Program-made: the position numbers and the translations under genes
Notes under the pieces: generated by a model
Databases searched by the model: none
Told to the model about the DNA's origin: nothing
The model's input: only the letters and a program-made list of their open reading frames with translations
In this document: positions 1 to 64,000 of the stretch, piece by piece
How positions within the stretch are numbered: position 1 is the stretch's first letter
How the letters are laid out: each line of letters starts with the position of its first letter
NCBI GenBank assembly: GCA_026874595.1
Contig: CM049309.1
Span: 46,778,079 to 46,842,078 of the forward strand
Source: Sipunculus nudus
Taxonomy: Eukaryota > Annelida > Sipuncula > Golfingiida > Sipunculidae
Reading direction: 5' to 3'
DNA length: 64,000 nucleotides

Positions 1-708
1 GAGGAAAGTCAATAGTTCTTTATTAAACAGAGTCCAGCAAAAAAAAATTCAATTTGAATAACTGTGTGGACTATGTGTGCTTTGTGCATATGATAATACA
101 AGAATAGTTTGCAATTGACTTCACAAATACATAATTTTAAGTATTGTTTAATGTTCATAAATTCTTCTTTTTTGTTTAAATTTTAGTCCCAATTATTATG
201 TATGAGCTGACAGTCTCTTAGTCCGTCTCAGAACGAAACAAAAGACCATGACCCGTCGGACTGAGACGCGTCCAGATGGGATCGAAAAAATACCAGCTCC
301 CAGCCAAGCTTGCTCACTTGGCCTGAAAAAAGGCTGTGACGCAGTGCGCATGCTCATGGGGGAAGATTAGCGATCTTCATGTCAATATTCCAAAAACGAA
401 AGATACGCTTCAGGGACATGCATTATACTAAACTATACAGGCAATTTCATCTAAGCTGACATCAACTGCTCCAAAACTGTTGAGAGATATGGCACATTAT
501 CGAGTATCATGCACAAAGTTATTGATATATATTGTATATAACAATACCTTGAATGCCCTGTGGAGGCCGCCTGATTTAGTTGTCATGGGAACCATTCCAA
601 ACCATAATGGGTGATTACCAACATACAAATCAATGAGGCATTCCCTAGGGTGTTTGCACTTAATGTCCTCTATACATTCCTGTGAATACTTTCTCGGCCT
701 AGTGAAGG

Positions 709-782
<74 letters not shown>

Positions 783-1834
783 CTTTACTCTTCTTGCCTT
801 ACCTTGTATAATATACTAATGCTGATATATAATATATACTATACCATACTATATTAATAATGATAATAATAATAAGAAGATTTATAACAAATCTGATTCA
901 CAGTCGATAACAAATATATATAGGTTGACCGTCTAGCGCATCCTATTCATTTTATTTTTACATAACACTCAAAGACGAATCCTGTATTAACATAATTTTA
1001 TTTTACTTTTGAACGCTTTTGATCAATTTAACATGCAGAAGGTCTATACAATAACACAGGAACCGTCAGAGACTCGATAATGAAATTATATCGATATAAG
1101 CGAACAAAGAGACCTATTAATGAGGTCGGGATGCGCTAGTGATTATTCCTTCCCCCGCACTGGTGATGACAATTAAATATACTGTCGTTGAAAGCGTCAC
1201 AAAATCGGGTAACGTGTGACGATTAATTTTCATAACATATTTATTTTGTAACTGTTTATTGTTTCTGTCCTAATGTATGAAATAATAATGAAATAATGTC
1301 TTGTGTCTGGACTTGCACTCGCCAGGGTTCAAATGATGCATCTCTTTTTTATTAATTTAATTCATACATGCATCGCCAGTTGTGTCATTTCCATAACGAC
1401 TAATAAACCATTCAAATGTAAACTGTCTTGAGTTAAAATATCTATATTAGATAATTGAAATGAGCTGCATTAAATACACGTGACTTAGGTTTTTTATGGA
1501 TACAAAAACTATTTACTATGGTACTCTGCCGAGGCCATCAGCCACTGCTCAAATTAAATTAGCCAGAAAGTACCTCTCTTTTACAATACAGGTACCTAAT
1601 ACCGCCATCTGGATCAGCGATTTTAACTTTGTAAGTGTGGGCCAATTACGATTAGCATAGGTTTTCATGCATCAAAAAAAGTCTCTTTCCATGCACTATA
1701 GGGTAAGCTCTTGATCCGGGCCTGAACCTAGCGGACTGGGCTCATATCAAAACCTCAATTGACTTAATTAAATAAGTAGCTCTTGTGAAATGTCGCTTTG
1801 CGCTCATTCCACAACGCATTATTTATATCACTTA
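1..1834. other. Intergenic, no gene seen
   Basis: I see no coding region here. It holds a pure (TA)n microsatellite at about 711-775 and an 11-bp inverted pair (CTAGCGCATCC near 932, its complement near 1129) about 200 bp apart that could mark a small decayed element. A GC-richer patch at 240-370 contains GTGCGCATGC, similar to an NRF1 site, and could be a promoter remnant, but no first exon can be attached to it. Confidence 0.5.
711..775. repeat. (TA)n microsatellite
   Basis: About 65 bp of uninterrupted TA dinucleotide. Similar tracts recur near 7627, 8107, 9950, 16474, 17943, 53856 and 54113, several of them at the edge of or inside transposons. Confidence 0.95.
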
Positions 1835-2173
1835 GGCCAAAATAAAAAAAGGTATGGTTCTCAGGCACTTTTTTTCATAAATCAATGCGGGCGGGCGGTT
1901 TTTTCATTTTTAATTTTTTGGTATGTTTCGATAAAAATGACAAATGATTAGGGAAATGCATGATAAAAACAGATTTATTTTGCTAAACAAGTAAAAGCCC
2001 TACATAAAAAAAGGTAATTGTATGATTTTATCTCCTTGAAAGAAATGTCCGAGCGGTTGCAGCACAAAATTGGGTAAGTTTCTATTGAAAATCAAAATAA
2101 AAATTTTTGATGCGGGGGTATAAAATTGATGCGGGCGATGCCTGAGAACCATACCTTTTTATTTTTTTTGGCC
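1835..2173. mobile_element. MITE with ~33-bp terminal inverted repeats
   Basis: The left end reads GGCCAAAATAAAAAAAGG followed by TATGGTTCTCAGGCA. The right end (2139-2173) is its reverse complement, with only a few length differences in the A/T run. The interior has no ORF and carries GATGCGGGCG-type direct repeats just inside both ends. The size (339 bp), the long inverted repeats and the lack of coding capacity define a MITE. No convincing target duplication was found, so the superfamily is not assigned. Confidence 0.75.
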
Positions 2174-2401
2174 TTGTATATGATGTTAAAATCGGAGCTT
2201 GTATAGAAGCGTTAGATTTGCACTTACGGTAACATAATAAAAAAATAAAAGATCATGACGTGTATTATTATAATAAAGAAAATTCCTTGAACCTATCATA
2301 TAAATAAGCCAAAAAGTGCCAATTTTCGGTGGCCCATTTTGTCCACTTACGTGTTTGTATGGGGGGGGGGGTGCTAAATGGCTGCCAGTCGTAATCCAAA
2401 T

Positions 2402-3394
2402 CAGTGATGCAGTCAAGTCCATGACATCCGAGTCCGCGTTCAAGTCCGAGTCCGAGCATTTGGAACCCGAGTCCAAGACCAAGTCCAATGCGAATCGTCT
2501 TGATAAAAGAAATTCAAAATCGAAAGGTTGAGATTATCATGTGTTAGTTTACGCATGCATTTTACTTGAATGATTGATCACATTTAGCTCAGAATGCAGA
2601 GCTAAAGCTTAGTATGTATAGTATTAGGCCTATTTTTCAATAATTTGTTTGTAGTTCACACATGTATATAGGCAGAGTGTGGCGCTGCCACCATTTTGCG
2701 CCGCCGCAAGCCGAGTCAAGATCAAACCGATCCGAGTTTATCAGGAGGCGCCGCCAACATTTCATTAAGCCTAAGTGACCCAATTTATTTGCAGCTATGT
2801 TTGGCTTGAAAAAAAATAATACTATAAGATTCGCCCGAAATCTTATACAGACTTATAACAACTGAAATACAACATGTGTTAAAATGTTCAGGTTATGTTA
2901 TTTATTTTTTTTTTATTTATTGTCACTGAAAGGAAAGGATGTGATTGTTTAAGTATGAAAGTGTTGGCTTATGAAAAACCAGGATATACTGTTATCGATA
3001 TTTAATCAAAAACTAGTTAAATTTTAAATTGATGTGATATGTCAGTAATAAAGACAATTTCTATGAATAAAATGGTAACTTTAATTTGTAACACCTTCAA
3101 ACCAATTTAAAGGCTTTAAGGTCAGTTTAAGTCAGCCAATATTCTGTAAGCCGAGTCAAACCACTAAACTCGGCTAACTATTTGAGTCAGCCGTCTTTTC
3201 GTTCAAGCCAGCCGCATTTGTGTTGCTAACACGGTATAAGTCTTTATAGTATTGGACAGAGTATTTTTACTAACTCCGTTTAACTCCTAAGTCCGATTGC
3301 TAGTCCCAGTCCAGAACCCTCGAGTCCAAGTCACAGTCAGAGTCCTTGGAAAAGAGGACTCGAGTCCGGACTCCCGTCCGAGTCCAGCCAATAT
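2402..3394. mobile_element. Degenerate hAT-like element with GAGTCC subterminal repeats
   Basis: The left side begins CAGTGATGCAGTCAAGTCC and is followed by dense copies of the hexamer GAGTCC/AAGTCC (2402-2492). A second cluster of the same motif lies at 3260-3394 and runs directly into the L2 reverse-transcriptase fragment. Compare the better preserved element at 9769-10340, which has the same motif and a similar CAGTGATG terminus. The right terminus and target duplication are not visible, so the right boundary is where the motif stops. Confidence 0.45.
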
Positions 3395-4434
3395 TCCAGT
3401 AACTTGCTAGGAACACATAGCAAAGAGTTGGAACAGTCAATCCTTGAACTGATGAACGCATGAAGTAATGTTATTAGTGAATCTTGAGTTAGGAAACCCT
3501 TTATCCTAGCTATATTACGCAGGTGGTAAAAAGCCAAACCACTAATATTATTTACATTCTTGTCAAGGCAAAGCCCTTGGTCAAACACTACCCCCAGGTT
3601 TCTAGCACTGTTTGTTGGCACAACTACAGAGTCAAATATGTTGAGTTTTCAACTGATTTTTTTACCTCTGCTGGTTTGTACTGATAATCAGAACCTCAGT
3701 TTTATCAGCATTGAGTTTAAGCAGATTCTGACACATCCAAACACCTATGTCATGCAAGCATGTTTCAATGGTAGAAATAGGAACCTTTGATTCTGGTTAA
3801 AATGATACATAAATTTGACTGTCATCAGCATAAAAATGATAATTCATTCCATGCTGTCGTACTAATTCACTAAGTGGTAATGTGTAAATTGTAAAAAAAA
3901 CAGAGGCCCCAGCACAGAACCTTGTGGAACACCGTAGGTTATCTCAGTAGGAAAAGACTTATGACCTACTACACTAATACACTGACTTCGATTGCACAGG
4001 TATGACCTGATTAATTGCAAGGCATCTCCAGTTATTCCAAGCCTGGTGGACAATCGTTGTAACAGGAGCTGACGATCTACTACATCAAAGGCAGCAGATA
4101 AATCCAATAGTATGAGAATGGATACTTGTTGAGAGTCCATAGCCCTGAGGAGATCATTATATACTTTAAGCAGGCATGTTTCAGAGCTATGAAAAGGTCT
4201 ATTTGCAGACTGTTGGTCTTCATACAAATGGTTTTCCTTCATATATGAAGTGAAACGAGTGGCAACGATCTTTTCGAACACTTTAGTAAGGAACGAAAGG
4301 TTAGATATTGGCCGATAGTGCTTTAAAAGGTGTGCATCAAGACTGCATTTCTTCAATATAGGGGTTACAATACCCGATTTCACAGATGCTGGAACTTCAC
4401 AACCAACTACTTCCGCACATGCGCAATCAACCAC
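3395..4434 (-). mobile_element. Broken L2/CR1-type non-LTR retrotransposon reverse transcriptase
   Basis: Minus-strand reading gives reverse transcriptase blocks in order: HYRPISNLSF, LILLDLSAAFD, YGVPQGSVLGP, then FYADDSQIYVSF (about 3792-3850), then an RNLGVVFDQ...YHLRNIARIK...LLHAFISSRID segment typical of the L2/CR1 clade. The frame is broken after GVPQGSVLGP at a poly-A/T run near 3895, and a stop follows the YADD block, so it is dead. It is 5' truncated near 4434. The 3' side is cut within the SKLLE segment by GAGTCC-rich sequence. No endonuclease domain is present. Confidence 0.85.
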
Positions 4435-4641
4435 CTCTCATCACATCTTGATTTGTTGTTTAAATGTTAACATAGGCACAAGTACCGTGTACTAACAGCT
4501 TGCAGATTAACAAGTCCATGCATCCTTAACATGGGCGTTCAAAGAACTTTTCTTAGCAGGGATTACCAACAGTTCATCAATGTGTAAGCAGATTAAGCAC
4601 ATGAATTCTAAGAATAAGGTAAGATTTTGGTTTGCTTTTAG

Positions 4642-4647
4642 TTTATT
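4642..4647 (-). terminator. Poly(A) signal for the gene ending at 4732
   Basis: AATAAA on the minus strand, about 85 nt beyond the stop codon of the open frame ending at 4732. The spacing suits a 3' UTR and is the main reason to treat the upstream frame as a real terminal exon. Confidence 0.4.
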
Positions 4648-4731
4648 AAATCCTTTGTGCATGGCCAGGATCTTTAAAGTCTTTTTTCCTGCAAAACTAG
4701 AGAAACGTACCCAAACGCATCGCAGCTGACT

Positions 4732-5362
4732 TCACCATTCCACAAAAAACGTGTACCTAGGTCCAAAAAATGACGCTGTGGTCTCGCATATCTTAATTTG
4801 ACCAATGTATTTCTCTTGTCGTAAATACTCCATATATTTGTCGTGTTCGTCATAGGTACACATGTAAACTTTGAGGTGCAGCAGCAGCAAGGGGACTATA
4901 ATATCTTCTCCATACATAATAAAAAAGGACTTCAGGGACTCTAATACTCCTGGCCATTTAAGGTTTGCCACATCATCGATGGTGATAATTCCACCTTGTC
5001 GCAGATCACAAGTCACGTGACGCAGGTCACTGAGGTGCATGATGGTGAAGGAAGTATTCTCGGCTTCGTTCGACGCGGCCCTGTCAGAACGCTTAGGCAA
5101 ATTCCAGCCCCACACACAGGCGCCATATTGGTCACGTGACCATCGAAACACAGATGTTTGGACTCCCTCCAAAGATCATGCTTCAAGAGGTTTGAATCTG
5201 CACTAAATAAGTGTCTTTCTGATATATGATTTAATAAAAAGCTCAAAATGATCAAGACGCATAAGGCATAAAGGATTGCCCATGCACTTATGCCGAAGAC
5301 GATGTAGGATCCAGGTTCCCGCCAAATTGCCTGCCATTTTCGTCTGATCACCAGTAGGCACG
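4732..5362 (-). CDS. 3' end of an unrecognised membrane-protein-like gene
   Basis: I do not recognise this protein. A plausible splice acceptor (TTTATTTGTACAG on the minus strand, about 5363) opens a frame with basic residues, then a hydrophobic stretch IVFGISAWAILYALCVLIIL likely to be a membrane segment, then HISERHLFSADSNLLKHDLW. A second frame, open from 5172 to the stop at 4732, gives a long segment including GGIITIDDVANLKWPGVLES and a hydrophobic IIVPLLLLHLKVY patch, ending FFVEW. The two frames differ, so either a short intron or a one-base shift joins them in the 5040-5225 interval. An AATAAA follows the stop. No start codon was found; upstream exons would lie at higher coordinates. 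Coding status is uncertain. Confidence 0.3.
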
Positions 5363-5399
5363 AGACTGTACAAATAAATAATGTAACCAATCAGTGAAC

Positions 5400-7624
5400 C
5401 GGTCTAAATATGCCTTTTATAATATTGACAAAGGATAAGTATAGCATATACAATTTAAGGCACAAAAACCTTTTTCATCATACTTTAGAGCGACCCCTTT
5501 CTACGAAGATTGTATGTCACTAGCTGAGTGTTCGGTTCCGTAATACAGACATTCAATATTAGGCCTACATCTTGTTTAATCTCTTGATGAAGAATGAATA
5601 AAAAAATGATAAAATCTACATAATCACCAACGGTGATGTTCATATGCTCAATCAAACGTTTGTGTGAGATTTCACTACTGACTAAGACCCTAAATGCAAT
5701 GCTGTAATGTATAATATGTATTTTATAAATATTTTGACGATCAAATATCATATATAATTGAATTGAAAATTATATCTGATTATATGTTCTATATATATAC
5801 GGTATGGCAAAGGAACAATTAATGCTTCGCTGAAAAACAAAAAGAATACCATGTTGATGGATTGGTAGCTACCATACCATGGAAGGGGCTATAATACTTT
5901 CCTAATAAATGTAATTTTACTTTATATACGTATGTTTACCTGGCTATTATTTAAACAAGTATTTTTCAGCAAAATGAACCTGGGTTAATAAAGATCTGGC
6001 AGTATCAGACAACTTAATAGATTGTGCCATTATGCATGTATTCATAAATGGTAATAAAAGAAATGTCAAAAGATATTTTGACATATATTTCCATTTGAAA
6101 GAGACATCTCTATGCCTCTCTCGTTTTATCTATATTGAGCTGAATCAACTGGGGTTGATATATTTCTAATTAATAATTGACCTATTCTTCTGTATGGTAG
6201 ACAGGTCATATATGGTCTACCTTGGTGCATATAGCTCAAGAGTGTATTCCACTTATTTATATACATAAGTAACTATGACACCTACCTCTCCTGCATCAGA
6301 AACAGCCCTCATGGAATCCCAGGACTGACTGCTCAAGTGCCCTGTGGTGACAGTTTTGTGTCAATGATCGCGTGCATGTTTTTTCAGCAGGTTTTACTGA
6401 CAAGCACAGTTGGGCTGATAAATGAGGTTCGAATGTGCAGAACATGACCAAAGGGACAGATCGATGTACAGGCCGGGTGTGGCTTTCAAGTGTTGTAAGC
6501 GTGTCTATAATATTTCTAACAGAGTGTCTGAATAATGCATGGTCAACATTCATGTTCTTCCCCTTAGGCTACTTAGCGTCTGAGCCAAGTCAGCCTAATC
6601 ACGTCGGAAGCTTTAACCTTGTTCATCAAGCTATACAGTATCGGCAGTCTGTTACCCGAACGTTGACATTAACTTCAAGCCGGAACGCTGCTTCCCAGCC
6701 CTCGCCAAAAACAAAAAAGCAATCGGGATTTCTGGAATAATACGCTATATTTCACTGGTATATTGGCTGGACTGCGTTGACTTAATGGCAGCGGTAAAAA
6801 TGGCAAGGCATATAAACAAGCAAAGGAAGCCAACTTCTGTGTTGCGTATATGATTTACATGTAAAATATATAGCTTGCATTTTTGAAATTTAAACTAAAT
6901 TTGATCTTTGTCGCATTTTAACTAACTGTTAGGTCTGTCCTGAAATCTTAAGCAATTTTGACAATTCTTAGTAATCAACTCGCAGCAAAAATCATTCCGA
7001 TTATCTTTAGGTCTTCATTTACGATAAAAATTGAGAAAGTTTAACACAGTATGTAAGACAAATGCGATATGTGTTTGTTTTGTATCAATAAAGAGCCTGT
7101 TTTCGTTGTAAAATCTTTAAAATTCAAATGAAAAGAGTAATTAGCGCCTATGAACCAAAATATTTCGAACACTTGAAATGACTATACATGAAGATTGTAT
7201 AGACCCCGACACTAAAAAATCTTATATGTGTTAGCAATGAAATTGGTTCTAAATTTTATTATGGGAATAAATATGAGGAAATATGAGGAATCATGAACCA
7301 ATATGTACCATGTTACACCACGATGCAAAAAGAGTGCAAATTTCAAAGGACCAAAATGCATATAAACATACAATCCATATAAAATCTCCTAAAAAGTAAA
7401 CAGCCCCACTAAATTTCGTTTTTAGAGCACATGGCAAACATGTACAGGTGTATATATTTCTTGAGGATCCGCCAAGCCTTTTTTTAGATACCATGTTAAC
7501 GGCGGTTGACAAACGACGGAATCAGAATTAAAGTGCGTGTTGTGAATGCGCCATTTTGAAAATAATTTTGACATGGAAACTAAAACAAAAAGCTCCGTTT
7601 CCACTTATGCGGTCCGGACACCAG

Positions 7625-7626
<2 letters not shown>
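5400..7626. other. Intergenic, no gene seen
   Basis: No coding signal, RNA gene or recognised repeat family was found. The longest open frames (minus 5485-5751, minus 6296-6553, plus 6435-6740) show no family motif and lack supporting splice or poly(A) context. Confidence 0.5.
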
Positions 7627-7668
<42 letters not shown>

Positions 7669-7830
7669 GTGGGGTAATAGTTATATGTAGTAGTAATAGT
7701 AATAGATCCTGCAGTTCTTCAAAGTAATAGTAATAGTGTTAGACAATAAATTTTAACCTGTATTAGTAATAATAATAGGACATCAAGTAATATAATAATA
7801 GCTATTACTTGAACTATTACAACCCTTGAC
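7627..7830. mobile_element. Short MITE-like element with AGTAATAG repeats, beside (TA)n
   Basis: After an (AT)n tract (7627-7664) the sequence carries repeated AGTAATAG motifs. Its two sides are loosely inverted: GGGGTAATAGTT near 7670, and at 7815-7828 the reverse complement reads GGGTTGTAATAGTT. This fits a ~160-bp non-autonomous element with subterminal repeats. A further cluster of the same motif lies at 8071-8099, next to a second (AT)n/(AG)n tract at 8107-8162. No target duplication was found. Confidence 0.35.
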
Positions 7831-8105
7831 TGATACAGTTAGGGGTGGAACGTTCGTTTGATTATATTGAAACACAGGGAAAGGCTAAAGCTGTCGTTGT
7901 AGTGTGATACAAAAATCTAATTGTACGGGACTGAAAAGGTAATCTGAAAAGTGAAAACTGATTACGAATAAATAGGAAAAGAACTCGATAAAATATTAGA
8001 TGTTACAGCTGAACGGGGGGGGGCGGGCTCTATATACGCAACTTTAGTAAAAGTGCAATAGATGGATTAAGAAGTAATAGTTATAGTAATAGTAATAGAA
8101 ATCCT

Positions 8106-8106
<1 letters not shown>

Positions 8107-8162
<56 letters not shown>
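8107..8162. repeat. Compound (AT)n(AG)n microsatellite
   Basis: About 25 bp of AT dinucleotide pass directly into about 31 bp of AG dinucleotide. Confidence 0.9.
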
Positions 8163-8165
<3 letters not shown>

Positions 8166-9768
8166 CACTGATATAATAAACTTATATACATTTGAGAGCA
8201 CGTAGCTGTGGGCTATATATGTATAGCTTTTCACCAGGAGGGCTCGGCGGGGCCTTGAAGGACTATAGAGTTTGCAATCGCGCACAATAAAATCATTGGA
8301 AATGGGAAAGAGTGCTTGTAAGGTCCTAGTGTGACTCGGGCCAATAAGTTTTCAAGGGCACACAATATGCTTTAACAAAATCAGGAATACTCATTTGTCA
8401 TAACTTAGCTAGCTTATATAGGTTTAATCGGTTGGGTCCAGTTGAGCTTAGGCGGGCATTTCTTTTCCTCATTTTTTATTTTTCAATCATGTTTTTACCA
8501 GTATAGCCTATTCAGCTGATTTGGTGTTTTTCAATTGGGTCCTGTTTAAAGTTGCAATGTTACCACTTAAACAAATAAAACATACACCATACCGATTGGA
8601 TATGACATGATGCTATATCGAATACATATGTCAGTATAAAGTGAATAAAAAGTTATGCTGCTGGACACATCGTTACATAGGAGACATTCATAATATAAAA
8701 AGTACATAGGCCTATCTAACTGTCATGTAATTAAAAAGAAGTTAGGTTTATGGTAAATATACAGGAATAATGTAAAATTGTAAAGAATTTTACGGAACAC
8801 AATAACATGCTTAAAATGTGGGAATTCAATAGTGAAAGGAAACCTTTGATTATATCACACAGGCCAGAAAAATTTTTCTGACTGATATTAAGGACGACAC
8901 TTATGTTGAAGAAATTAACCAAAAAATATTTATTTTCAAATATCCAGCAGGGCCCGTAGCGAAGTAAAAAGCGTATACCGGCTGTAATAATTCAGTGATG
9001 TAGTCTTTGAAAATTATATTTTTTCATGTTCTCTTGTTAAAATATAAATCCAAATGAGAATATCATTATAAAATCATTTATGTTGAAGGATAGTTGTTTT
9101 TATGTAAAGTAAATAATTCTGCGTGTGGGGAGGTTACGGTTATGAGTACGTATATGTGTGTGAAGCGGGGGGGGGGGGGCCTTTCATTCGGTTGAATTAC
9201 TCCCATCTTCCTAATGCATGTTATTATGCCTTTCAACTATTCGCGAACGCATGTACCCTCTTATTCCTGCAAACTATATGGATACGTACGAGATATTTAT
9301 GCCAAATATTCAACATACAAGCAAATTTATGCTTGATCTTTTTAATTTAAGACTGTTTTCCACACATGGTGGACGTCCTTAGAAAGTGAACAAACAATTA
9401 AGTTTAACGGTAGGTGTGATCTATTTCGTGGATTATAATGCTGATATATGAGCCGTGAGATGCTTGTATATACATATTTTTTTAAAAAGAAAATGAGTTT
9501 TCTCATTATCATAGCAGTCATCGAGACTGCATCCACTGTTTATCCAACGCCTATCATTTTGGGACTATCTCGTTGAAGAATATCAGGAGACAAATCTACT
9601 CATCTACACATCTTGGTACGTTGCGATTGTATATACATTGTGATCTATCAGGCCTAAATAATATTCTGTGAAACTACTTTTTATGTTTAAGTAAGTTTTA
9701 AATTCTTTAACAATTTGTTTTGTCATTTTTCTAAAATTTACTTTTGATAGTACAGAAAGCAAAAGAGT
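8163..9768. other. Intergenic, no gene seen
   Basis: AT-rich sequence without a credible ORF. It includes a 13-bp poly-G run near 9166. A CAGTGATGTAGTC at 8993 resembles the terminus of the hAT-like family at 9769-10340 and may be a solitary end. Confidence 0.45.
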
Positions 9769-9946
9769 CAGAGATGCAAGACTTCAGTCCGGACTTGTAC
9801 TCGAGTCGGGACTCGAGTCTAATTTTCTAGGGACTTGGACTCGAGGGTCATGAACTCGGACTTGTACTCGGAGGTTCGGACTCGAGAAATCAGTCCAAGT
9901 CCCTCTCGAAGCCAGTAGGAAAAAGTACGGTCACATACTAAAATTA

Positions 9947-10005
<59 letters not shown>

Positions 10006-10340
10006 GCGAACTACCAACAAAATTGGGGACTACTGTAACAGGAAATGCGCGAACTACCAACAGAATATGAGGCCTACTGTAACAGAAAAGACCATTTACC
10101 AAAATTTAGTTCGGCATCGAGAGCTAAATGAAATTAATCATTCAATTAAAAATGTGTATAATAACATTAAAATACACGTGGTAATCTCAATGTCCATTTG
10201 AAAATTCTTTTAATAAATTTTATTGGACTCGGACTCGGTTTCTGAAAAGCTCGAACTCGAAGAAGCTGGACTTGAAATCAAACCTCAGGGACTGGGACTT
10301 GCATTCAGACTCAGATGTTGTGGACTCAACTACATCACTG
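9769..10340. mobile_element. hAT-like non-autonomous element with CGAGTCC motifs
   Basis: The ends read CAGAGATGCAAGACTTCAG at the left and ...ACTACATCACTG at the right, an imperfect inverted pair. Both subterminal zones (9785-9905 and 10225-10335) are packed with GGACTCG/CGAGTCC motifs, many inside the palindrome GGACTCGAGTCC. The 8 bp outside the ends, aaaagagt and aaaggtgt, match at 6 of 8 positions, which suits an aged hAT target duplication. A (TA)n tract lies in the middle at about 9950-10004. No transposase is encoded. Confidence 0.55.
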
Positions 10341-10348
10341 AAAGGTGT

Positions 10349-10879
10349 CATATCCTGTTGAGTGGGTAACCTATTTACGTTGCTTGCTTGAGGCTATCGT
10401 TATGCATGGCTAATTAGCTTTGATAACAATTTTAGCTGTTTTTTTTTACATTTTATTGAAACAATTATGCCTAATTAATCTGCCTTGTATGTTAAGCTTA
10501 TTTCACATCTATCCGTTTTTTCCCCCGCACCCGATCCGAGATTTAAGAGCAAATCTTAAAACTTTTCGGTTTATAAATAGCTATAAAAGCGTAACGTTGA
10601 ATTTAATCAGAATCTTGTAAATGAAGTTAGATCTGAGATTTAATATTGAACCCATTCCATGGCGTTGTCTCAATGATTGCACTAACCCTGGAATACCGGT
10701 TTCAATTATGATGGAAAATTTTTTGACATTTCTGCCAAGGGGAACACCAAAGAAGAATCCAGTATATCCCCGATAATGACGTCATGTTTTGAATTTCCGT
10801 CCGCACCCGTCGTCTGCTTCCGTCGTGAATCGGTCCCTGACCGAATTGTTCTGATGTTGGTGTGAATGCCCTGTGTATA
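10349..10879. other. Intergenic spacer, no gene seen
   Basis: About 530 bp between two hAT-like elements. The open frame at 10420-10620 has no recognisable features. Confidence 0.4.
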
Positions 10880-10887
10880 TTTTTAAC

Positions 10888-11740
10888 CAGACATCGATTG
10901 CGATCGATTACATATTTTTAGTAATTATAATCGATTATTTTATGTTTTCATCAATGTAATAGTAATCATAATTAATTACTTTGCCTATGTTATCGTAATC
11001 ATGGTGATTAAATATGAATACATATATTACTTTTTTATATTCCAAGTTTGAATAGGTACAATTAATGTTTCTTTATAACATGACCGTACATGATAACTAG
11101 TGATTAAAAACATCAATAAGAATGATTAACTGAGCTATGAATTCAGCCATCAATTGAATCAGTGATAGGTTATGTATCTGATGGAAGCTCGATTTAGTGA
11201 ATGTAAACATTACTGTAGAATTGTTTACAAATATCTAAACCCTTGTATATATGATTTATGCTACATATTGGTAAATAAATGAATTACCTACCTGTGTAAC
11301 TTAGGCTGGTAAAAATGAGCAGTTATACTAACCCTGACATAACACACCTTTCAGCTCCATCTTAAGCAGATCACCTAATAAGTATGAGGGTATAAGCAAG
11401 TCAAAACAGATAAGCATACCCCTTATTTTATGCACACTTTTTATACATTTTTCAACTTCGACTTTGGCAGGATCACTGTTCATTTTATGGTCTGTGTATA
11501 TTAATAATTTGATATGCATAAAGTTTACAGTGTGTAAATCCTTTGTTGCCTGTTCACTTTTTTGACAAAATTCAGGTTTGTTATCATGATTGCAATCAGG
11601 ATTACTTTTTAAAGTAATCGTTACCGAAATCGATTACATTTATTTTTGTCAACAATGTAATCGTTATCGTAATCAATCAATTTGCCTGTGTAATTGTAAT
11701 CGAAATCGATTACATTTATATAGTAATCACCCCATGTCTG
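10888..11740. mobile_element. hAT-type MITE with perfect 8-bp target duplication
   Basis: The ends are CAGACATCGATTGCGATCG and ...ACCCCATGTCTG, with a terminal inverted heptamer CAGACAT/ATGTCTG. The 8 bp directly outside each end are identical, TTTTTAAC (10880-10887 and 11741-11748). An 8-bp duplication with CAG...CTG ends is the hallmark of hAT transposition. Both subterminal regions are filled with TAATCGATTAC-type motifs (10895-11010 and 11590-11725), likely transposase-binding subterminal repeats. The ~570-bp interior has no transposase, so the element is non-autonomous. Confidence 0.85.
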
Positions 11741-11748
11741 TTTTTAAC

Positions 11749-12309
11749 TGTAACGAATTTGAAGGACGGTGGATGAAAGAAGCGGGTGCGGAAGTAAAAA
11801 AACTGATAGGTGTGAACACCCCTTTAAGGTGAAAATGAAAATATGACTGAAGTTTCAGACACGAAATGTTTGTGCTTTTCCTGTATTGATATATAAGGCT
11901 TCCATCATAGTGCTGACGGGGTTCATATCAAAGAGGGTATCCATCAGAGTTTTTTTTAGGGAAAAGTATAGGAATGAGAGTATACAAGGTTTCAAAAGCA
12001 GAAAAAAACAGTCAAATCTTCTTGTGTATCCCTTCTTCTACAGTCCAGTGTCTATGACATTTTACATAGGCCAGAGTGCTTCGAACTAAAATCGAATAGA
12101 GAGTTGATTAGACCCATTAAACTGAATTTGTATATATAATAAAGAAAGTGACCGGGAGGGTCCCGGGAACTTTGCGTACTGCCTAAAAGTACTCTCGGAG
12201 GCCCTGGATGCATGTAGATTTGGTATTGTGTTAGCATGATCGATATTTCATGTCCCCCTTTCGTGTCACTATCAATTACAACAAGGCAGTTAGCCGTGGT
12301 AGTTTTTTT
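11749..12309. other. Left flank of HINE-like element 1, part of a paralogous pair
   Basis: No gene. From roughly 12140 the sequence is related to 16895-17075 (for example GTCGATATTTCATGTCCC near 16988 and its close match near 12240), so it is the left part of a duplicated segment whose other copy lacks the element inserted at 12310. Confidence 0.5.
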
Positions 12310-14849
12310 AGCTCAGCTGACTATAAGTCATCTGAGCTATAGTCGTGGTCCATTGTCCGTCGTCCGTCCGTCCGTAGATGATGCACGTTTTGAAACCGTA
12401 AGACCTAGGAATCCAAAATTCGGCATAATGTTAGATGTCCCCAAGATCTCCTAAAACTAAAGCCGAAAACTGGGTCTTTGCAACTTCGTTCCTTTGAGAA
12501 ATTAAGGAAAAACCTCAATTTTTTATAAAAAAAACCTATTTTCACACTTCAGGAATGCCTAATATCAAAGCCACTCATCTGTTCTTCCTCATATTTACCA
12601 TAAATATTCCTCTATATAGTTCCTATGTACCTGCCAGAAATTATGTCTGTATTATTTAATTTAAAAAAATTATGGGCCCAAACATAATGCATTTTGTACA
12701 AAATCAGGAAAGATATTTGATCACTTAACACAAAAAATGTTAAAGCTATGGACCTTTTTTCCAGTAAAATAACTTTAAATAATTAAAATTAAATTGTATA
12801 CCCAAGATTAGAACAAAATCTTTTAAATTTTTTAAAATATTAATAAAAATAAAAAATTGGTACCTTAAATTTTGCCCAAATTTGACCATGGCACATTTTT
12901 TTCCTGTAAGTACTGTGGATTTAATTTTCACAGCATGTTTTTGTTAGCATTTCAACTGTTAACACCAAAAATTTGAAACCAGTTAATCAAAAACTGTAGA
13001 TTTTATTCAAGTTTTCAAGCACCATGTAACATATTGTTTACATCAAGCTAGTGTTATGCAGTTTGCAAGAGCCAAGCTTCCCAGCTTCAGCTCTAAGTTC
13101 CTTAAATTCGGCATACAGTTAGATGTCTCCAAAATCCCCTACCATGCCAAGAATTTGGTCACTAGGACTTAATACCTTCGGGATATTAATGAAAAACTTC
13201 AAAACCACTGATCTTACTTTAATTATAAATAATATACATATTTTTCAATCTCTATGCACATGCCAGAATGATGTCAGTATTGCGTAATTGTTTTAAGTTA
13301 TGGGCCCAAACATAATGCACTTTGTGAAAAATCAAGAAATATATTTACTCCCTTAACAAGGGCATTGCTGAAGCTAGAGATTTTTTTGTCAGGCATTTAA
13401 CATTATTTATTCAAGATTGAATTGAATACCCAAAATTAGTTCTGAATTTTTCAAATTTTATAAGTTATTAATATAAATATAAAATTAGTACCTTAAATTT
13501 TGCCCAACTGTGACCATGGCACGTTTGTTTCCCGTGACCACTGTTGATATAATTTTCATATCATGCACACATAAGGATTTCAGCTTTTTAGTTTAGAAAG
13601 CTGAAAGAAATTGCCAAAAATTGTAGCTTTTATTAATGTTTTTTATGAGACCCTGTCAGACTTTGGCTCTCTCGTGCCCCTCTTGAGTCACCTGTATTAT
13701 GCATGCTTGAGGCGAGGCATACACGGAATCCAGGCAGCTTATGGCCAGCCACAGTTGATCCAGGTGTCCAACCCAACTCATCTTGTAGTTTTAACCAACA
13801 ACATAACAATAAACAATAAATTAATAAATTTTTATTGGTTTTTAATAAAAAATTAAAGAAAAATAGAAAAGGAATTTGTTAGTTTATAATAACAGGAAAT
13901 TAACTTGCAGTTACTGATGATATAAGAATCTTGTATCGATGGGTAGAATGTCACGTATTCCAAATAACACCATGCAGTCACCTATGGCATTATTCAGTTC
14001 AAATTTTAATGATAAAGAAGTAAATCATATTATTCATTACAAATCATTAGGGATCATATGAAGGAAATTAATGATAGACAAAGATGCAGTTGATAATATT
14101 AATCTAGATTCCTACTGTGTCTAGTGTGTACATTGATGTGAAATTAGTCCAAAATGAATTTTTTACAGTTATTTTTTAAATATAAATAAAAGCCATAAAA
14201 CCAGGTACTTATGATCGTTATTTAAATGTGTGAATTTTGTATATTCTGGATTCTCAACATCATTGTTTGGTGAAAACTGAATAAATACCAGACATGGTGC
14301 GAATACTTTGTAATTGTATTTAAATACGAATATGATTATGTACTCCATTATAAAATTTCTTGCATAAAGAATGGGAATTCAGGTAAAAATGAAAGTATAT
14401 GAATACTCGTCCAAATACTTTCAAAATGTATTCATGAATGCATTCATAAATATATTCTTTAATATTATTTTAATAATCATTTCAGTTAGATTTCATTTTA
14501 AAAAATCATATAATTCTCTTATTATTTTTAATAAAAATTATATTTGGGACAATATTTGTAATTTTTTTTAATAAATAGTTAAACTCTTATTTATATGTTC
14601 TGCTCATAAGTTATATGGCCAAGTCAAAATCTGTGTGACAATAGTACTCCATTTGTTAATAAAATAAATGAAATCAATCCTCTTCCCCGTCTCCAAAAGG
14701 TACTATCAAAATCATACATAAGCTAAACAACAACAACTCATAATACAGCTTATATTTATTACCACACAAAACCAGCATTTGCCTCATTTCTAAATAATAT
14801 TTTTTTTATCATATATAACAGCTGAGCGTCGTGACCCATAGGTCCCTTG
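12310..14849 (+). mobile_element. HINE-like element 1 (Helentron-associated, non-autonomous)
   Basis: It begins in a T run with AGCTCAGCTGAC, whose arm pairs with GTCATCTGAGC across a short loop (12311-12337). A (GTCY)n microsatellite follows (GTCCGTCGTCCGTCCGTCC, about 12355-12374). The body is two tandem ~689-bp units. It ends with the inverted subterminal copy CAGCTGAGC, the palindrome GACCCATAGGTC (14833-14844) and CCTTG before TT. It shares these ends with the elements at 18341, 23221, 26509, 34153 and, at the 3' end only, 42664. There is no Rep/helicase coding. The order of parts (5' subterminal repeat, GTCY, core repeats, inverted subterminal repeat, terminal stem-loop, T-T target) matches Helentron-associated elements such as DINE-1 and bivalve pearl. 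The family assignment is by architecture only. Confidence 0.7.
12395..13610 (+). repeat. Tandem dimer of a ~689-bp unit inside HINE-like element 1
   Basis: TTCGGCATAATGTTAGATGTC at 12419 recurs as TTCGGCATACAGTTAGATGTC near 13108. Downstream landmarks repeat in order at the same spacing, including TTATGGGCCCAAACATAATGC, CACTTAACA/CCCTTAACA, CCAAAATTAG-type sequence and TTTGCCCAA..TGACCATGGCAC. Single copies of the unit occur inverted in the elements at 18341 and 23221. Confidence 0.75.
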
Positions 14850-14853
14850 TTAT

Positions 14854-15105
14854 TTACCTGAAAAGCAATCGAATGTTTAAGTAACGACATGCTCAAAGGC
14901 AGCTGATCTTATGTGTCATATTGATTACCCACATAAGCAGAGAGGTTGAAGCTATGGGCTATAATTTATAGAGCTGTCAAAAATAACCGAATGTGGCGTG
15001 ATACAAAAGAAGAATTAACCATGCGCGAAGCAAGTGCAGGTTAATGGTTTTCGATCCATTCTCTGTACTGAAGTTCTAAAGAACGGTTTCATGAAGTAAT
15101 AAAAA
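14854..15105. repeat. Paralogous segment, copy 1 (right flank of element 1)
   Basis: ACCTGAAAAGCAATCGAATG through TTTTCGATCCATTCTCTG to GTTTCATGAA matches 17090-17320 over its whole length with scattered substitutions and small indels. With 12140-12309 and 15690-15810 it makes one duplicated segment whose partner is 16890-17770. Confidence 0.75.
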
Positions 15106-15333
15106 CTAATTTATTTTACATGTATGGTAGAAATAGTTATAATAACTAATCTTGGCACTCTCTATGGCTTCGATGATGGCGTTCGGTAGTATATAGGGGT
15201 GCAGGAAACCGGAAAAAAAAACACCCGTCTTGGACGGGCAACTACAACCCACACTCATAGCCACACCTGGGATCGAACCCGGGTTGCCAGTGGAGAGAGG
15301 GGAGCGTTTTACCCCTCGACTGTCCAGGCCCCG
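15106..15333 (-). mobile_element. tRNA-derived SINE, copy 1
   Basis: Read on the minus strand, the head contains a tRNA-like B box (GGGTTCGATCCC, about 15269-15281). It is followed by GGCTATGAGTGTGGGTTGTA, GTTGCCCGTCCAAG and a 3' part GAGTGCCAAGATTAGTTATT ending in TTTACATG..AAATAAATT. The copies at 53906-54112 and, degenerate, 39785-39960 share the same head, body and tail. The open frame across it is not a protein gene. Confidence 0.75.
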
Positions 15334-16471
15334 TATAAATAACGAACTGTGACATAAGGAGAAAATTTTGTGTAAATCCAAAAATAAAATCAGTTATATG
15401 GCTTTTGGCACCTTAGCAGCGTTGTTAACTTCTAATGGTTATAAGAAGTGGTCATACAGCCAGCTTTGAAACTCGACTCGTGACAGTTTACATGACACGC
15501 CATGAGTAATATTTAGGGAATTGAAAATATTTTTGGGCCCACTGATTCTCTTTACGCTCCTCACGCAGCGTGTATACACTGCAGTCGTCCCAACTCTCCT
15601 TTTGTTTTAAACGCGGCTTTGTATCGCAAGGATATCTTATAGTTACACCACCAGGATGGACACTAAGCAAATTATAATTTATAATCAGACCAATGAGAAC
15701 ATGTTATTTGCACTGTGCAGCAAGCTCTAAATTTTAAACAGTCTACACCCGCTCTCGTTGATCGGATTCTAGGCCCTGTGCCAGAGCCGGAACAATCGGC
15801 GTCTTCTTGTTTCTAATCACACTAAAATGAAAAATGTGATTATATGAAATGAATTATACTTAAATCAATAAATACAATGATGAGGAACAATATTAATATA
15901 GGATTATATTAATACATGTAATTATATAAGTCACAAGGCTATGTCTCAATAGATGGTAGTAAAAATCTGCGAATTATTTGGCACCTCGGTACCTCATAAA
16001 GGGTCTAAACCGATGTCTGATCATACCCTGTTAATATAGGCCCCTTCTTCTGAACCATATATTGTCACTTTCACAAGGTCAGCAGGCTCAAGGTCATCAA
16101 TTTTCTAACTTGTCCAACAACGTTGTTGAAACAATATGTGTATCAATTTTATGTTAAGAAAATATATATGCGGTTCTCAAAGTTATGGGGTTAACAATGG
16201 TAATGCAAACAATACACATGTATGTTAAAATCATAATCATTTATTATACTGACAATAGAAAGTATAATCAAATAATCACATTCGGTGTTCATGGTGTATA
16301 AAAAACAGAGCAGAGATTTGCATCATGAACTGCAGCTAAAATACTAGGCAGATTTTATTTTTAAATGGCAAAAAGTATAATTAAAACACACTCTTTCCAA
16401 CTAAATGAAGGATACGTTTCGAAAATTAGTCATTACTTTCACAAATACCTACCAATATGAACTGTCACAGC

Positions 16472-16520
<49 letters not shown>

Positions 16521-16889
16521 GGACAGATATTTGCATCATGAATTGCAGTTAAACTACATGGTAGATTTTCAAAATATATGTCAAAAGTAGTATAACTAAA
16601 AGATACTCTTTCCACCTATATGATTGATAGGTCTGAATATAAGTCACTTCTTTCGAAATACCTAACAATGTGACCCTTAACAAGCATCATGCATATACAT
16701 ATAGATTTGCATCATGAATTGCAGCTAAACCACAAGGTACATATTGAAAATACTAGTGTTTGGCATAGAGTAGTCGTTCATCTAACTAGCCAGTAACATT
16801 TCACCTTACGAAAATTGCATTGTATATAAATTCAATAAAAACATGAGAATTTTTTTTCCCCTGAAAAATCGGTATGTCCGGTCTTAAGG
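15334..16889. other. Intergenic between the paralogous segments
   Basis: 15690-15810 (AATCAGACCAATGAGAAC to CGGCGTCTTCTTG) is paralogous to 17630-17755. The rest has no gene. A ~43-bp (AT)n tract lies at 16474-16516. GATTTGCATCATGAACTGCAG-type sequences recur at 16316, 16530 and 16705 (spacing about 200 bp), a weak three-copy tandem repeat spanning 16310-16760. Confidence 0.5.
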
Positions 16890-17365
16890 TCTTAATACAT
16901 CGGAACGTCCCGAAATTCCAGGGTCGTCCCGCGCCTGTTCTATCCGAGTACGGCTAGATGCGTGGAGACAGTAATGTGTAGGCATGGTCGATATTTCATG
17001 TCCCATTTGCGGGCCACTTACACACTATCGCAAAATCAAGTACGACAAAGTTGTTACATATAGGCGTACAATAAAAAAACGTTTTATTTAACCTGAAAAG
17101 CAACGAATGTTTTAAGACTTGCTCAAAAGCAACCCATCATATGTGTCATATTTATTACCCAGCGTTAGCAGAGAGATTGAAACTGTGGGCTATATACCGC
17201 TGTAAAAAATAAATGAATGTGGCGTGAAAGTAAAAAAAGCATTAACCATGGAATTGAGAGCAGGTTTATGATTTTCGATCCATTCTCTGCACTGAAGTTC
17301 TGAATGGTTTCATGAAATTTAACAAACTATTGTTTATGAGACAATTTGTTGTTGTTGTTGTTGTT
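16890..17365. repeat. Paralogous segment, copy 2 (empty site)
   Basis: Counterpart of 12140-12309 joined to 14854-15105, with no element between them: the sequence passes from AATAAAAAAACG directly into TTTTATTTAACCTGAAAAGC near 17080-17102. It therefore represents the site without HINE-like element 1. It continues through TTTTCGATCCATTCTCTG and ends at a (GTT)n tract (17348-17365). Confidence 0.7.
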
Positions 17366-17630
17366 ATGGGATGACATAAAAGCGGACCGAACTGTCTCGC
17401 TAGTAAAGCGAAGCGGTTGGTTCGCCGGACTTGTGCGCCACCGACCTGGGGTTCGACTCCCGGATCGGCCCAGGATTTTCGTGACGGTTAACTTTTTGGC
17501 CCAGGGAATAAGCTCACCAAAGTGTGACTCCTGGGATAATTAGTCTTGTTCCGATAGCAGAACGCTCTTAAGAGGGGGTGTGTTACGGGGTGACATAAAG
17601 CGGACCGAACTGTCTTGCTAGTATTTTAAT
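17366..17630 (+). mobile_element. tRNA-derived SINE of a second family, with a partial tandem head
   Basis: GGGATGACATAAAAGCGGAC at 17368 starts a tRNA-like region with a B box GGTTCGACTCC at 17450-17460, followed by GATCGGCCCAGG and a tail TAATTAGTCTTGTTCCGATA. At 17587 the first ~37 bp of the head are repeated (GGGGTGACATAAAGCGGACC...) and then stop. The 65-codon open frame across it is incidental. The family is distinct from the SINE at 15106. Confidence 0.6.
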
Positions 17631-17769
17631 CAGACCTATGAGGGCGTGGTTTCGCATTGTGCATCCAGCTCAGAATTTGAAACGTACGACACCCCCTCCC
17701 GTTGGACGATTCTGCCCCTTTGCCAGAACTGGTCAATCGCTGTTCTCCTTGGACAGTCGCTGGGCCAGT

Positions 17770-17941
17770 ATTTGAAGATCTAATGACAACACTACGACCT
17801 CCATGAACTTGTTTATTCTGATCTGCATTAATGTATTAAATGAATTCCTTAAATGAAGAAAAAAAAAAAACTGTTTCTGTATTCCGCAAAAACTGGAGAA
17901 ATCCAGCGTTTGGTCTTTTTCTCTATAAGTGGTTTTGTCGT

Positions 17942-18013
<72 letters not shown>

Positions 18014-18340
18014 ATTTATATATATATATATAATTTTATCCCTTCTTCTGGGCACTTATACCTCCCACACTAAAAGAAATATTTCAAAATAAATACAGAC
18101 AATTGAATCACGCTTGTTAGATTATGGACAGTAATCATAATCGTTCAACAGTGGCGGGTCCAGAGTGGGTTTTCGGGGGCTCATTCCTCCCCAATGCCCC
18201 CCCCCCCCCCCCCAAAAAAAAAAGACACCCACCCGACACCAGAATTATCATTTATCAGGGAAATATATATTGTATTCTTATAGCTTAGCATTATTTTCAT
18301 TTACGATGGCCAAAACCATTAAACAAACCAATTTAATTAA
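17770..18340. other. Low-complexity intergenic stretch
   Basis: No gene. It contains a long (TA)n tract at about 17943-18032 (interrupted by TTTA) and a 17-bp poly-C followed by poly-A at 18198-18224. Open frames here are products of the TA repeat. Confidence 0.7.
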
Positions 18341-19896
18341 AGGGGGACCCATGGGTCACGACGCTCAGCTGACTGTGAAAGTTATAACTGCATCACCATA
18401 GATTTTTTTAAGTTGCAATGAAAATACTATTCTCAGTGCTTAGGAACTAGGGCTCAATGACTGGGGGGGGGGGGGGGGTGAGAGTAACAAAACCTTTGGA
18501 TATAAATACAGAATAAGGAATTAAATTCAATGGTGCTTACAGGGAATGGTGGGCCTTTACATTATCTCTGCATATACGTAAAGGATAAAATTTAATTTAA
18601 ATGAAATTATTTTTGAATATTTAAAAACAGGCAGAGAGATGGAAAACAAAGCAAATTACTTTAATTTCAATTCTACTGAGACAGGAAAATAAAACACTCC
18701 AGAATTCACATTTTTAAATTGCACCTTTATATATCCATGATTTGTTTCATATATTATCAAATTATGCTTGCTGATGGATTAAACTATATTTTGTTTAATT
18801 ATCTAACAGGAAATAATTTCTTTAAAATGCTACATCAGAGCAATGTGGCATCTCGTGGATTACTTCTTGAATTAATATTTCAAGAAAAATTGTGCACATT
18901 GGATCAAAAACAGCTTTACATTTTCAAGAAATACAGTTGACAATAACAGACCATGTATTGCAATAAAATTGGTGATGGTGGTGGTGGTGGTTAGGGGCAT
19001 TAGGGTAGGGCCCATGACAATAAGTGTATGTTTATTACAGCAGGGGTGTTCTGCCAGTGCTGCATCGCTAATAAGGTTACCTAGGCAAGGCTGTAGTGAG
19101 CAAGAGTGGGGTCTTGGATATACAAAATGCAAATACATTAGAGCATCTGAAAATGTTCAATAATTAGAATATTTTTTAGCTTTTACTTTCAAATTTCAGA
19201 ATTCTACAGATTAAATCCACATGTATCCCGGCTGTGAAAAATAAATTAAATATACTTACGGAAAAAAAAAAGTGCCATGGTCAAATTTGGGCAAAATTTA
19301 AGGTACCAATTTAATATTTTTGCTAATATTTTCAAAAGTTTAAAAGATTTTGATCTAATTTTGGGTATACAATAAAATTTGATTAATCAAAAAATATATT
19401 ACTGAAAAAAAGTACCGAGCTTTAACATTTTTTTGTGTTAAGTGACCAAATATTTTTCATGTTTTTTTACAAAGTGTAATATGTTTGGGCCCATAACTTT
19501 TATAAATTATATAATACAGACCTAATTTCTGGCATGTACATAGGAACTAAATAATGGAATATGTATAGTAAATATGTGGAAAAACAGATGAGTGGTTTTT
19601 ATATTAGGCAGTCCTGAAGTGTGAAAATAGGTTTTTAATAAAAAAAATTTAGGTTTTTCCTTAATTTCTCAAAGGAACGAAGTCGCAAAGACCCAGTTTT
19701 AGGCTTGGTAGGAGATCTTGGGGACATCTAACATTATGCCGAATTTTGGATTCCTAGGTCTTTAGTTAAACACAGGATATGATTGGGTTTCAAAGTAAAC
19801 ACTGAAAAAGTAAACACGGACGGACGGACAGACAGACGGACGGACGACGGACAATGGACCACGACTATAGCTCAGATGACTTATAGTCAGCTGAGC
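18341..19896 (-). mobile_element. HINE-like element 2
   Basis: On the minus strand it starts with GCTCAGCTGACT and its pairing arm (19870-19896), then GTCC/GTCY repeats (19806-19858). The body contains one inverted copy of the ~689-bp unit found at 12395. It ends CAGCTGAGCGTCGTGACCC with the palindrome GACCCATGGGTC (18346-18357). Both ends abut T on the minus strand. The 1.56-kb copy lacks the GGTGGCGCCACC arrays. Near its microsatellite it carries a ~46-bp stretch also present outside the element at 20249-20291. Confidence 0.7.
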
Positions 19897-21607
19897 AAAT
19901 AATGAAGCTGAAAAAATGGGGCTAAAAGCGTGTGTCTATATAATTCATGCTTATATTCATTTGTATTTTTAGAAGAATAAATTGGATAAATACTTATAAA
20001 ATTGAGGCAGACATAACATTACTATATATTTGTTGTAATAAGTTAATTACATTGCTATCTAAATAATTTCTAAGCCATGACTGCCGTCGTTCACGTGAAA
20101 TGTTTCAGTTTCTTTTGACTTCTGTAATCTTGCATGTGGACATGGATGATCAAATATTGAATTTTGATGTCGAGCTTTTCTTCATCTCGCCTTACTTTCG
20201 GGAAATTAACTCTAGATTTTAACCGAGTGATAATGTATTAGCATTTAGTTAAACACAGTATATGATCGGGTTTCAAAGTAAACACTGAAAAAGGAATTAT
20301 TCAAAGGAATTTTTGATGACCTACTACCAGGTATATGAATATAACAAGGCCTAGAGGCCTAATGCGAACATGAGCGATGGGATATACATCAGTTAAATGC
20401 TTCCATGCTTGGCCATTACTTTTCAAGTATATGTGTGACAAGTGTATGTACAGTGCAAGTACTAAACATTTTGAACCCAATTATAAGCACCAATTATACA
20501 AACGTCACTCCTAAAATACTGGCATGGATGTTCACAGTACAAAATGATTGTAGATGGCGCAACAAATGTGGTGAACGAGACAGCCGTCAAAGATGCATGG
20601 ACAGGCCAAAATTTAAGGCCGACAACTTGAAATTTCACTTGAGTCAGGTGCATTGGGCTGACCAAGCTCAGCTAAGGCAGGCAGTTGCACTAAGTCAGAC
20701 AATGCTTATTGCTAGCTGCAGTTACTGCACTGAGTGAACTCTTGACCTGTACCTGGCTGCATGGAATATCAGAATACACATTTATCTTACTCATGGATTT
20801 ATCTTACACATAACCTGGATAAGGACACTTATTATTTATGTTGCCTGTACAGCTCTGCTTATATAACCAAAGAGCTCAGTATGTTAATACAATAAATCTA
20901 CTGGCTTTGTCTACCAAAGTATCTCACAGTCCTTTCATTGTTAAAGGCCCAATAATTCTGCCAAAACATCATTGGTAAGTATACATATGAAGTTACAGCC
21001 TGATTGGCCCAGCAGGACTTGACATATCAAAGTGGCAAGGAAGTACATGTGGGAAGGTAATTAATATCCTGCACAGGTTGACCCCAAAAGTTAATCAACT
21101 TGTCAGAGGAGTACTCTCCAGGTATCGACAACGTTTTGTACAAATCACATTTACGGTTATGTTTTGAGCGCAAGCGCAAAGAAAACTGCTAGTTAAGCTA
21201 ATAAGCATAATTAAGCTTTGAGACAACTCAAAATCTAATCAAGTGTTGCCTCATACTTAGTAAGTACACATATGAAGTAATAGCCTGGTTGGCTCAGCAA
21301 ATCATGAAATATTGTTGTCACAAATGAGTGTTTGGAAGAAAAAGAAGAAGAAGAAAAAAAAAAAGAATAAGAATAACAATGCCTACAGGCCTTATACGAA
21401 CCTGTGCCATTGAATATACACAAGGTATAATGCTTCAATGCTGGACCATTACTTTTCAAGTACATGTGTAACATGTATATGACCAATGCAAATACTAAAC
21501 ATTTTGAACAAGAAAAATTACACATACAACACTGCTGAAATTCTGGCATGGAGGCACACAACACAAAATAATTGTAGCTGGCGCCACCAGTCTTTTATAC
21601 AACATAG
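19897..21607. repeat. Degenerate repeat cluster, no gene
   Basis: 20345-20762 is a ~420-bp repeat whose left half recurs at 21380-21606 and whose right half recurs at 22385-22640; the second copy is split by a 578-bp block. Shared landmarks are CCATTACTTTTCAAGTA, TACTAAACATTTTGAAC, GATTGTAGATGGCGC, GTGCATTGGGCTGACCA and TGCACTGAGTGAACTCTT. A further ~60-bp duplicate (ACATATGAAGT..AGCCTG) occurs at about 20980 and 21265. Open frames do not persist between copies. Confidence 0.55.
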
Positions 21608-22185
21608 CCGTGACAACCAAACTCAGTAGGCAATCGGATAATTAAGCTGGTAAGCTTTCTTGAGTCGTGACACAAGTGAAATCGAGGAATAATATATCGC
21701 AGTGGTCTTGCATCAGGTTACATTTATTGTGGTAAACGGTTCATAATCTCAATATTATTCCAAAATAATGAATTAACACAATAGTATACATAGTATACAT
21801 GTTAGCTCACATTTCAGACTGAAACACCGTCTCCATGGACACGACAATTTCCTTTATCGCCTGCAAGCTATGCTTGTGTTCAAGCGATCATAAATTTAAC
21901 AAACATACCGAAGGGTTTACCAACGTGCTGGGTTAAAACGGAACTTCTCGCTCGTGTTTGGTATTGTTAGAAAGTACACAAAAATGCTAACGATTGGTCT
22001 GTTTTATGTTGATTGACAGTGTACTTGTAGGCCATGAAGCGTTGTCATAAATGACAAAAATATTTGCATCTTCATAAGGCCTTATAATGCGTTCAAACTT
22101 AGATGTAATGACACGCTGGCGCCAGTGATCTGGTCGTTATGCAAGAGGGTCGATATGACGCAATGTACAAATAAGCTGTCAGAGA
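21608..22185 (+). repeat. ~590-bp dispersed block, copy A
   Basis: ACCAAACTCAGTAGGCAATC through CACCGTCTCCATGGACACG and AAATATTTGCATCTTCATAA to GAGGGTCGATATGACGC. A second copy lies at 32980-33583 in the same orientation and order. Copy A interrupts a repeat that is continuous at 20345-20762, so it behaves as an insertion. There is no ORF, no clear inverted repeats, and the entry point in both copies follows CCGT. Confidence 0.7.
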
Positions 22186-23220
22186 TATATACATATGCCC
22201 AATTTCTGACTGATATATTGAACCCCTCCTGAGAAATCAGCAGGGACATACACTTTGCAAAAATTATTGTAGGTGGCGCCACCAGTCTCGTATACGACAA
22301 AGCTATCCAATATGCATAAATATGCCCAATTTCAGGCTGATATCAAATTCCTCCGTAGAAATAAGCAGGCACTTACACTGCACAAATGTGATTGTAGGTG
22401 GCAACACCTGTCTTGTGAACGAGAAGGCCATCAAAGACGCATAGAAAGGTCAAAATATCAGGCTTTACTTCCCTTGAGTTTGATGCACTGGGCTGACCAG
22501 ACTCAAGGGAGAATGGCAGTTGCTCCGGGTGAACTGTGACAAATTGCTGGCTTAAGCTACTGCACTGAGTTAACTCTTTACCTGCACCTTGCTAGACTGA
22601 GTGAACTTTTAACCTGTACTTGGCTGCACTGAGTTAAGTCTTGATCTTTTGCATAATCTGACACAGTTGGCAGTCTGCCAAAGCTATAGATAGATCCAGG
22701 CTAAATTTGGTGCCAAATCTGATCCAGTTGGCAATAGGCCAAGCTATTTATAGATACAGACACAATCTTAATCTGTTTACACACACTGAAAATCTTTGGC
22801 TTAAATGTTTTTTGTTTAAGCGGATGCATTCATAATATTTCTTTTATAAAATATGTTTAGAATAATAAAAGATGCAGTCCATTCATTTTTAAAGGTCATA
22901 TAAATGTGCAAAAAATCATTCAAGTAAACTTGAACGAAGGCCATTTAGAATAATTTTTGTCCAATGTTAAACAAATTGAAACAACAGTTTTGCAGGAGAC
23001 TTTTGCATCCCTCAATTTAAAATAGACTTATTTATGGCCTCAAGACCAACTAAAGCTTTTTATGACTACCAAAAATCTATGAACCCAACCTATTCTTATA
23101 CAATTAAAGAAACACTGTCCCAGAACATTCTTGTGAAAATTAAACCATTCAGCTCGAGTTTCATCATAAAACATTTTAAAGCTGAAAGTGACAAAAATTA
23201 CAAGGTTCCTGGCCGTAAAA
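22186..23220. repeat. Tail of repeat cluster with two GGTGGCGCCACC units
   Basis: Two short units, at about 22190-22270 and 22271-22395, carry TGTAGGTGGCGCCACCAG and GTAGGTGGCAACACCTG and correspond to the array monomer seen at 26.8-31.3 kb. 22385-22640 is the right half of the repeat at 20345. 22640-23220 has no gene or recognised repeat. Confidence 0.5.
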
Positions 23221-26200
23221 CAAGGGACCCATGGGTCACTGTGCTCAGCTGAAGTTGACCTGGAACGTAAAAAACTAAAATAATATCAAATGGAGATAAA
23301 GTGTAAGAGGAAGAATTAATATGGGCCATGGTTTGTTTATAGGATTGGTTTGTATTGATGAGCAAGAAATTGTTGCAAATAATATTTAGTGATCTGACCA
23401 TGTGTTTTCTAATGTTAAAACTGGAGCTTGTGAGCAGTTTGTGAACAAATGATCTGTACTATTATCCATGATCATTAGTTGGCTTTTTGATTAACTGCAG
23501 CCATTTCAGAAGTTTACACATTTGTTTAATTGAATCCATTTTTTGGTATAATAGATATTATTAAATATATGTATTTTATTTTATTTTTACAGTTGAAATA
23601 TAACTAATTAACAATATACACACAAGGCAAACAAAGCCTGATCTCCAATTCTGCTGAGGCAGGAAAATAATGAACAAATGTTGGTATTAGATCCTCATTT
23701 TTTATCACATCAATTTTTTTTATTATAAGTTTATATTTCCATACATTTCCAATATAACATACATATCTGAATATAAAAACTGATTCATAATTCTAAATTG
23801 CATCATCATTAATCTCAGTCTTGTCAGATGACACAACATCATGCATACAAATGTTTATTTTTTTTACCACAAAAATATCTTTTAAATCTGCAAAACAATA
23901 AATATAAAAAAGTAATACTTGATTTAGATTTCACAATTACAATTTGTGTCTTTATTTATCCATAATGTGCTTCATATTTTATAAATTTAAGCATACTGAT
24001 GGGTTTAATTATGGGGTGGGGGGATTGGGGTGGTGATATGAAAATAACTGTACACCTCTCACAGCATTGCCCTGCCTGGGCTTTAGTATTTGCGTTTACT
24101 AATAAAATTCTTAAAATAAAACGTGATTCAATGTACCGATAGACTTAATTCAGTGCCAGCTCTTATCACTAAAGCCCTGTAAGGTCCGTATGGTGAATCC
24201 CTAATATTTGCATTTTAGGGCGTCACAAGGCTCCTGACGATTCCCTCGAATTTGCATGGCCTCATGTGAGTGGCATCGTTGCTATGAGAACGCGAACAGC
24301 GGTCTCACAGCTCGACCCCTTAATAACATTCGAATTGAAATCATGTATTCAGGTAGTCCACACATGGACCACGATTCCTATGATATATCTCTGCTGAACG
24401 AATATTACCGACCATGGTCCAAATGTAAGTGCATATTGCAGACACTAACGCAACAATTTTGTACCGACAGGTCCAGTAAAAATCCTACTTCCGAGATGAC
24501 AAGAGCAGCTGGCAGCATTTTTCTGAACCCGTTTATTAACTGTCAAATTGCGACTTGCGAATCGTGATCATTACAGTCAGCACGCACATTTTGACTGCGC
24601 TCGTCGCGTGGTGTACCTGAATATTTCGCGCTTATTGGCTGAGCCAGAGTTTGACCAACATTATGTTTAAACAGACCAACTTTCAAGAGTGGTGGTCCGA
24701 TAAACGTTAACACTGAGGCTGAGTGTAATAGTGTTTTATAAAGTCTTGCAGAACTCAACTTAAGCGAAGGCCTAAAACTATTAAGACAATTAAGTGGGAA
24801 TATTAGTAGCCAATCGGAAGCCCGGAATAAGCGATGACTGAATGAACCATGTTGGTTTTGAAAAAGACCCTGTGAAAGACCACTGCTGACGTCACTGGAA
24901 AAGACGGTGATGTGTGGCGCTGACCGTCCGGGAACCGGCCAAGATTACCAGTCTATGAAATCAGAGGGTCAGATAGTGGCAAATTAGTTATATGAGTTGC
25001 CGCAAGATGGCGGTACCGATACTAAATGCGATACAACGCGGTAACGTTTGATTTCTCTGTCACAAGCAACAATTAAGTAATAGCTTTTTCATGGACTCGG
25101 CCAGTCCAGTCACAGCAGGGGATCTCCCCAAGTAATTGTAACAAATCAGAAACCCTGGCATAGCCGACTTCCAGTGACCTGAAGTGGGACCCTGCATCTA
25201 ATCTGTAATCAAAGCAAATGACGACGATAATGCCTCAAGAAAAAAATCAATAACTAGCCTAACTAGCCAAGCTTTTATTTTCAAATTTCAGATTTAAACA
25301 AATAAAATACTTATGTTTACATGCTGTGAAAATTAAATCAATGGTACATACAGGGAAAAAAACGTGCCATGGTCAAAGTTGGGCAAAATTTAAGGTACCA
25401 ATTTTTTATTTTTACTAATATTTTAAAGAAAAATAAAAGATTTTAATATAATTTGGGTATTCAATTTAATTTTTATAAATTAAAATTATATTACTGAAAA
25501 AATTCATTAGCTTTAACACGTTTTGTGTTAAGTGATCAAATATCTTTCCTGATTTTTACAAAATGCATTATGATTGAGCCCATAACTTTTTTAAACTAAA
25601 ATACGGGTAGTCGACAAGTGACTACGTGTATCCGCCGCAACCAGAGTGGGACGGGTGAAGTGAGGCATGGATTGAGTGGCAAGGGGAAATAGAGAGATGT
25701 GTGTTGCATATTAGCATGGATGTCTGCAGCTGAAAAGCTGACAGCGCAAATTTTTTTTTATGTTATAAAGCTATCCAAGGGCTACATTTGTGAGAATTTT
25801 TTTCCTGATTGGTCAAACGAGTCCGAAGATCAGTGGATTAATGTGTCAAAACAGACAAACAGATGAACGCACTGGAGAGAGGAAAGGTCAAAGGTTAACG
25901 CAAAATATTTTGGCACCAGTTCACGTGACCCGGTAATCGTGTATAGTTTCAGAAATCTGTCCGGTGGTCTCAGAGTTCTATTCTGGAAACTAACGCAGCG
26001 GCGACTGAACCTGGTAAAAAACATAGTATCCGCAAAACTTTGTTTTAGTAGATACAGTTATATAATACAGACCAAATTTCTGGCATGTACATAGAAACTA
26101 TATAGAGGAATATATTTATGGATAATATGAGGAAAAACAGATGAGTGGTTTTGATATTAGGCAGTCCTGAAGTGTGAAAATAGGTTTTTAAAAAATTGAG

Positions 26201-26343
26201 GTTTTTCCTAAATTTCTCTAACATTTTGCTAAATTTTGGATTCATAGGTCTTACGGTTTCAAAACGTACCACATCTACAGACGGACGGACAATGGACCAC
26301 GACTATAATTCAGGTGACATAGTCTGCAGAAGTCAGCTGAGCT
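23221..26343 (-). mobile_element. HINE-like element 3, with non-repetitive interior
   Basis: The plus strand begins CAAGGGACCCATGGGTCAC then GCTCAGCTGA, and ends (GACG)n, CAATGGACCACGACTATA, degenerate arm, then AGTCAGCTGAGCT at 26343 before AAAT. The right part (25300-26270) is an inverted copy of the ~689-bp unit, itself split by an array-type segment (25600-26040) with CTACGTGTATCCGCC, AAGCTATCCAAGGGCTACAT and AAACATAGTATCCGCAAAAC. The central 24180-25160 is not seen elsewhere in the window. Confidence 0.6.
24180..25160. other. Single-copy, GC-richer island inside HINE-like element 3
   Basis: This interval has no counterpart in the other elements. It contains a full CRE palindrome TGACGTCA (24887-24894), two octamers ATTTGCAT (24206-24213 and 24250-24257) and several CpG-bearing stretches. 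The open frame at 24256-24567 has no recognisable motif. It could be a captured promoter fragment or host DNA between two partial elements. No transcript structure can be supported. Confidence 0.3.
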
Positions 26344-26508
26344 AAATACAGGTCAATGTATTTGGCGCCACCAAAACTGCAATGTCAAATAGGAGTCACG
26401 TGACCAACACGTGATTTTAGTGATCCTAGCTGCTATTGATTCTATGATTATGTTAGTATGCTTACTTGACAGATTTCAAATTTCTGTAACTTGGCCAAAA
26501 TTCATTAA
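26344..26508. other. Spacer between HINE-like elements 3 and 4
   Basis: Includes TTTGGCGCCACCAAAACTGC and sequence similar to 32565-32720 (GTGACCAACA, GTGAT..TAGCT.C..C.ATT, TTAGTATGCTT). No gene. Confidence 0.4.
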
Positions 26509-26814
26509 CAAGTGACCCATGGGTCATGACGCTCAGCTGACTGGGAAGAGATTCACAAAAGGAAATTTTATCATCAGAATGGTAGTATATACACATTCAA
26601 CTGAAGCATCAAACAGATTAACCAACAGGCCAAGATTAAGTCTGTATTTATATATCTATAAATAGAGAAAAAATGTGTAAACTTTAAAACTAGAACATGG
26701 GTAGCCCACAAGTGACTATGTGTATCCGCCAAAAACAGAGTAGAACGGGTGAAGTGATGCATGGATTGAGTGGCAAGGGGAAATAGAGTGAGGTATGTTG
26801 CATATTAGCATGAA

Positions 26815-27515
26815 TGTCTGCAGCCTGAATGTGTATGTAGGTTGTGCCACCTACTACAAATCCAGAAAGCTATTCAAGTTGTATACATATGCGAAATTTT
26901 AGGCAGAAAAGTCAAACCACTACATGTGTATGAGTGATAATAGCCCACGGCAGACAAACAGACAGACGCTGTGCAAAAATGGTTGCAGGTGGCCCCTCCA
27001 GTTTTGTGTATGATAAAGACCTATGTGAGATCTAAACACATACACAATTTTGGCCCAATCAGTCAAACGGTTCCTGAGATATGAGCTTGGATGTGTGCCG
27101 CGTTAACTAGAATTTAGGTGGCGCCACCTGTCATAAAATCAAGAAAGCTATCCAGGATGTATAAAGCTGCAAAATTTTAGGCAGTCATGTCAAACCACTG
27201 CCGGGATACGAGTGACATTATCCCATGGCAGACAAACAGACGCTGTGCAAAAATGGTTGCAGGTGGCAACTCCAGTTTTGTATGATAAAGACCTATGTGA
27301 GATCTAAACACATACACAATTTTGGCCCAATCAGTCAAACTGTTCCTGAGATATGAGCTTGGATGTGTGCAGCGTTAACTAGAATTCAGGTGGCGCCACC
27401 TGTCATAAAATCAAGAAAGCTGTCCAGGATGTATAAACCTGCAAAACTTTAGGCAGTTATGTCAAATCACTACAGAGAAATGAGTGATTTTAGGCCTCAA
27501 CAGACAAACAGACAG
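26815..27515. repeat. Dimeric tandem array, first part
   Basis: Alternating half-units open with (A)GGTGGCGCCACC or a variant. One half continues TGTCATAAAATCAAGAAAGC and the other CCAGTTTTGTGTATGATAAA. Both contain an AAGCTATCCA-like and a CTGAGATATGAG-like segment, so the halves are related to one another. Cut at 27516 by the L2 insertion and resumed at 29215. Confidence 0.8.
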
Positions 27516-29214
27516 CTGATATGATATGATATGATAGAGTTCATTTATAAAGCGCAAATATAATATACATTTCTATGCGCTGATACAAAGGGTTAAGAAA
27601 ATAAGTATGTCTTGAGAGCACGCTTAAATGATTCAATATGTGTACACGCTCTAACAGAGTCTGGTAAAGAATTCCATGCGGTGGCAGCTTACTTGGAAAA
27701 TTGTCTGTCACCATATACATTATGGGAGCGAGGTACACAGACTATCCTGTGAGCATCAGAAGAACGAAGAGACCTGCGGGGAGAATATTCCACAAACATT
27801 TGGCGCAAATACAGTGGATACAGGCTATCATTCAGCGCTTTATACACCTGTGTGAGGACTTTAAATGTGATTCTCCTTTCGACCAGTGAAGCTGTCTTAG
27901 AACAGGTCCGATGCTGTCGTACTTCCTGGACCTTGTAAGTAATCGGGCTGATGCGTTTTGTGCAAGTTGGAGGCGATGGATGTTAGCATTGGAAGTTCCA
28001 GTTAGCAGGCTGTTGTTATTGTCCAATCTTGATGTAATCAGTGCGTTGATGGTCTTTGCAGCTGTCTGGTCATCAAGATGGTTCCGGATCTTTCCAATTC
28101 TGCGAAGATGGTAAAAAACGTTCTTCACGACTGATCTTGTCTGACACTCCATACTCATATTGGCATCGAAATTGGCCCCAAGATTTCTGACAGTGTGTAC
28201 TGGTCTTATTTCTGCACTACCAATACAGATCTTAGGTTCAGCGCTAAGGATCTTATTAAGATGGTACCTGGGTGATATGATAAGGAGTTCGGTTTTGGAA
28301 TCATTCAACTTTAGTTTGTTCTTAATCATCCACGCTCTAACACCAGCTGCACATTGTTCAATCTTCCTCAGGGATTGAGCAAGGCCGTGCTGGTCACTGA
28401 GTTTGAAGAATTCATAAAGTTGGGTGTCATCAGCGTATCCGTGTCTATGTACACCGAAGGCCTCGACAACTCTACGCAGAGGAAGGATGTAGATAAGAAA
28501 TAACAAAGGACCTAATACTGATCCTTGCGGCACTCCCACAGTGAGCATGGCTGGATCAGATAGTACACCACTGAGGTTAACACGGTGAGTGCGAGTTGTG
28601 AGGTATGACTTGCACCAATCCAGTGCTGAACCTTGAATGCCTACTTCCTCAACTAGTCTCCCAATTAGGATGCCATGGTCTAACGCATCGAAGGCTGCAG
28701 AGAGGTCAAGCAGAAGGAGTACTACTCCCTGGCCTGTATCCAGTGCATGGTCAATATCATTCATTATCCTTATCAGTGCTGTTTCTGTACTGTGCCTTGG
28801 TTTGTAGGCAGATTGGAGAGGATCGTGGAGTTGATTCTGTGTCATGTGGTCCTGGATCTGCTTTGCAACCACTCTCTCCAGCAATTTGCTTACGAACGAA
28901 AGATTTGCCACAGGACGATAGTTCTTCAAATCCTCTTGGTCAAGACCATCCTTCTTCAAAAGTGGTGTTATAAGAGCTTCTTTCAAGCAAAGTGGTACCT
29001 CGGATGATGTGATTGAGGTATTTATTACAGATGTAAGGCATGGCAATAATGAACGTAGCACAACAGGATTTTTCAGAAGATTTGTTGTCAAAGGATCCAG
29101 GCTACAGGATTTGTTTGGACTTTTCTGGATGAATTTCTGTAGCTCCTCGGAGGATACTGGATGAAAAGTGACCATAGCAGGCGGGGGTGCTCCGTGGGAC
29201 GTCCTGTGCTCTGT
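27516..29214 (-). mobile_element. L2/CR1-type non-LTR retrotransposon inserted in the array
   Basis: A 447-codon open frame (29175 to 27832) covers the reverse transcriptase: NYRPVANLSF (residues 85-94), LLLLDLSAAFD (153-163), VGVPQGSVLGP (213-223) and the catalytic YADD (247-250), followed by the thumb RNLGANFD and YHLRRIGKIR. Near 27890 the frame shifts, and the C-terminal part (LTQVYKALNDSLYPLYLRQM, SLRSSDAHRI, SLPDSVRA) continues in another frame. The 3' end carries a short (GATAT)n tail on the plus strand (27517-27537), a known feature of this clade. It is 5' truncated, with no endonuclease domain. The flanks 27515 and 29215 rejoin as one array unit. Confidence 0.9.
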
Positions 29215-31300
29215 GCAAAAATGGTTGCAGGTGGCGCCACCATTCTTGTGTATGTTATAAAGCTATCCAAGGGCTACATTTGTATGAATTTTATTTCCTG
29301 ATCGATCAAACAGTTCCTGAGATATGAGCTTGGATGTGTGCAGCATTAACTAGAATGTAGGTGGCGCCACTTGTCATAAAATCAAGAAAGCTGTCCAGGA
29401 TGTAAAAACCTGCAAAATTTTAGGCAGTTATGTCAAACCACTACAGAGAAATGAGTGATTTAAGGCCTCAGCAGACAAACACACAGACGCTGTGCAAAAT
29501 GTGCAAAAATGGTTGCAGGTGGCCCCTCCAGTTTTGTGTATGATAAAGACCTATGTGAGATCTATACACGTTCAAAATTTTGGCCCAATCAGTCAAATGG
29601 TTCCCGAGATATGAGCTTGGATGTCTGCAGCGTAAACTATTGTGAAGGTGGCGCATCCTGTCATAAAATCAAGAAAGCTATCCTGGATGTATACGCATGC
29701 CGAATTTCAGGTGAATTAGTCAACTCACTGCAGAAATACGAGTGATTTTAACCCAAGGCAGATGAACAGATGGACACTGTGCAAACATGGTTACAGGTGG
29801 TGCCACCATTTTTTGTGTATATTATAAAGCTATCCAAGGGCTACATTTGTATAAATTTTATTCCTGATCGGTCAAAAGCTTCCTGAGATATGCGCTTGGA
29901 TGTCATCAGCGTGAACGTGAATGTAGGTGGCGCCACCTTTCATAAAATCAAGAAAGCTATCCAGGATGTATAAGCATGCCGAATTTGAGGTGAATTAGTC
30001 AATTCACTGCAGAGATATGAGATATTTTAACACAAGGCAGATGAACAGATGGACACTGTGCAAACATGGTTTCAGGTGGCGCCGCCATTTTTTATGTATG
30101 TTATGAAGCTATCCAAGAGCTACATTTGTATAAATTTTATTTCCTGATCGGTCAAACGGTTCCCGAGATATGAGCTTGGATGTCTGCAGCGTGAACGTGA
30201 ATATAGGTGACACCACCTGTCATAAAATCAAGAAAGCTATCCAGGATGTATAAGCATGCCAAATTTCAGGTGAATTAGTCAATTCACTGCAGAGATATGA
30301 GTGATTTTAACACAAGGCAGACGAACAGATGGACACTGTGCAAACATGGTTACAGGTGGCGCCACCATTTTGTTGTGTATGTTATAAAGCTATCCAAGGG
30401 CTACATTTGAATAAATATTATTTCCTGATCGGTCTAACGGTTCCTGAGATATGCGCTTGGATGTCATCAGCATGAACGTAAATGTAGGTGGCACCACCTG
30501 TCATAAAATCAAGAAAGCTATCCAGGATGTATACGCATGCCGAATTTCAGGTGAATTAGTCAATTCACTGCAGAGATATGAGTGATTTTAACCCAAGGCA
30601 GATGAACCTATGGACACTGTGCAAACATGGTTACAGGTGGCGCCACCATTTTTTGTGTATGTTATGAAGCTATCCAAGGGCTACATCTGTATAAATTTTA
30701 TTTCCTGATAGGTCAAACGGTTCCCGAGATATGAGCTTGGATGTCTGCAGCGTGAACGTGAATATGGGTGGCGCCAACTGTCATAAAATCAAGAAAGCTA
30801 TCCAGGATGTATAAACATGCCGAATTTTAGGTGAAATAGTTAATTCTCTGCAGAGAAATGAGTGATTTTAACACAAGGCAGATGAACAGATGGACACTGC
30901 AAACAGGGTTACAGGTGGCGCCACCATTTTTTGTGTATGATATAAAGCTATCCAAGGGCTACATTTGAATAAATTTTATTTCCTGATCGGTCAAACGAGT
31001 CCTGAGATATGCGCTTGGATGTCATCAGCATGAACGTAAATGTAGGTGGCACCACCTGTCATAAAATCAAGAAAGCTATCCAGGATGTATAAGCATGCCG
31101 AATTTCAGGTGAATTAGTCAATTCACTGCAGAGAAAGGAGTGATTTTAACACAAGGCAGATGAACAGATGGACACTGCAAACAGGGTTACAGGTGGCGCC
31201 ACCATTTTTTGTGTATGTTATAAAGCAATCCAAGGGCTACATTTGTATAAATTTTATTCCTGATCGGTCAAACGGTTCCTGAGATATGAGGGTTTATGTG
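29215..31300. repeat. Dimeric 281-bp tandem array, second part
   Basis: About seven dimers. The half that starts GGTGGCGCCACCTGTCATAA recurs at 29925, 30205, 30486 and 31045 (period about 280), and the half that starts GGTGGCGCCACCATTTTTTG recurs at 30073, 30353, 30636, 30913 and 31191. Half lengths are about 148 and 132 bp. The dodecamer GGTGGCGCCACC is a perfect palindrome and is the best conserved part of both halves. Substitutions are dispersed, and unit boundaries are regular from 29.9 kb onward. Confidence 0.85.
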
Positions 31301-31439
31301 ATGAAACAGACGCACAACTGGACACTGGGCAGACAGGAAAGGTCAGAGGTCAACGCAAATTGGTTAGGCACTAGTTCACATGTGACCCGATAATTGGTGT
31401 AAGTTTCAGAAAAATCGTGTTGTAGTTATTGAGATACTG

Positions 31440-32285
31440 CAGTTTTTCTATCAAATTTTCCATTATTCTGGGGTTTTTGGAGTCATACAGCTTAAAGAAT
31501 ATGGGTATTAGAGACCTTATTTCAGGATTCCATGGAGACTTTTCATAGGTCTCTCGGTGTATCGAGAATGAAGATTCTAGGTCCAGTCGTTACGATTTGT
31601 GCCACGCTAACAGATGACAGCATCCTTAAAGGTCTCAAAAATAGAGGAAAAAATCGTAAAAAAACCCCGAACAAATACAGGTTGTGCCACCAGTCTGCAA
31701 GAACTGATGAAACACCCCTTGATCAATATGTATGCCAAAAATCATGACCATCAGTGATGTAGTTATTGAGATATTGAAGTTTTTGCATGAAATTTTTGAC
31801 TATTTTTGGGGGTACTTTGGGGCCCCATAGCTCAAAGGATATGGGTAATAGAGACCTAATTTCTGGTTTCCAAGAAGATTTTTCATGGACCTCTCAGCGT
31901 GTCAAGAATTAAGATTCTAGGTCCAGTCTTTACGATTTGTGTCTTGTTAACAGATGTTCACATTTTTAAAGGTCTCAAAAATAGAGAAAAAAGTTCGTAA
32001 AAAATCGAAAAATACAGGTGGCACCACCAGTCTACAGGAAGTGATGGAACATCTCATGATCAATATTTATCTAAAAAATCATGACCATCAGTCAAGTAGT
32101 TAATGAGATATTGATGTTTTTGTATGATTTTTTTTTACTTTTCTGGGGGGTACTTTTGGGCCCCATAGCTCAAAGGATATTGGTAACAGAGACCTAATAT
32201 CTGGTTTCCAAGGAGATTTTTCATGGACCTCTCAGAATCCCAAGATACAAGGTTCTAAGTCCAGTTATTACGATTTGTGCCCTGT
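31440..32285. repeat. 339-bp tandem array in element 4
   Basis: Landmarks ATATGGGTATTAGAGACC at 31499, ATATGGGTAATAGAGACC at 31838 and ATATTGGTAACAGAGACC at 32177 give a 339-bp period. Each unit also has GATTCTAGGTCCAGTC, TACGATTTGTG, GGTCTCAAAAATAGAG, CCACCAGTCT, ATCATGACCATCAGT, TTATTGAGATATTGA and TTTGGGGCCCCATAGCTC. The CCACCAGTCT segment links it to the 281-bp family. Confidence 0.85.
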
Positions 32286-32361
32286 TAACGGACAGACGGC
32301 CGGACGGCCGACAGACAAAGAGTGATGGCTATAGCTCAGATGACTTACAGTCAGCTGAGCT

Positions 32362-32979
32362 AAAAACCAAAACTATTTTTCAAAGTTTTTTTTAGCTTTT
32401 CCCCCATAAAATGAAAATTAATTAAATGGCCCTAAACAAAAGCTCAATCCCACATCATCTTATATGACAGATTTTTGCATAAAATATAGGGATGCTAGCT
32501 CCTGCTATTCCTGAGAAATTATGGATTAATGTACTGATGACTGCTGTACAGAAAAAGATCCTTGCAGGTGGCGCCACAAATACCTCAATATCAAATATGA
32601 TTTGTGACCAACATTTGCATGAATTTTGGTGGTGATAGCTCCAGCCATTTCCGGGTTTGTTATTTTAGTATGCTTTTTTAGACAGATGACAAAGTTAAAC
32701 TTCCTGTAAACTAGCAAAATATCACCAAATCACTCAAACAAAGTTGAGAGACTGTTTTAAGAATCATTTCTGTGAAATATTTGACAATTTCGCTGAACAG
32801 TGAGTTTTTTTAAATTTTTTCCCTAAAAAAATCTAAGAAAATGCAGTAGCCAAAAAAAAAAGCAAAATTTAATAGAGGTTTTTAGAGGACTAATTTTTGG
32901 CATAAAATTTGGTGATGCTAGCTCCTGCCGTTTTTTGAGGTAATATGGGTCAACATACAGACGAAAGACTATGCAACGA
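32362..32979. other. Spacer with one array-like unit
   Basis: No gene. 32560-32720 holds a single GGTGGCGCCAC unit related to 26350-26500. The rest is AT-rich. Confidence 0.4.
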
Positions 32980-33583
32980 CCGTCATGATAACCAAACTCA
33001 GTAGGCTATCGGATAATTGGGCTAGTAAGCCTACTGGAGTCGTGATACTAGTAATATGGAGGAATGTATCGCAGTGGTCTTGCATCTGGTTGCATTCATA
33101 TTGTGGTAAACAGCCCATATTCTCAATATTATGCTTAGAATGGTGAATAAACACAATACTGTATTTGTGAGCTCGCAACCCAAACTGAAACACCGTCTCC
33201 ATGGACACGGGTCATTTCCTATGTCGCCTGCAATTAGCCTGCGTCCTATAACCCGTGCGAGACATGCTTGTGTTCATGTGACCATAAATTCAACGAACAT
33301 GCCGAGGGATTTACCAATGTACTGGGTTAAACAGGAACTTTCTCGTTCATATTTGGTATTATTAGAAAGTACACAAAAATGCTAACGAATGGTCTGGTTT
33401 ATGTTGATTGACAGTGTACCAGTAGCCCATGAAGCGTTGTCAGAAATGACGAAAATATTTGCATCTTCATAAGGTCTCATAACGCGCTCCTCAGACGTAG
33501 ATGTCTTGACACTCTGGCGCCAGTAATCTGGTCGTAATGCCAGAGGGTCAATATGACGCTACCATCCAATAAGCTCACAGATT
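32980..33583 (+). repeat. ~590-bp dispersed block, copy B
   Basis: Second copy of the block at 21608-22185 in the same orientation, about 604 bp, including AACTCAGTAGGC, CACCGTCTCCATGGACACGG, AGTACACAAAAATGCTAACG and TGGCGCCAGTAATCTGGTCG. It contains a ~25-bp stretch around 33240 (CCTATAACCCGTGCGAGAC) that is absent from copy A. Confidence 0.7.
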
Positions 33584-34152
33584 CTCTAAAAACCATAGGG
33601 AATCAATAAGCCTCCCCGAGCAGGGAAGGCTTAACTACTGGTAGCTAATTTCAGCAAGAGGTGATCATCAGCTAGAAAACATGACCTTTGAGAGTTGCTA
33701 AATTTAATGATCATTTTTCCTGAAAGAAACCTCAAAGGAACTCAAAATGTCAAGGAGGCAGACACAATGAAAATATAAATCTTCTACAGGTTTGCCCCAT
33801 ACCGTTAGTTTGAATACAGCTCTCTCAAAGGCAAACATGATTCAACAAACATAAAGTCAAGATTAGCATATCCTTTAGTTTTATTTAAGAAAATATACTT
33901 TTATAACATGTGATCCTTAGAAGTGAAATATGAAGTAAACATATACATCCAGTGAAAAAGTGTCGCTAACAACTTACAACGCTGCCTATGGTACAATGGT
34001 TGCTGTAACTGGGAACAACACAACATGGTACTTGTCAATGAACTAACTCTGGGCTCATTGGTTTTGGTATTCAGATCATTCTAGTTAGGGTATAAATTAA
34101 ATTTTGTCTCACACTTGGTCTGGAGGTAATTTAAGCTGTTTGTTGCAAAAAA
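33584..34152. other. Spacer, no gene seen
   Basis: AT-rich sequence without ORF or recognised repeat, up to the CAAGTGACCC start of element 5. Confidence 0.5.
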
Positions 34153-34479
34153 CAAGTGACCCATGGGTCATGTCGCTCAGCTGACAGGGAAGAGATTCGC
34201 TAAAGGAAATTTTATCATCAGAATGGTAGTATATACCCATTCAACTGAAGCATCAAACAGATTAACCAACAGGCCAAGATTTAGTCTTTATTTATATATC
34301 TCAAAAATAGAGAAAAAATGTGTAAACTTTAAAAACTAGAATACGGGTAGCCGACAAGTGACCACGTGTATCCGCCAAAATCAGAGTGGAACGGTTGAAG
34401 TGAGGCATGGATTGAGTGGCAAGGGGAAATAGAGTGAGGTATGTTGCATATTAGCATGGATGTCTGCAGCCTAAATGTG

Positions 34480-35290
34480 TATGTAGGTTGTGCCACCTAC
34501 CACAAATCCAGAAAGCTGTCCAAGTTGTATACATATGCAAAATTTTAGGCAGAAAAGTCAAACCACTACATGTATATGAGTGATTTTAGCCAACGGAAGA
34601 CAAACAGACAGACGCTGTGCAAAAATGTTTGCAGGTGGCCCCTCCAGTTTTGTGTATGATACAGACCTATGTGAGAACTATACACATGCAAAATTTTGGC
34701 CCAATCGTTCAAACGGTTCCCGAGATATGAGCTCGGATGTCTGCAGCTTAAACTAGAAAGTTGGTGGCGCCACCTGTCTAAAATCAAGAAAGCTATCCAG
34801 GATGTATAAAACTGCAAAATTTTAGGCAGATGTGTCAAACCACTGCCGAGATATGAGTGACATTATCCCACGGCAGAAAACAGACGCTGTGCAAAAACAG
34901 TTTTGCGTATGATAAAGAGCTATGTGATATCTATACACATGCAAAATTTTGGGCCAATCGGTCAAACGGTTCCTGAGATATGAGCTGAGATGTGATCAGC
35001 TTGAACGTGAATGTAGGTGGTGCCATCTGTCATAAAATCAAAAAGCTATCCAGGATGTATATGCATGCCGAATTTCAGGTGAATTAGTCAATTCACTGCA
35101 GAGATATGAGTGATTTTAACCCAAGGCAGATGAACAGATGGACACTGTGCAAACATGGTTACAGGTGGCGCCACCATTTTTGTGTATGTTATAAAGCAAT
35201 CCAAGGGCTACATTTGTATAAATTTTATTTCCTGATTGGTCAATCGGTTCCTGAGATATGAGGGTTTATGTGTGGAAACAGACACACAAA
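34480..35290. repeat. 281-bp dimer array in element 5
   Basis: GGTGGCGCCACC-type unit starts at about 34490 (degenerate), 34635, 34762, 35018 and 35164, with the alternating TGTCATAAAATC and CCATTTTTGTGTATG continuations. A deletion around 34900 removes one palindrome. Confidence 0.75.
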
Positions 35291-35559
35291 TGGATGCTGG
35301 GTAGAGGGGAAAGGTCAGAAGTCAACACAAATTGGTTAGGCACTAGTTCACATGTGACTAGATAATTGGTGTAAGTTTCGGAAAAATCAGTCCATTTTTC
35401 TCAGAGGAGCTCTCTGGAAACAAACGTGGCGGCGGCGGAGGAACCCGGTCAAAAAGATAGTATCTGCAAAACTTCGTTTTGGAGGATACAAAAATACAGG
35501 TGGCTCCACCAGTCTGCAGAAACTAATAAAAACACTTAATGGTCAATATCCATGCAAAG

Positions 35560-36775
35560 AATCATGGTGATCTCCGCATAAGTTGTTCAGATACTTCAGC
35601 TTTTGTATCAAATTGTCCATTGTTCTGAGGGATACTTCGGAGTCCTATAGCTTGAAGGATATGGGTAACAGAGACCTAATTTCAAGTTTCCACAGGCACT
35701 CTTCATGGGCCTCCTTGCATGACAAGAATGAAGTTTCTAGGTCTAGTTGTTGCAATTTGTACCCTGTTGACAGATAACCACATCTTTAAAGGTCTCAAAA
35801 AAAGAGAAAAAAAATTCGTAAAAATTTGAAAAAAATAGAGGTGGCGCACCCAGTCTGCAGAAACTGATGGAACAGCTCATGATAAATATGTATGCCAAAA
35901 ATCATGACCATCAGTGTTGTAGTTATTGAGATATTGAAGATTTTGTATGAAATTTTTGACTACTCTGGGGGGGGGGGGGTACTTTAGGGCCCCATAGCTC
36001 GAAGGATATGGGTAACAGAGACCTAATTTCTGGTTTCCAAGGAGATTTTTCATGGACCTTTCAGTGTGTCAAGAATTAAGATTCTAGGTCCAGTCTTTAC
36101 AATTTTTGCCTTATTAACAGATGTTCACATTTTGAAAGGTCTCAAAAATAGAGAAAAAAATTCATTAAAAAATCCAACCATACAGTTGGCGCCACCAGTC
36201 TGCAGGAAGTGATGACACATCTCATGATCAATAGTTATGCCACAAATCATGACCATCAGTCAAGTAGTTAATGAGATATTGAAGTTTTTGTATGAAATTT
36301 TTTACTTTTCTTGGGGGTACTTTGGGGCCCCATAGCTCAAAGAATATGGGCAACAGAGACCTAATTTCTGGTTTCCATGGAGACTTTCCATAGGTCTCTC
36401 AGTGTGTCAAGAATGAAGATTCTAGGTCCAGTCGTTACGATTTGTGCCACGTTAACAGATGTTCAAAAATAGAGGAAAAATCGTGAAAAAAAACGAACAA
36501 TAGAGGTGGCGCCACCAGTCTGCAGGAACTGATGGAACATCTCATAATCGATATGTATGCCAAAAATCATGACCATCAGTGATGTAGTTATTGAGATATT
36601 GAAGTTTTTGTATGAAATGTTTGACTTTTCTGGGGGTTACTATCGGGGGCCCCATAGCTCGAAGGATATGGGTAACAGAGACCTAATTTCTGGTTTCCAA
36701 GGAGATTTTTCATTGACCTCTCAGAATGTAAAGTTACAAGATTCTAAGTCCAGCGGTTACAATTTGTGCCAGGTT
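35560..36775. repeat. 339-bp tandem array in element 5
   Basis: GATATGGGTAACAGAGACC or variants at about 35657, 36005, 36344 and 36665. Spacings are 348, 339 and 321; the excess in the first reflects a 10-bp poly-G at 35968, and the last is shortened by a deletion in the middle of the unit. Confidence 0.8.
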
Positions 36776-36863
36776 AACGGACGGACAGACAGACAGACGG
36801 ACAGACGGACAACGGACAAAGAGTGATCGCTATAGCTCAGCATGACTGAAAGTCAGCTGAGCT

Positions 36864-37920
36864 AAAAACAGAATTGAACTGAATTACAAATCCCTAATTA
36901 TGGCCGGACAGCCCTTACGCGAGCGTTGGTTATCATTAAGACTGCAGCGTCCATTGTTGAAGCCTGCTGCCTTGAAGAAACGCTTGTGACCCCTGGTGCT
37001 CATTCACAGAACTAATCACTTTGTGTCAATAGCTTCCTCCTCTGTTGCAGCATTCTGTGAAAACAAGGGCATGAATAAGTACATGCAGATTGACAGCTTG
37101 CTTGAAATTTAAAAAAAAATTTTATCCATTTAAACACTGTACAATTTAGAGTGCTACAAAATGTACACAACATACATAAAAGGGAGAGTAATGTGTACAT
37201 ACCAATACAACAAAACCTTCCTTTAATCTTATTTAATGAAATTCTTATTAACATCTCTATTTTTTTATAAGACTTTATTGAATATGCATTGTAAAACAGA
37301 TTTTATTCTGCTCATTTCATATCAATATCTAGCTTGCCAGTCGAATAAACAGCGTAATCAGAATCAATCAACACAAGCACTGCAAAAGTGCATAAAATGC
37401 CTGTCTCATGTCTTGTGACCTCTGCCCTCAAATTAAATATGCATCAATTTTGCCAAGAATTAAATTTGCGTGAGAAACTGTATTGGTTGCCCAATATGCT
37501 GTAAAACTCTGATACAGTAACCATTTCAGATTTTGCTCCTGGATTTCCTAGATTTTTTTTAACCTTTGATGTCCTTACATGATAATATTTTGTCCTTTCC
37601 TTTTTCAAATGAAAAAAGTTATATTGAACATCATCTCTTACCTGGACAACCTTTCTCTATCTGTGGTTTCTCTACACAACAGTCACATTAGTATATATTT
37701 AAAATGAAAATACTGTAGTTGTAATTTTAATTTATTTCACATTTTATCCAATTTTCATTGTCAAGGGTTCAGAAGATCATATTAGTAATATCTGCGTTAG
37801 TGTGAAACTGGCACTTTGATGCCTTTAAAGGGACAAAAATATAGACCTGTTGGTGAGCAAGTACTGCTTTCAGTTGACCCACAATTGAATATTTCAGTCT
37901 GAAACAATTTTTCAAAAAGA
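36864..37920. other. Intergenic, contains likely NASP 3' UTR
   Basis: From about 37700 to 37920 this is the probable 3' UTR of the minus-strand NASP exons. 36864-37700 contains no recognisable gene. Confidence 0.5.
37731..37736 (-). terminator. Poly(A) signal downstream of NASP-like stop codon
   Basis: AATAAA on the minus strand (GTGAAATAAATT context), about 185 nt beyond the stop codon at 37921. Confidence 0.45.
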
Positions 37921-40900
37921 TCATAAAACTTGTACAAAGTATATCATATTGCTACCCACTTTTGATTCTTCTGCTGCTGGTTTCTCTGTTGGCTTTTCTG
38001 TCTCTGGTTTCTCTGTTGGCTTTTCCGTCTCTGGTTTCTCTGTTGGCTTTTCCATCTCTGGTTTCTCTGTTGGCTTTTCTGCCTCTGATTTCTCTGTCTC
38101 TGATTTCTTGGGCTCAGCTTTCTCTGTCTCGGACTTCTCTGTCTCTGATTTCTCTTGCTCTGTGGTCTCCATCTCTTTCTCTTGCTTGTCCTTTGTCTCT
38201 TCCTTGGACTTGTCTACACCATTAACATCTTCTTGTCTGGCTTTTTTGGTAGTCTCCTCCTCTGGTTTCTTTTCGTCCTCATCTTCTGGTTTCTTCTGTC
38301 AAGTATTTGATTTCAAAAGATGTAACCCTGCACACTGATAATATACTGGTCATTTCTTTATCACTGTTTATATGCATCTTATTGGCAAATCACAACTGAA
38401 AAAAAGGCAACAGCAGGAAGAATTTAAAAGTCTTTGAGTATGATAAAGTAGTATGCTAATCACTAAAATTTAAACATATATATCTTTTTCTACTGCAGCA
38501 ACCAACCTAATAAGCTCAAATTGTAATTAAAGAATGAAAAAATAAAATTTTCTCTCTTCTTTAAGATCCAAATTTTCTCCCTGCGAGGTATTTTAATGTA
38601 CAGCATGAAAAACAAACAGCTGATGCTGGCTAAGTTTCCAACTATCTCTACTTACCAAGTACATAAGCTATTCCTAATATTTCACCACGCAATTAATTGA
38701 ATTAAAAGAACACATGCTTTCTGCCAAAGTAAATGTACAAAGAAATAATCATCCTTACCTTTCTTCTGACAAGATGTGTTATATCCGAGGCCTTGGAGCT
38801 GGTCTGGAAGATACAAAGAGCTAATGTTAACTGTGAGCTGTCCAAGTGAGCATTATTAAATTTACCAGTCTTTTACATACATTACAGGGGTCTCAGGAGG
38901 GAAGCCTAATTTTAATGTTTACTAGAGGGATTTTACCTCTTTGGACCATATCTGCACATCTGTTATCTTGACTTTCTACAACATGCTTTAGTATTTAAAA
39001 ATTTGATTTGATTGAATTTAGACAAAAATGTTTATCCACAATCATAACCATGAATGCTCAATTGTCCATTTTGCACAATATGTTACTGTATCTAAAGGGC
39101 AACACTTCAAACTTTAGTGTTTCAACTGCTCTTGGAAATCTGTTGAAATTTCATGATTGAACTGTATAATCATCAGTAAAAATATGTGGACCATTAATCA
39201 AAATTTATCAGTTGTTTAGGAGTTTGAAACGTATGCCAATATACATACATGTGCATCATCTTATCTGATATGTAGTTTCATGTTTTGTAATATATGTAAA
39301 TTTCTATAGCCTGTGTATGGTATAAAGTTAATAATAAACCATCTTTTTCAGTTTGCTTGCAAAAATTAAATGAATGCATATATTTTCTCATCACAAAGCC
39401 AAAGATATGTGCAAACATTCCGATCAATTGTGGCACTACTACATTACTGATCACATTGTTTATTACCAACTGACTGATCAAGGATTGTAATGGATCATCA
39501 GCCTCTCACTAGTTTGAACAAATTACTGTCTAAATTCTCATATATATCAATGCCCCACACGGATATCAGAGGCTCTAGCTCATGATCCATGAAGTAAAAC
39601 GGGCAATGCCTATTGGTGTATTCCGCTGATTATTAACAATTCTAATTAGCATCCAATACTCACAGCTGACGAACTGATGGAACTTGATGATTCCCCAAAA
39701 CCTGTGGTCGTTGACTGTAGAAAGAAGCAAACATTTTATCAATATTTAAACAAGTTGTTGTGATTGTGAAAAATGAATTCTAGGCACTCCATAATACAGA
39801 GGGTGGCATTCAGCATGCAGTGTCTAGAGGGGGAGGAAACTAAAGACCCTAGAAAAACACACAGACCTTGGACGGGCCACTGAACCCACTCTCATGGCTA
39901 CATTGGGAATCCTATGTGACTAATGGAGACAGCTGTGCATATACTCTGCAGAACCAATATGAAGAGGGCCCGGTCTTCTGGTGGTTCTGATGATATACTC
40001 TTGAAATATTCTGATTGTTACTTTACCCTAAAATGTGAACCTTTATGGGTGGATTAAGGATTTTACCAATGTGGGGGGGGGGGGCGGAGGATTGAACCAA
40101 GGATTTTATGATATACAGTCGTGACTTGACATTCTGACCCTTATTAATCCGGAAACCTTGCAATCCGACGGTAATTTGCAATAAACGAACGGGACCCATA
40201 GAAATTAGCTTTGACAAACCGACAGCCTTGGATTCTGACTCCGACATGACATTTCCCCGACACAAACAAGGATACCGACGTATTTTCTGACTTGACAATC
40301 TGACCGGTATATATTGTCCTTTGATGTCAGTCGTTTGGCTCGTGCACACAGCAACCTGATCAATTAGGTGTGAAATGCAGCAATGCGTATTGTTCTAACT
40401 GTACACGAGAATCAATTATTGAGTCAATATGGCTCACTAATTAGGTCAGTTTACATCCGTATGTGGCACACATGAACCTCTCGGTGTGTGGTAAACGTGG
40501 AGGTGGAGAACGGTGTCAGGGGCCTTTTCCAGGCACTCAACTGCGGGGACCACGTGACCACGGAGAGATACCTCGTATTAGACAACATGGAGCCCACGGA
40601 AGCAATGCCGACCGCCGCTGATATTGTGTCAATGGTCAAAGAAGATGGGGGCGACAGTGACAGTGAGTCTGAGGGAGAAGATGGTCCTCCTAAACCAGTA
40701 ACTCTCAGAGACACGATTGGGGAAATTGAAACTGGGCTACGGTATATTGAGGAGTAGGGCTTCGCTGCAGGGGACGTTGATTTCGACCGCTTAGAAAGGT
40801 CTGTGAAAATGAAAAAATAAAAGAACAAGATACCAGACAGATATCCTTGCATTCGTTTGACGCACATGAACTTAGTAGATCAACTGCTGGTTCATATATA

Positions 40901-43900
40901 AATATACATTGAGTTTATGTTTTTTCAGAAATATAAGCATATCTCATAATTGTAGAATCTTCATAGGTTGTCAATCTTGACAAGCGTAGTATATATAGAT
41001 ACGTATATAAGAAATAAAAACAGTACTCCATGACGGATGTTTTTATTTTCTAATTCACATTAATCATAACAATATCATATACGCAGTTTGTTATAACAAA
41101 ATACTTACTGAATTATAACAAGTCCTCCAAACATTAAGGTCACATTGTATCTTTACCCTCTGTCACCGTTATTGATTTGACAGTCCGACAGCCTTGCAAT
41201 CTGACGTAAATTAGCGTATTACATTAAGTGTCGGATTATCAAGTCATGACTGTACTAGCTGATAAACCCGGTATACCGGGGTTTTTACCGGAGTTTGGGA
41301 GATATATTTACTGAGATATTGAATGTTGGTTCATTTTTTATTATAAAAGTTAAAAGAAAATATAGATTTTAAGTGGGATACTCTCGGAATACAATATGTA
41401 CAAATATTTTTTTTACTGTTATTTTGTGGCGCTGTGCTTGTGGCAAAACTCATACCCCAGTATGTTTACCTTGAAGACCTGGTCAGTGATGGTTTACATT
41501 GCGAACCGGAATGAAACGCCGAGGCATACAGTGTTTCGTTGATATTTGACTGGTTTATGTCGTAGGGCGTATAAAGAATAGGTTGATGAGAGGAACACAT
41601 GAAAAATTAAATTAAATGTGCGTTGCTAGGAAACTGTTCCTGAAGAAGGAAACAGAAATATGCATACATCGTAAGTAGCAGAAGCAGATCCATGCAGTTG
41701 GTCTGTATCCCATTTTCAACCACCGCAACCTTTTTCATCGTAACAGACAAATTTTGAGGCCTGAAACCCCCACCACCACACCCCAGCCCTGTTCCTGAAA
41801 TTGGGACCTTGAATAAGTTTTGTCATTAATCCTCCTGGCTTGTACTCTCAATTTCATAAAGCGAGAAACAGGTGTTTTTCTCTTTTACTGACCACGCATG
41901 TAGGTCAATTCCCTCATTGAAAGCAAGCGTTATTCATATGAACAAAGGTCCTTAGTGTTAGAGGTTAAGTGACCACGATACATGCATTCCGGTAATTGCC
42001 CAAGGCAGTTCGGCCATGCTCGGTAAAAAAACGGAAAAATCACTCAAAATTATAAGTACATTAAAAATTATTTATTTTCATATCACCTATGTCACTGCAG
42101 GGATAATAACCTTTCAAATGATGTATGGCACAATATTGTAAACAACGCGGTTTTAGGGAACATTGCGAACAAACGTCAACCGAATTCCTTTTATAAGTAT
42201 TAGATAGTATTTTTATCACAAGCAGGAGGGGGGGGGCATGTGCCACCCCACTCATTCCCCTTGCATCTGTGCCTGGCTCTTAATGAAACCATGTGTGATC
42301 ATTACTTAAAATTCAGAACCAAAATGAAAATACAGGAATGCTTAAGAATAGAAGAAATTACAAAGAGCCTGCTTACAAATTCTGAGGCCATTCCTTCTTT
42401 CACTAGTTGTTTCATCTCTGCTGTGTTCTTCTTTTCCTCCTCTGCATCTTCTATCTGCAAAGAAAGGAAAACATCAGTCCACCAATAGAATACTCACAAG
42501 GTCCACTCCCCATCCAAAAAATTTAACCTTTAATTTTAGCCACATTTATCCTACTTTAGACACATTCTGTGTTAGTTTAGTCACGGTATTATTTTAGTTT
42601 AGGATAGTAATCCTTCCCTAAAACACATTACTTTTACATATTTTCATGTCCCATAAATATAAACAAGGGACCCATGGGTCACTGTGCTCAGCTGAACAAC
42701 ACCTCTCCATATACATACTGGACATGAAATTTAATTCAATATTATTTTTTTTAGCTCAAAACTGTGCTAACATTCTATTATGATCAAATGATACTGTATT
42801 TTATAGTGTCATCCAAGTGACCGAAAGGTAGCAGTAATTCCACAGTCTGCCACATTATTCCAAATCATGTCTAAAGTCTAAATTTTTGCAATTTTTATGG
42901 TGAAAACGCAAATTCATGGAATTAATGTCCCCCACTTAGGGTTCTGTCTTTCATGCTTGATAAGCAACTAAGAAATTAGGATGTGGAGAAATCTTGAGGG
43001 CACATATCAACTTAAACTCAAACATTTGGAGACATCTTCAGGTGACCATAAAAACTAAAACAAATTGAGAACTAGAAAACACATTGAGAACTAGAATACG
43101 GGAAGTCCACAAGCGACTACGTGTATCCGCCAAAATCAGAGTGGAAAGAGTGGCAGGGATTGAGTTGGAAGGGGAAATAGAGTGAGGTGTATTGCATATT
43201 AGCATGGATGTCTTCAGCCGAAATGTGTATGTACGTTGCGCCTCCTACAACAAAATCTAGAAAGCTGTCCAAGTTGTATACATATGCAAAATTTTAGGCA
43301 GACAAGTCAAACCACTACTGAGTTAGGAGTGATTTTATCCCACAGCAGACAAACAGAAAGACTTGTGCAAAAATGGTTGCAGGTGGCGCCCCCAATTTTG
43401 TGTATGATTAAGAGCTATGTGAGATCTATACACATGCAAAATTTCAGGGTGGCTATGTCCAACCAGTCCTGAAATATAAGCCTGAATATCTGCAGCGTTA
43501 ACATAAATGTAGGTGGCGCCACCTGCCAAGAAAAATCGAGAAAGCTAGCCAGGATGTATAACCCTGCAAAATTTTAGGCAGATATGCCAAACCACTGCCG
43601 AGATAGGAGTGATTTTATACCACGGCAGACAAACAGACAGACGCTGTGCAAAAATGGGTCAGGTGGTGCCACCAGTTTTGCATATGATAAAGAGCTATGT
43701 GGGATCTAGACACATGCAAATTTTCAGGAAGATACGTCAAACCAGTCCGGAGATTGAAGCATGGTTGTCTGCAGCGTGAACATGAATGTAGGTGGCACCA
43801 TCTGTCATAAATTAAGAAAGCTACCCAGGATGTATACGCATGCCGAATTTCAGGTCAATATGTCAAACCACTGCAGAGATATGAGTGATTTTAACCAAAG

Positions 43901-46900
43901 GCGGACAAACTGATGGACACTGCAAACATGGTTGCAGGTGGCACCATCATTTTTTGTGTATGTTATAAAACTATCCAGGGACTACATTTGTACAATTTTT
44001 TTTCCTGATCGGTCAAATGGTTCCCGAGATATGTGGGATTATGTGTGGAAACAGACGCACATATGGATGCTGGGCAGAGGGGAAAGGTCAGAAGTCAACG
44101 CAAACTAGTTAGGCACAAGTTCACATGTGACCTGATAATTGGTGTATGTTTCGGAAAAATCAGTAAAGTAGTCTCATAGATCTCAGGAAACTAACGCTGC
44201 GGCGGCAGTGGAACCCGGTCAAAAACATAGTGTTATGGAGTGAGAAAGGGTGTATATGTGACTTAACACATATTTAAAGGAATATTTCAATATTTCATTA
44301 ATTAAGATCTAAAATCATTCAGAAACAATAAAAATCAATTAAGGTTTCAGTCTGTTCTGATATTCAGACAGAGCCAAAGAATTATTAATGGTTCATCAGA
44401 CGACCAAGTATCTAATGGCAATTCAGTATGTTTTTAGAGCCTAAATGTACTCTCCAAAATTAGCTCTAAATTGGTTTCTATGATGAGGCAGGCAGATTAT
44501 GTTTATACGAGTTTTGAAATAGGACTTGTAGGTCAGTCTATAACTGGATGTATGTCAGGTCAGACTTGGGATTTTCCATGGAACTTTTGTCGAATCAGAT
44601 CTCACGAAAGTGAGGAGGAACACTTACAACTCTGATGTAATTGTGACCTACTTTGGGTCATCCAATAAGGTTTAGCTTTTATGACGAAATGCAGAAATAT
44701 GGATATGAATGTCTCATATGTCACGTGAAAGCTGTGTAACAAAACTATCTGTAGTGCGCGCTGAGAGTCAGAGAGAGATTCAGGGAGGCTGGGCGGCTCT
44801 CTCAGAGAGAGAGACTGCCCCAGACCGCTTGCTATTGAATAAAGGCTTCTGTCATCAAACTGGTCTTGGAACATTGTCTGCTAGCACATCAACAACCGTA
44901 TGTGATACAGTGTGGGGACATCCCCAACCCCACATTGTATCATTTTGGTGGAGAATCCGGGTACTGTATCATTTTGGTTGATGAACTGGGATTCACTTCC
45001 AGCACATCAGCACCAGAAAAACCGACAATGCTGCCAGTTGGAGTGAAGACAGAAGATCCCCCTCTTGCAGCCACAGATGCCATTGACTGGTCTACCAACC
45101 CATGCATTGGAACTACAACCCTGGTACCGGATCACAGCCTAACATCAAGAATGTCATCTCTGCTGCTGAAGGTATAAAACTTTGCTAAGAACTCTCTCTT
45201 CAAACTTTAACTTGGCTGCAGTTTCTCAGTGCTCTGCTTGAGAAGATCAAAGACTTTCTCTGTATCTTTAAACCAAAAGGACACTGTAATCAGCATATTG
45301 CTTTAACAGTGACTTTAAGTTGCAAAAACGATTTTTTTCACTTCAAAAAGTGCTGTGAAATCTCAACCTGAGATCATCATTGTTTCGGACCAGCCACACA
45401 AAAAAAAATCAATATCGGGACAAGCCAGCTTCAGGCCTATGTCAACAATACTACTGGCAATACCACGTGCACTGTGTGTTATCTCACAACAAGTTCCTCG
45501 CTATGTTCCTGCAACTACCAGAAGCAGATTCGTCGTTCTACCACTTTCTTCTGCATCACCTTCCATACCATGACACCAGAAAGAAAAAAAGAAGCCAAGT
45601 CAGCAGAGAAGACCACAGACGACCCAAAGAAGACAAGATTTCCTGAGGTAATGAACCATAAACCAGAGACTCTGAATTTTAAATACCCAATGTAAAATTT
45701 GGGGCATTTCAGAACATTTTGCATGTATATGTTGTAAACAAAAAAAAATATGTATGTAGTACACTATAACTTTCTCTTATTGATGTGTCATAGTTGTAAC
45801 ATGATATAATTTAATGTCTCTTTCTTATTGATATGGTTAGGAATAAGTTTACAAGACCACAGCAAAAGGCGTAGAACTGTCAATATTAGATTTGATCAAG
45901 TTATGTCTATCTCAGATGTTTATATGTAATGTCACCAAAATGACTGTATTGATTTAAATACAATAATTCCTAGAGTAGAGCAATATGCAAAACCATCAGC
46001 ATGTTAGCATTCATTTATATTGAGATTTTCTCATGTGTTGTTCCATACCAAATCAACAGGTATCGAAATGCTCTCTTGGCTATAAATTTAATGGAATGGT
46101 AGCACATTGTGTCACCAAAGCACAATGCGATGCTTATTTTCAATTGTCACAGTTTGGTCCTCAAACACGGTTTCATTGGAAGCCCCCCAATATATAGGGA
46201 ATTGGACAAACTGGGGAGTGTGATTACTCCAAAAGTCAATAATGCACTGACCTGTGGTCACATTATTGCCTCAAACAAGGGTTTGATTTGGTTAACCTCA
46301 TTAATAGCTGGACATGCCAGGCAAGATATGTAGGTTAGCACAGGAATTCTTCTCATAGGAATTCACATTCACGCGTACTATGACAGACATGTTTCATGAG
46401 CAAATGCATTCTGGTCACTGCATTCATGATACTGATAACCCATAAACCAAAATGTGGGGTGACAAGGATTTCAAGCATTAACATTTTTCATTTAATTTTA
46501 ATCATCACTCTACAGATGTATGTTTGATCTTACACATAAATAGCATGCAATAAAATTACCATCAAAATCCAATTGGTCTGGATCAATGCATGCACCTGTC
46601 AGAGATTTATTTTCATTATCATTACATTTTCACACAACTTTCGCCTTGTTCATGCACAAAAAATGGTAATCAATGGGAATATACGTACAACATTCCTCTG
46701 TCGTTAGGAATGACATCATTCTGTCATGTACTTATCCGCTGGTAAGGTACACCAGTTGTGTTTTGCTAAAGGAGTAGCAAATCAACCTTCCATTATTCAC
46801 AATTCAACTTGTCCCTATGGCAAGCATGTCAGCCAAGATGTATTTTGAATCATTGGTACTGATCAACACATTGTTACCAAATCACTTGTCATATAAGGAA

Positions 46901-49600
46901 TCCATTATCCATTTCTCAATGGAAATATTTTGATTAGCTACAGGTATAGACTAATGTCAGGCATTGTTAGCAAATCGCTTGTCATTTTTTTAAAATGCAT
47001 ATTGCTGTTCGACAGAACATCTTTATGTATCATCACTTACTGTATGTTCAAATGGTTCACATACTTTGAATTATTCCATTGCTTACATGGTATGCCTAGT
47101 ACTTGTATATTCTAGCTGTGCATTCATTATGAACATGATGTTATACTCATATCTATTAAGATATTTATTTATTAATTCTATTTAGATGTGTCATACTTAC
47201 ATCTGAAGTTTTAATGCTTATATTAGGATGTCAAATAATGTCATCATGGTTGCGATGTTGTTCCTGATTTTACTATAAATCAGCATTTTATCTTCTAGAT
47301 AATGTTTAGGATTGTCCATTCACAAAAAAAGAAATTCTGTGTTAGTTAGCATATATGTGTAGCTATAGATTCATATATGCTGTTTCTCAGCTTATTAAGC
47401 TTTAGCTTAGGCATTGTAGTACTGCTCCATAAATTTAAAACATGCACTACTTTATTCCTTACACTGTTACATCTGGAAATGTGACATGTTCATGTATTTC
47501 ACATCTATATTGATCTGTGTAATTCCATCACAACCTACATCAGTGATGTAATACTTTACTCTCTACAGACATATATCCAACACACTGTCACTAGTGCCAG
47601 CAAGTTCATTCACATAATGTATTTCTGTCATCTGTATTCCGATTATCCTTATTGAAATAACTCATTTTTCTCTGACTTAGCCCATGAGGCCGGAGCCTCA
47701 TTCTGAATACCAGAGGGATATGTTATGGAGTGAGAAAGGGTGTATATGTGACTTAACACATATTTAAAGGAATATTTCAATATTTCATTAATTAAGATCT
47801 AAAATCATTCAGAAACAATAAAAATCAATTAAGGTTTCAGTCTGTTCTGATATTCAGACAGAGCCAAAGAATTATTAATGGTTCATCAGACGACCAAGTA
47901 TCTAATGGCAATTCAGTATGTTTTTAGAGCCTAAATGTACTCTCCAAAATTAGCTCTAAATTGGTTTCTATGATGAGGCAGGCAGATTATGTTTATACGA
48001 GTTTTGAAATAGGACTTGTAGGTCAGTCTATAACTGGATGTATGTCAGGTCAGACTTGGGATTTTCCATGGAACTTTTGTCGAATCAGATCTCACGAAAG
48101 TGAGGAGGAACACTTACAACTCTGATGTAATTGTGACCTACTTTGGGTCATCCAATAAGGTTTAGCTTTTATGACGAAATGCAGAAATATGGATATGAAT
48201 GTCTCATATGTCACGTGAAAGCTGTGTAACAAAACTATCTGTAGTGCGCGCTGAGAGTCAGAGAGAGATTCAGGGAGGCTGGGCGGCTCTCTCAGAGAGA
48301 GAGACTGTCCCAGACCGCTTGCTATTGAATAAAGGCTTCTGTCATCAAACTGGTCTTGGAACATTGTCAGCCACCAACATCAGCAACTGCTTGTGATACA
48401 GTGTGGGGACATCCCCAACCCCACCTTTGTATCATTAGTATCCGCAAAAATTTGTTTTGGCAGAAACAAATAGGACCAAAATGCACTATGACATGTGGAG
48501 ACATCCCTGGGCCAACAAAATCTAAAGACATTGAGAAATTTGACCAAAATCTGATCATTTTATTTTGAACTGGAGAGAATTAGTTTTCAGATACACCTTC
48601 CAAAACCAATCCCAACCAAGGTATGCATGAGAGCAATCACTGACCAAAATTTGTATAATCAGATAATGTTTAGAAAAGTTATATGGAGATGAAAATCTGA
48701 AGAACGGACAGACAGAGGGAGGGACAGACAGCAAACCCAAATCCATGTCCCCGATTTCCACAGAAGCAGGGGACTATAACAAGTGCTTAAAGACATTTTC
48801 CCATTAGCCATTATGGTAGAACTTAAGTTTTTGCTAATGGTTATATAAGGCCAACAGGCCCTGTTTAACTCCCAGTGCTGTCCACCTTAGGTACTGCATA
48901 CATGTAACAAATCTTACAAGGACACCAAAGCTGTAGCCAAAAGCATGCAGACCACACAACAATGCAACTGATTCCTCTCTTAATGTTTATGATTAATTTG
49001 TCATATAAATTTAAAGCAGTTAATCAAGAGCACTCATCTGTAAAGTTTGTTGGTATACATGATCTGTTAAATGATACATTCTTTAAATAATCAGTGCAAT
49101 TAATCTTTCCTGAACTGACTGTGGCTCGTCTGTAAAATATGTTGGTATACATGATCTGTTTAATGATACATTCTTTAAATAATCTGTGCAATTAATTTTT
49201 CCTGCACTGACTGTGGCTATTCCAAGTGTTATTTAGGTGAAGGTTCAAATCTCAGTTCCAAAAGTATACCAAATTTATTTGATATAACTTACCCAACTAG
49301 CATGTTATTTACATGGTCAAAATATAGCCAATAATATGGCAAATTCATCTTCAGATGTGATTAAAGTGCTAAAACAATTTCAAAGTACAATCCAGTGCAC
49401 ATTTATGAAAGTACCTTCACAGATTTGATAAACCATAGAGTTGCATAATTAAGTCATTCCAACGGAAACCTATTTCAAGTTCAATTGATACAATCAGCAA
49501 GATCAGATACGGCACAACTCACCTTTCCCTGGATATCTGGTAAGAGACTCTTAAATTTCCTTTTCTGCTTTTGTTATTGGATCCTCAAAATCAATTGGAT
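37921..49600 (-). CDS. NASP: NASP-like histone chaperone, C-terminal exons (partial)
   Basis: Five minus-strand exons are visible: 49523-49600, 42377-42454, 39664-39714, 38759-38803 and 37921-38295 (stop at the end). The last four exons begin and end in phase 0 with canonical AG/GT sites. They read SLLPDIQGK-IEDAEEEKK, then STTTGFGESSSS, then ASDITHLVRRK and KKPEDEDEKKPEEE. This matches the C-terminal part of NASP, a nuclear SHNi-TPR chaperone for H3 (and linker histone): the KELLPEI..KIEDA helix, TSGF and the DISHLVRKKRKPEE nuclear localisation motif. The tail is a Glu/Lys/Pro-rich low-complexity repeat (EKPTEKPET). The first exon opens in frame as DPIDFEDPITKAEKEI and then meets TAA; the SLLPD frame is offset by one. 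No TPR exons were found upstream to 64000. It could be a partial copy, a gene with distant 5' exons, or a real gene with a sequence error. Confidence 0.75.
37960..38160 (-). repeat. Coding tandem repeat in the NASP-like tail
   Basis: Degenerate 30-bp unit coding for EKPTEKPET-type decapeptides (four copies), followed by shorter KSETEKSE units. The opposite strand also stays open through it, which explains long spurious frames there. Confidence 0.8.
39785..39960 (-). mobile_element. Degenerate SINE (family of 15106)
   Basis: CTTGGACGGGCCACTGAACCC and CTCATGGCTACATTGGGAATC on the plus strand match the body of the SINEs at 15106 and 53906, but the B box has decayed. Lies just outside the NASP-like exon at 39664-39714, within the intron. 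Confidence 0.5.
40116..41252 (+). mobile_element. pogo/Tigger-like DNA transposon, internally deleted
   Basis: Ends CAGTCGTGACTTGACATTC and ...TCAAGTCATGACTG are inverted repeats, flanked by TA on both sides (40114-40115 and 41253-41254), as in Tc1/mariner-pogo elements. CAGT ends are typical of pogo/Tigger. Further inside, both arms repeat CTTG(C/G)A.TC.GAC-like motifs. An open frame (40488-40757) with ADIVSMVKEDGGDSDSESEG and a terminal PKPVTLRDTIGEIETGLRYI resembles the acidic C-terminal tail of Tigger-type transposases. The DDE catalytic core is missing. It lies in a NASP-like intron. Confidence 0.75.
40488..40757 (+). pseudogene. Remnant C-terminus of pogo-like transposase
   Basis: About 89 codons. 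The stop at 40757 is followed in the same frame by further protein-like sequence (GFAAGDVDFDRLERSVKMKK), so the stop may be a mutation. There are no DDE residues and no N-terminal CENP-B-type DNA-binding domain. The product would not be an active transposase. Confidence 0.5.
41253..42376. other. Intron of the NASP-like gene, no other feature
   Basis: About 1.1 kb without recognised repeat. A 10-bp poly-G lies near 42227. Confidence 0.5.
43220..44030. repeat. 281-bp dimer array in element 6
   Basis: Units begin at about 43230 (degenerate), 43382, 43511, 43662, 43789 and 43936, with GGTGGCGCCACC or one- to three-base variants and the two alternating half-unit types. Confidence 0.75.
44231..44942 (+). 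repeat. 5' LTR
   Basis: Nearly identical to 47721-48434. I see a single C/T difference across the first ~640 bp (at about 44818), but several substitutions and a two-base length change within the last ~70 bp. Confidence 0.9.
47721..48434 (+). repeat. 3' LTR
   Basis: Direct copy of 44231-44942. It is preceded by the purine tract CAGAGGGATA and ends CCTTTGTATCA before the resumed HINE-like sequence. Confidence 0.9.
48779..49522. repeat. Intron with a two-copy 92-bp tandem repeat
   Basis: TCTGTAAAGTTTGTTGGTAT at 49037 recurs as TCTGTAAAATATGTTGGTAT at 49129. The second copy ends about 49214 with GACTGTGGCT. The rest of this interval shows nothing recognisable. Confidence 0.75.
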
Positions 49601-50050
49601 CTAAAGAGAAAATAAATTCATCTCAAGCAAAAATACTGATTTTATAGCCTATGCACAAATGATTACTAAAACTGTCACTGTAAAAATACAATACTTTATT
49701 CACAACCATCTAGAGTACATATATATTATATATCATATAACAAAGGTGTATCACATATTGTAGAATATTTGGTGGTTAAGGAAAAACTGGAATTATGACA
49801 AGACTTGAAACGGAATAAATTATAATATTTTGAATGACTAAATAAAAAAATGTAATTGTTGATTAAACTTCCAAATATGATAAACGATTACAGGCCAAAA
49901 TAGGCTATAATTCTTTAAATATTTATTTTTAAGACTACATGTTTATTAGACCCGATAATATAAAGATAACATTGTATAGGCCTATACGGCTAAAGTTTAT
50001 ATATATACTAGTATATATAGACCTAGTTTAGATAACCCTAATCTTTTAAT
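49601..50050. other. AT-rich sequence upstream of the first visible NASP-like exon
   Basis: Expected position of further NASP introns or exons. No TPR-coding sequence is visible on the minus strand. Confidence 0.4.
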
Positions 50051-50193
50051 TAAGGAAGTGCTTATGTCCACTCCCCCAGGGAGTGGAAATAAGGGATGCT
50101 TATTTCCACTCCCCCTGGAAGTTTAAATAAAGAATTCTTATTTCCACACCCTATATATATAATTGAAACATTAAATGTTTGTATGTTAAGAAA

Positions 50194-50286
50194 TTTCACT
50201 CTGGAAGAAAAAAGATGCGTCCCTACAATGCAATAGACTCGTCCGAGACCGTGTAGTCCCCGCGACCACGTGGGTTGCGAAACAAT
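50194..50286 (+). repeat. 93-bp segment duplicated at the TGIF promoter, copy 1
   Basis: TTTCACTCTGGAAGAAAAAA through GACTCGTCCGAGACCGTG and GACCACGTGGGTTGCG to AACAAT. Copy 2 is 55156-55246, identical except for a two-base GC difference before GACCACGTG. It contains the E-box CACGTG at 50267-50272. Confidence 0.9.
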
Positions 50287-50300
50287 GGTTGTTACTAAAA

Positions 50301-50335
50301 CGCGTGCACGCATGCGTGCACGCACACGTGCACGC
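50301..50335. repeat. 35-bp alternating purine-pyrimidine (Z-DNA-prone) tract
   Basis: Strict alternation from CGCGTGCACG through CATGCGTGCA to CACGTGCACGC, with several overlapping palindromes (GCATGC, GTGCAC). It lies in the left arm of the inner inverted-repeat element and is missing from the right arm. Confidence 0.8.
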
Positions 50336-50446
50336 AGATTTCCACAGTTAACAAACCTACTAAAATGCGTGCGGCCAAAAGTGCGGACGGTGTACAAATG
50401 AACTTAAATCAAGCATAAATCAATTTAAATCTTGTATATTACCACA

Positions 50447-51003
50447 CTGTCATAGTGAAAGACAATTTACAGGTCATCATACAAGTAATACCCTATTGAT
50501 CTGACTGAAAGATTTATTGTGTTTTTGTATAGTTTTATTGTAAATGGTAATTGAATGTGTAAAAAATACAATGTTTAAATAAAAAAATACGTATTTTAAT
50601 ATGAATTCATGTTATCAATAAATCAGTTTTATATTAATTTAAATCCTGGCTATGTTCACCTCCTGAAATTTAGAACACCGTCTTAGTGAAACACATTACA
50701 GGTCATCATACAAGTAATATCCTATTGATTTGACTGAAAGATTCATATACGCTAAGTTCATATTCTATTTTAGTTTCATTTATTGTGTTTTTGTATAGTT
50801 TTATTGTAAATGGTAATTGAATGTGTAAAAAAATACAATTTTTAAATAAAAAAATACGTATTTTATCATGAATTCATGTTATCAGGCCTCGTAAATACCG
50901 ATTCAACATACAAAATTTGTAGCTTACAGCATTAAGAGGACCAATAAATCAGTTTTATATTAATTTAAATCCTGGCTATGTTCACCTCCTGACATTTAGA
51001 ACA
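50447..51003. repeat. Two-copy direct repeat inside the inner element
   Basis: Landmarks ACAGGTCATCATACAAGTAA, GATTTATTGTGTTTTTGTAT or its counterpart, AATGGTAATTGAATGTGTAA, ATACGTATTTTA, and ATCCTGGCTATGTTCACCTC occur in order twice. The second copy has an extra ~43 bp after GAAAGATTCATAT and ~60 bp after ATGTTATCA. Confidence 0.85.
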
Positions 51004-52642
51004 AATTTTAAATTATTCATCTTATTCCTTTTTATTTGATATTTGTTGTTTTTTTTTTCTAAGAGAATTAGAAATATACCCGTGGTGAACTTATGTCAAA
51101 TTTTAAGTATATATAAATATATCTACCAGATATATTTTTAATATAATTTATTGCAAAATAAATTTGTGTAAGATGCAATGAAAATGTACGTGCTATTTGT
51201 AAATTGTAAATGGGCATAGCCAAGCGCAGGGAAAAAATAATTCAAAAATATGTTTTAAAGTAAACAGAATGTGCTTTTACAAAATCGCCTCTTTGTGACT
51301 CTAGCATATACTTTTTTTCATTTAAAAAAACAGACACATCAAATATTCTTCTTGAAATAATTAAGTGATATTATTATTTATTTGAAAGTTAGCGAGTTCC
51401 TGTTATTTTGTGTATTTTAAGTTTTTGTATTGTTGTTACTTTGGCCGAGAATGTTTGCTACAATAAAGTGTTGTGTGATACGTTTGTGTTTATTTGTTTT
51501 ATTATGCAAGTTTTATGCAAGTTATTCTTGACCACTAGAATATTAGTTCCAATAACAAATAGTGATCTTCACATGAATTTCTCTAACCCTAAACATTGAA
51601 TATCACCCAGAAATACATTTAATTTTTACTTTAAGAAATTGTCTAAATACGGTGTATACATGACAATCCCCATAAATATTTACGTTCATTAATAATAATA
51701 ATTATAATAATGTACACCATCCGTATGCAAGTGTGTATATATCCTTTTCTTTCAAATGTTATTATTGCAATTTTAGTTACCATTTAGTAATTCTTTGACT
51801 GTTGATGCTGGATATATCAATTTTTTAAAAATTAAACGGTACTTGAAGAAATTGTCTGATATGATTGTATATTTCACTTATGTATTTATTATTATAAATG
51901 GGTAAATGTGTGTTTAAGAGGGAGTTTAAAGGGTTATTTTACTATCTTGAACGCATTATTCCAAAATTTTGTTAATCTATAATAAGGAAAGATTAATATA
52001 ATGGATAAGGCTTGTAGAGTTTTATATCCAATATATGTAATATGTATGACCAAAATGCTCAAGTAAATGCTAAAGTGCAACGTTTTCTTGGCGACGTCAT
52101 CAACGTTATGAATAACTTTATAAACAAGAAAAAAAACATTAAGCCGTTAACGTCAACTAAGGAGAAAAATAAACTCTCAAGCAATACCATCTTTCATTAC
52201 ATAACCTTTTTTCTCTAAAAGTATACTTTCCCTTTATATTACAGAATATTTCCTTTGTTTACAATTTGCGTTAAATATTGTAAATAGGCCTTTAAAAACT
52301 CTTAAATACACATTCATCCATAATCATAGAAAGAACGGGACTAACTGCAGGCGGAATACTTTAAAAAAATTAAAGAAGTCAAAAATTTTAATGTTTTAGA
52401 TGTAACAATCCCGGAAGTATCTTGCTACAGTCCAGGACACCATGCGGTAAAACGATCGAAAACAAATTTGGTTGTAGTTGAATAATTACTTTCATCGTGC
52501 CCTTGACTATGGTATTTTGATCATTTATAATAATTAAGTTGATTTTAGCAAAATTTAAGTTAATTTGTACACCGTCCGCACCCAGGGCCGCACGCGTTTT
52601 AGCATATTTTAAACAGTGTGAATCTGCGTTTTAGTAACAACC

Positions 52643-53851
52643 CCCCGAAATTCACTTTCATCAGCCATGTAGTCCACATAGAATATAATAGAAGATGGTT
52701 ATTTGTCTTACCTTTTATGTCCAACCCTGGTGACAACAGTCTTATTATTACTCTTACATGTATGCATCCTATGTTTCCTTGTAGTTCTATTTTTTCTTTC
52801 AGATAAAGTTCACTTATTTTGATTCCACAGTCATGCCATTGGAATTGTTTTGGATAAAATCAGCTAGTGGTGGGATAAATGGATAGAGTTGTGAACCAGA
52901 GTGCATTGTCCTGTGCAGCTGTCTAAACTACCTCTACACTTAGCCAAGACCTGACAGCACTAGTCTAGGCAAATGGAGACACAGACTCTATTGTGACTGG
53001 CCCTATACTGATGAGGTGCTAACAATCAACTGATAAGGATTTAGCCAGGAAACAAGTATTGTCAAAACATTCTTGCCCTATTTGGGCTACTTAAAGCTTG
53101 TACCCATGCCTAATATATAAACCATACAATTATGAAACAAACTAATAGACAAAATCAAACTATTTGCAGAAAAATATACATTTTATATGTCTTTAAAAAT
53201 CTGGCCAGAACTTTGAATGTAAGTAAACTGCAAGTTTTACTCAAGTGAATCATTTATGTTTAAAGGGGCCCAATCACCTATAAAGCATGTTGAGTTAACA
53301 CGAAAAATAGATTCTTCCCTTTAAAATATATATATATATACCTGCCAAAATATTGCCCTGAAACCGTTTGCTTTCTCCTGTAAACAACTGTTAAAAACAG
53401 TGGACCGGGCGCGATGAAAGGTGTCAACATAAACACAGCGCGTGGGGCCGTGTCCATCGCTGAGCCAAAATACGTGTCAATCAGGAGATGCCCGGTCTGA
53501 CTTGGCCCAAAATATGTAATACGTATTTCTGCTGGCTGAAACACAGCGTAATGCCTCTCTTAATCGGACCTCCGGTCACGCGGCCTTGTTATGGTAAACA
53601 GACTGTGTTAACCAACACAGAGCCAAAACATGGTGTTAAATAGCCATATGCGGGGAAATGAGACCGTCTGCTGGGATGGTTTTGCTGGGTAACATTTGTA
53701 TAAAGCAAAAACTGAACTGATAGTGTGAAAGAATAGCCATAATTAAGCTCCTGATTTTGTCCCTTTAAAATTATGTTAAATACAGTAACAATTTCACTTT
53801 GAAATGCATTTCAATGTGAAAACTTTAACCTTTTTAAGTGCACACATGTAA

Positions 53852-53905
<54 letters not shown>
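52643..53905. other. No gene recognised
   Basis: A minus-strand donor-like site with an open frame lies at about 52710-52805, but it matches nothing I know. 53390-53660 is GC-richer with no supported coding. A (TA)n tract begins at 53856. Confidence 0.35.
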
Positions 53906-53908
<3 letters not shown>

Positions 53909-54112
53909 ATAAACTTTATTTATTTTACATGGATTGTACAACTAGTTATTATAACTAATACGAGGCACTCTCCATGGCTGGGATGTCGGTAGGGTGGAGG
54001 AAACCGGAGGACCCGGAGAAATCCACCGACCTTGGACGGGCAACTACAACCCATTCTCATAGCCACACCGGGGATCGAACCCGGGTCGCCAGCAGAGAAA
54101 GCACTGAAGCGT
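53906..54112 (-). mobile_element. tRNA-derived SINE, copy 3
   Basis: Minus-strand head with B box GGGTTCGATCCCC (about 54071-54083), body GTTGCCCGTCCAAGGTCG, and 3' part GTTATAATAACTAGTTGTAC then ATGTAAAATAAATAAAG. Same family as 15106-15333. (TA)n tracts border it on both sides. Confidence 0.75.
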
Positions 54113-54370
54113 TATATATATATATATATATATATGCCCTTAATGTCTCAATATTATGTAGTATAATGCACACTCGCTGAAAATCTTTGAACAGGAACTA
54201 CTGGTAATAATAAACTTGCTAATATATAATAGAAATAGACTGAAAAACATTTTGGTGACTTTTTTCCTGGAACACTTATACACTGTACCAACCTTTACCA
54301 AGAGGGGGAGTGGAAATAAGCATCCCTTATTACCACTACCCCGGGTGGAGTGGAAATCAGGCCTGCCTTA

Positions 54371-55155
54371 ATGTTAAGGTTGTAATCTTACAATCATTTC
54401 TACACGTCGATAAACAGTTTCAAGTAGTATTGACCTAAATAAAAGTACTAAAAAATAGACAAAAAAGGTCATTTCTTTTAATTAGTGTTATTGTAGTAAT
54501 CTTACACACACACGAGATTTTTTTTTATTAAATGTAATTATTATATTAAAATTATGATATAAATTTGAGCACTTTTGTTGAATGGCATAATTCCCAATTA
54601 TTTATTATTATGGTTCCACAACACACATATATCAGTCTGCCTGTCAACTTGTATCCCGGGAAGCCATGGCATGGGAGAACTAGGCCTGATGAATTATGCA
54701 TACCCGACCTACTTCCGTGCGACCGCCATTGTAAAATTGAATGGTGGATGGCGCGCTTTACTTCGAGGTTTGTTGTATGTCGTTAAACATCTTCTTAGAT
54801 GCTGCCATGACACATCTGGGGCTGATATTTTCGAAGTATTCACATACGAAACCTATGATATTATAGTCAGCAGTTTTACATGTTTTAAACTCATGTTTAC
54901 TTCGAACACAAGTTGCCAAGATCGCGTCCTCGGCCTGTCATAGCGCCTATCAACAAGGCTACTCCGCTGCCATTGGCTAGCTCATTACTCAATGGCTGTT
55001 CTTGGACTCGTCTAGAGGAATGGTAGCTTAAAGGTCCTGTTCAATGGGTACACAGTCTCTTATTTTAAAGAATTCAGAAATAAAGTAAGTGAACGATTCA
55101 TTATATTTATTTAAACTTTATCCACAAAACATTACTTTTCTAAGGCAAGTGGCTT
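54371..55155. other. Upstream region of TGIF, mixed composition
   Basis: 54640-55020 is less AT-rich than the surroundings and has a YY1-like GCCGCCATTG (54724), so it may be promoter sequence for TGIF or a divergent transcript. No protein gene is supported. Confidence 0.35.
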
Positions 55156-55379
55156 TTTCACTCTGGAAGAAAAAAGATGCGTCCCTACAATGCAATAGAC
55201 TCGTCCGAGACCGTGTAGTCCCCGACCACGTGGGTTGCGAAACAATAACTTAGCAGCTACTGAGTGACAGCGGGTACGTCGGGCGAGCGTAAGCAACTTT
55301 TGGAAAGTATTTTATCAGAAGAAAACGTGTGGAATACGACATCAGTATTAAGGTTAAAGAAACCTTCGTTGATCTGAAG
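55156..55379 (+). promoter_or_regulatory. Probable TGIF promoter / 5' UTR
   Basis: Directly upstream of the first TGIF coding codons. It contains the second copy of the 93-bp segment (55156-55246) with the E-box CACGTG at 55227-55232, followed by a GC-richer stretch (GACAGCGGGTACGTCGGGCG). No TATA box is evident. The transcription start is not determined; 5' UTR probably occupies much of 55250-55379. Confidence 0.45.
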
Positions 55380-58300
55380 ATGATTAGCTCCAAACGAGGT
55401 AAGATCTCTCTAAAATCACGGGTTTAAAACTTGAGATAACTGTCACAACATTGAGTTTGACAGCTGAGCACCATTCAACAGGTGTCCAATTTCAGATTGA
55501 TGGTGAAATCGGGCACTGTGTGCTTGTCATGGGGTTAAATCCAATAATATTTAGTTATCTTTGTCTGATTTTTAACCTTAAATGATGTTGTATAGCTTGA
55601 CAAGATAATTATCGATACAGCAGTGTTTTTTGCCTTTAAATGGCCTTGGTGTTTTGACAGTGTCGGCACGCGGTGCGGGGCATCGAGCCGTGCAAGACGA
55701 CGCGGGAGAAACTAGGTCACAGACGGACTTGTGTTTACACATGGCCATTTCAAATGGGGCGCCACTTGCAACACAATTGTCAAGCATATTTACAACCATT
55801 TCTTGGGGAGATTGCACTGTTTTCAAGACATACCTGAGACAGTGCGAATAATATTGTGCTTTTGCATCCCAAATCTGCCCCTTGTTGACATTTTCAAGCA
55901 GTGACATTGTCATTTGTCCCACACCGAAGCCCGACAGGTTGAGGTTAGTTCACTGACAATACGAGTTGTAGAACCTTTACTATATCATATTTGTCACGAA
56001 GTGTCATTATTTTTATCATAATTATATTTTTACCATATTTTGCTTCTGTTATTTTATACATGGTCGAACAGAATAGTTTTAATACATTTGGGCATTTATA
56101 AAGAAGAATCGTCATTTATTTGCCATCCATTTTCAAACACAAGTCTGATCAGTGCTTTTTTCTAAAGAATGCGGCCAAATTTTATCAAGCCGTGCATTTT
56201 GGGCTATTTATTCATCCTCATGACATCAGGGTCAAACAGACTCTTGTAATGATGTGTTTTATTTGATGCTATCCACTAATCCAGTTCAATCATAGGTTTA
56301 TATTATGATTTAATAACAAGATTAAATATATACCTTAAATAAGTCATAGGTCATGAGATTTTTTTTATATAATTTAGTATACTGGGCATAATAGTGTATA
56401 AGTTTCACTAGTGAAACATTTACTCTTCACAGGTGGCATGAAATGTCATAACTCATTAATCATTTAAAATAAAATGTCATAAGGATTACATACAGGAAGG
56501 TGTTGCCTTCTTTAACCAAGATACAGTTACTGAGGTAAAAATGATTCCTGCTGTGAACAGAAAAAACAGGCTTTTAAAGATGACCAGTTGTTTATGAGGC
56601 TATGGTATTCATGAAATGCAGGGTTCTCTCCAGGAAATGGTGTCTGTCAAGATATTTTTCTGAAACCATTTCCTCACACCTAACCATAGTTAAAATAAAC
56701 TTGTGCAGGGTCAGATCAGTGGTGTGAAAGAAAACCTAAACCTAGCTTCCTGCACTAATACCATAAATAGAAGGTGACTGACTGTAGAAAAAATCGTAAC
56801 TTCTTTATGATTCATGAAAACTTGGCAAGTACACCCTCCCTAAAACAAACGCAGTCTCATTCAACTGTCTTGTTATAATAATGGAGAACACTGATTGTAT
56901 TAATTTATCAATACATAGAAGCAAGACAATATTTGAAGCAGGTGGAAAAGAGACGATGTGTCTGTAAGCAGATCTTGATTTATAGGAAACATTTGCATTC
57001 AGCCAAAATTAACTGATACTGTGAAAGTTTACTAAGTACCTAAAGTGGCTAAGTACCTTAAACACACAGACACCCCAACGGGTGAGTTCATAAACCTGAA
57101 TTAAATTAATAGAAACGGAGACTGCTTCAGCTGCTGATTTCTACCCCTCTCTTTGTCTAGATATGATACTCAACGATCTGGTCAGAAATGTTGGGCTCTT
57201 GCTAACCCACCCTCCAATTTATACCCTTCACACCGTGACCAGCTGAAATTGTTTCACAGTAAAATGTGCAGGCAGGGCCTGTGGATTACAAATTGGCAAG
57301 TATTATATTATGAACAGACCACTGTGTGGGATGGGGATAGATAGTAGAGGTGGTGTATGCTCAGGATTATTTGATGGTTCAGAATGTCAGTCACTTAGGT
57401 ATACCATCTTCCTAGACACAGGCAAGGATGGAACAGAATATTACTCGAAGTAACAGCTTCTGATAATTCAGGTTTATATACTGACAGGTTTACCATCTGC
57501 TAGGCTATTTAGGCCTTTATCCAAGGCCTCTTACATTAAAACCCAATATATAAATGTGAAAGCCACAAGACCATCTGGGTCAGAGACCGGATCTATGCAA
57601 AATTTGCTAATACTATCGTTTGCTATAGTCAGTAAGAATGGTGAAAAGGCTCCCTTGTTATTGGTACAATTTTCTTTGTGAATCAGAAATGCTTAGGTGG
57701 TTAAGGGGAAATAATGAGGGATGGGCTGTGAAATGGAAATTCCCCTGTCTCTTGTTCAAAACCGGGCCTGAACCTCTAAGGCAAAATGATGAAATTGTGA
57801 TGTCCTTATGCCAGGTTTTAACTTCTTAATTTTTCCAAGTCCTGTGCTTACAAAAATCTGAATCAAGAATGTTCATTAATGTCAAACTTCATTCTGTCAT
57901 AATCATATAGTAATCTTCATCCTAATAATGTAGGCAATGTTACAAACACATCATGGACCTGTACTTTGTAAAAAAAACATGCTGTGACTCTTTATTCTTG
58001 TTGAGTAAAAGGAAAGATGTATCTCATTTCTCCTGTTATGATTGATTGTGGCTGTGCAAGATCAGTGACCAGTTTGCATTAACTAGCCGATCATCAGTTA
58101 TAATGGATCATTGACTCTTTAGTGTTGATGTCTAATAAAAAAGTCAAAGAGAGCAGTGTTATAGAATGTATCCTCTCCCAGTTCACCTACTGCGGTTGGA
58201 CTTTTATTTGGTGACCAGGTTCAGATCTCAATATTCACCACATATAGCAAAAATGTGGAATATCAAAACCACACAAAGATGAATTATTGAACAAAGACCA

Positions 58301-59631
58301 TCAGTCCTGGAACATAATTTTATATGAACATTTATTTGTGTTTTATAGAGCGTGATAGCCCAGAGATGTGGGGTTTCACGGAAGCAGATGATGGGCTTGA
58401 TGACTTTGATGGTAACCCCAACAAGAAGCGTCGTGGTAACCTGCCCAAGGAATCTGTACAGATTCTGAAAGCTTGGTTGTATGAACACCGCTATAACGCA
58501 TACCCAACAGATCAAGAGAAGTTGGATTTGTCTCAGAGAGCTAATCTCACCGTATTACAGGTTGGTTTTCCTCAGTTTTTTTTTTTGCTTTTAATACACA
58601 TGACACAGATTCAAAATATTGATATAGATTGTATTGATATAACATTGCCTGTGAGGTTCGTTTTAAAATTTTAAAAGAAAACCTTTTATGTGCACTTCCT
58701 AACAAAATTTTGTTCATCATATTTCCTTATATTGTCATAACAAGAACCTTCTGAGTAACAGCAACAGGATACAAGCTGTTTTGGTGGATTTAAAAAATTT
58801 AATTGTCTTGGCATTGGCCTTGTCAACACCTAAAAAGTGAAGTATTGTTTATCCATTTTCTTAAACTTGACTAAAAATAGTCATATCTTGATTTATATTT
58901 ATTGTTTTGCAATGTACCACAAGGTGTTTAAAAACAATTTCATATACATCTGCTCTCTTAATGAATAGCTTTATTTTTGTTACTAAGTCAGATGAAAATA
59001 TGGATGAAATTAAGCAATGCTGGTTGTTTTGTAAGTCATTTCTGTGCAGTTTTTGGCTGGTATACATTGTTTATTTTAACATCACACTTTTTTTTTCCTT
59101 TGACAGGTTTGTAACTGGTTTATCAACGCTCGGCGTAGGATTCTACCAGAGATCATTAAACGAGAAGGAAACGACCCAAACCAGTACACTATCACCAGGA
59201 GACAGAAAGGACACACTCCTGCTAAACTTACTACAGTGCCAAACAGTCTGTACCTCCGGTCGCCTTCCCATGATTCCACAGGCCAGTTATCTCCCACAGT
59301 CACCTCCGAAACAGACTGTGGTAACTCGGATCCAGAAGAGGAATATCGTCAGCGTTTGTCTGATGGTTTTGACAGTGAGGGTAGTGATGGCAGCACTGGA
59401 GTTTCCCGACAAACGACTACACCACCGTTTAGGATAGGTGGTTCACATCCATCATGTGTAACTCACTCTCCCCGTCACAAACACTCCAACGTAACCTCCA
59501 GTCATAATAAACAACCAGATCTGCAAAACTGTTTTCAAATACTTGTGGACATTGCTGTAAAACAGCTCCATGAGTTGGAACGACAGAAAGAGATTGTGGA
59601 GCCCAGCTCAGGTGCTAATCTCCGGCCATAA
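55380..59631 (+). CDS. TGIF: TGIF-type TALE homeobox transcription factor
   Basis: Three coding exons: 55380-55398 (MISSKR plus one base, donor GTAAGA), 58349-58560 and 59107-59631 (stop TAA). Phases join exactly and give about 251 residues. The acidic N-terminus is followed by a TALE homeodomain (about residues 32-95): [20 protein letters not shown], the three-residue-loop hallmark YNAYP, and recognition helix [11 protein letters not shown], then [10 protein letters not shown] as in TGIF. The C-terminus has [16 protein letters not shown] (about 220-235), matching the FQ.LVDVAL.RA.E.E repression motif of TGIF1/2. The intron between VLQ and VCNWF splits the homeobox as in vertebrate TGIF genes. 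TGIF proteins are nuclear repressors that bind TGTCA-type sites and restrain Smad/retinoid signalling. No PLDLS CtBP motif is seen. Length is between human TGIF2 (237) and TGIF1 (272). An alternative first exon cannot be excluded. Confidence 0.95.
55399..58348 (+). other. TGIF intron 1
   Basis: 2.95 kb between GAG|GTAAGA and TTTTATAG|AGCG. No other gene or clear repeat family is recognised. The open frames on either strand near 55600-55920 have no family signature. Confidence 0.85.
58561..59106 (+). other. TGIF intron 2 (inside the homeobox)
   Basis: 546 bp between CTACAG... donor GTTGGT (weak, non-consensus GTTGGT rather than GTRAGT) and acceptor CTTTGACAG. It interrupts the homeodomain before the third helix. 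Confidence 0.9.
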
Positions 59632-62345
59632 ATCTCAACTTGTGATATTTACATGATCATATCAGAACATGCATACTCATTATTATTACATCACACAGGA
59701 ATTGGATACCACCCTCACGTTGTTGGCCAGTTGTGTGCATTTTGATATATACAACTGAAACCACATTGGTCACAACAGGATAACTTGGTCTAGAACTCAC
59801 TCACTGCCAGACATTGCCCAGCTTTTATTTTGTTGTATACAAAAGCATTTTTATGTGGATTATATATCACTTTTAGTCTTCAATGAAACACAATTAGAAA
59901 AAAATGTTGTTTTATGATAACAAGACTGTGATATATTTCTCACGGTTGTATGAATGGTAGATTTTATGGAAGCAAGGTCTTCCAGAAAATCAAACAAGGG
60001 GATGTAGTATGATGGTTTATTGGGGTTTATGAATTACATGTTTGATAATAGATAATCATACAGACATGTTACTATAGATTGTTATATAATGCCTTTATTG
60101 AAAGCACCATGTTATTAATGTATAATGATTGCATATAATGTGGTACACCCAGCGCACAATATCTGATCCCATCTGTACATATTGCTGTATTTATTACTGT
60201 GTATGATATACGCAAAATACCTTATATTATAGTGTACAGGGTTTCTCTACAGTTGCAAGAAGTGCATTTTAGGGAAATAACAGCAACAGCTACCTGGGTT
60301 GAATTGTTTTCATACTTTTCTCAAACCCAGATCCTAAAATTCTACTAAATGAATCCATGATGCATTTAAAATACAGTTGAAACAATTAATTTTATGAAAC
60401 TAATGATTCACTAACATTCTGCCATTTTCAGGTGAATGTAAGGGTCTAGCTTTTTTAGTTCTGTTTAATTGCAGGTTTAAAATGTTTTTAATTTCATCTT
60501 TCCTTCATGAAATTTGGATGAACAATTCCTGAACCACAGCTTTAACTTGGGACCAATTAAGCACATACAGAGTACTATTTTGTACATTGAAATCATTTAG
60601 TTGTAAGCATCTAGTATAGTGGTAGCAGTTCTTTTAGTTTATTCACTGATATAGTTTTAAATATACCTCTGTCCATTTCATGAATATACCTCATTGCCAG
60701 AACATATACACATTGATACAAAATATACTCGCAGACATAAAGAGTACATGTATAAAATTTGTATTTGAATCTGATACAGGTATTAGAGAAAATGTGGGTA
60801 TTGTTGGCAAGGTTTTGATTCCTTACTATACTGCTTCTGCCAGATGAAGCAGTTGGGTTCTTAGCTCATTAGAAAATGCTGTAACAGACTGGTATAGTTC
60901 CCACTTTGAATCGATGATGGCATTACAGTTAGTGCAGTTAGCCTCCATGGAAACTGTTGTAGCTTGTGGATGATGGACACACTGTAAATTGTTGTTTAAT
61001 ATAATTATAGGATATGTTCCCACCGGAAAGTGTAACAGTCCAGATCCTACCGGAAAGTAATACATTGTACAGGTTCATGTCTCAAAGAAAAAGTGTTGCA
61101 TGGGTTCATGTACCCAACAGTTTTAACAGGTGGGATCTTATCCCACTAGAAAGTGTTTCAACAGATTGGTTCTTATCCCACTAGAAAATTTTGCAGTAAG
61201 ATGGGTTATGTTTCCACAAGAAAGGGTTTCAACAAATGGATTCAGTTCCCACAAGAAAGTTTTGCAGTAAGATGGGTTATGTATCCACTGAAGTGTTGCA
61301 ACAGGTGACTTCTGCTTTCACTGCACAGTGTTGCAACAGATGGACTGTTTATAACTATTCCACCAGGAATTGTTGAGGCACTGTACTCATTGGAAAGTGT
61401 TGTATGTTATTTGTTCATGCACTTGATGGAAAGGGTTGTTCTGCTAAGATAGGTGACTGGAGCATCTGTGATGAGTTTACATGTATATAGAAATGGCAGG
61501 CACCATATTCTCAAAGTTATCCAGATATTTTGATCAGCAGCATTAAATAATATTATTATGTAAACCATGAGCATTTATATATAAATGTGCTGTTGCACAT
61601 TGATTTAAAAGATAAACTTAGAGAAATGATAACGTTTATTAAATCACCTAAATGGTTATGGGATGTTTGAGCTGGTTCGGGTAACAATTCTGAAAGGAAT
61701 ATCTAGATAAGATTAATATTTTGCACTTTCAAGCTTCTGTTGCCATATTCCCCCCCCCCCCCCCCAGAAGCATAATATAACTTAATAAGTTATAATTAGG
61801 GTAAAAGAAAAAAGGTACAATTTAAGTATTATCAGTTGTCTCGCATATTAACTGATATCCTTTAAACCAGACAGAAGTGTGTGGGATTGTATCATGTTTT
61901 TCCATCAGGGATTTAATTTCAAGTTAAAAAACTTATTTTATCACCAGATATTATCACCTCCGCACAGAGGTTGGATTCTCTCCATAGAATGAAATCCAAA
62001 AATGGTATTACCAATAAATTCTGGTATTTTCTTAAGTTTTAAATGCAGTAATATACAGTCTCATGATTTTCAGTATTTGTAATACAGTATTTTTTTCAGG
62101 CTTGTTAAGCTGTATGTTTGTGAGAAGGTGGATTGCACAATCATGTGAAATATCCAAACCATAATGAAACCATTTGTGCCTCTGAATTTTGTCCACAGAT
62201 GGCAGCACTCAGCATTAAAGCACAGCAATATTTTCAGATGTAAATAATATATATTTGCTAGTCAAACTTTTGTATATTTCCAAAGTAGCTTTATTTAGGA
62301 TTAAGAAACATTCATGCTCTTTGAAATAAATATTTTGAATAAAAT
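59632..62345 (+). other. Probable TGIF 3' UTR and downstream sequence
   Basis: No coding region. The nearest well-formed poly(A) context is at 62325-62372, so up to 2.7 kb may be 3' UTR. It contains a degenerate ~36-bp tandem repeat (61015-61440) and a 17-bp poly-C run (61749). Confidence 0.4.
61015..61440 (+). repeat. Degenerate ~36-bp tandem repeat downstream of TGIF
   Basis: Unit TCCCACTAGAAAGTGTTTCA then ACAGATGGGTT.T.T. Clear copies start at about 61142, 61178, 61212, 61248 and 61285 (spacing 34-37), with weaker ones back to 61018 and forward to about 61430. Two alternating unit types (GTGTTTCAACAGAT and TTTTGCAGTAAGATGGG) suggest a 72-bp dimer. Confidence 0.7.
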
Positions 62346-62372
62346 TTTCAGTGTTACTTGTTCTGTGTTCTG
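62325..62372 (+). terminator. Candidate TGIF poly(A) site
   Basis: AATAAA at 62325-62330 and again at 62338-62343, followed by a GT-rich stretch GTGTTACTTGTTCTGTGTTC (62351-62370), the expected arrangement for cleavage and polyadenylation. Confidence 0.45.
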
Positions 62373-64000
62373 AACTTGGTGGTTGCCCTCCTGAAATGAC
62401 CACTGAGGCTGTATTGTCTATTCAGATAAAACAGATTCCTCAATGTCCCAATACCCTTAAGTCATATTTCAGACACTACTTGGCTTTCAGGAAAGAATAC
62501 AAGTAAAATGTGTTGTCAATTTATTTTCACCTTTCATGGTTTCATAATTCCAGCTAGTCGCTCCAAGCCAAATCTGTTCCTGGCTCAGTCTTATAACAGA
62601 GCAGTTGGAATATGCTTAACTGACTTTCACAAGCTGCTTAGCTACTGCAGAGACCATAATTTTTATAATCAACTTTAAGAACCTTTTTGGGAAATTTTTA
62701 CCTTGCCAGAAAATGTATATGAATTGACATATTGTAAAGGCTTCAGCATGAAACAGTCTCACAGTAAACACATTTAATACAGACTTGCTGAGAATGATCT
62801 CAAGTTCCCCCCCCCCCCCCCTTTAAAAAAAACAGACTTTGTAGTACAATATTCCTCTCCCAGGGGGCTCCACTGTAATCAAGCTCCTATGACTGAATTA
62901 AATGCATCCTGACAGTGAAGTAAAGGCAAATTAAAGAAACCCAAGCTTACAACTACTTAAAAAGACAGGCCATTGAGCAGCTATGTTTCATCTGCAGCTG
63001 TGAAAAAAACTTCTTAATGCTTATGGGTTTAACATACAAAGATAAAAGGATCTCAAACTTTTATTTCTAAAGCTGACTTTGACAAAAAGAAAAGTGGATC
63101 ACACCTGTTGACCACCCCACTAAGACCACTATTTTTGGTGCCAGACTAATGTAAATCATCATCTAAACCTGCTATCATAACCTCTTTGGCTGGTCATGCA
63201 GGTAGGCCGGTTAGCAAGAGTTCACTGTATTTTGTACCTTTACTTTAAAAGTTTAAACATTCGTGCTCTCCTGAAATTGTAGAATGTCCAATAATTGGCC
63301 AACAAACTGTTGCTCAATTTTGCCAGATGTTCAAAGGGATGCCCTTAAAAAACATGAAACAGCAAGGTTTATGTGGTGCTTCTTGTTTTCTTCAAGGATG
63401 TTTATGCATCAACCTTGAGCACTTCTTTTGTACTTGTGTGCAGGTATAGTTTTGTTTGTGGAATTTGCAATCCTTTTCCAGTTCTCAACATGACACCCAG
63501 AAGTTTATAGGGGAGTTGGCCTGGCCAGATCTCCAGAAGGAAGAGTGTTTATAAAGAAACTCCTGAATCCTGGCATACATTTTTTGGTAATTAAGAATTG
63601 TGACATTTGTTCTTAGAAATGCCTGGACAGGTTTCCCAGCAATCATGTTCACCTTGCAGGACTACACATTGCTGATGATGTTAATCTTATGTGACTTTTC
63701 AAACTATTTGAAGTGTCCCAATTTTCACTTCAGTGTAGTCACGGACATACACCCAATGACCATGCAGGATTTTACCATATTACGGTCATTAGGTAATATG
63801 CTACTTGTAAAGAGAAATGTTAAGGATTCATGACTTTTTCAGCGCTTAAAGGAATTTCTTTTCTTTTTTTAAATATTCAAATGTGGCATAACAGCAACAA
63901 ACAAACAAGGATAATAATGTGTAATAATAAATAACAACTTGCATATGAAAGTAATCATATTTAATACAAAAAAAGAATGCTGCCTCAAGGCAACATGTTA
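62373..64000. other. Intergenic, no gene seen
   Basis: AT-rich sequence with a poly-C/poly-A run at 62809-62830. The open frame at 63600-63833 has no recognisable motif. Confidence 0.5.

Follow-up and report, generated by a model that had tools for sequence, protein, structure and literature searches.

HINEs, the non-autonomous elements of Helentron type, are known from several animal genomes by the order of their terminal parts. In DINE-1 a subterminal inverted repeat (subTIR) is accompanied by an adjacent inverted repeat, and a stem loop lies at the 3′ end; the DINE-1/Helentron/HINE group is further characterized by a microsatellite and a TT target that is not modified on insertion (PMC4067079, Thomas et al. 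2014). The published rules place HINEs with 11 bp of identical subTIR in one family, and those with 80% identity over the last 60 bp in one subfamily (PMC4067079). Cg_HINE of the Pacific oyster has an 11–12 bp 5′ subTIR, a complementary inverted repeat, a GTCY microsatellite, satellite-like arrays, a 3′ subTIR and a palindrome (PMC7492417, Vojvoda Zeljko et al. 2020). Some of the oyster elements contain two arrays, for which recombination, junction fragments and filler insertions were left side by side as alternative origins (PMC7492417). In the bivalve pearl elements (Gaffney et al. 2003, according to PMC7492417 and PMC5139131), central repeats form short arrays flanked by an end module on each side.

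Here we describe elements with a similar plan in a 64-kb window of AT-rich eukaryotic DNA, on which all counts below rest. The window contains six elements of one family (family 1, elements A to F), with A on the plus strand and B to F on the minus strand, amounting to 17,351 bp for A to E and the 3′ part of F. They are very probably non-autonomous Helentron-type elements moved in trans, with a second family nested in some of them and a composite of the two mobilized in D and E. The features are as follows.

12310–14849, plus strand: element A, family 1, complete; 5′ subTIR, arm and GTCY at 12310–12373, 3′ subTIR and palindrome at 14819–14844
16954–17329, plus strand: diverged paralogue of the A target without an element (empty site), from local alignment with the joined flanks of A
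18341–19897, minus strand: element B, family 1, complete; shared ends, 82% identical to A over 12305–12934
23221–26343, minus strand: element C, family 1, complete, with a nested family-2 copy; shared ends, self-BLAST
25596–26057, minus strand: family-2 copy of 462 bp in C, with little of the array remaining; empty sites in A and B
26509–32361, minus strand: element D, family 1, with a ~340-bp array, a partial family-2 copy and a LINE fragment
26690–31416, minus strand: family-2 copy in D lacking its 5′ end, with ~280-bp array, split by the LINE fragment; junction with the ~340-bp array at 31416/31417
27519–29210, minus strand: LINE fragment in D; reverse-transcriptase ORF 27832–29262 (RVT_1, E 2.1e-27)
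34153–36863, minus strand: element E, family 1, composite, with a ~340-bp array and a complete family-2 copy
34336–35490, minus strand: family-2 copy in E, 1155 bp, within a T run of a ~340-bp monomer
35491–36770, minus strand: ~340-bp array of E (family 1, D/E type); TRF array 35489–36770
42664–44230, minus strand: 3′ portion of element F, with the family-1 3′ end followed by family 2 from 43091 on
44231–48436, strand not assigned: LTR-type insertion in the family-2 copy of F; direct repeats 44231–44944 and 47721–48436
48437–48468, minus strand: family-2 5′ end of the F copy, beyond the LTR-type insertion; 87.5% identical over 32 nt to C 26025–26056
48469–48779, minus strand: possible 5′ remainder of F with a GTCY-like stretch; 5′ end not established

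Termini and insertion sites of family 1

The 3′ end reads CAGCTGAGC-N4-TGACCCATRGGTC in all six elements, that is, CAGCTGAGC, a 4-nt spacer, a T and a palindrome. It lies at 14819–14844 in A, and the minus-strand ends are at 18341 (B), 23221 (C), 26509 (D), 34153 (E) and 42664 (F). The palindrome is GACCCATGGGTC in five of them and GACCCATAGGTC, with one mismatch, in A. A common 3′ terminus had been proposed in a first-pass annotation of this DNA, and it is borne out in six of six elements; 100 first-order Markov windows contained no 3′ motif, no 5′ 12-mer and no palindrome. The terminal CMCTTG that the annotation ascribed to all six is present in five, B ending in CCCCCT. The common 5′ terminus that it ascribed to five elements is found in A to E, which begin with (A/T)GCTCAGCTGAC, continue with a pairing arm (weak in C) and run into GTCY repeats; AGCTCAGCTGAC is exact in A, C, D and E (four of five), and B has TGCTCAGCTGAC. 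Its placing of the F boundary at 48778 is at best tentative: F has no AGCTCAGCTGAC end, and TATAGTCCCC...GGGGAC with a GTCY stretch starts at 48779, beyond the LTR-type insertion. Past 48468, F resembles the other elements in short GTCY-like stretches only.

The 5′ arm pairs except at one mismatch, which is identical in A, B and D; E regains the lost pair through a one-base bulge, and in C the arm has decayed. As DNA, the hairpin folds at −9.2 to −11.6 kcal/mol in four of the five elements, with no shuffled sequence as good, and C folds weakly (−2.7 kcal/mol, 116 of 200 shuffles as good). The 3′ palindrome folded alone is weakly stable, at −1.8 and −2.8 kcal/mol, within the shuffles. Between the two ends, the subTIRs pair over 11 bp in B, D and E, 10 in C and 9 in A; HINEs are expected to have subterminal inverted repeats of ~11–15 bp, and family 1 has such repeats. 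In each of the five elements, the 5′ and 3′ subTIRs taken as separate strands pair more strongly (−13.6 to −15.3) than the 5′ subTIR does with its arm (−6.2 to −12.7); it is only an idea that the ends might switch between these pairings. By its subTIR, family 1 is a single family, and by interior and 3′ end it comprises several subfamilies; a single pair of 3′ ends out of 15 (D/E, 93.3%) reaches the 80% set for a subfamily. Within element A, part of the 5′ interior is present a second time (12416–13642), diverged to 72–76% identity and without the terminus.

All five readable 5′ flanks end in TT and all six 3′ flanks begin with TT, which agrees with the annotation that every readable end stands beside T; at a mean TT/AA frequency of 0.107, TT at all 11 ends has a chance of ~2e-11 if the ends are independent. 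Similarity between elements ends within ~6 bp of the termini (A/B 12305/19902; D/E 26507/34151 and 32367/36869). The filled A site reads GTTTTTTT-element-TTATTTACCTG and its empty counterpart GTTTTATTTAACCTG, so that the only duplicated bases are Ts; the annotation had named target-site duplication as evidence against its reading, and at this site there is none beyond the Ts. The empty site is old, ~80% identical on the right: the right flank matches at 79.8% over 262 columns (14850–15108/17084–17329), and the left flank has a 48-bp block at 81% and contains gaps next to the junction. For B to F, a comparison with flanks of 600 bp gave no empty site in the window that matched on both sides.

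Inverted repeats at both ends could also belong to MITEs mobilized by a DDE transposase, in which the inverted CAGCTGAGC would serve as the terminal inverted repeat, and pearl elements were indeed originally named MITEs, according to PMC7492417. In family 1, however, the 3′ repeat lies 22 nt inside the end and a palindrome follows it, and no duplication beyond Ts is present at the A empty site or where family 2 entered C, which makes this origin extremely improbable. A HINE family, as the annotation proposed, is upheld by the order of parts, the TT flanks, the common termini in unrelated flanks and the empty site. The combination of 5′ hairpin and 3′ palindrome, which the annotation thought possibly novel, is already in print for DINE-1 and Cg_HINE and is therefore not new. 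Family 1 is thus a new HINE family built on a known plan.

Family 1 shares with DINE-1, the Helentrons and other HINEs its subTIRs, the inverted repeat at the 5′ end and the stem loop at the 3′ end, the microsatellite, and insertion at TT without target modification (PMC4067079). It resembles Cg_HINE in every part listed above, including the two-array elements; this likeness is one of described anatomy (PMC7492417). The 3′ subTIR lies 22 nt from the end in family 1 and 31 nt in family 2, against 38–60 bp in mite HINEs (PMC4067079). The pearl repeats, at ~160 bp according to the descriptions cited above, differ from the ~280-bp dimers and ~340-bp units here. A search of full-text literature with the terminal sequences gave no transposon paper by title among the matches listed.

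Most likely, a Helentron Rep/helicase(/endonuclease) moves the elements in trans. It would nick at the 5′ subTIR, copy by rolling circle, stop at the 3′ subTIR and palindrome, and insert the product between T and T with no target duplication. We infer the enzyme, the rolling-circle steps and the Helentron partner, whereas anatomy, boundaries, empty sites, nesting and the composite common to D and E are seen in the sequence itself; the rolling-circle scheme is carried over by analogy from the canonical Helitron Helraiser, for which a 3′ hairpin as terminator and circles have been demonstrated (PMC4778049). No Rep/helicase was found in the 23 of 48 ORFs of at least 70 aa from the elements and the LTR-type insert that were scanned with Pfam. 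The sole match above cut-off among these 23 is the RVT_1 of the LINE, and matches below cut-off (best E 0.008) were disregarded.

A second HINE-like family inside the first

The annotation took each element to be a single unit. This does not hold for C, D, E and F, four of the six, which carry copies of a second HINE-like family (family 2) that had been missed. In a self-BLAST of the window, a segment of C is absent from A and B at one point, and in D, E and F the same segment borders the ~280-bp array. In element orientation, its 5′ end consists of TGTATCCTCCAAAAC, a short loop and GTTTTGCGGATAC or a near variant; it is present in three of four copies (C 26057, E 35490, F 48468), D having lost it. 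Its 3′ end consists of TTTTGGCGGATACA or close variants, then GTAGTC-N7-GACTAC, then CCGTATTCTAG, then TT (C 25596, D 26690, E 34336, F 43091; four of four). The subTIR is TGTATCCKCCAAAA. GTAGTC-N7-GACTAC is exact in C and altered in D, E and F, and the 19-nt palindromic stretch ends 11 nt from the terminus. The terminus itself, CCGTATTCTAG, is varied to TTAG in C and to CATGTTCTAG in D, and CTAG is present in three of four. With up to 6 mismatches the 3′ pattern occurs four times in the window, always inside family-1 elements, and never in 50 simulated windows. Minimum-energy folds are weak, with the 5′ arm paired as expected in E only (not in C or F) and the 3′ stem formed in C only (not in D, E or F). 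Judged by its order of parts, family 2 appears HINE-like, with termini of its own.

The insertion sites of family 2 can be read in C and E. A and B run through the C site (TATTTAATTTAAAA, TATATAATTTATAAAA), and no duplication is present. E reads CCACCTGTATTTT-family 2-TTTTTAAAGTTTACACATTTTTTCTCTATTTTTGAGA and the monomer at 32017 reads CCACCTGTATTTTTCGATTTTTTACGAACTTTTTTCTCTATTTTTGAGA, so that the sister ~340-bp monomers are empty sites for the E copy; a run of at least 5 Ts occurs in two of the five other monomers compared (32017, 35840). The base before the 5′ end is T in E and F and C in element C, and for this reason the site in C alone can be read as an insertion between A and T.

That reading of C, together with the CTAG ends in three of four copies and the 19-nt palindromic stretch 11 nt from the end, brings family 2 nearest to canonical Helitrons, which have 5′ TC, 3′ CTRR and a target between A and T. 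The likeness to Helraiser in the 3′ hairpin near the end and in CTAG is set against the subterminal inverted repeats, 5′ arm and T-T flanks found here (PMC4778049). Family 2 has inverted subterminal repeats and is preceded by T in E and F; family 1 contradicts the canonical type by CTTG in five of six, T at 11 of 11 flanks and inverted repeats. It is improbable that the elements are canonical Helitrons.

Composite elements and a probable origin of double arrays

In D, E and F the ~280-bp array is part of family 2, which explains the origin of one of the arrays. Its unit is a dimer of ~130- and ~150-bp half-units, both of which contain a GGTGGCGCCACC-like palindrome. Half-units of like type in D are 78–96% identical, except for two at 29230 and 29518 (60–71%), and unlike half-units are 50–57% identical. 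Of the 41 GGTGGCGCCACC-like palindromes in the window (up to 2 mismatches), 35 lie inside the elements.

D and E share one family-2 3′ junction together with the family-1 tail (88.6% over 991 columns). Both contain the ~340-bp array and are bounded by family-1 termini, outside which the two sequences are unlike. One common nested insertion within unrelated outer flanks indicates that the composite moved as a unit. The two elements stand on the same strand, 1.8 kb apart, as copies from a local segmental duplication without composite transposition might, but their similarity stops at the family-1 termini on both sides and the outer flanks differ, and such a duplication is very unlikely. By the simplest account, family 2 would have inserted once into the D/E ancestor, and the whole would then have been moved by the family-1 ends. 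C and F carry their family-2 copies in other surroundings and so represent separate insertions. Family 2 was thus inserted into family-1 copies at least three times among the four elements: in C, in the D/E ancestor and in F.

For the two-array elements of oyster, models have been proposed in which recombination or filler repair leads to the exchange or capture of an array segment (PMC7492417). Applied to the ~280-bp array, such a model would have to produce the same two segment ends in C, E and F and an insert that is clean against A and B, and it is accordingly rather doubtful here. Under transposon insertion, family 2, carrying its ~280-bp array, would enter family-1 copies, and the family-1 ends would then mobilize the D/E composite as a whole, giving elements with two unrelated arrays. 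On balance we favor the view that two-array HINEs arise in this manner, by insertion of one HINE into another and subsequent movement of the composite by the outer ends, a route by which arrays could change carrier and spread.

The locus differs from Cg_HINE, as described in PMC7492417, in that a second HINE-like family nested in the first is the source of one array. Nesting of HINE in HINE as a source of double arrays was not found in the literature consulted; a 2025 review comes close, as it already mentions elements that have received parts of Helitrons and single elements with different arrays (PMC12628747), and the present case is for that reason a worked example rather than a new principle. 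Besides adding a HINE family, this single window shows the assembly of a two-array HINE with its empty sites, the nested insertion and two copies of the composite. If true more generally, nesting would be a route for satellite arrays to switch carrier and spread through the genome.

Later insertions and other features of the window

Two further insertions interrupt the elements. The LINE in D has array sequence on either side, and the first codons of its ORF run into the array. This ORF yielded no endonuclease domain, and the LINE is therefore taken as 5′-truncated. The reverse-transcriptase ORF was also considered as a captured Helentron gene, an interpretation that was dropped because it sits between array halves like a LINE insertion. 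The LTR-type insertion in F has 0.7-kb direct repeats that are 98.5% identical over 716 columns, and an interior of 2.8 kb. LTR elements make 4–6 bp duplications; the flanks CATAG and TTAGTATCC, compared with the uninterrupted CATAGTATCC of C, fit a 4-bp duplication with one change. Three ORFs of the insertion have no Pfam match above cut-off, so it is possibly non-autonomous.

More repeats lie between the elements, at 20341–22643 and 32362–33581, and are perhaps relics of other HINEs. Within them, 21611–22183 matches 32986–33581 at 78%, and 125-bp tandem repeats with the GGTGGCGCCACC palindrome (22189–22443) are 58–67% like the half-units of the ~280-bp array. Scans of the window with Rfam and for tRNAs gave no match, and a scan of viral contigs with the 3′-end pattern likewise gave none. 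In a collection of genome contigs, the pattern matched a single contig (L001, a Clostridiaceae MAG), in which no HINE parts were seen by eye in 601 bases; with a rough chance expectation of 0.06 in the collection, this match is most likely due to chance.

A separate reverse-transcriptase fragment is located at 3862–4437 (RVT_1, E 2.9e-16). A 93-nt stretch occurs twice, 5 kb apart, at 50194–50286 and 55156–55246, with 97.8% identity. Finally, 58318–58674 contains a homeobox exon of TALE type (Pfam Homeobox_KN, E 1.7e-9), which looks TGIF-like, with a weak continuation at 59104–59631.
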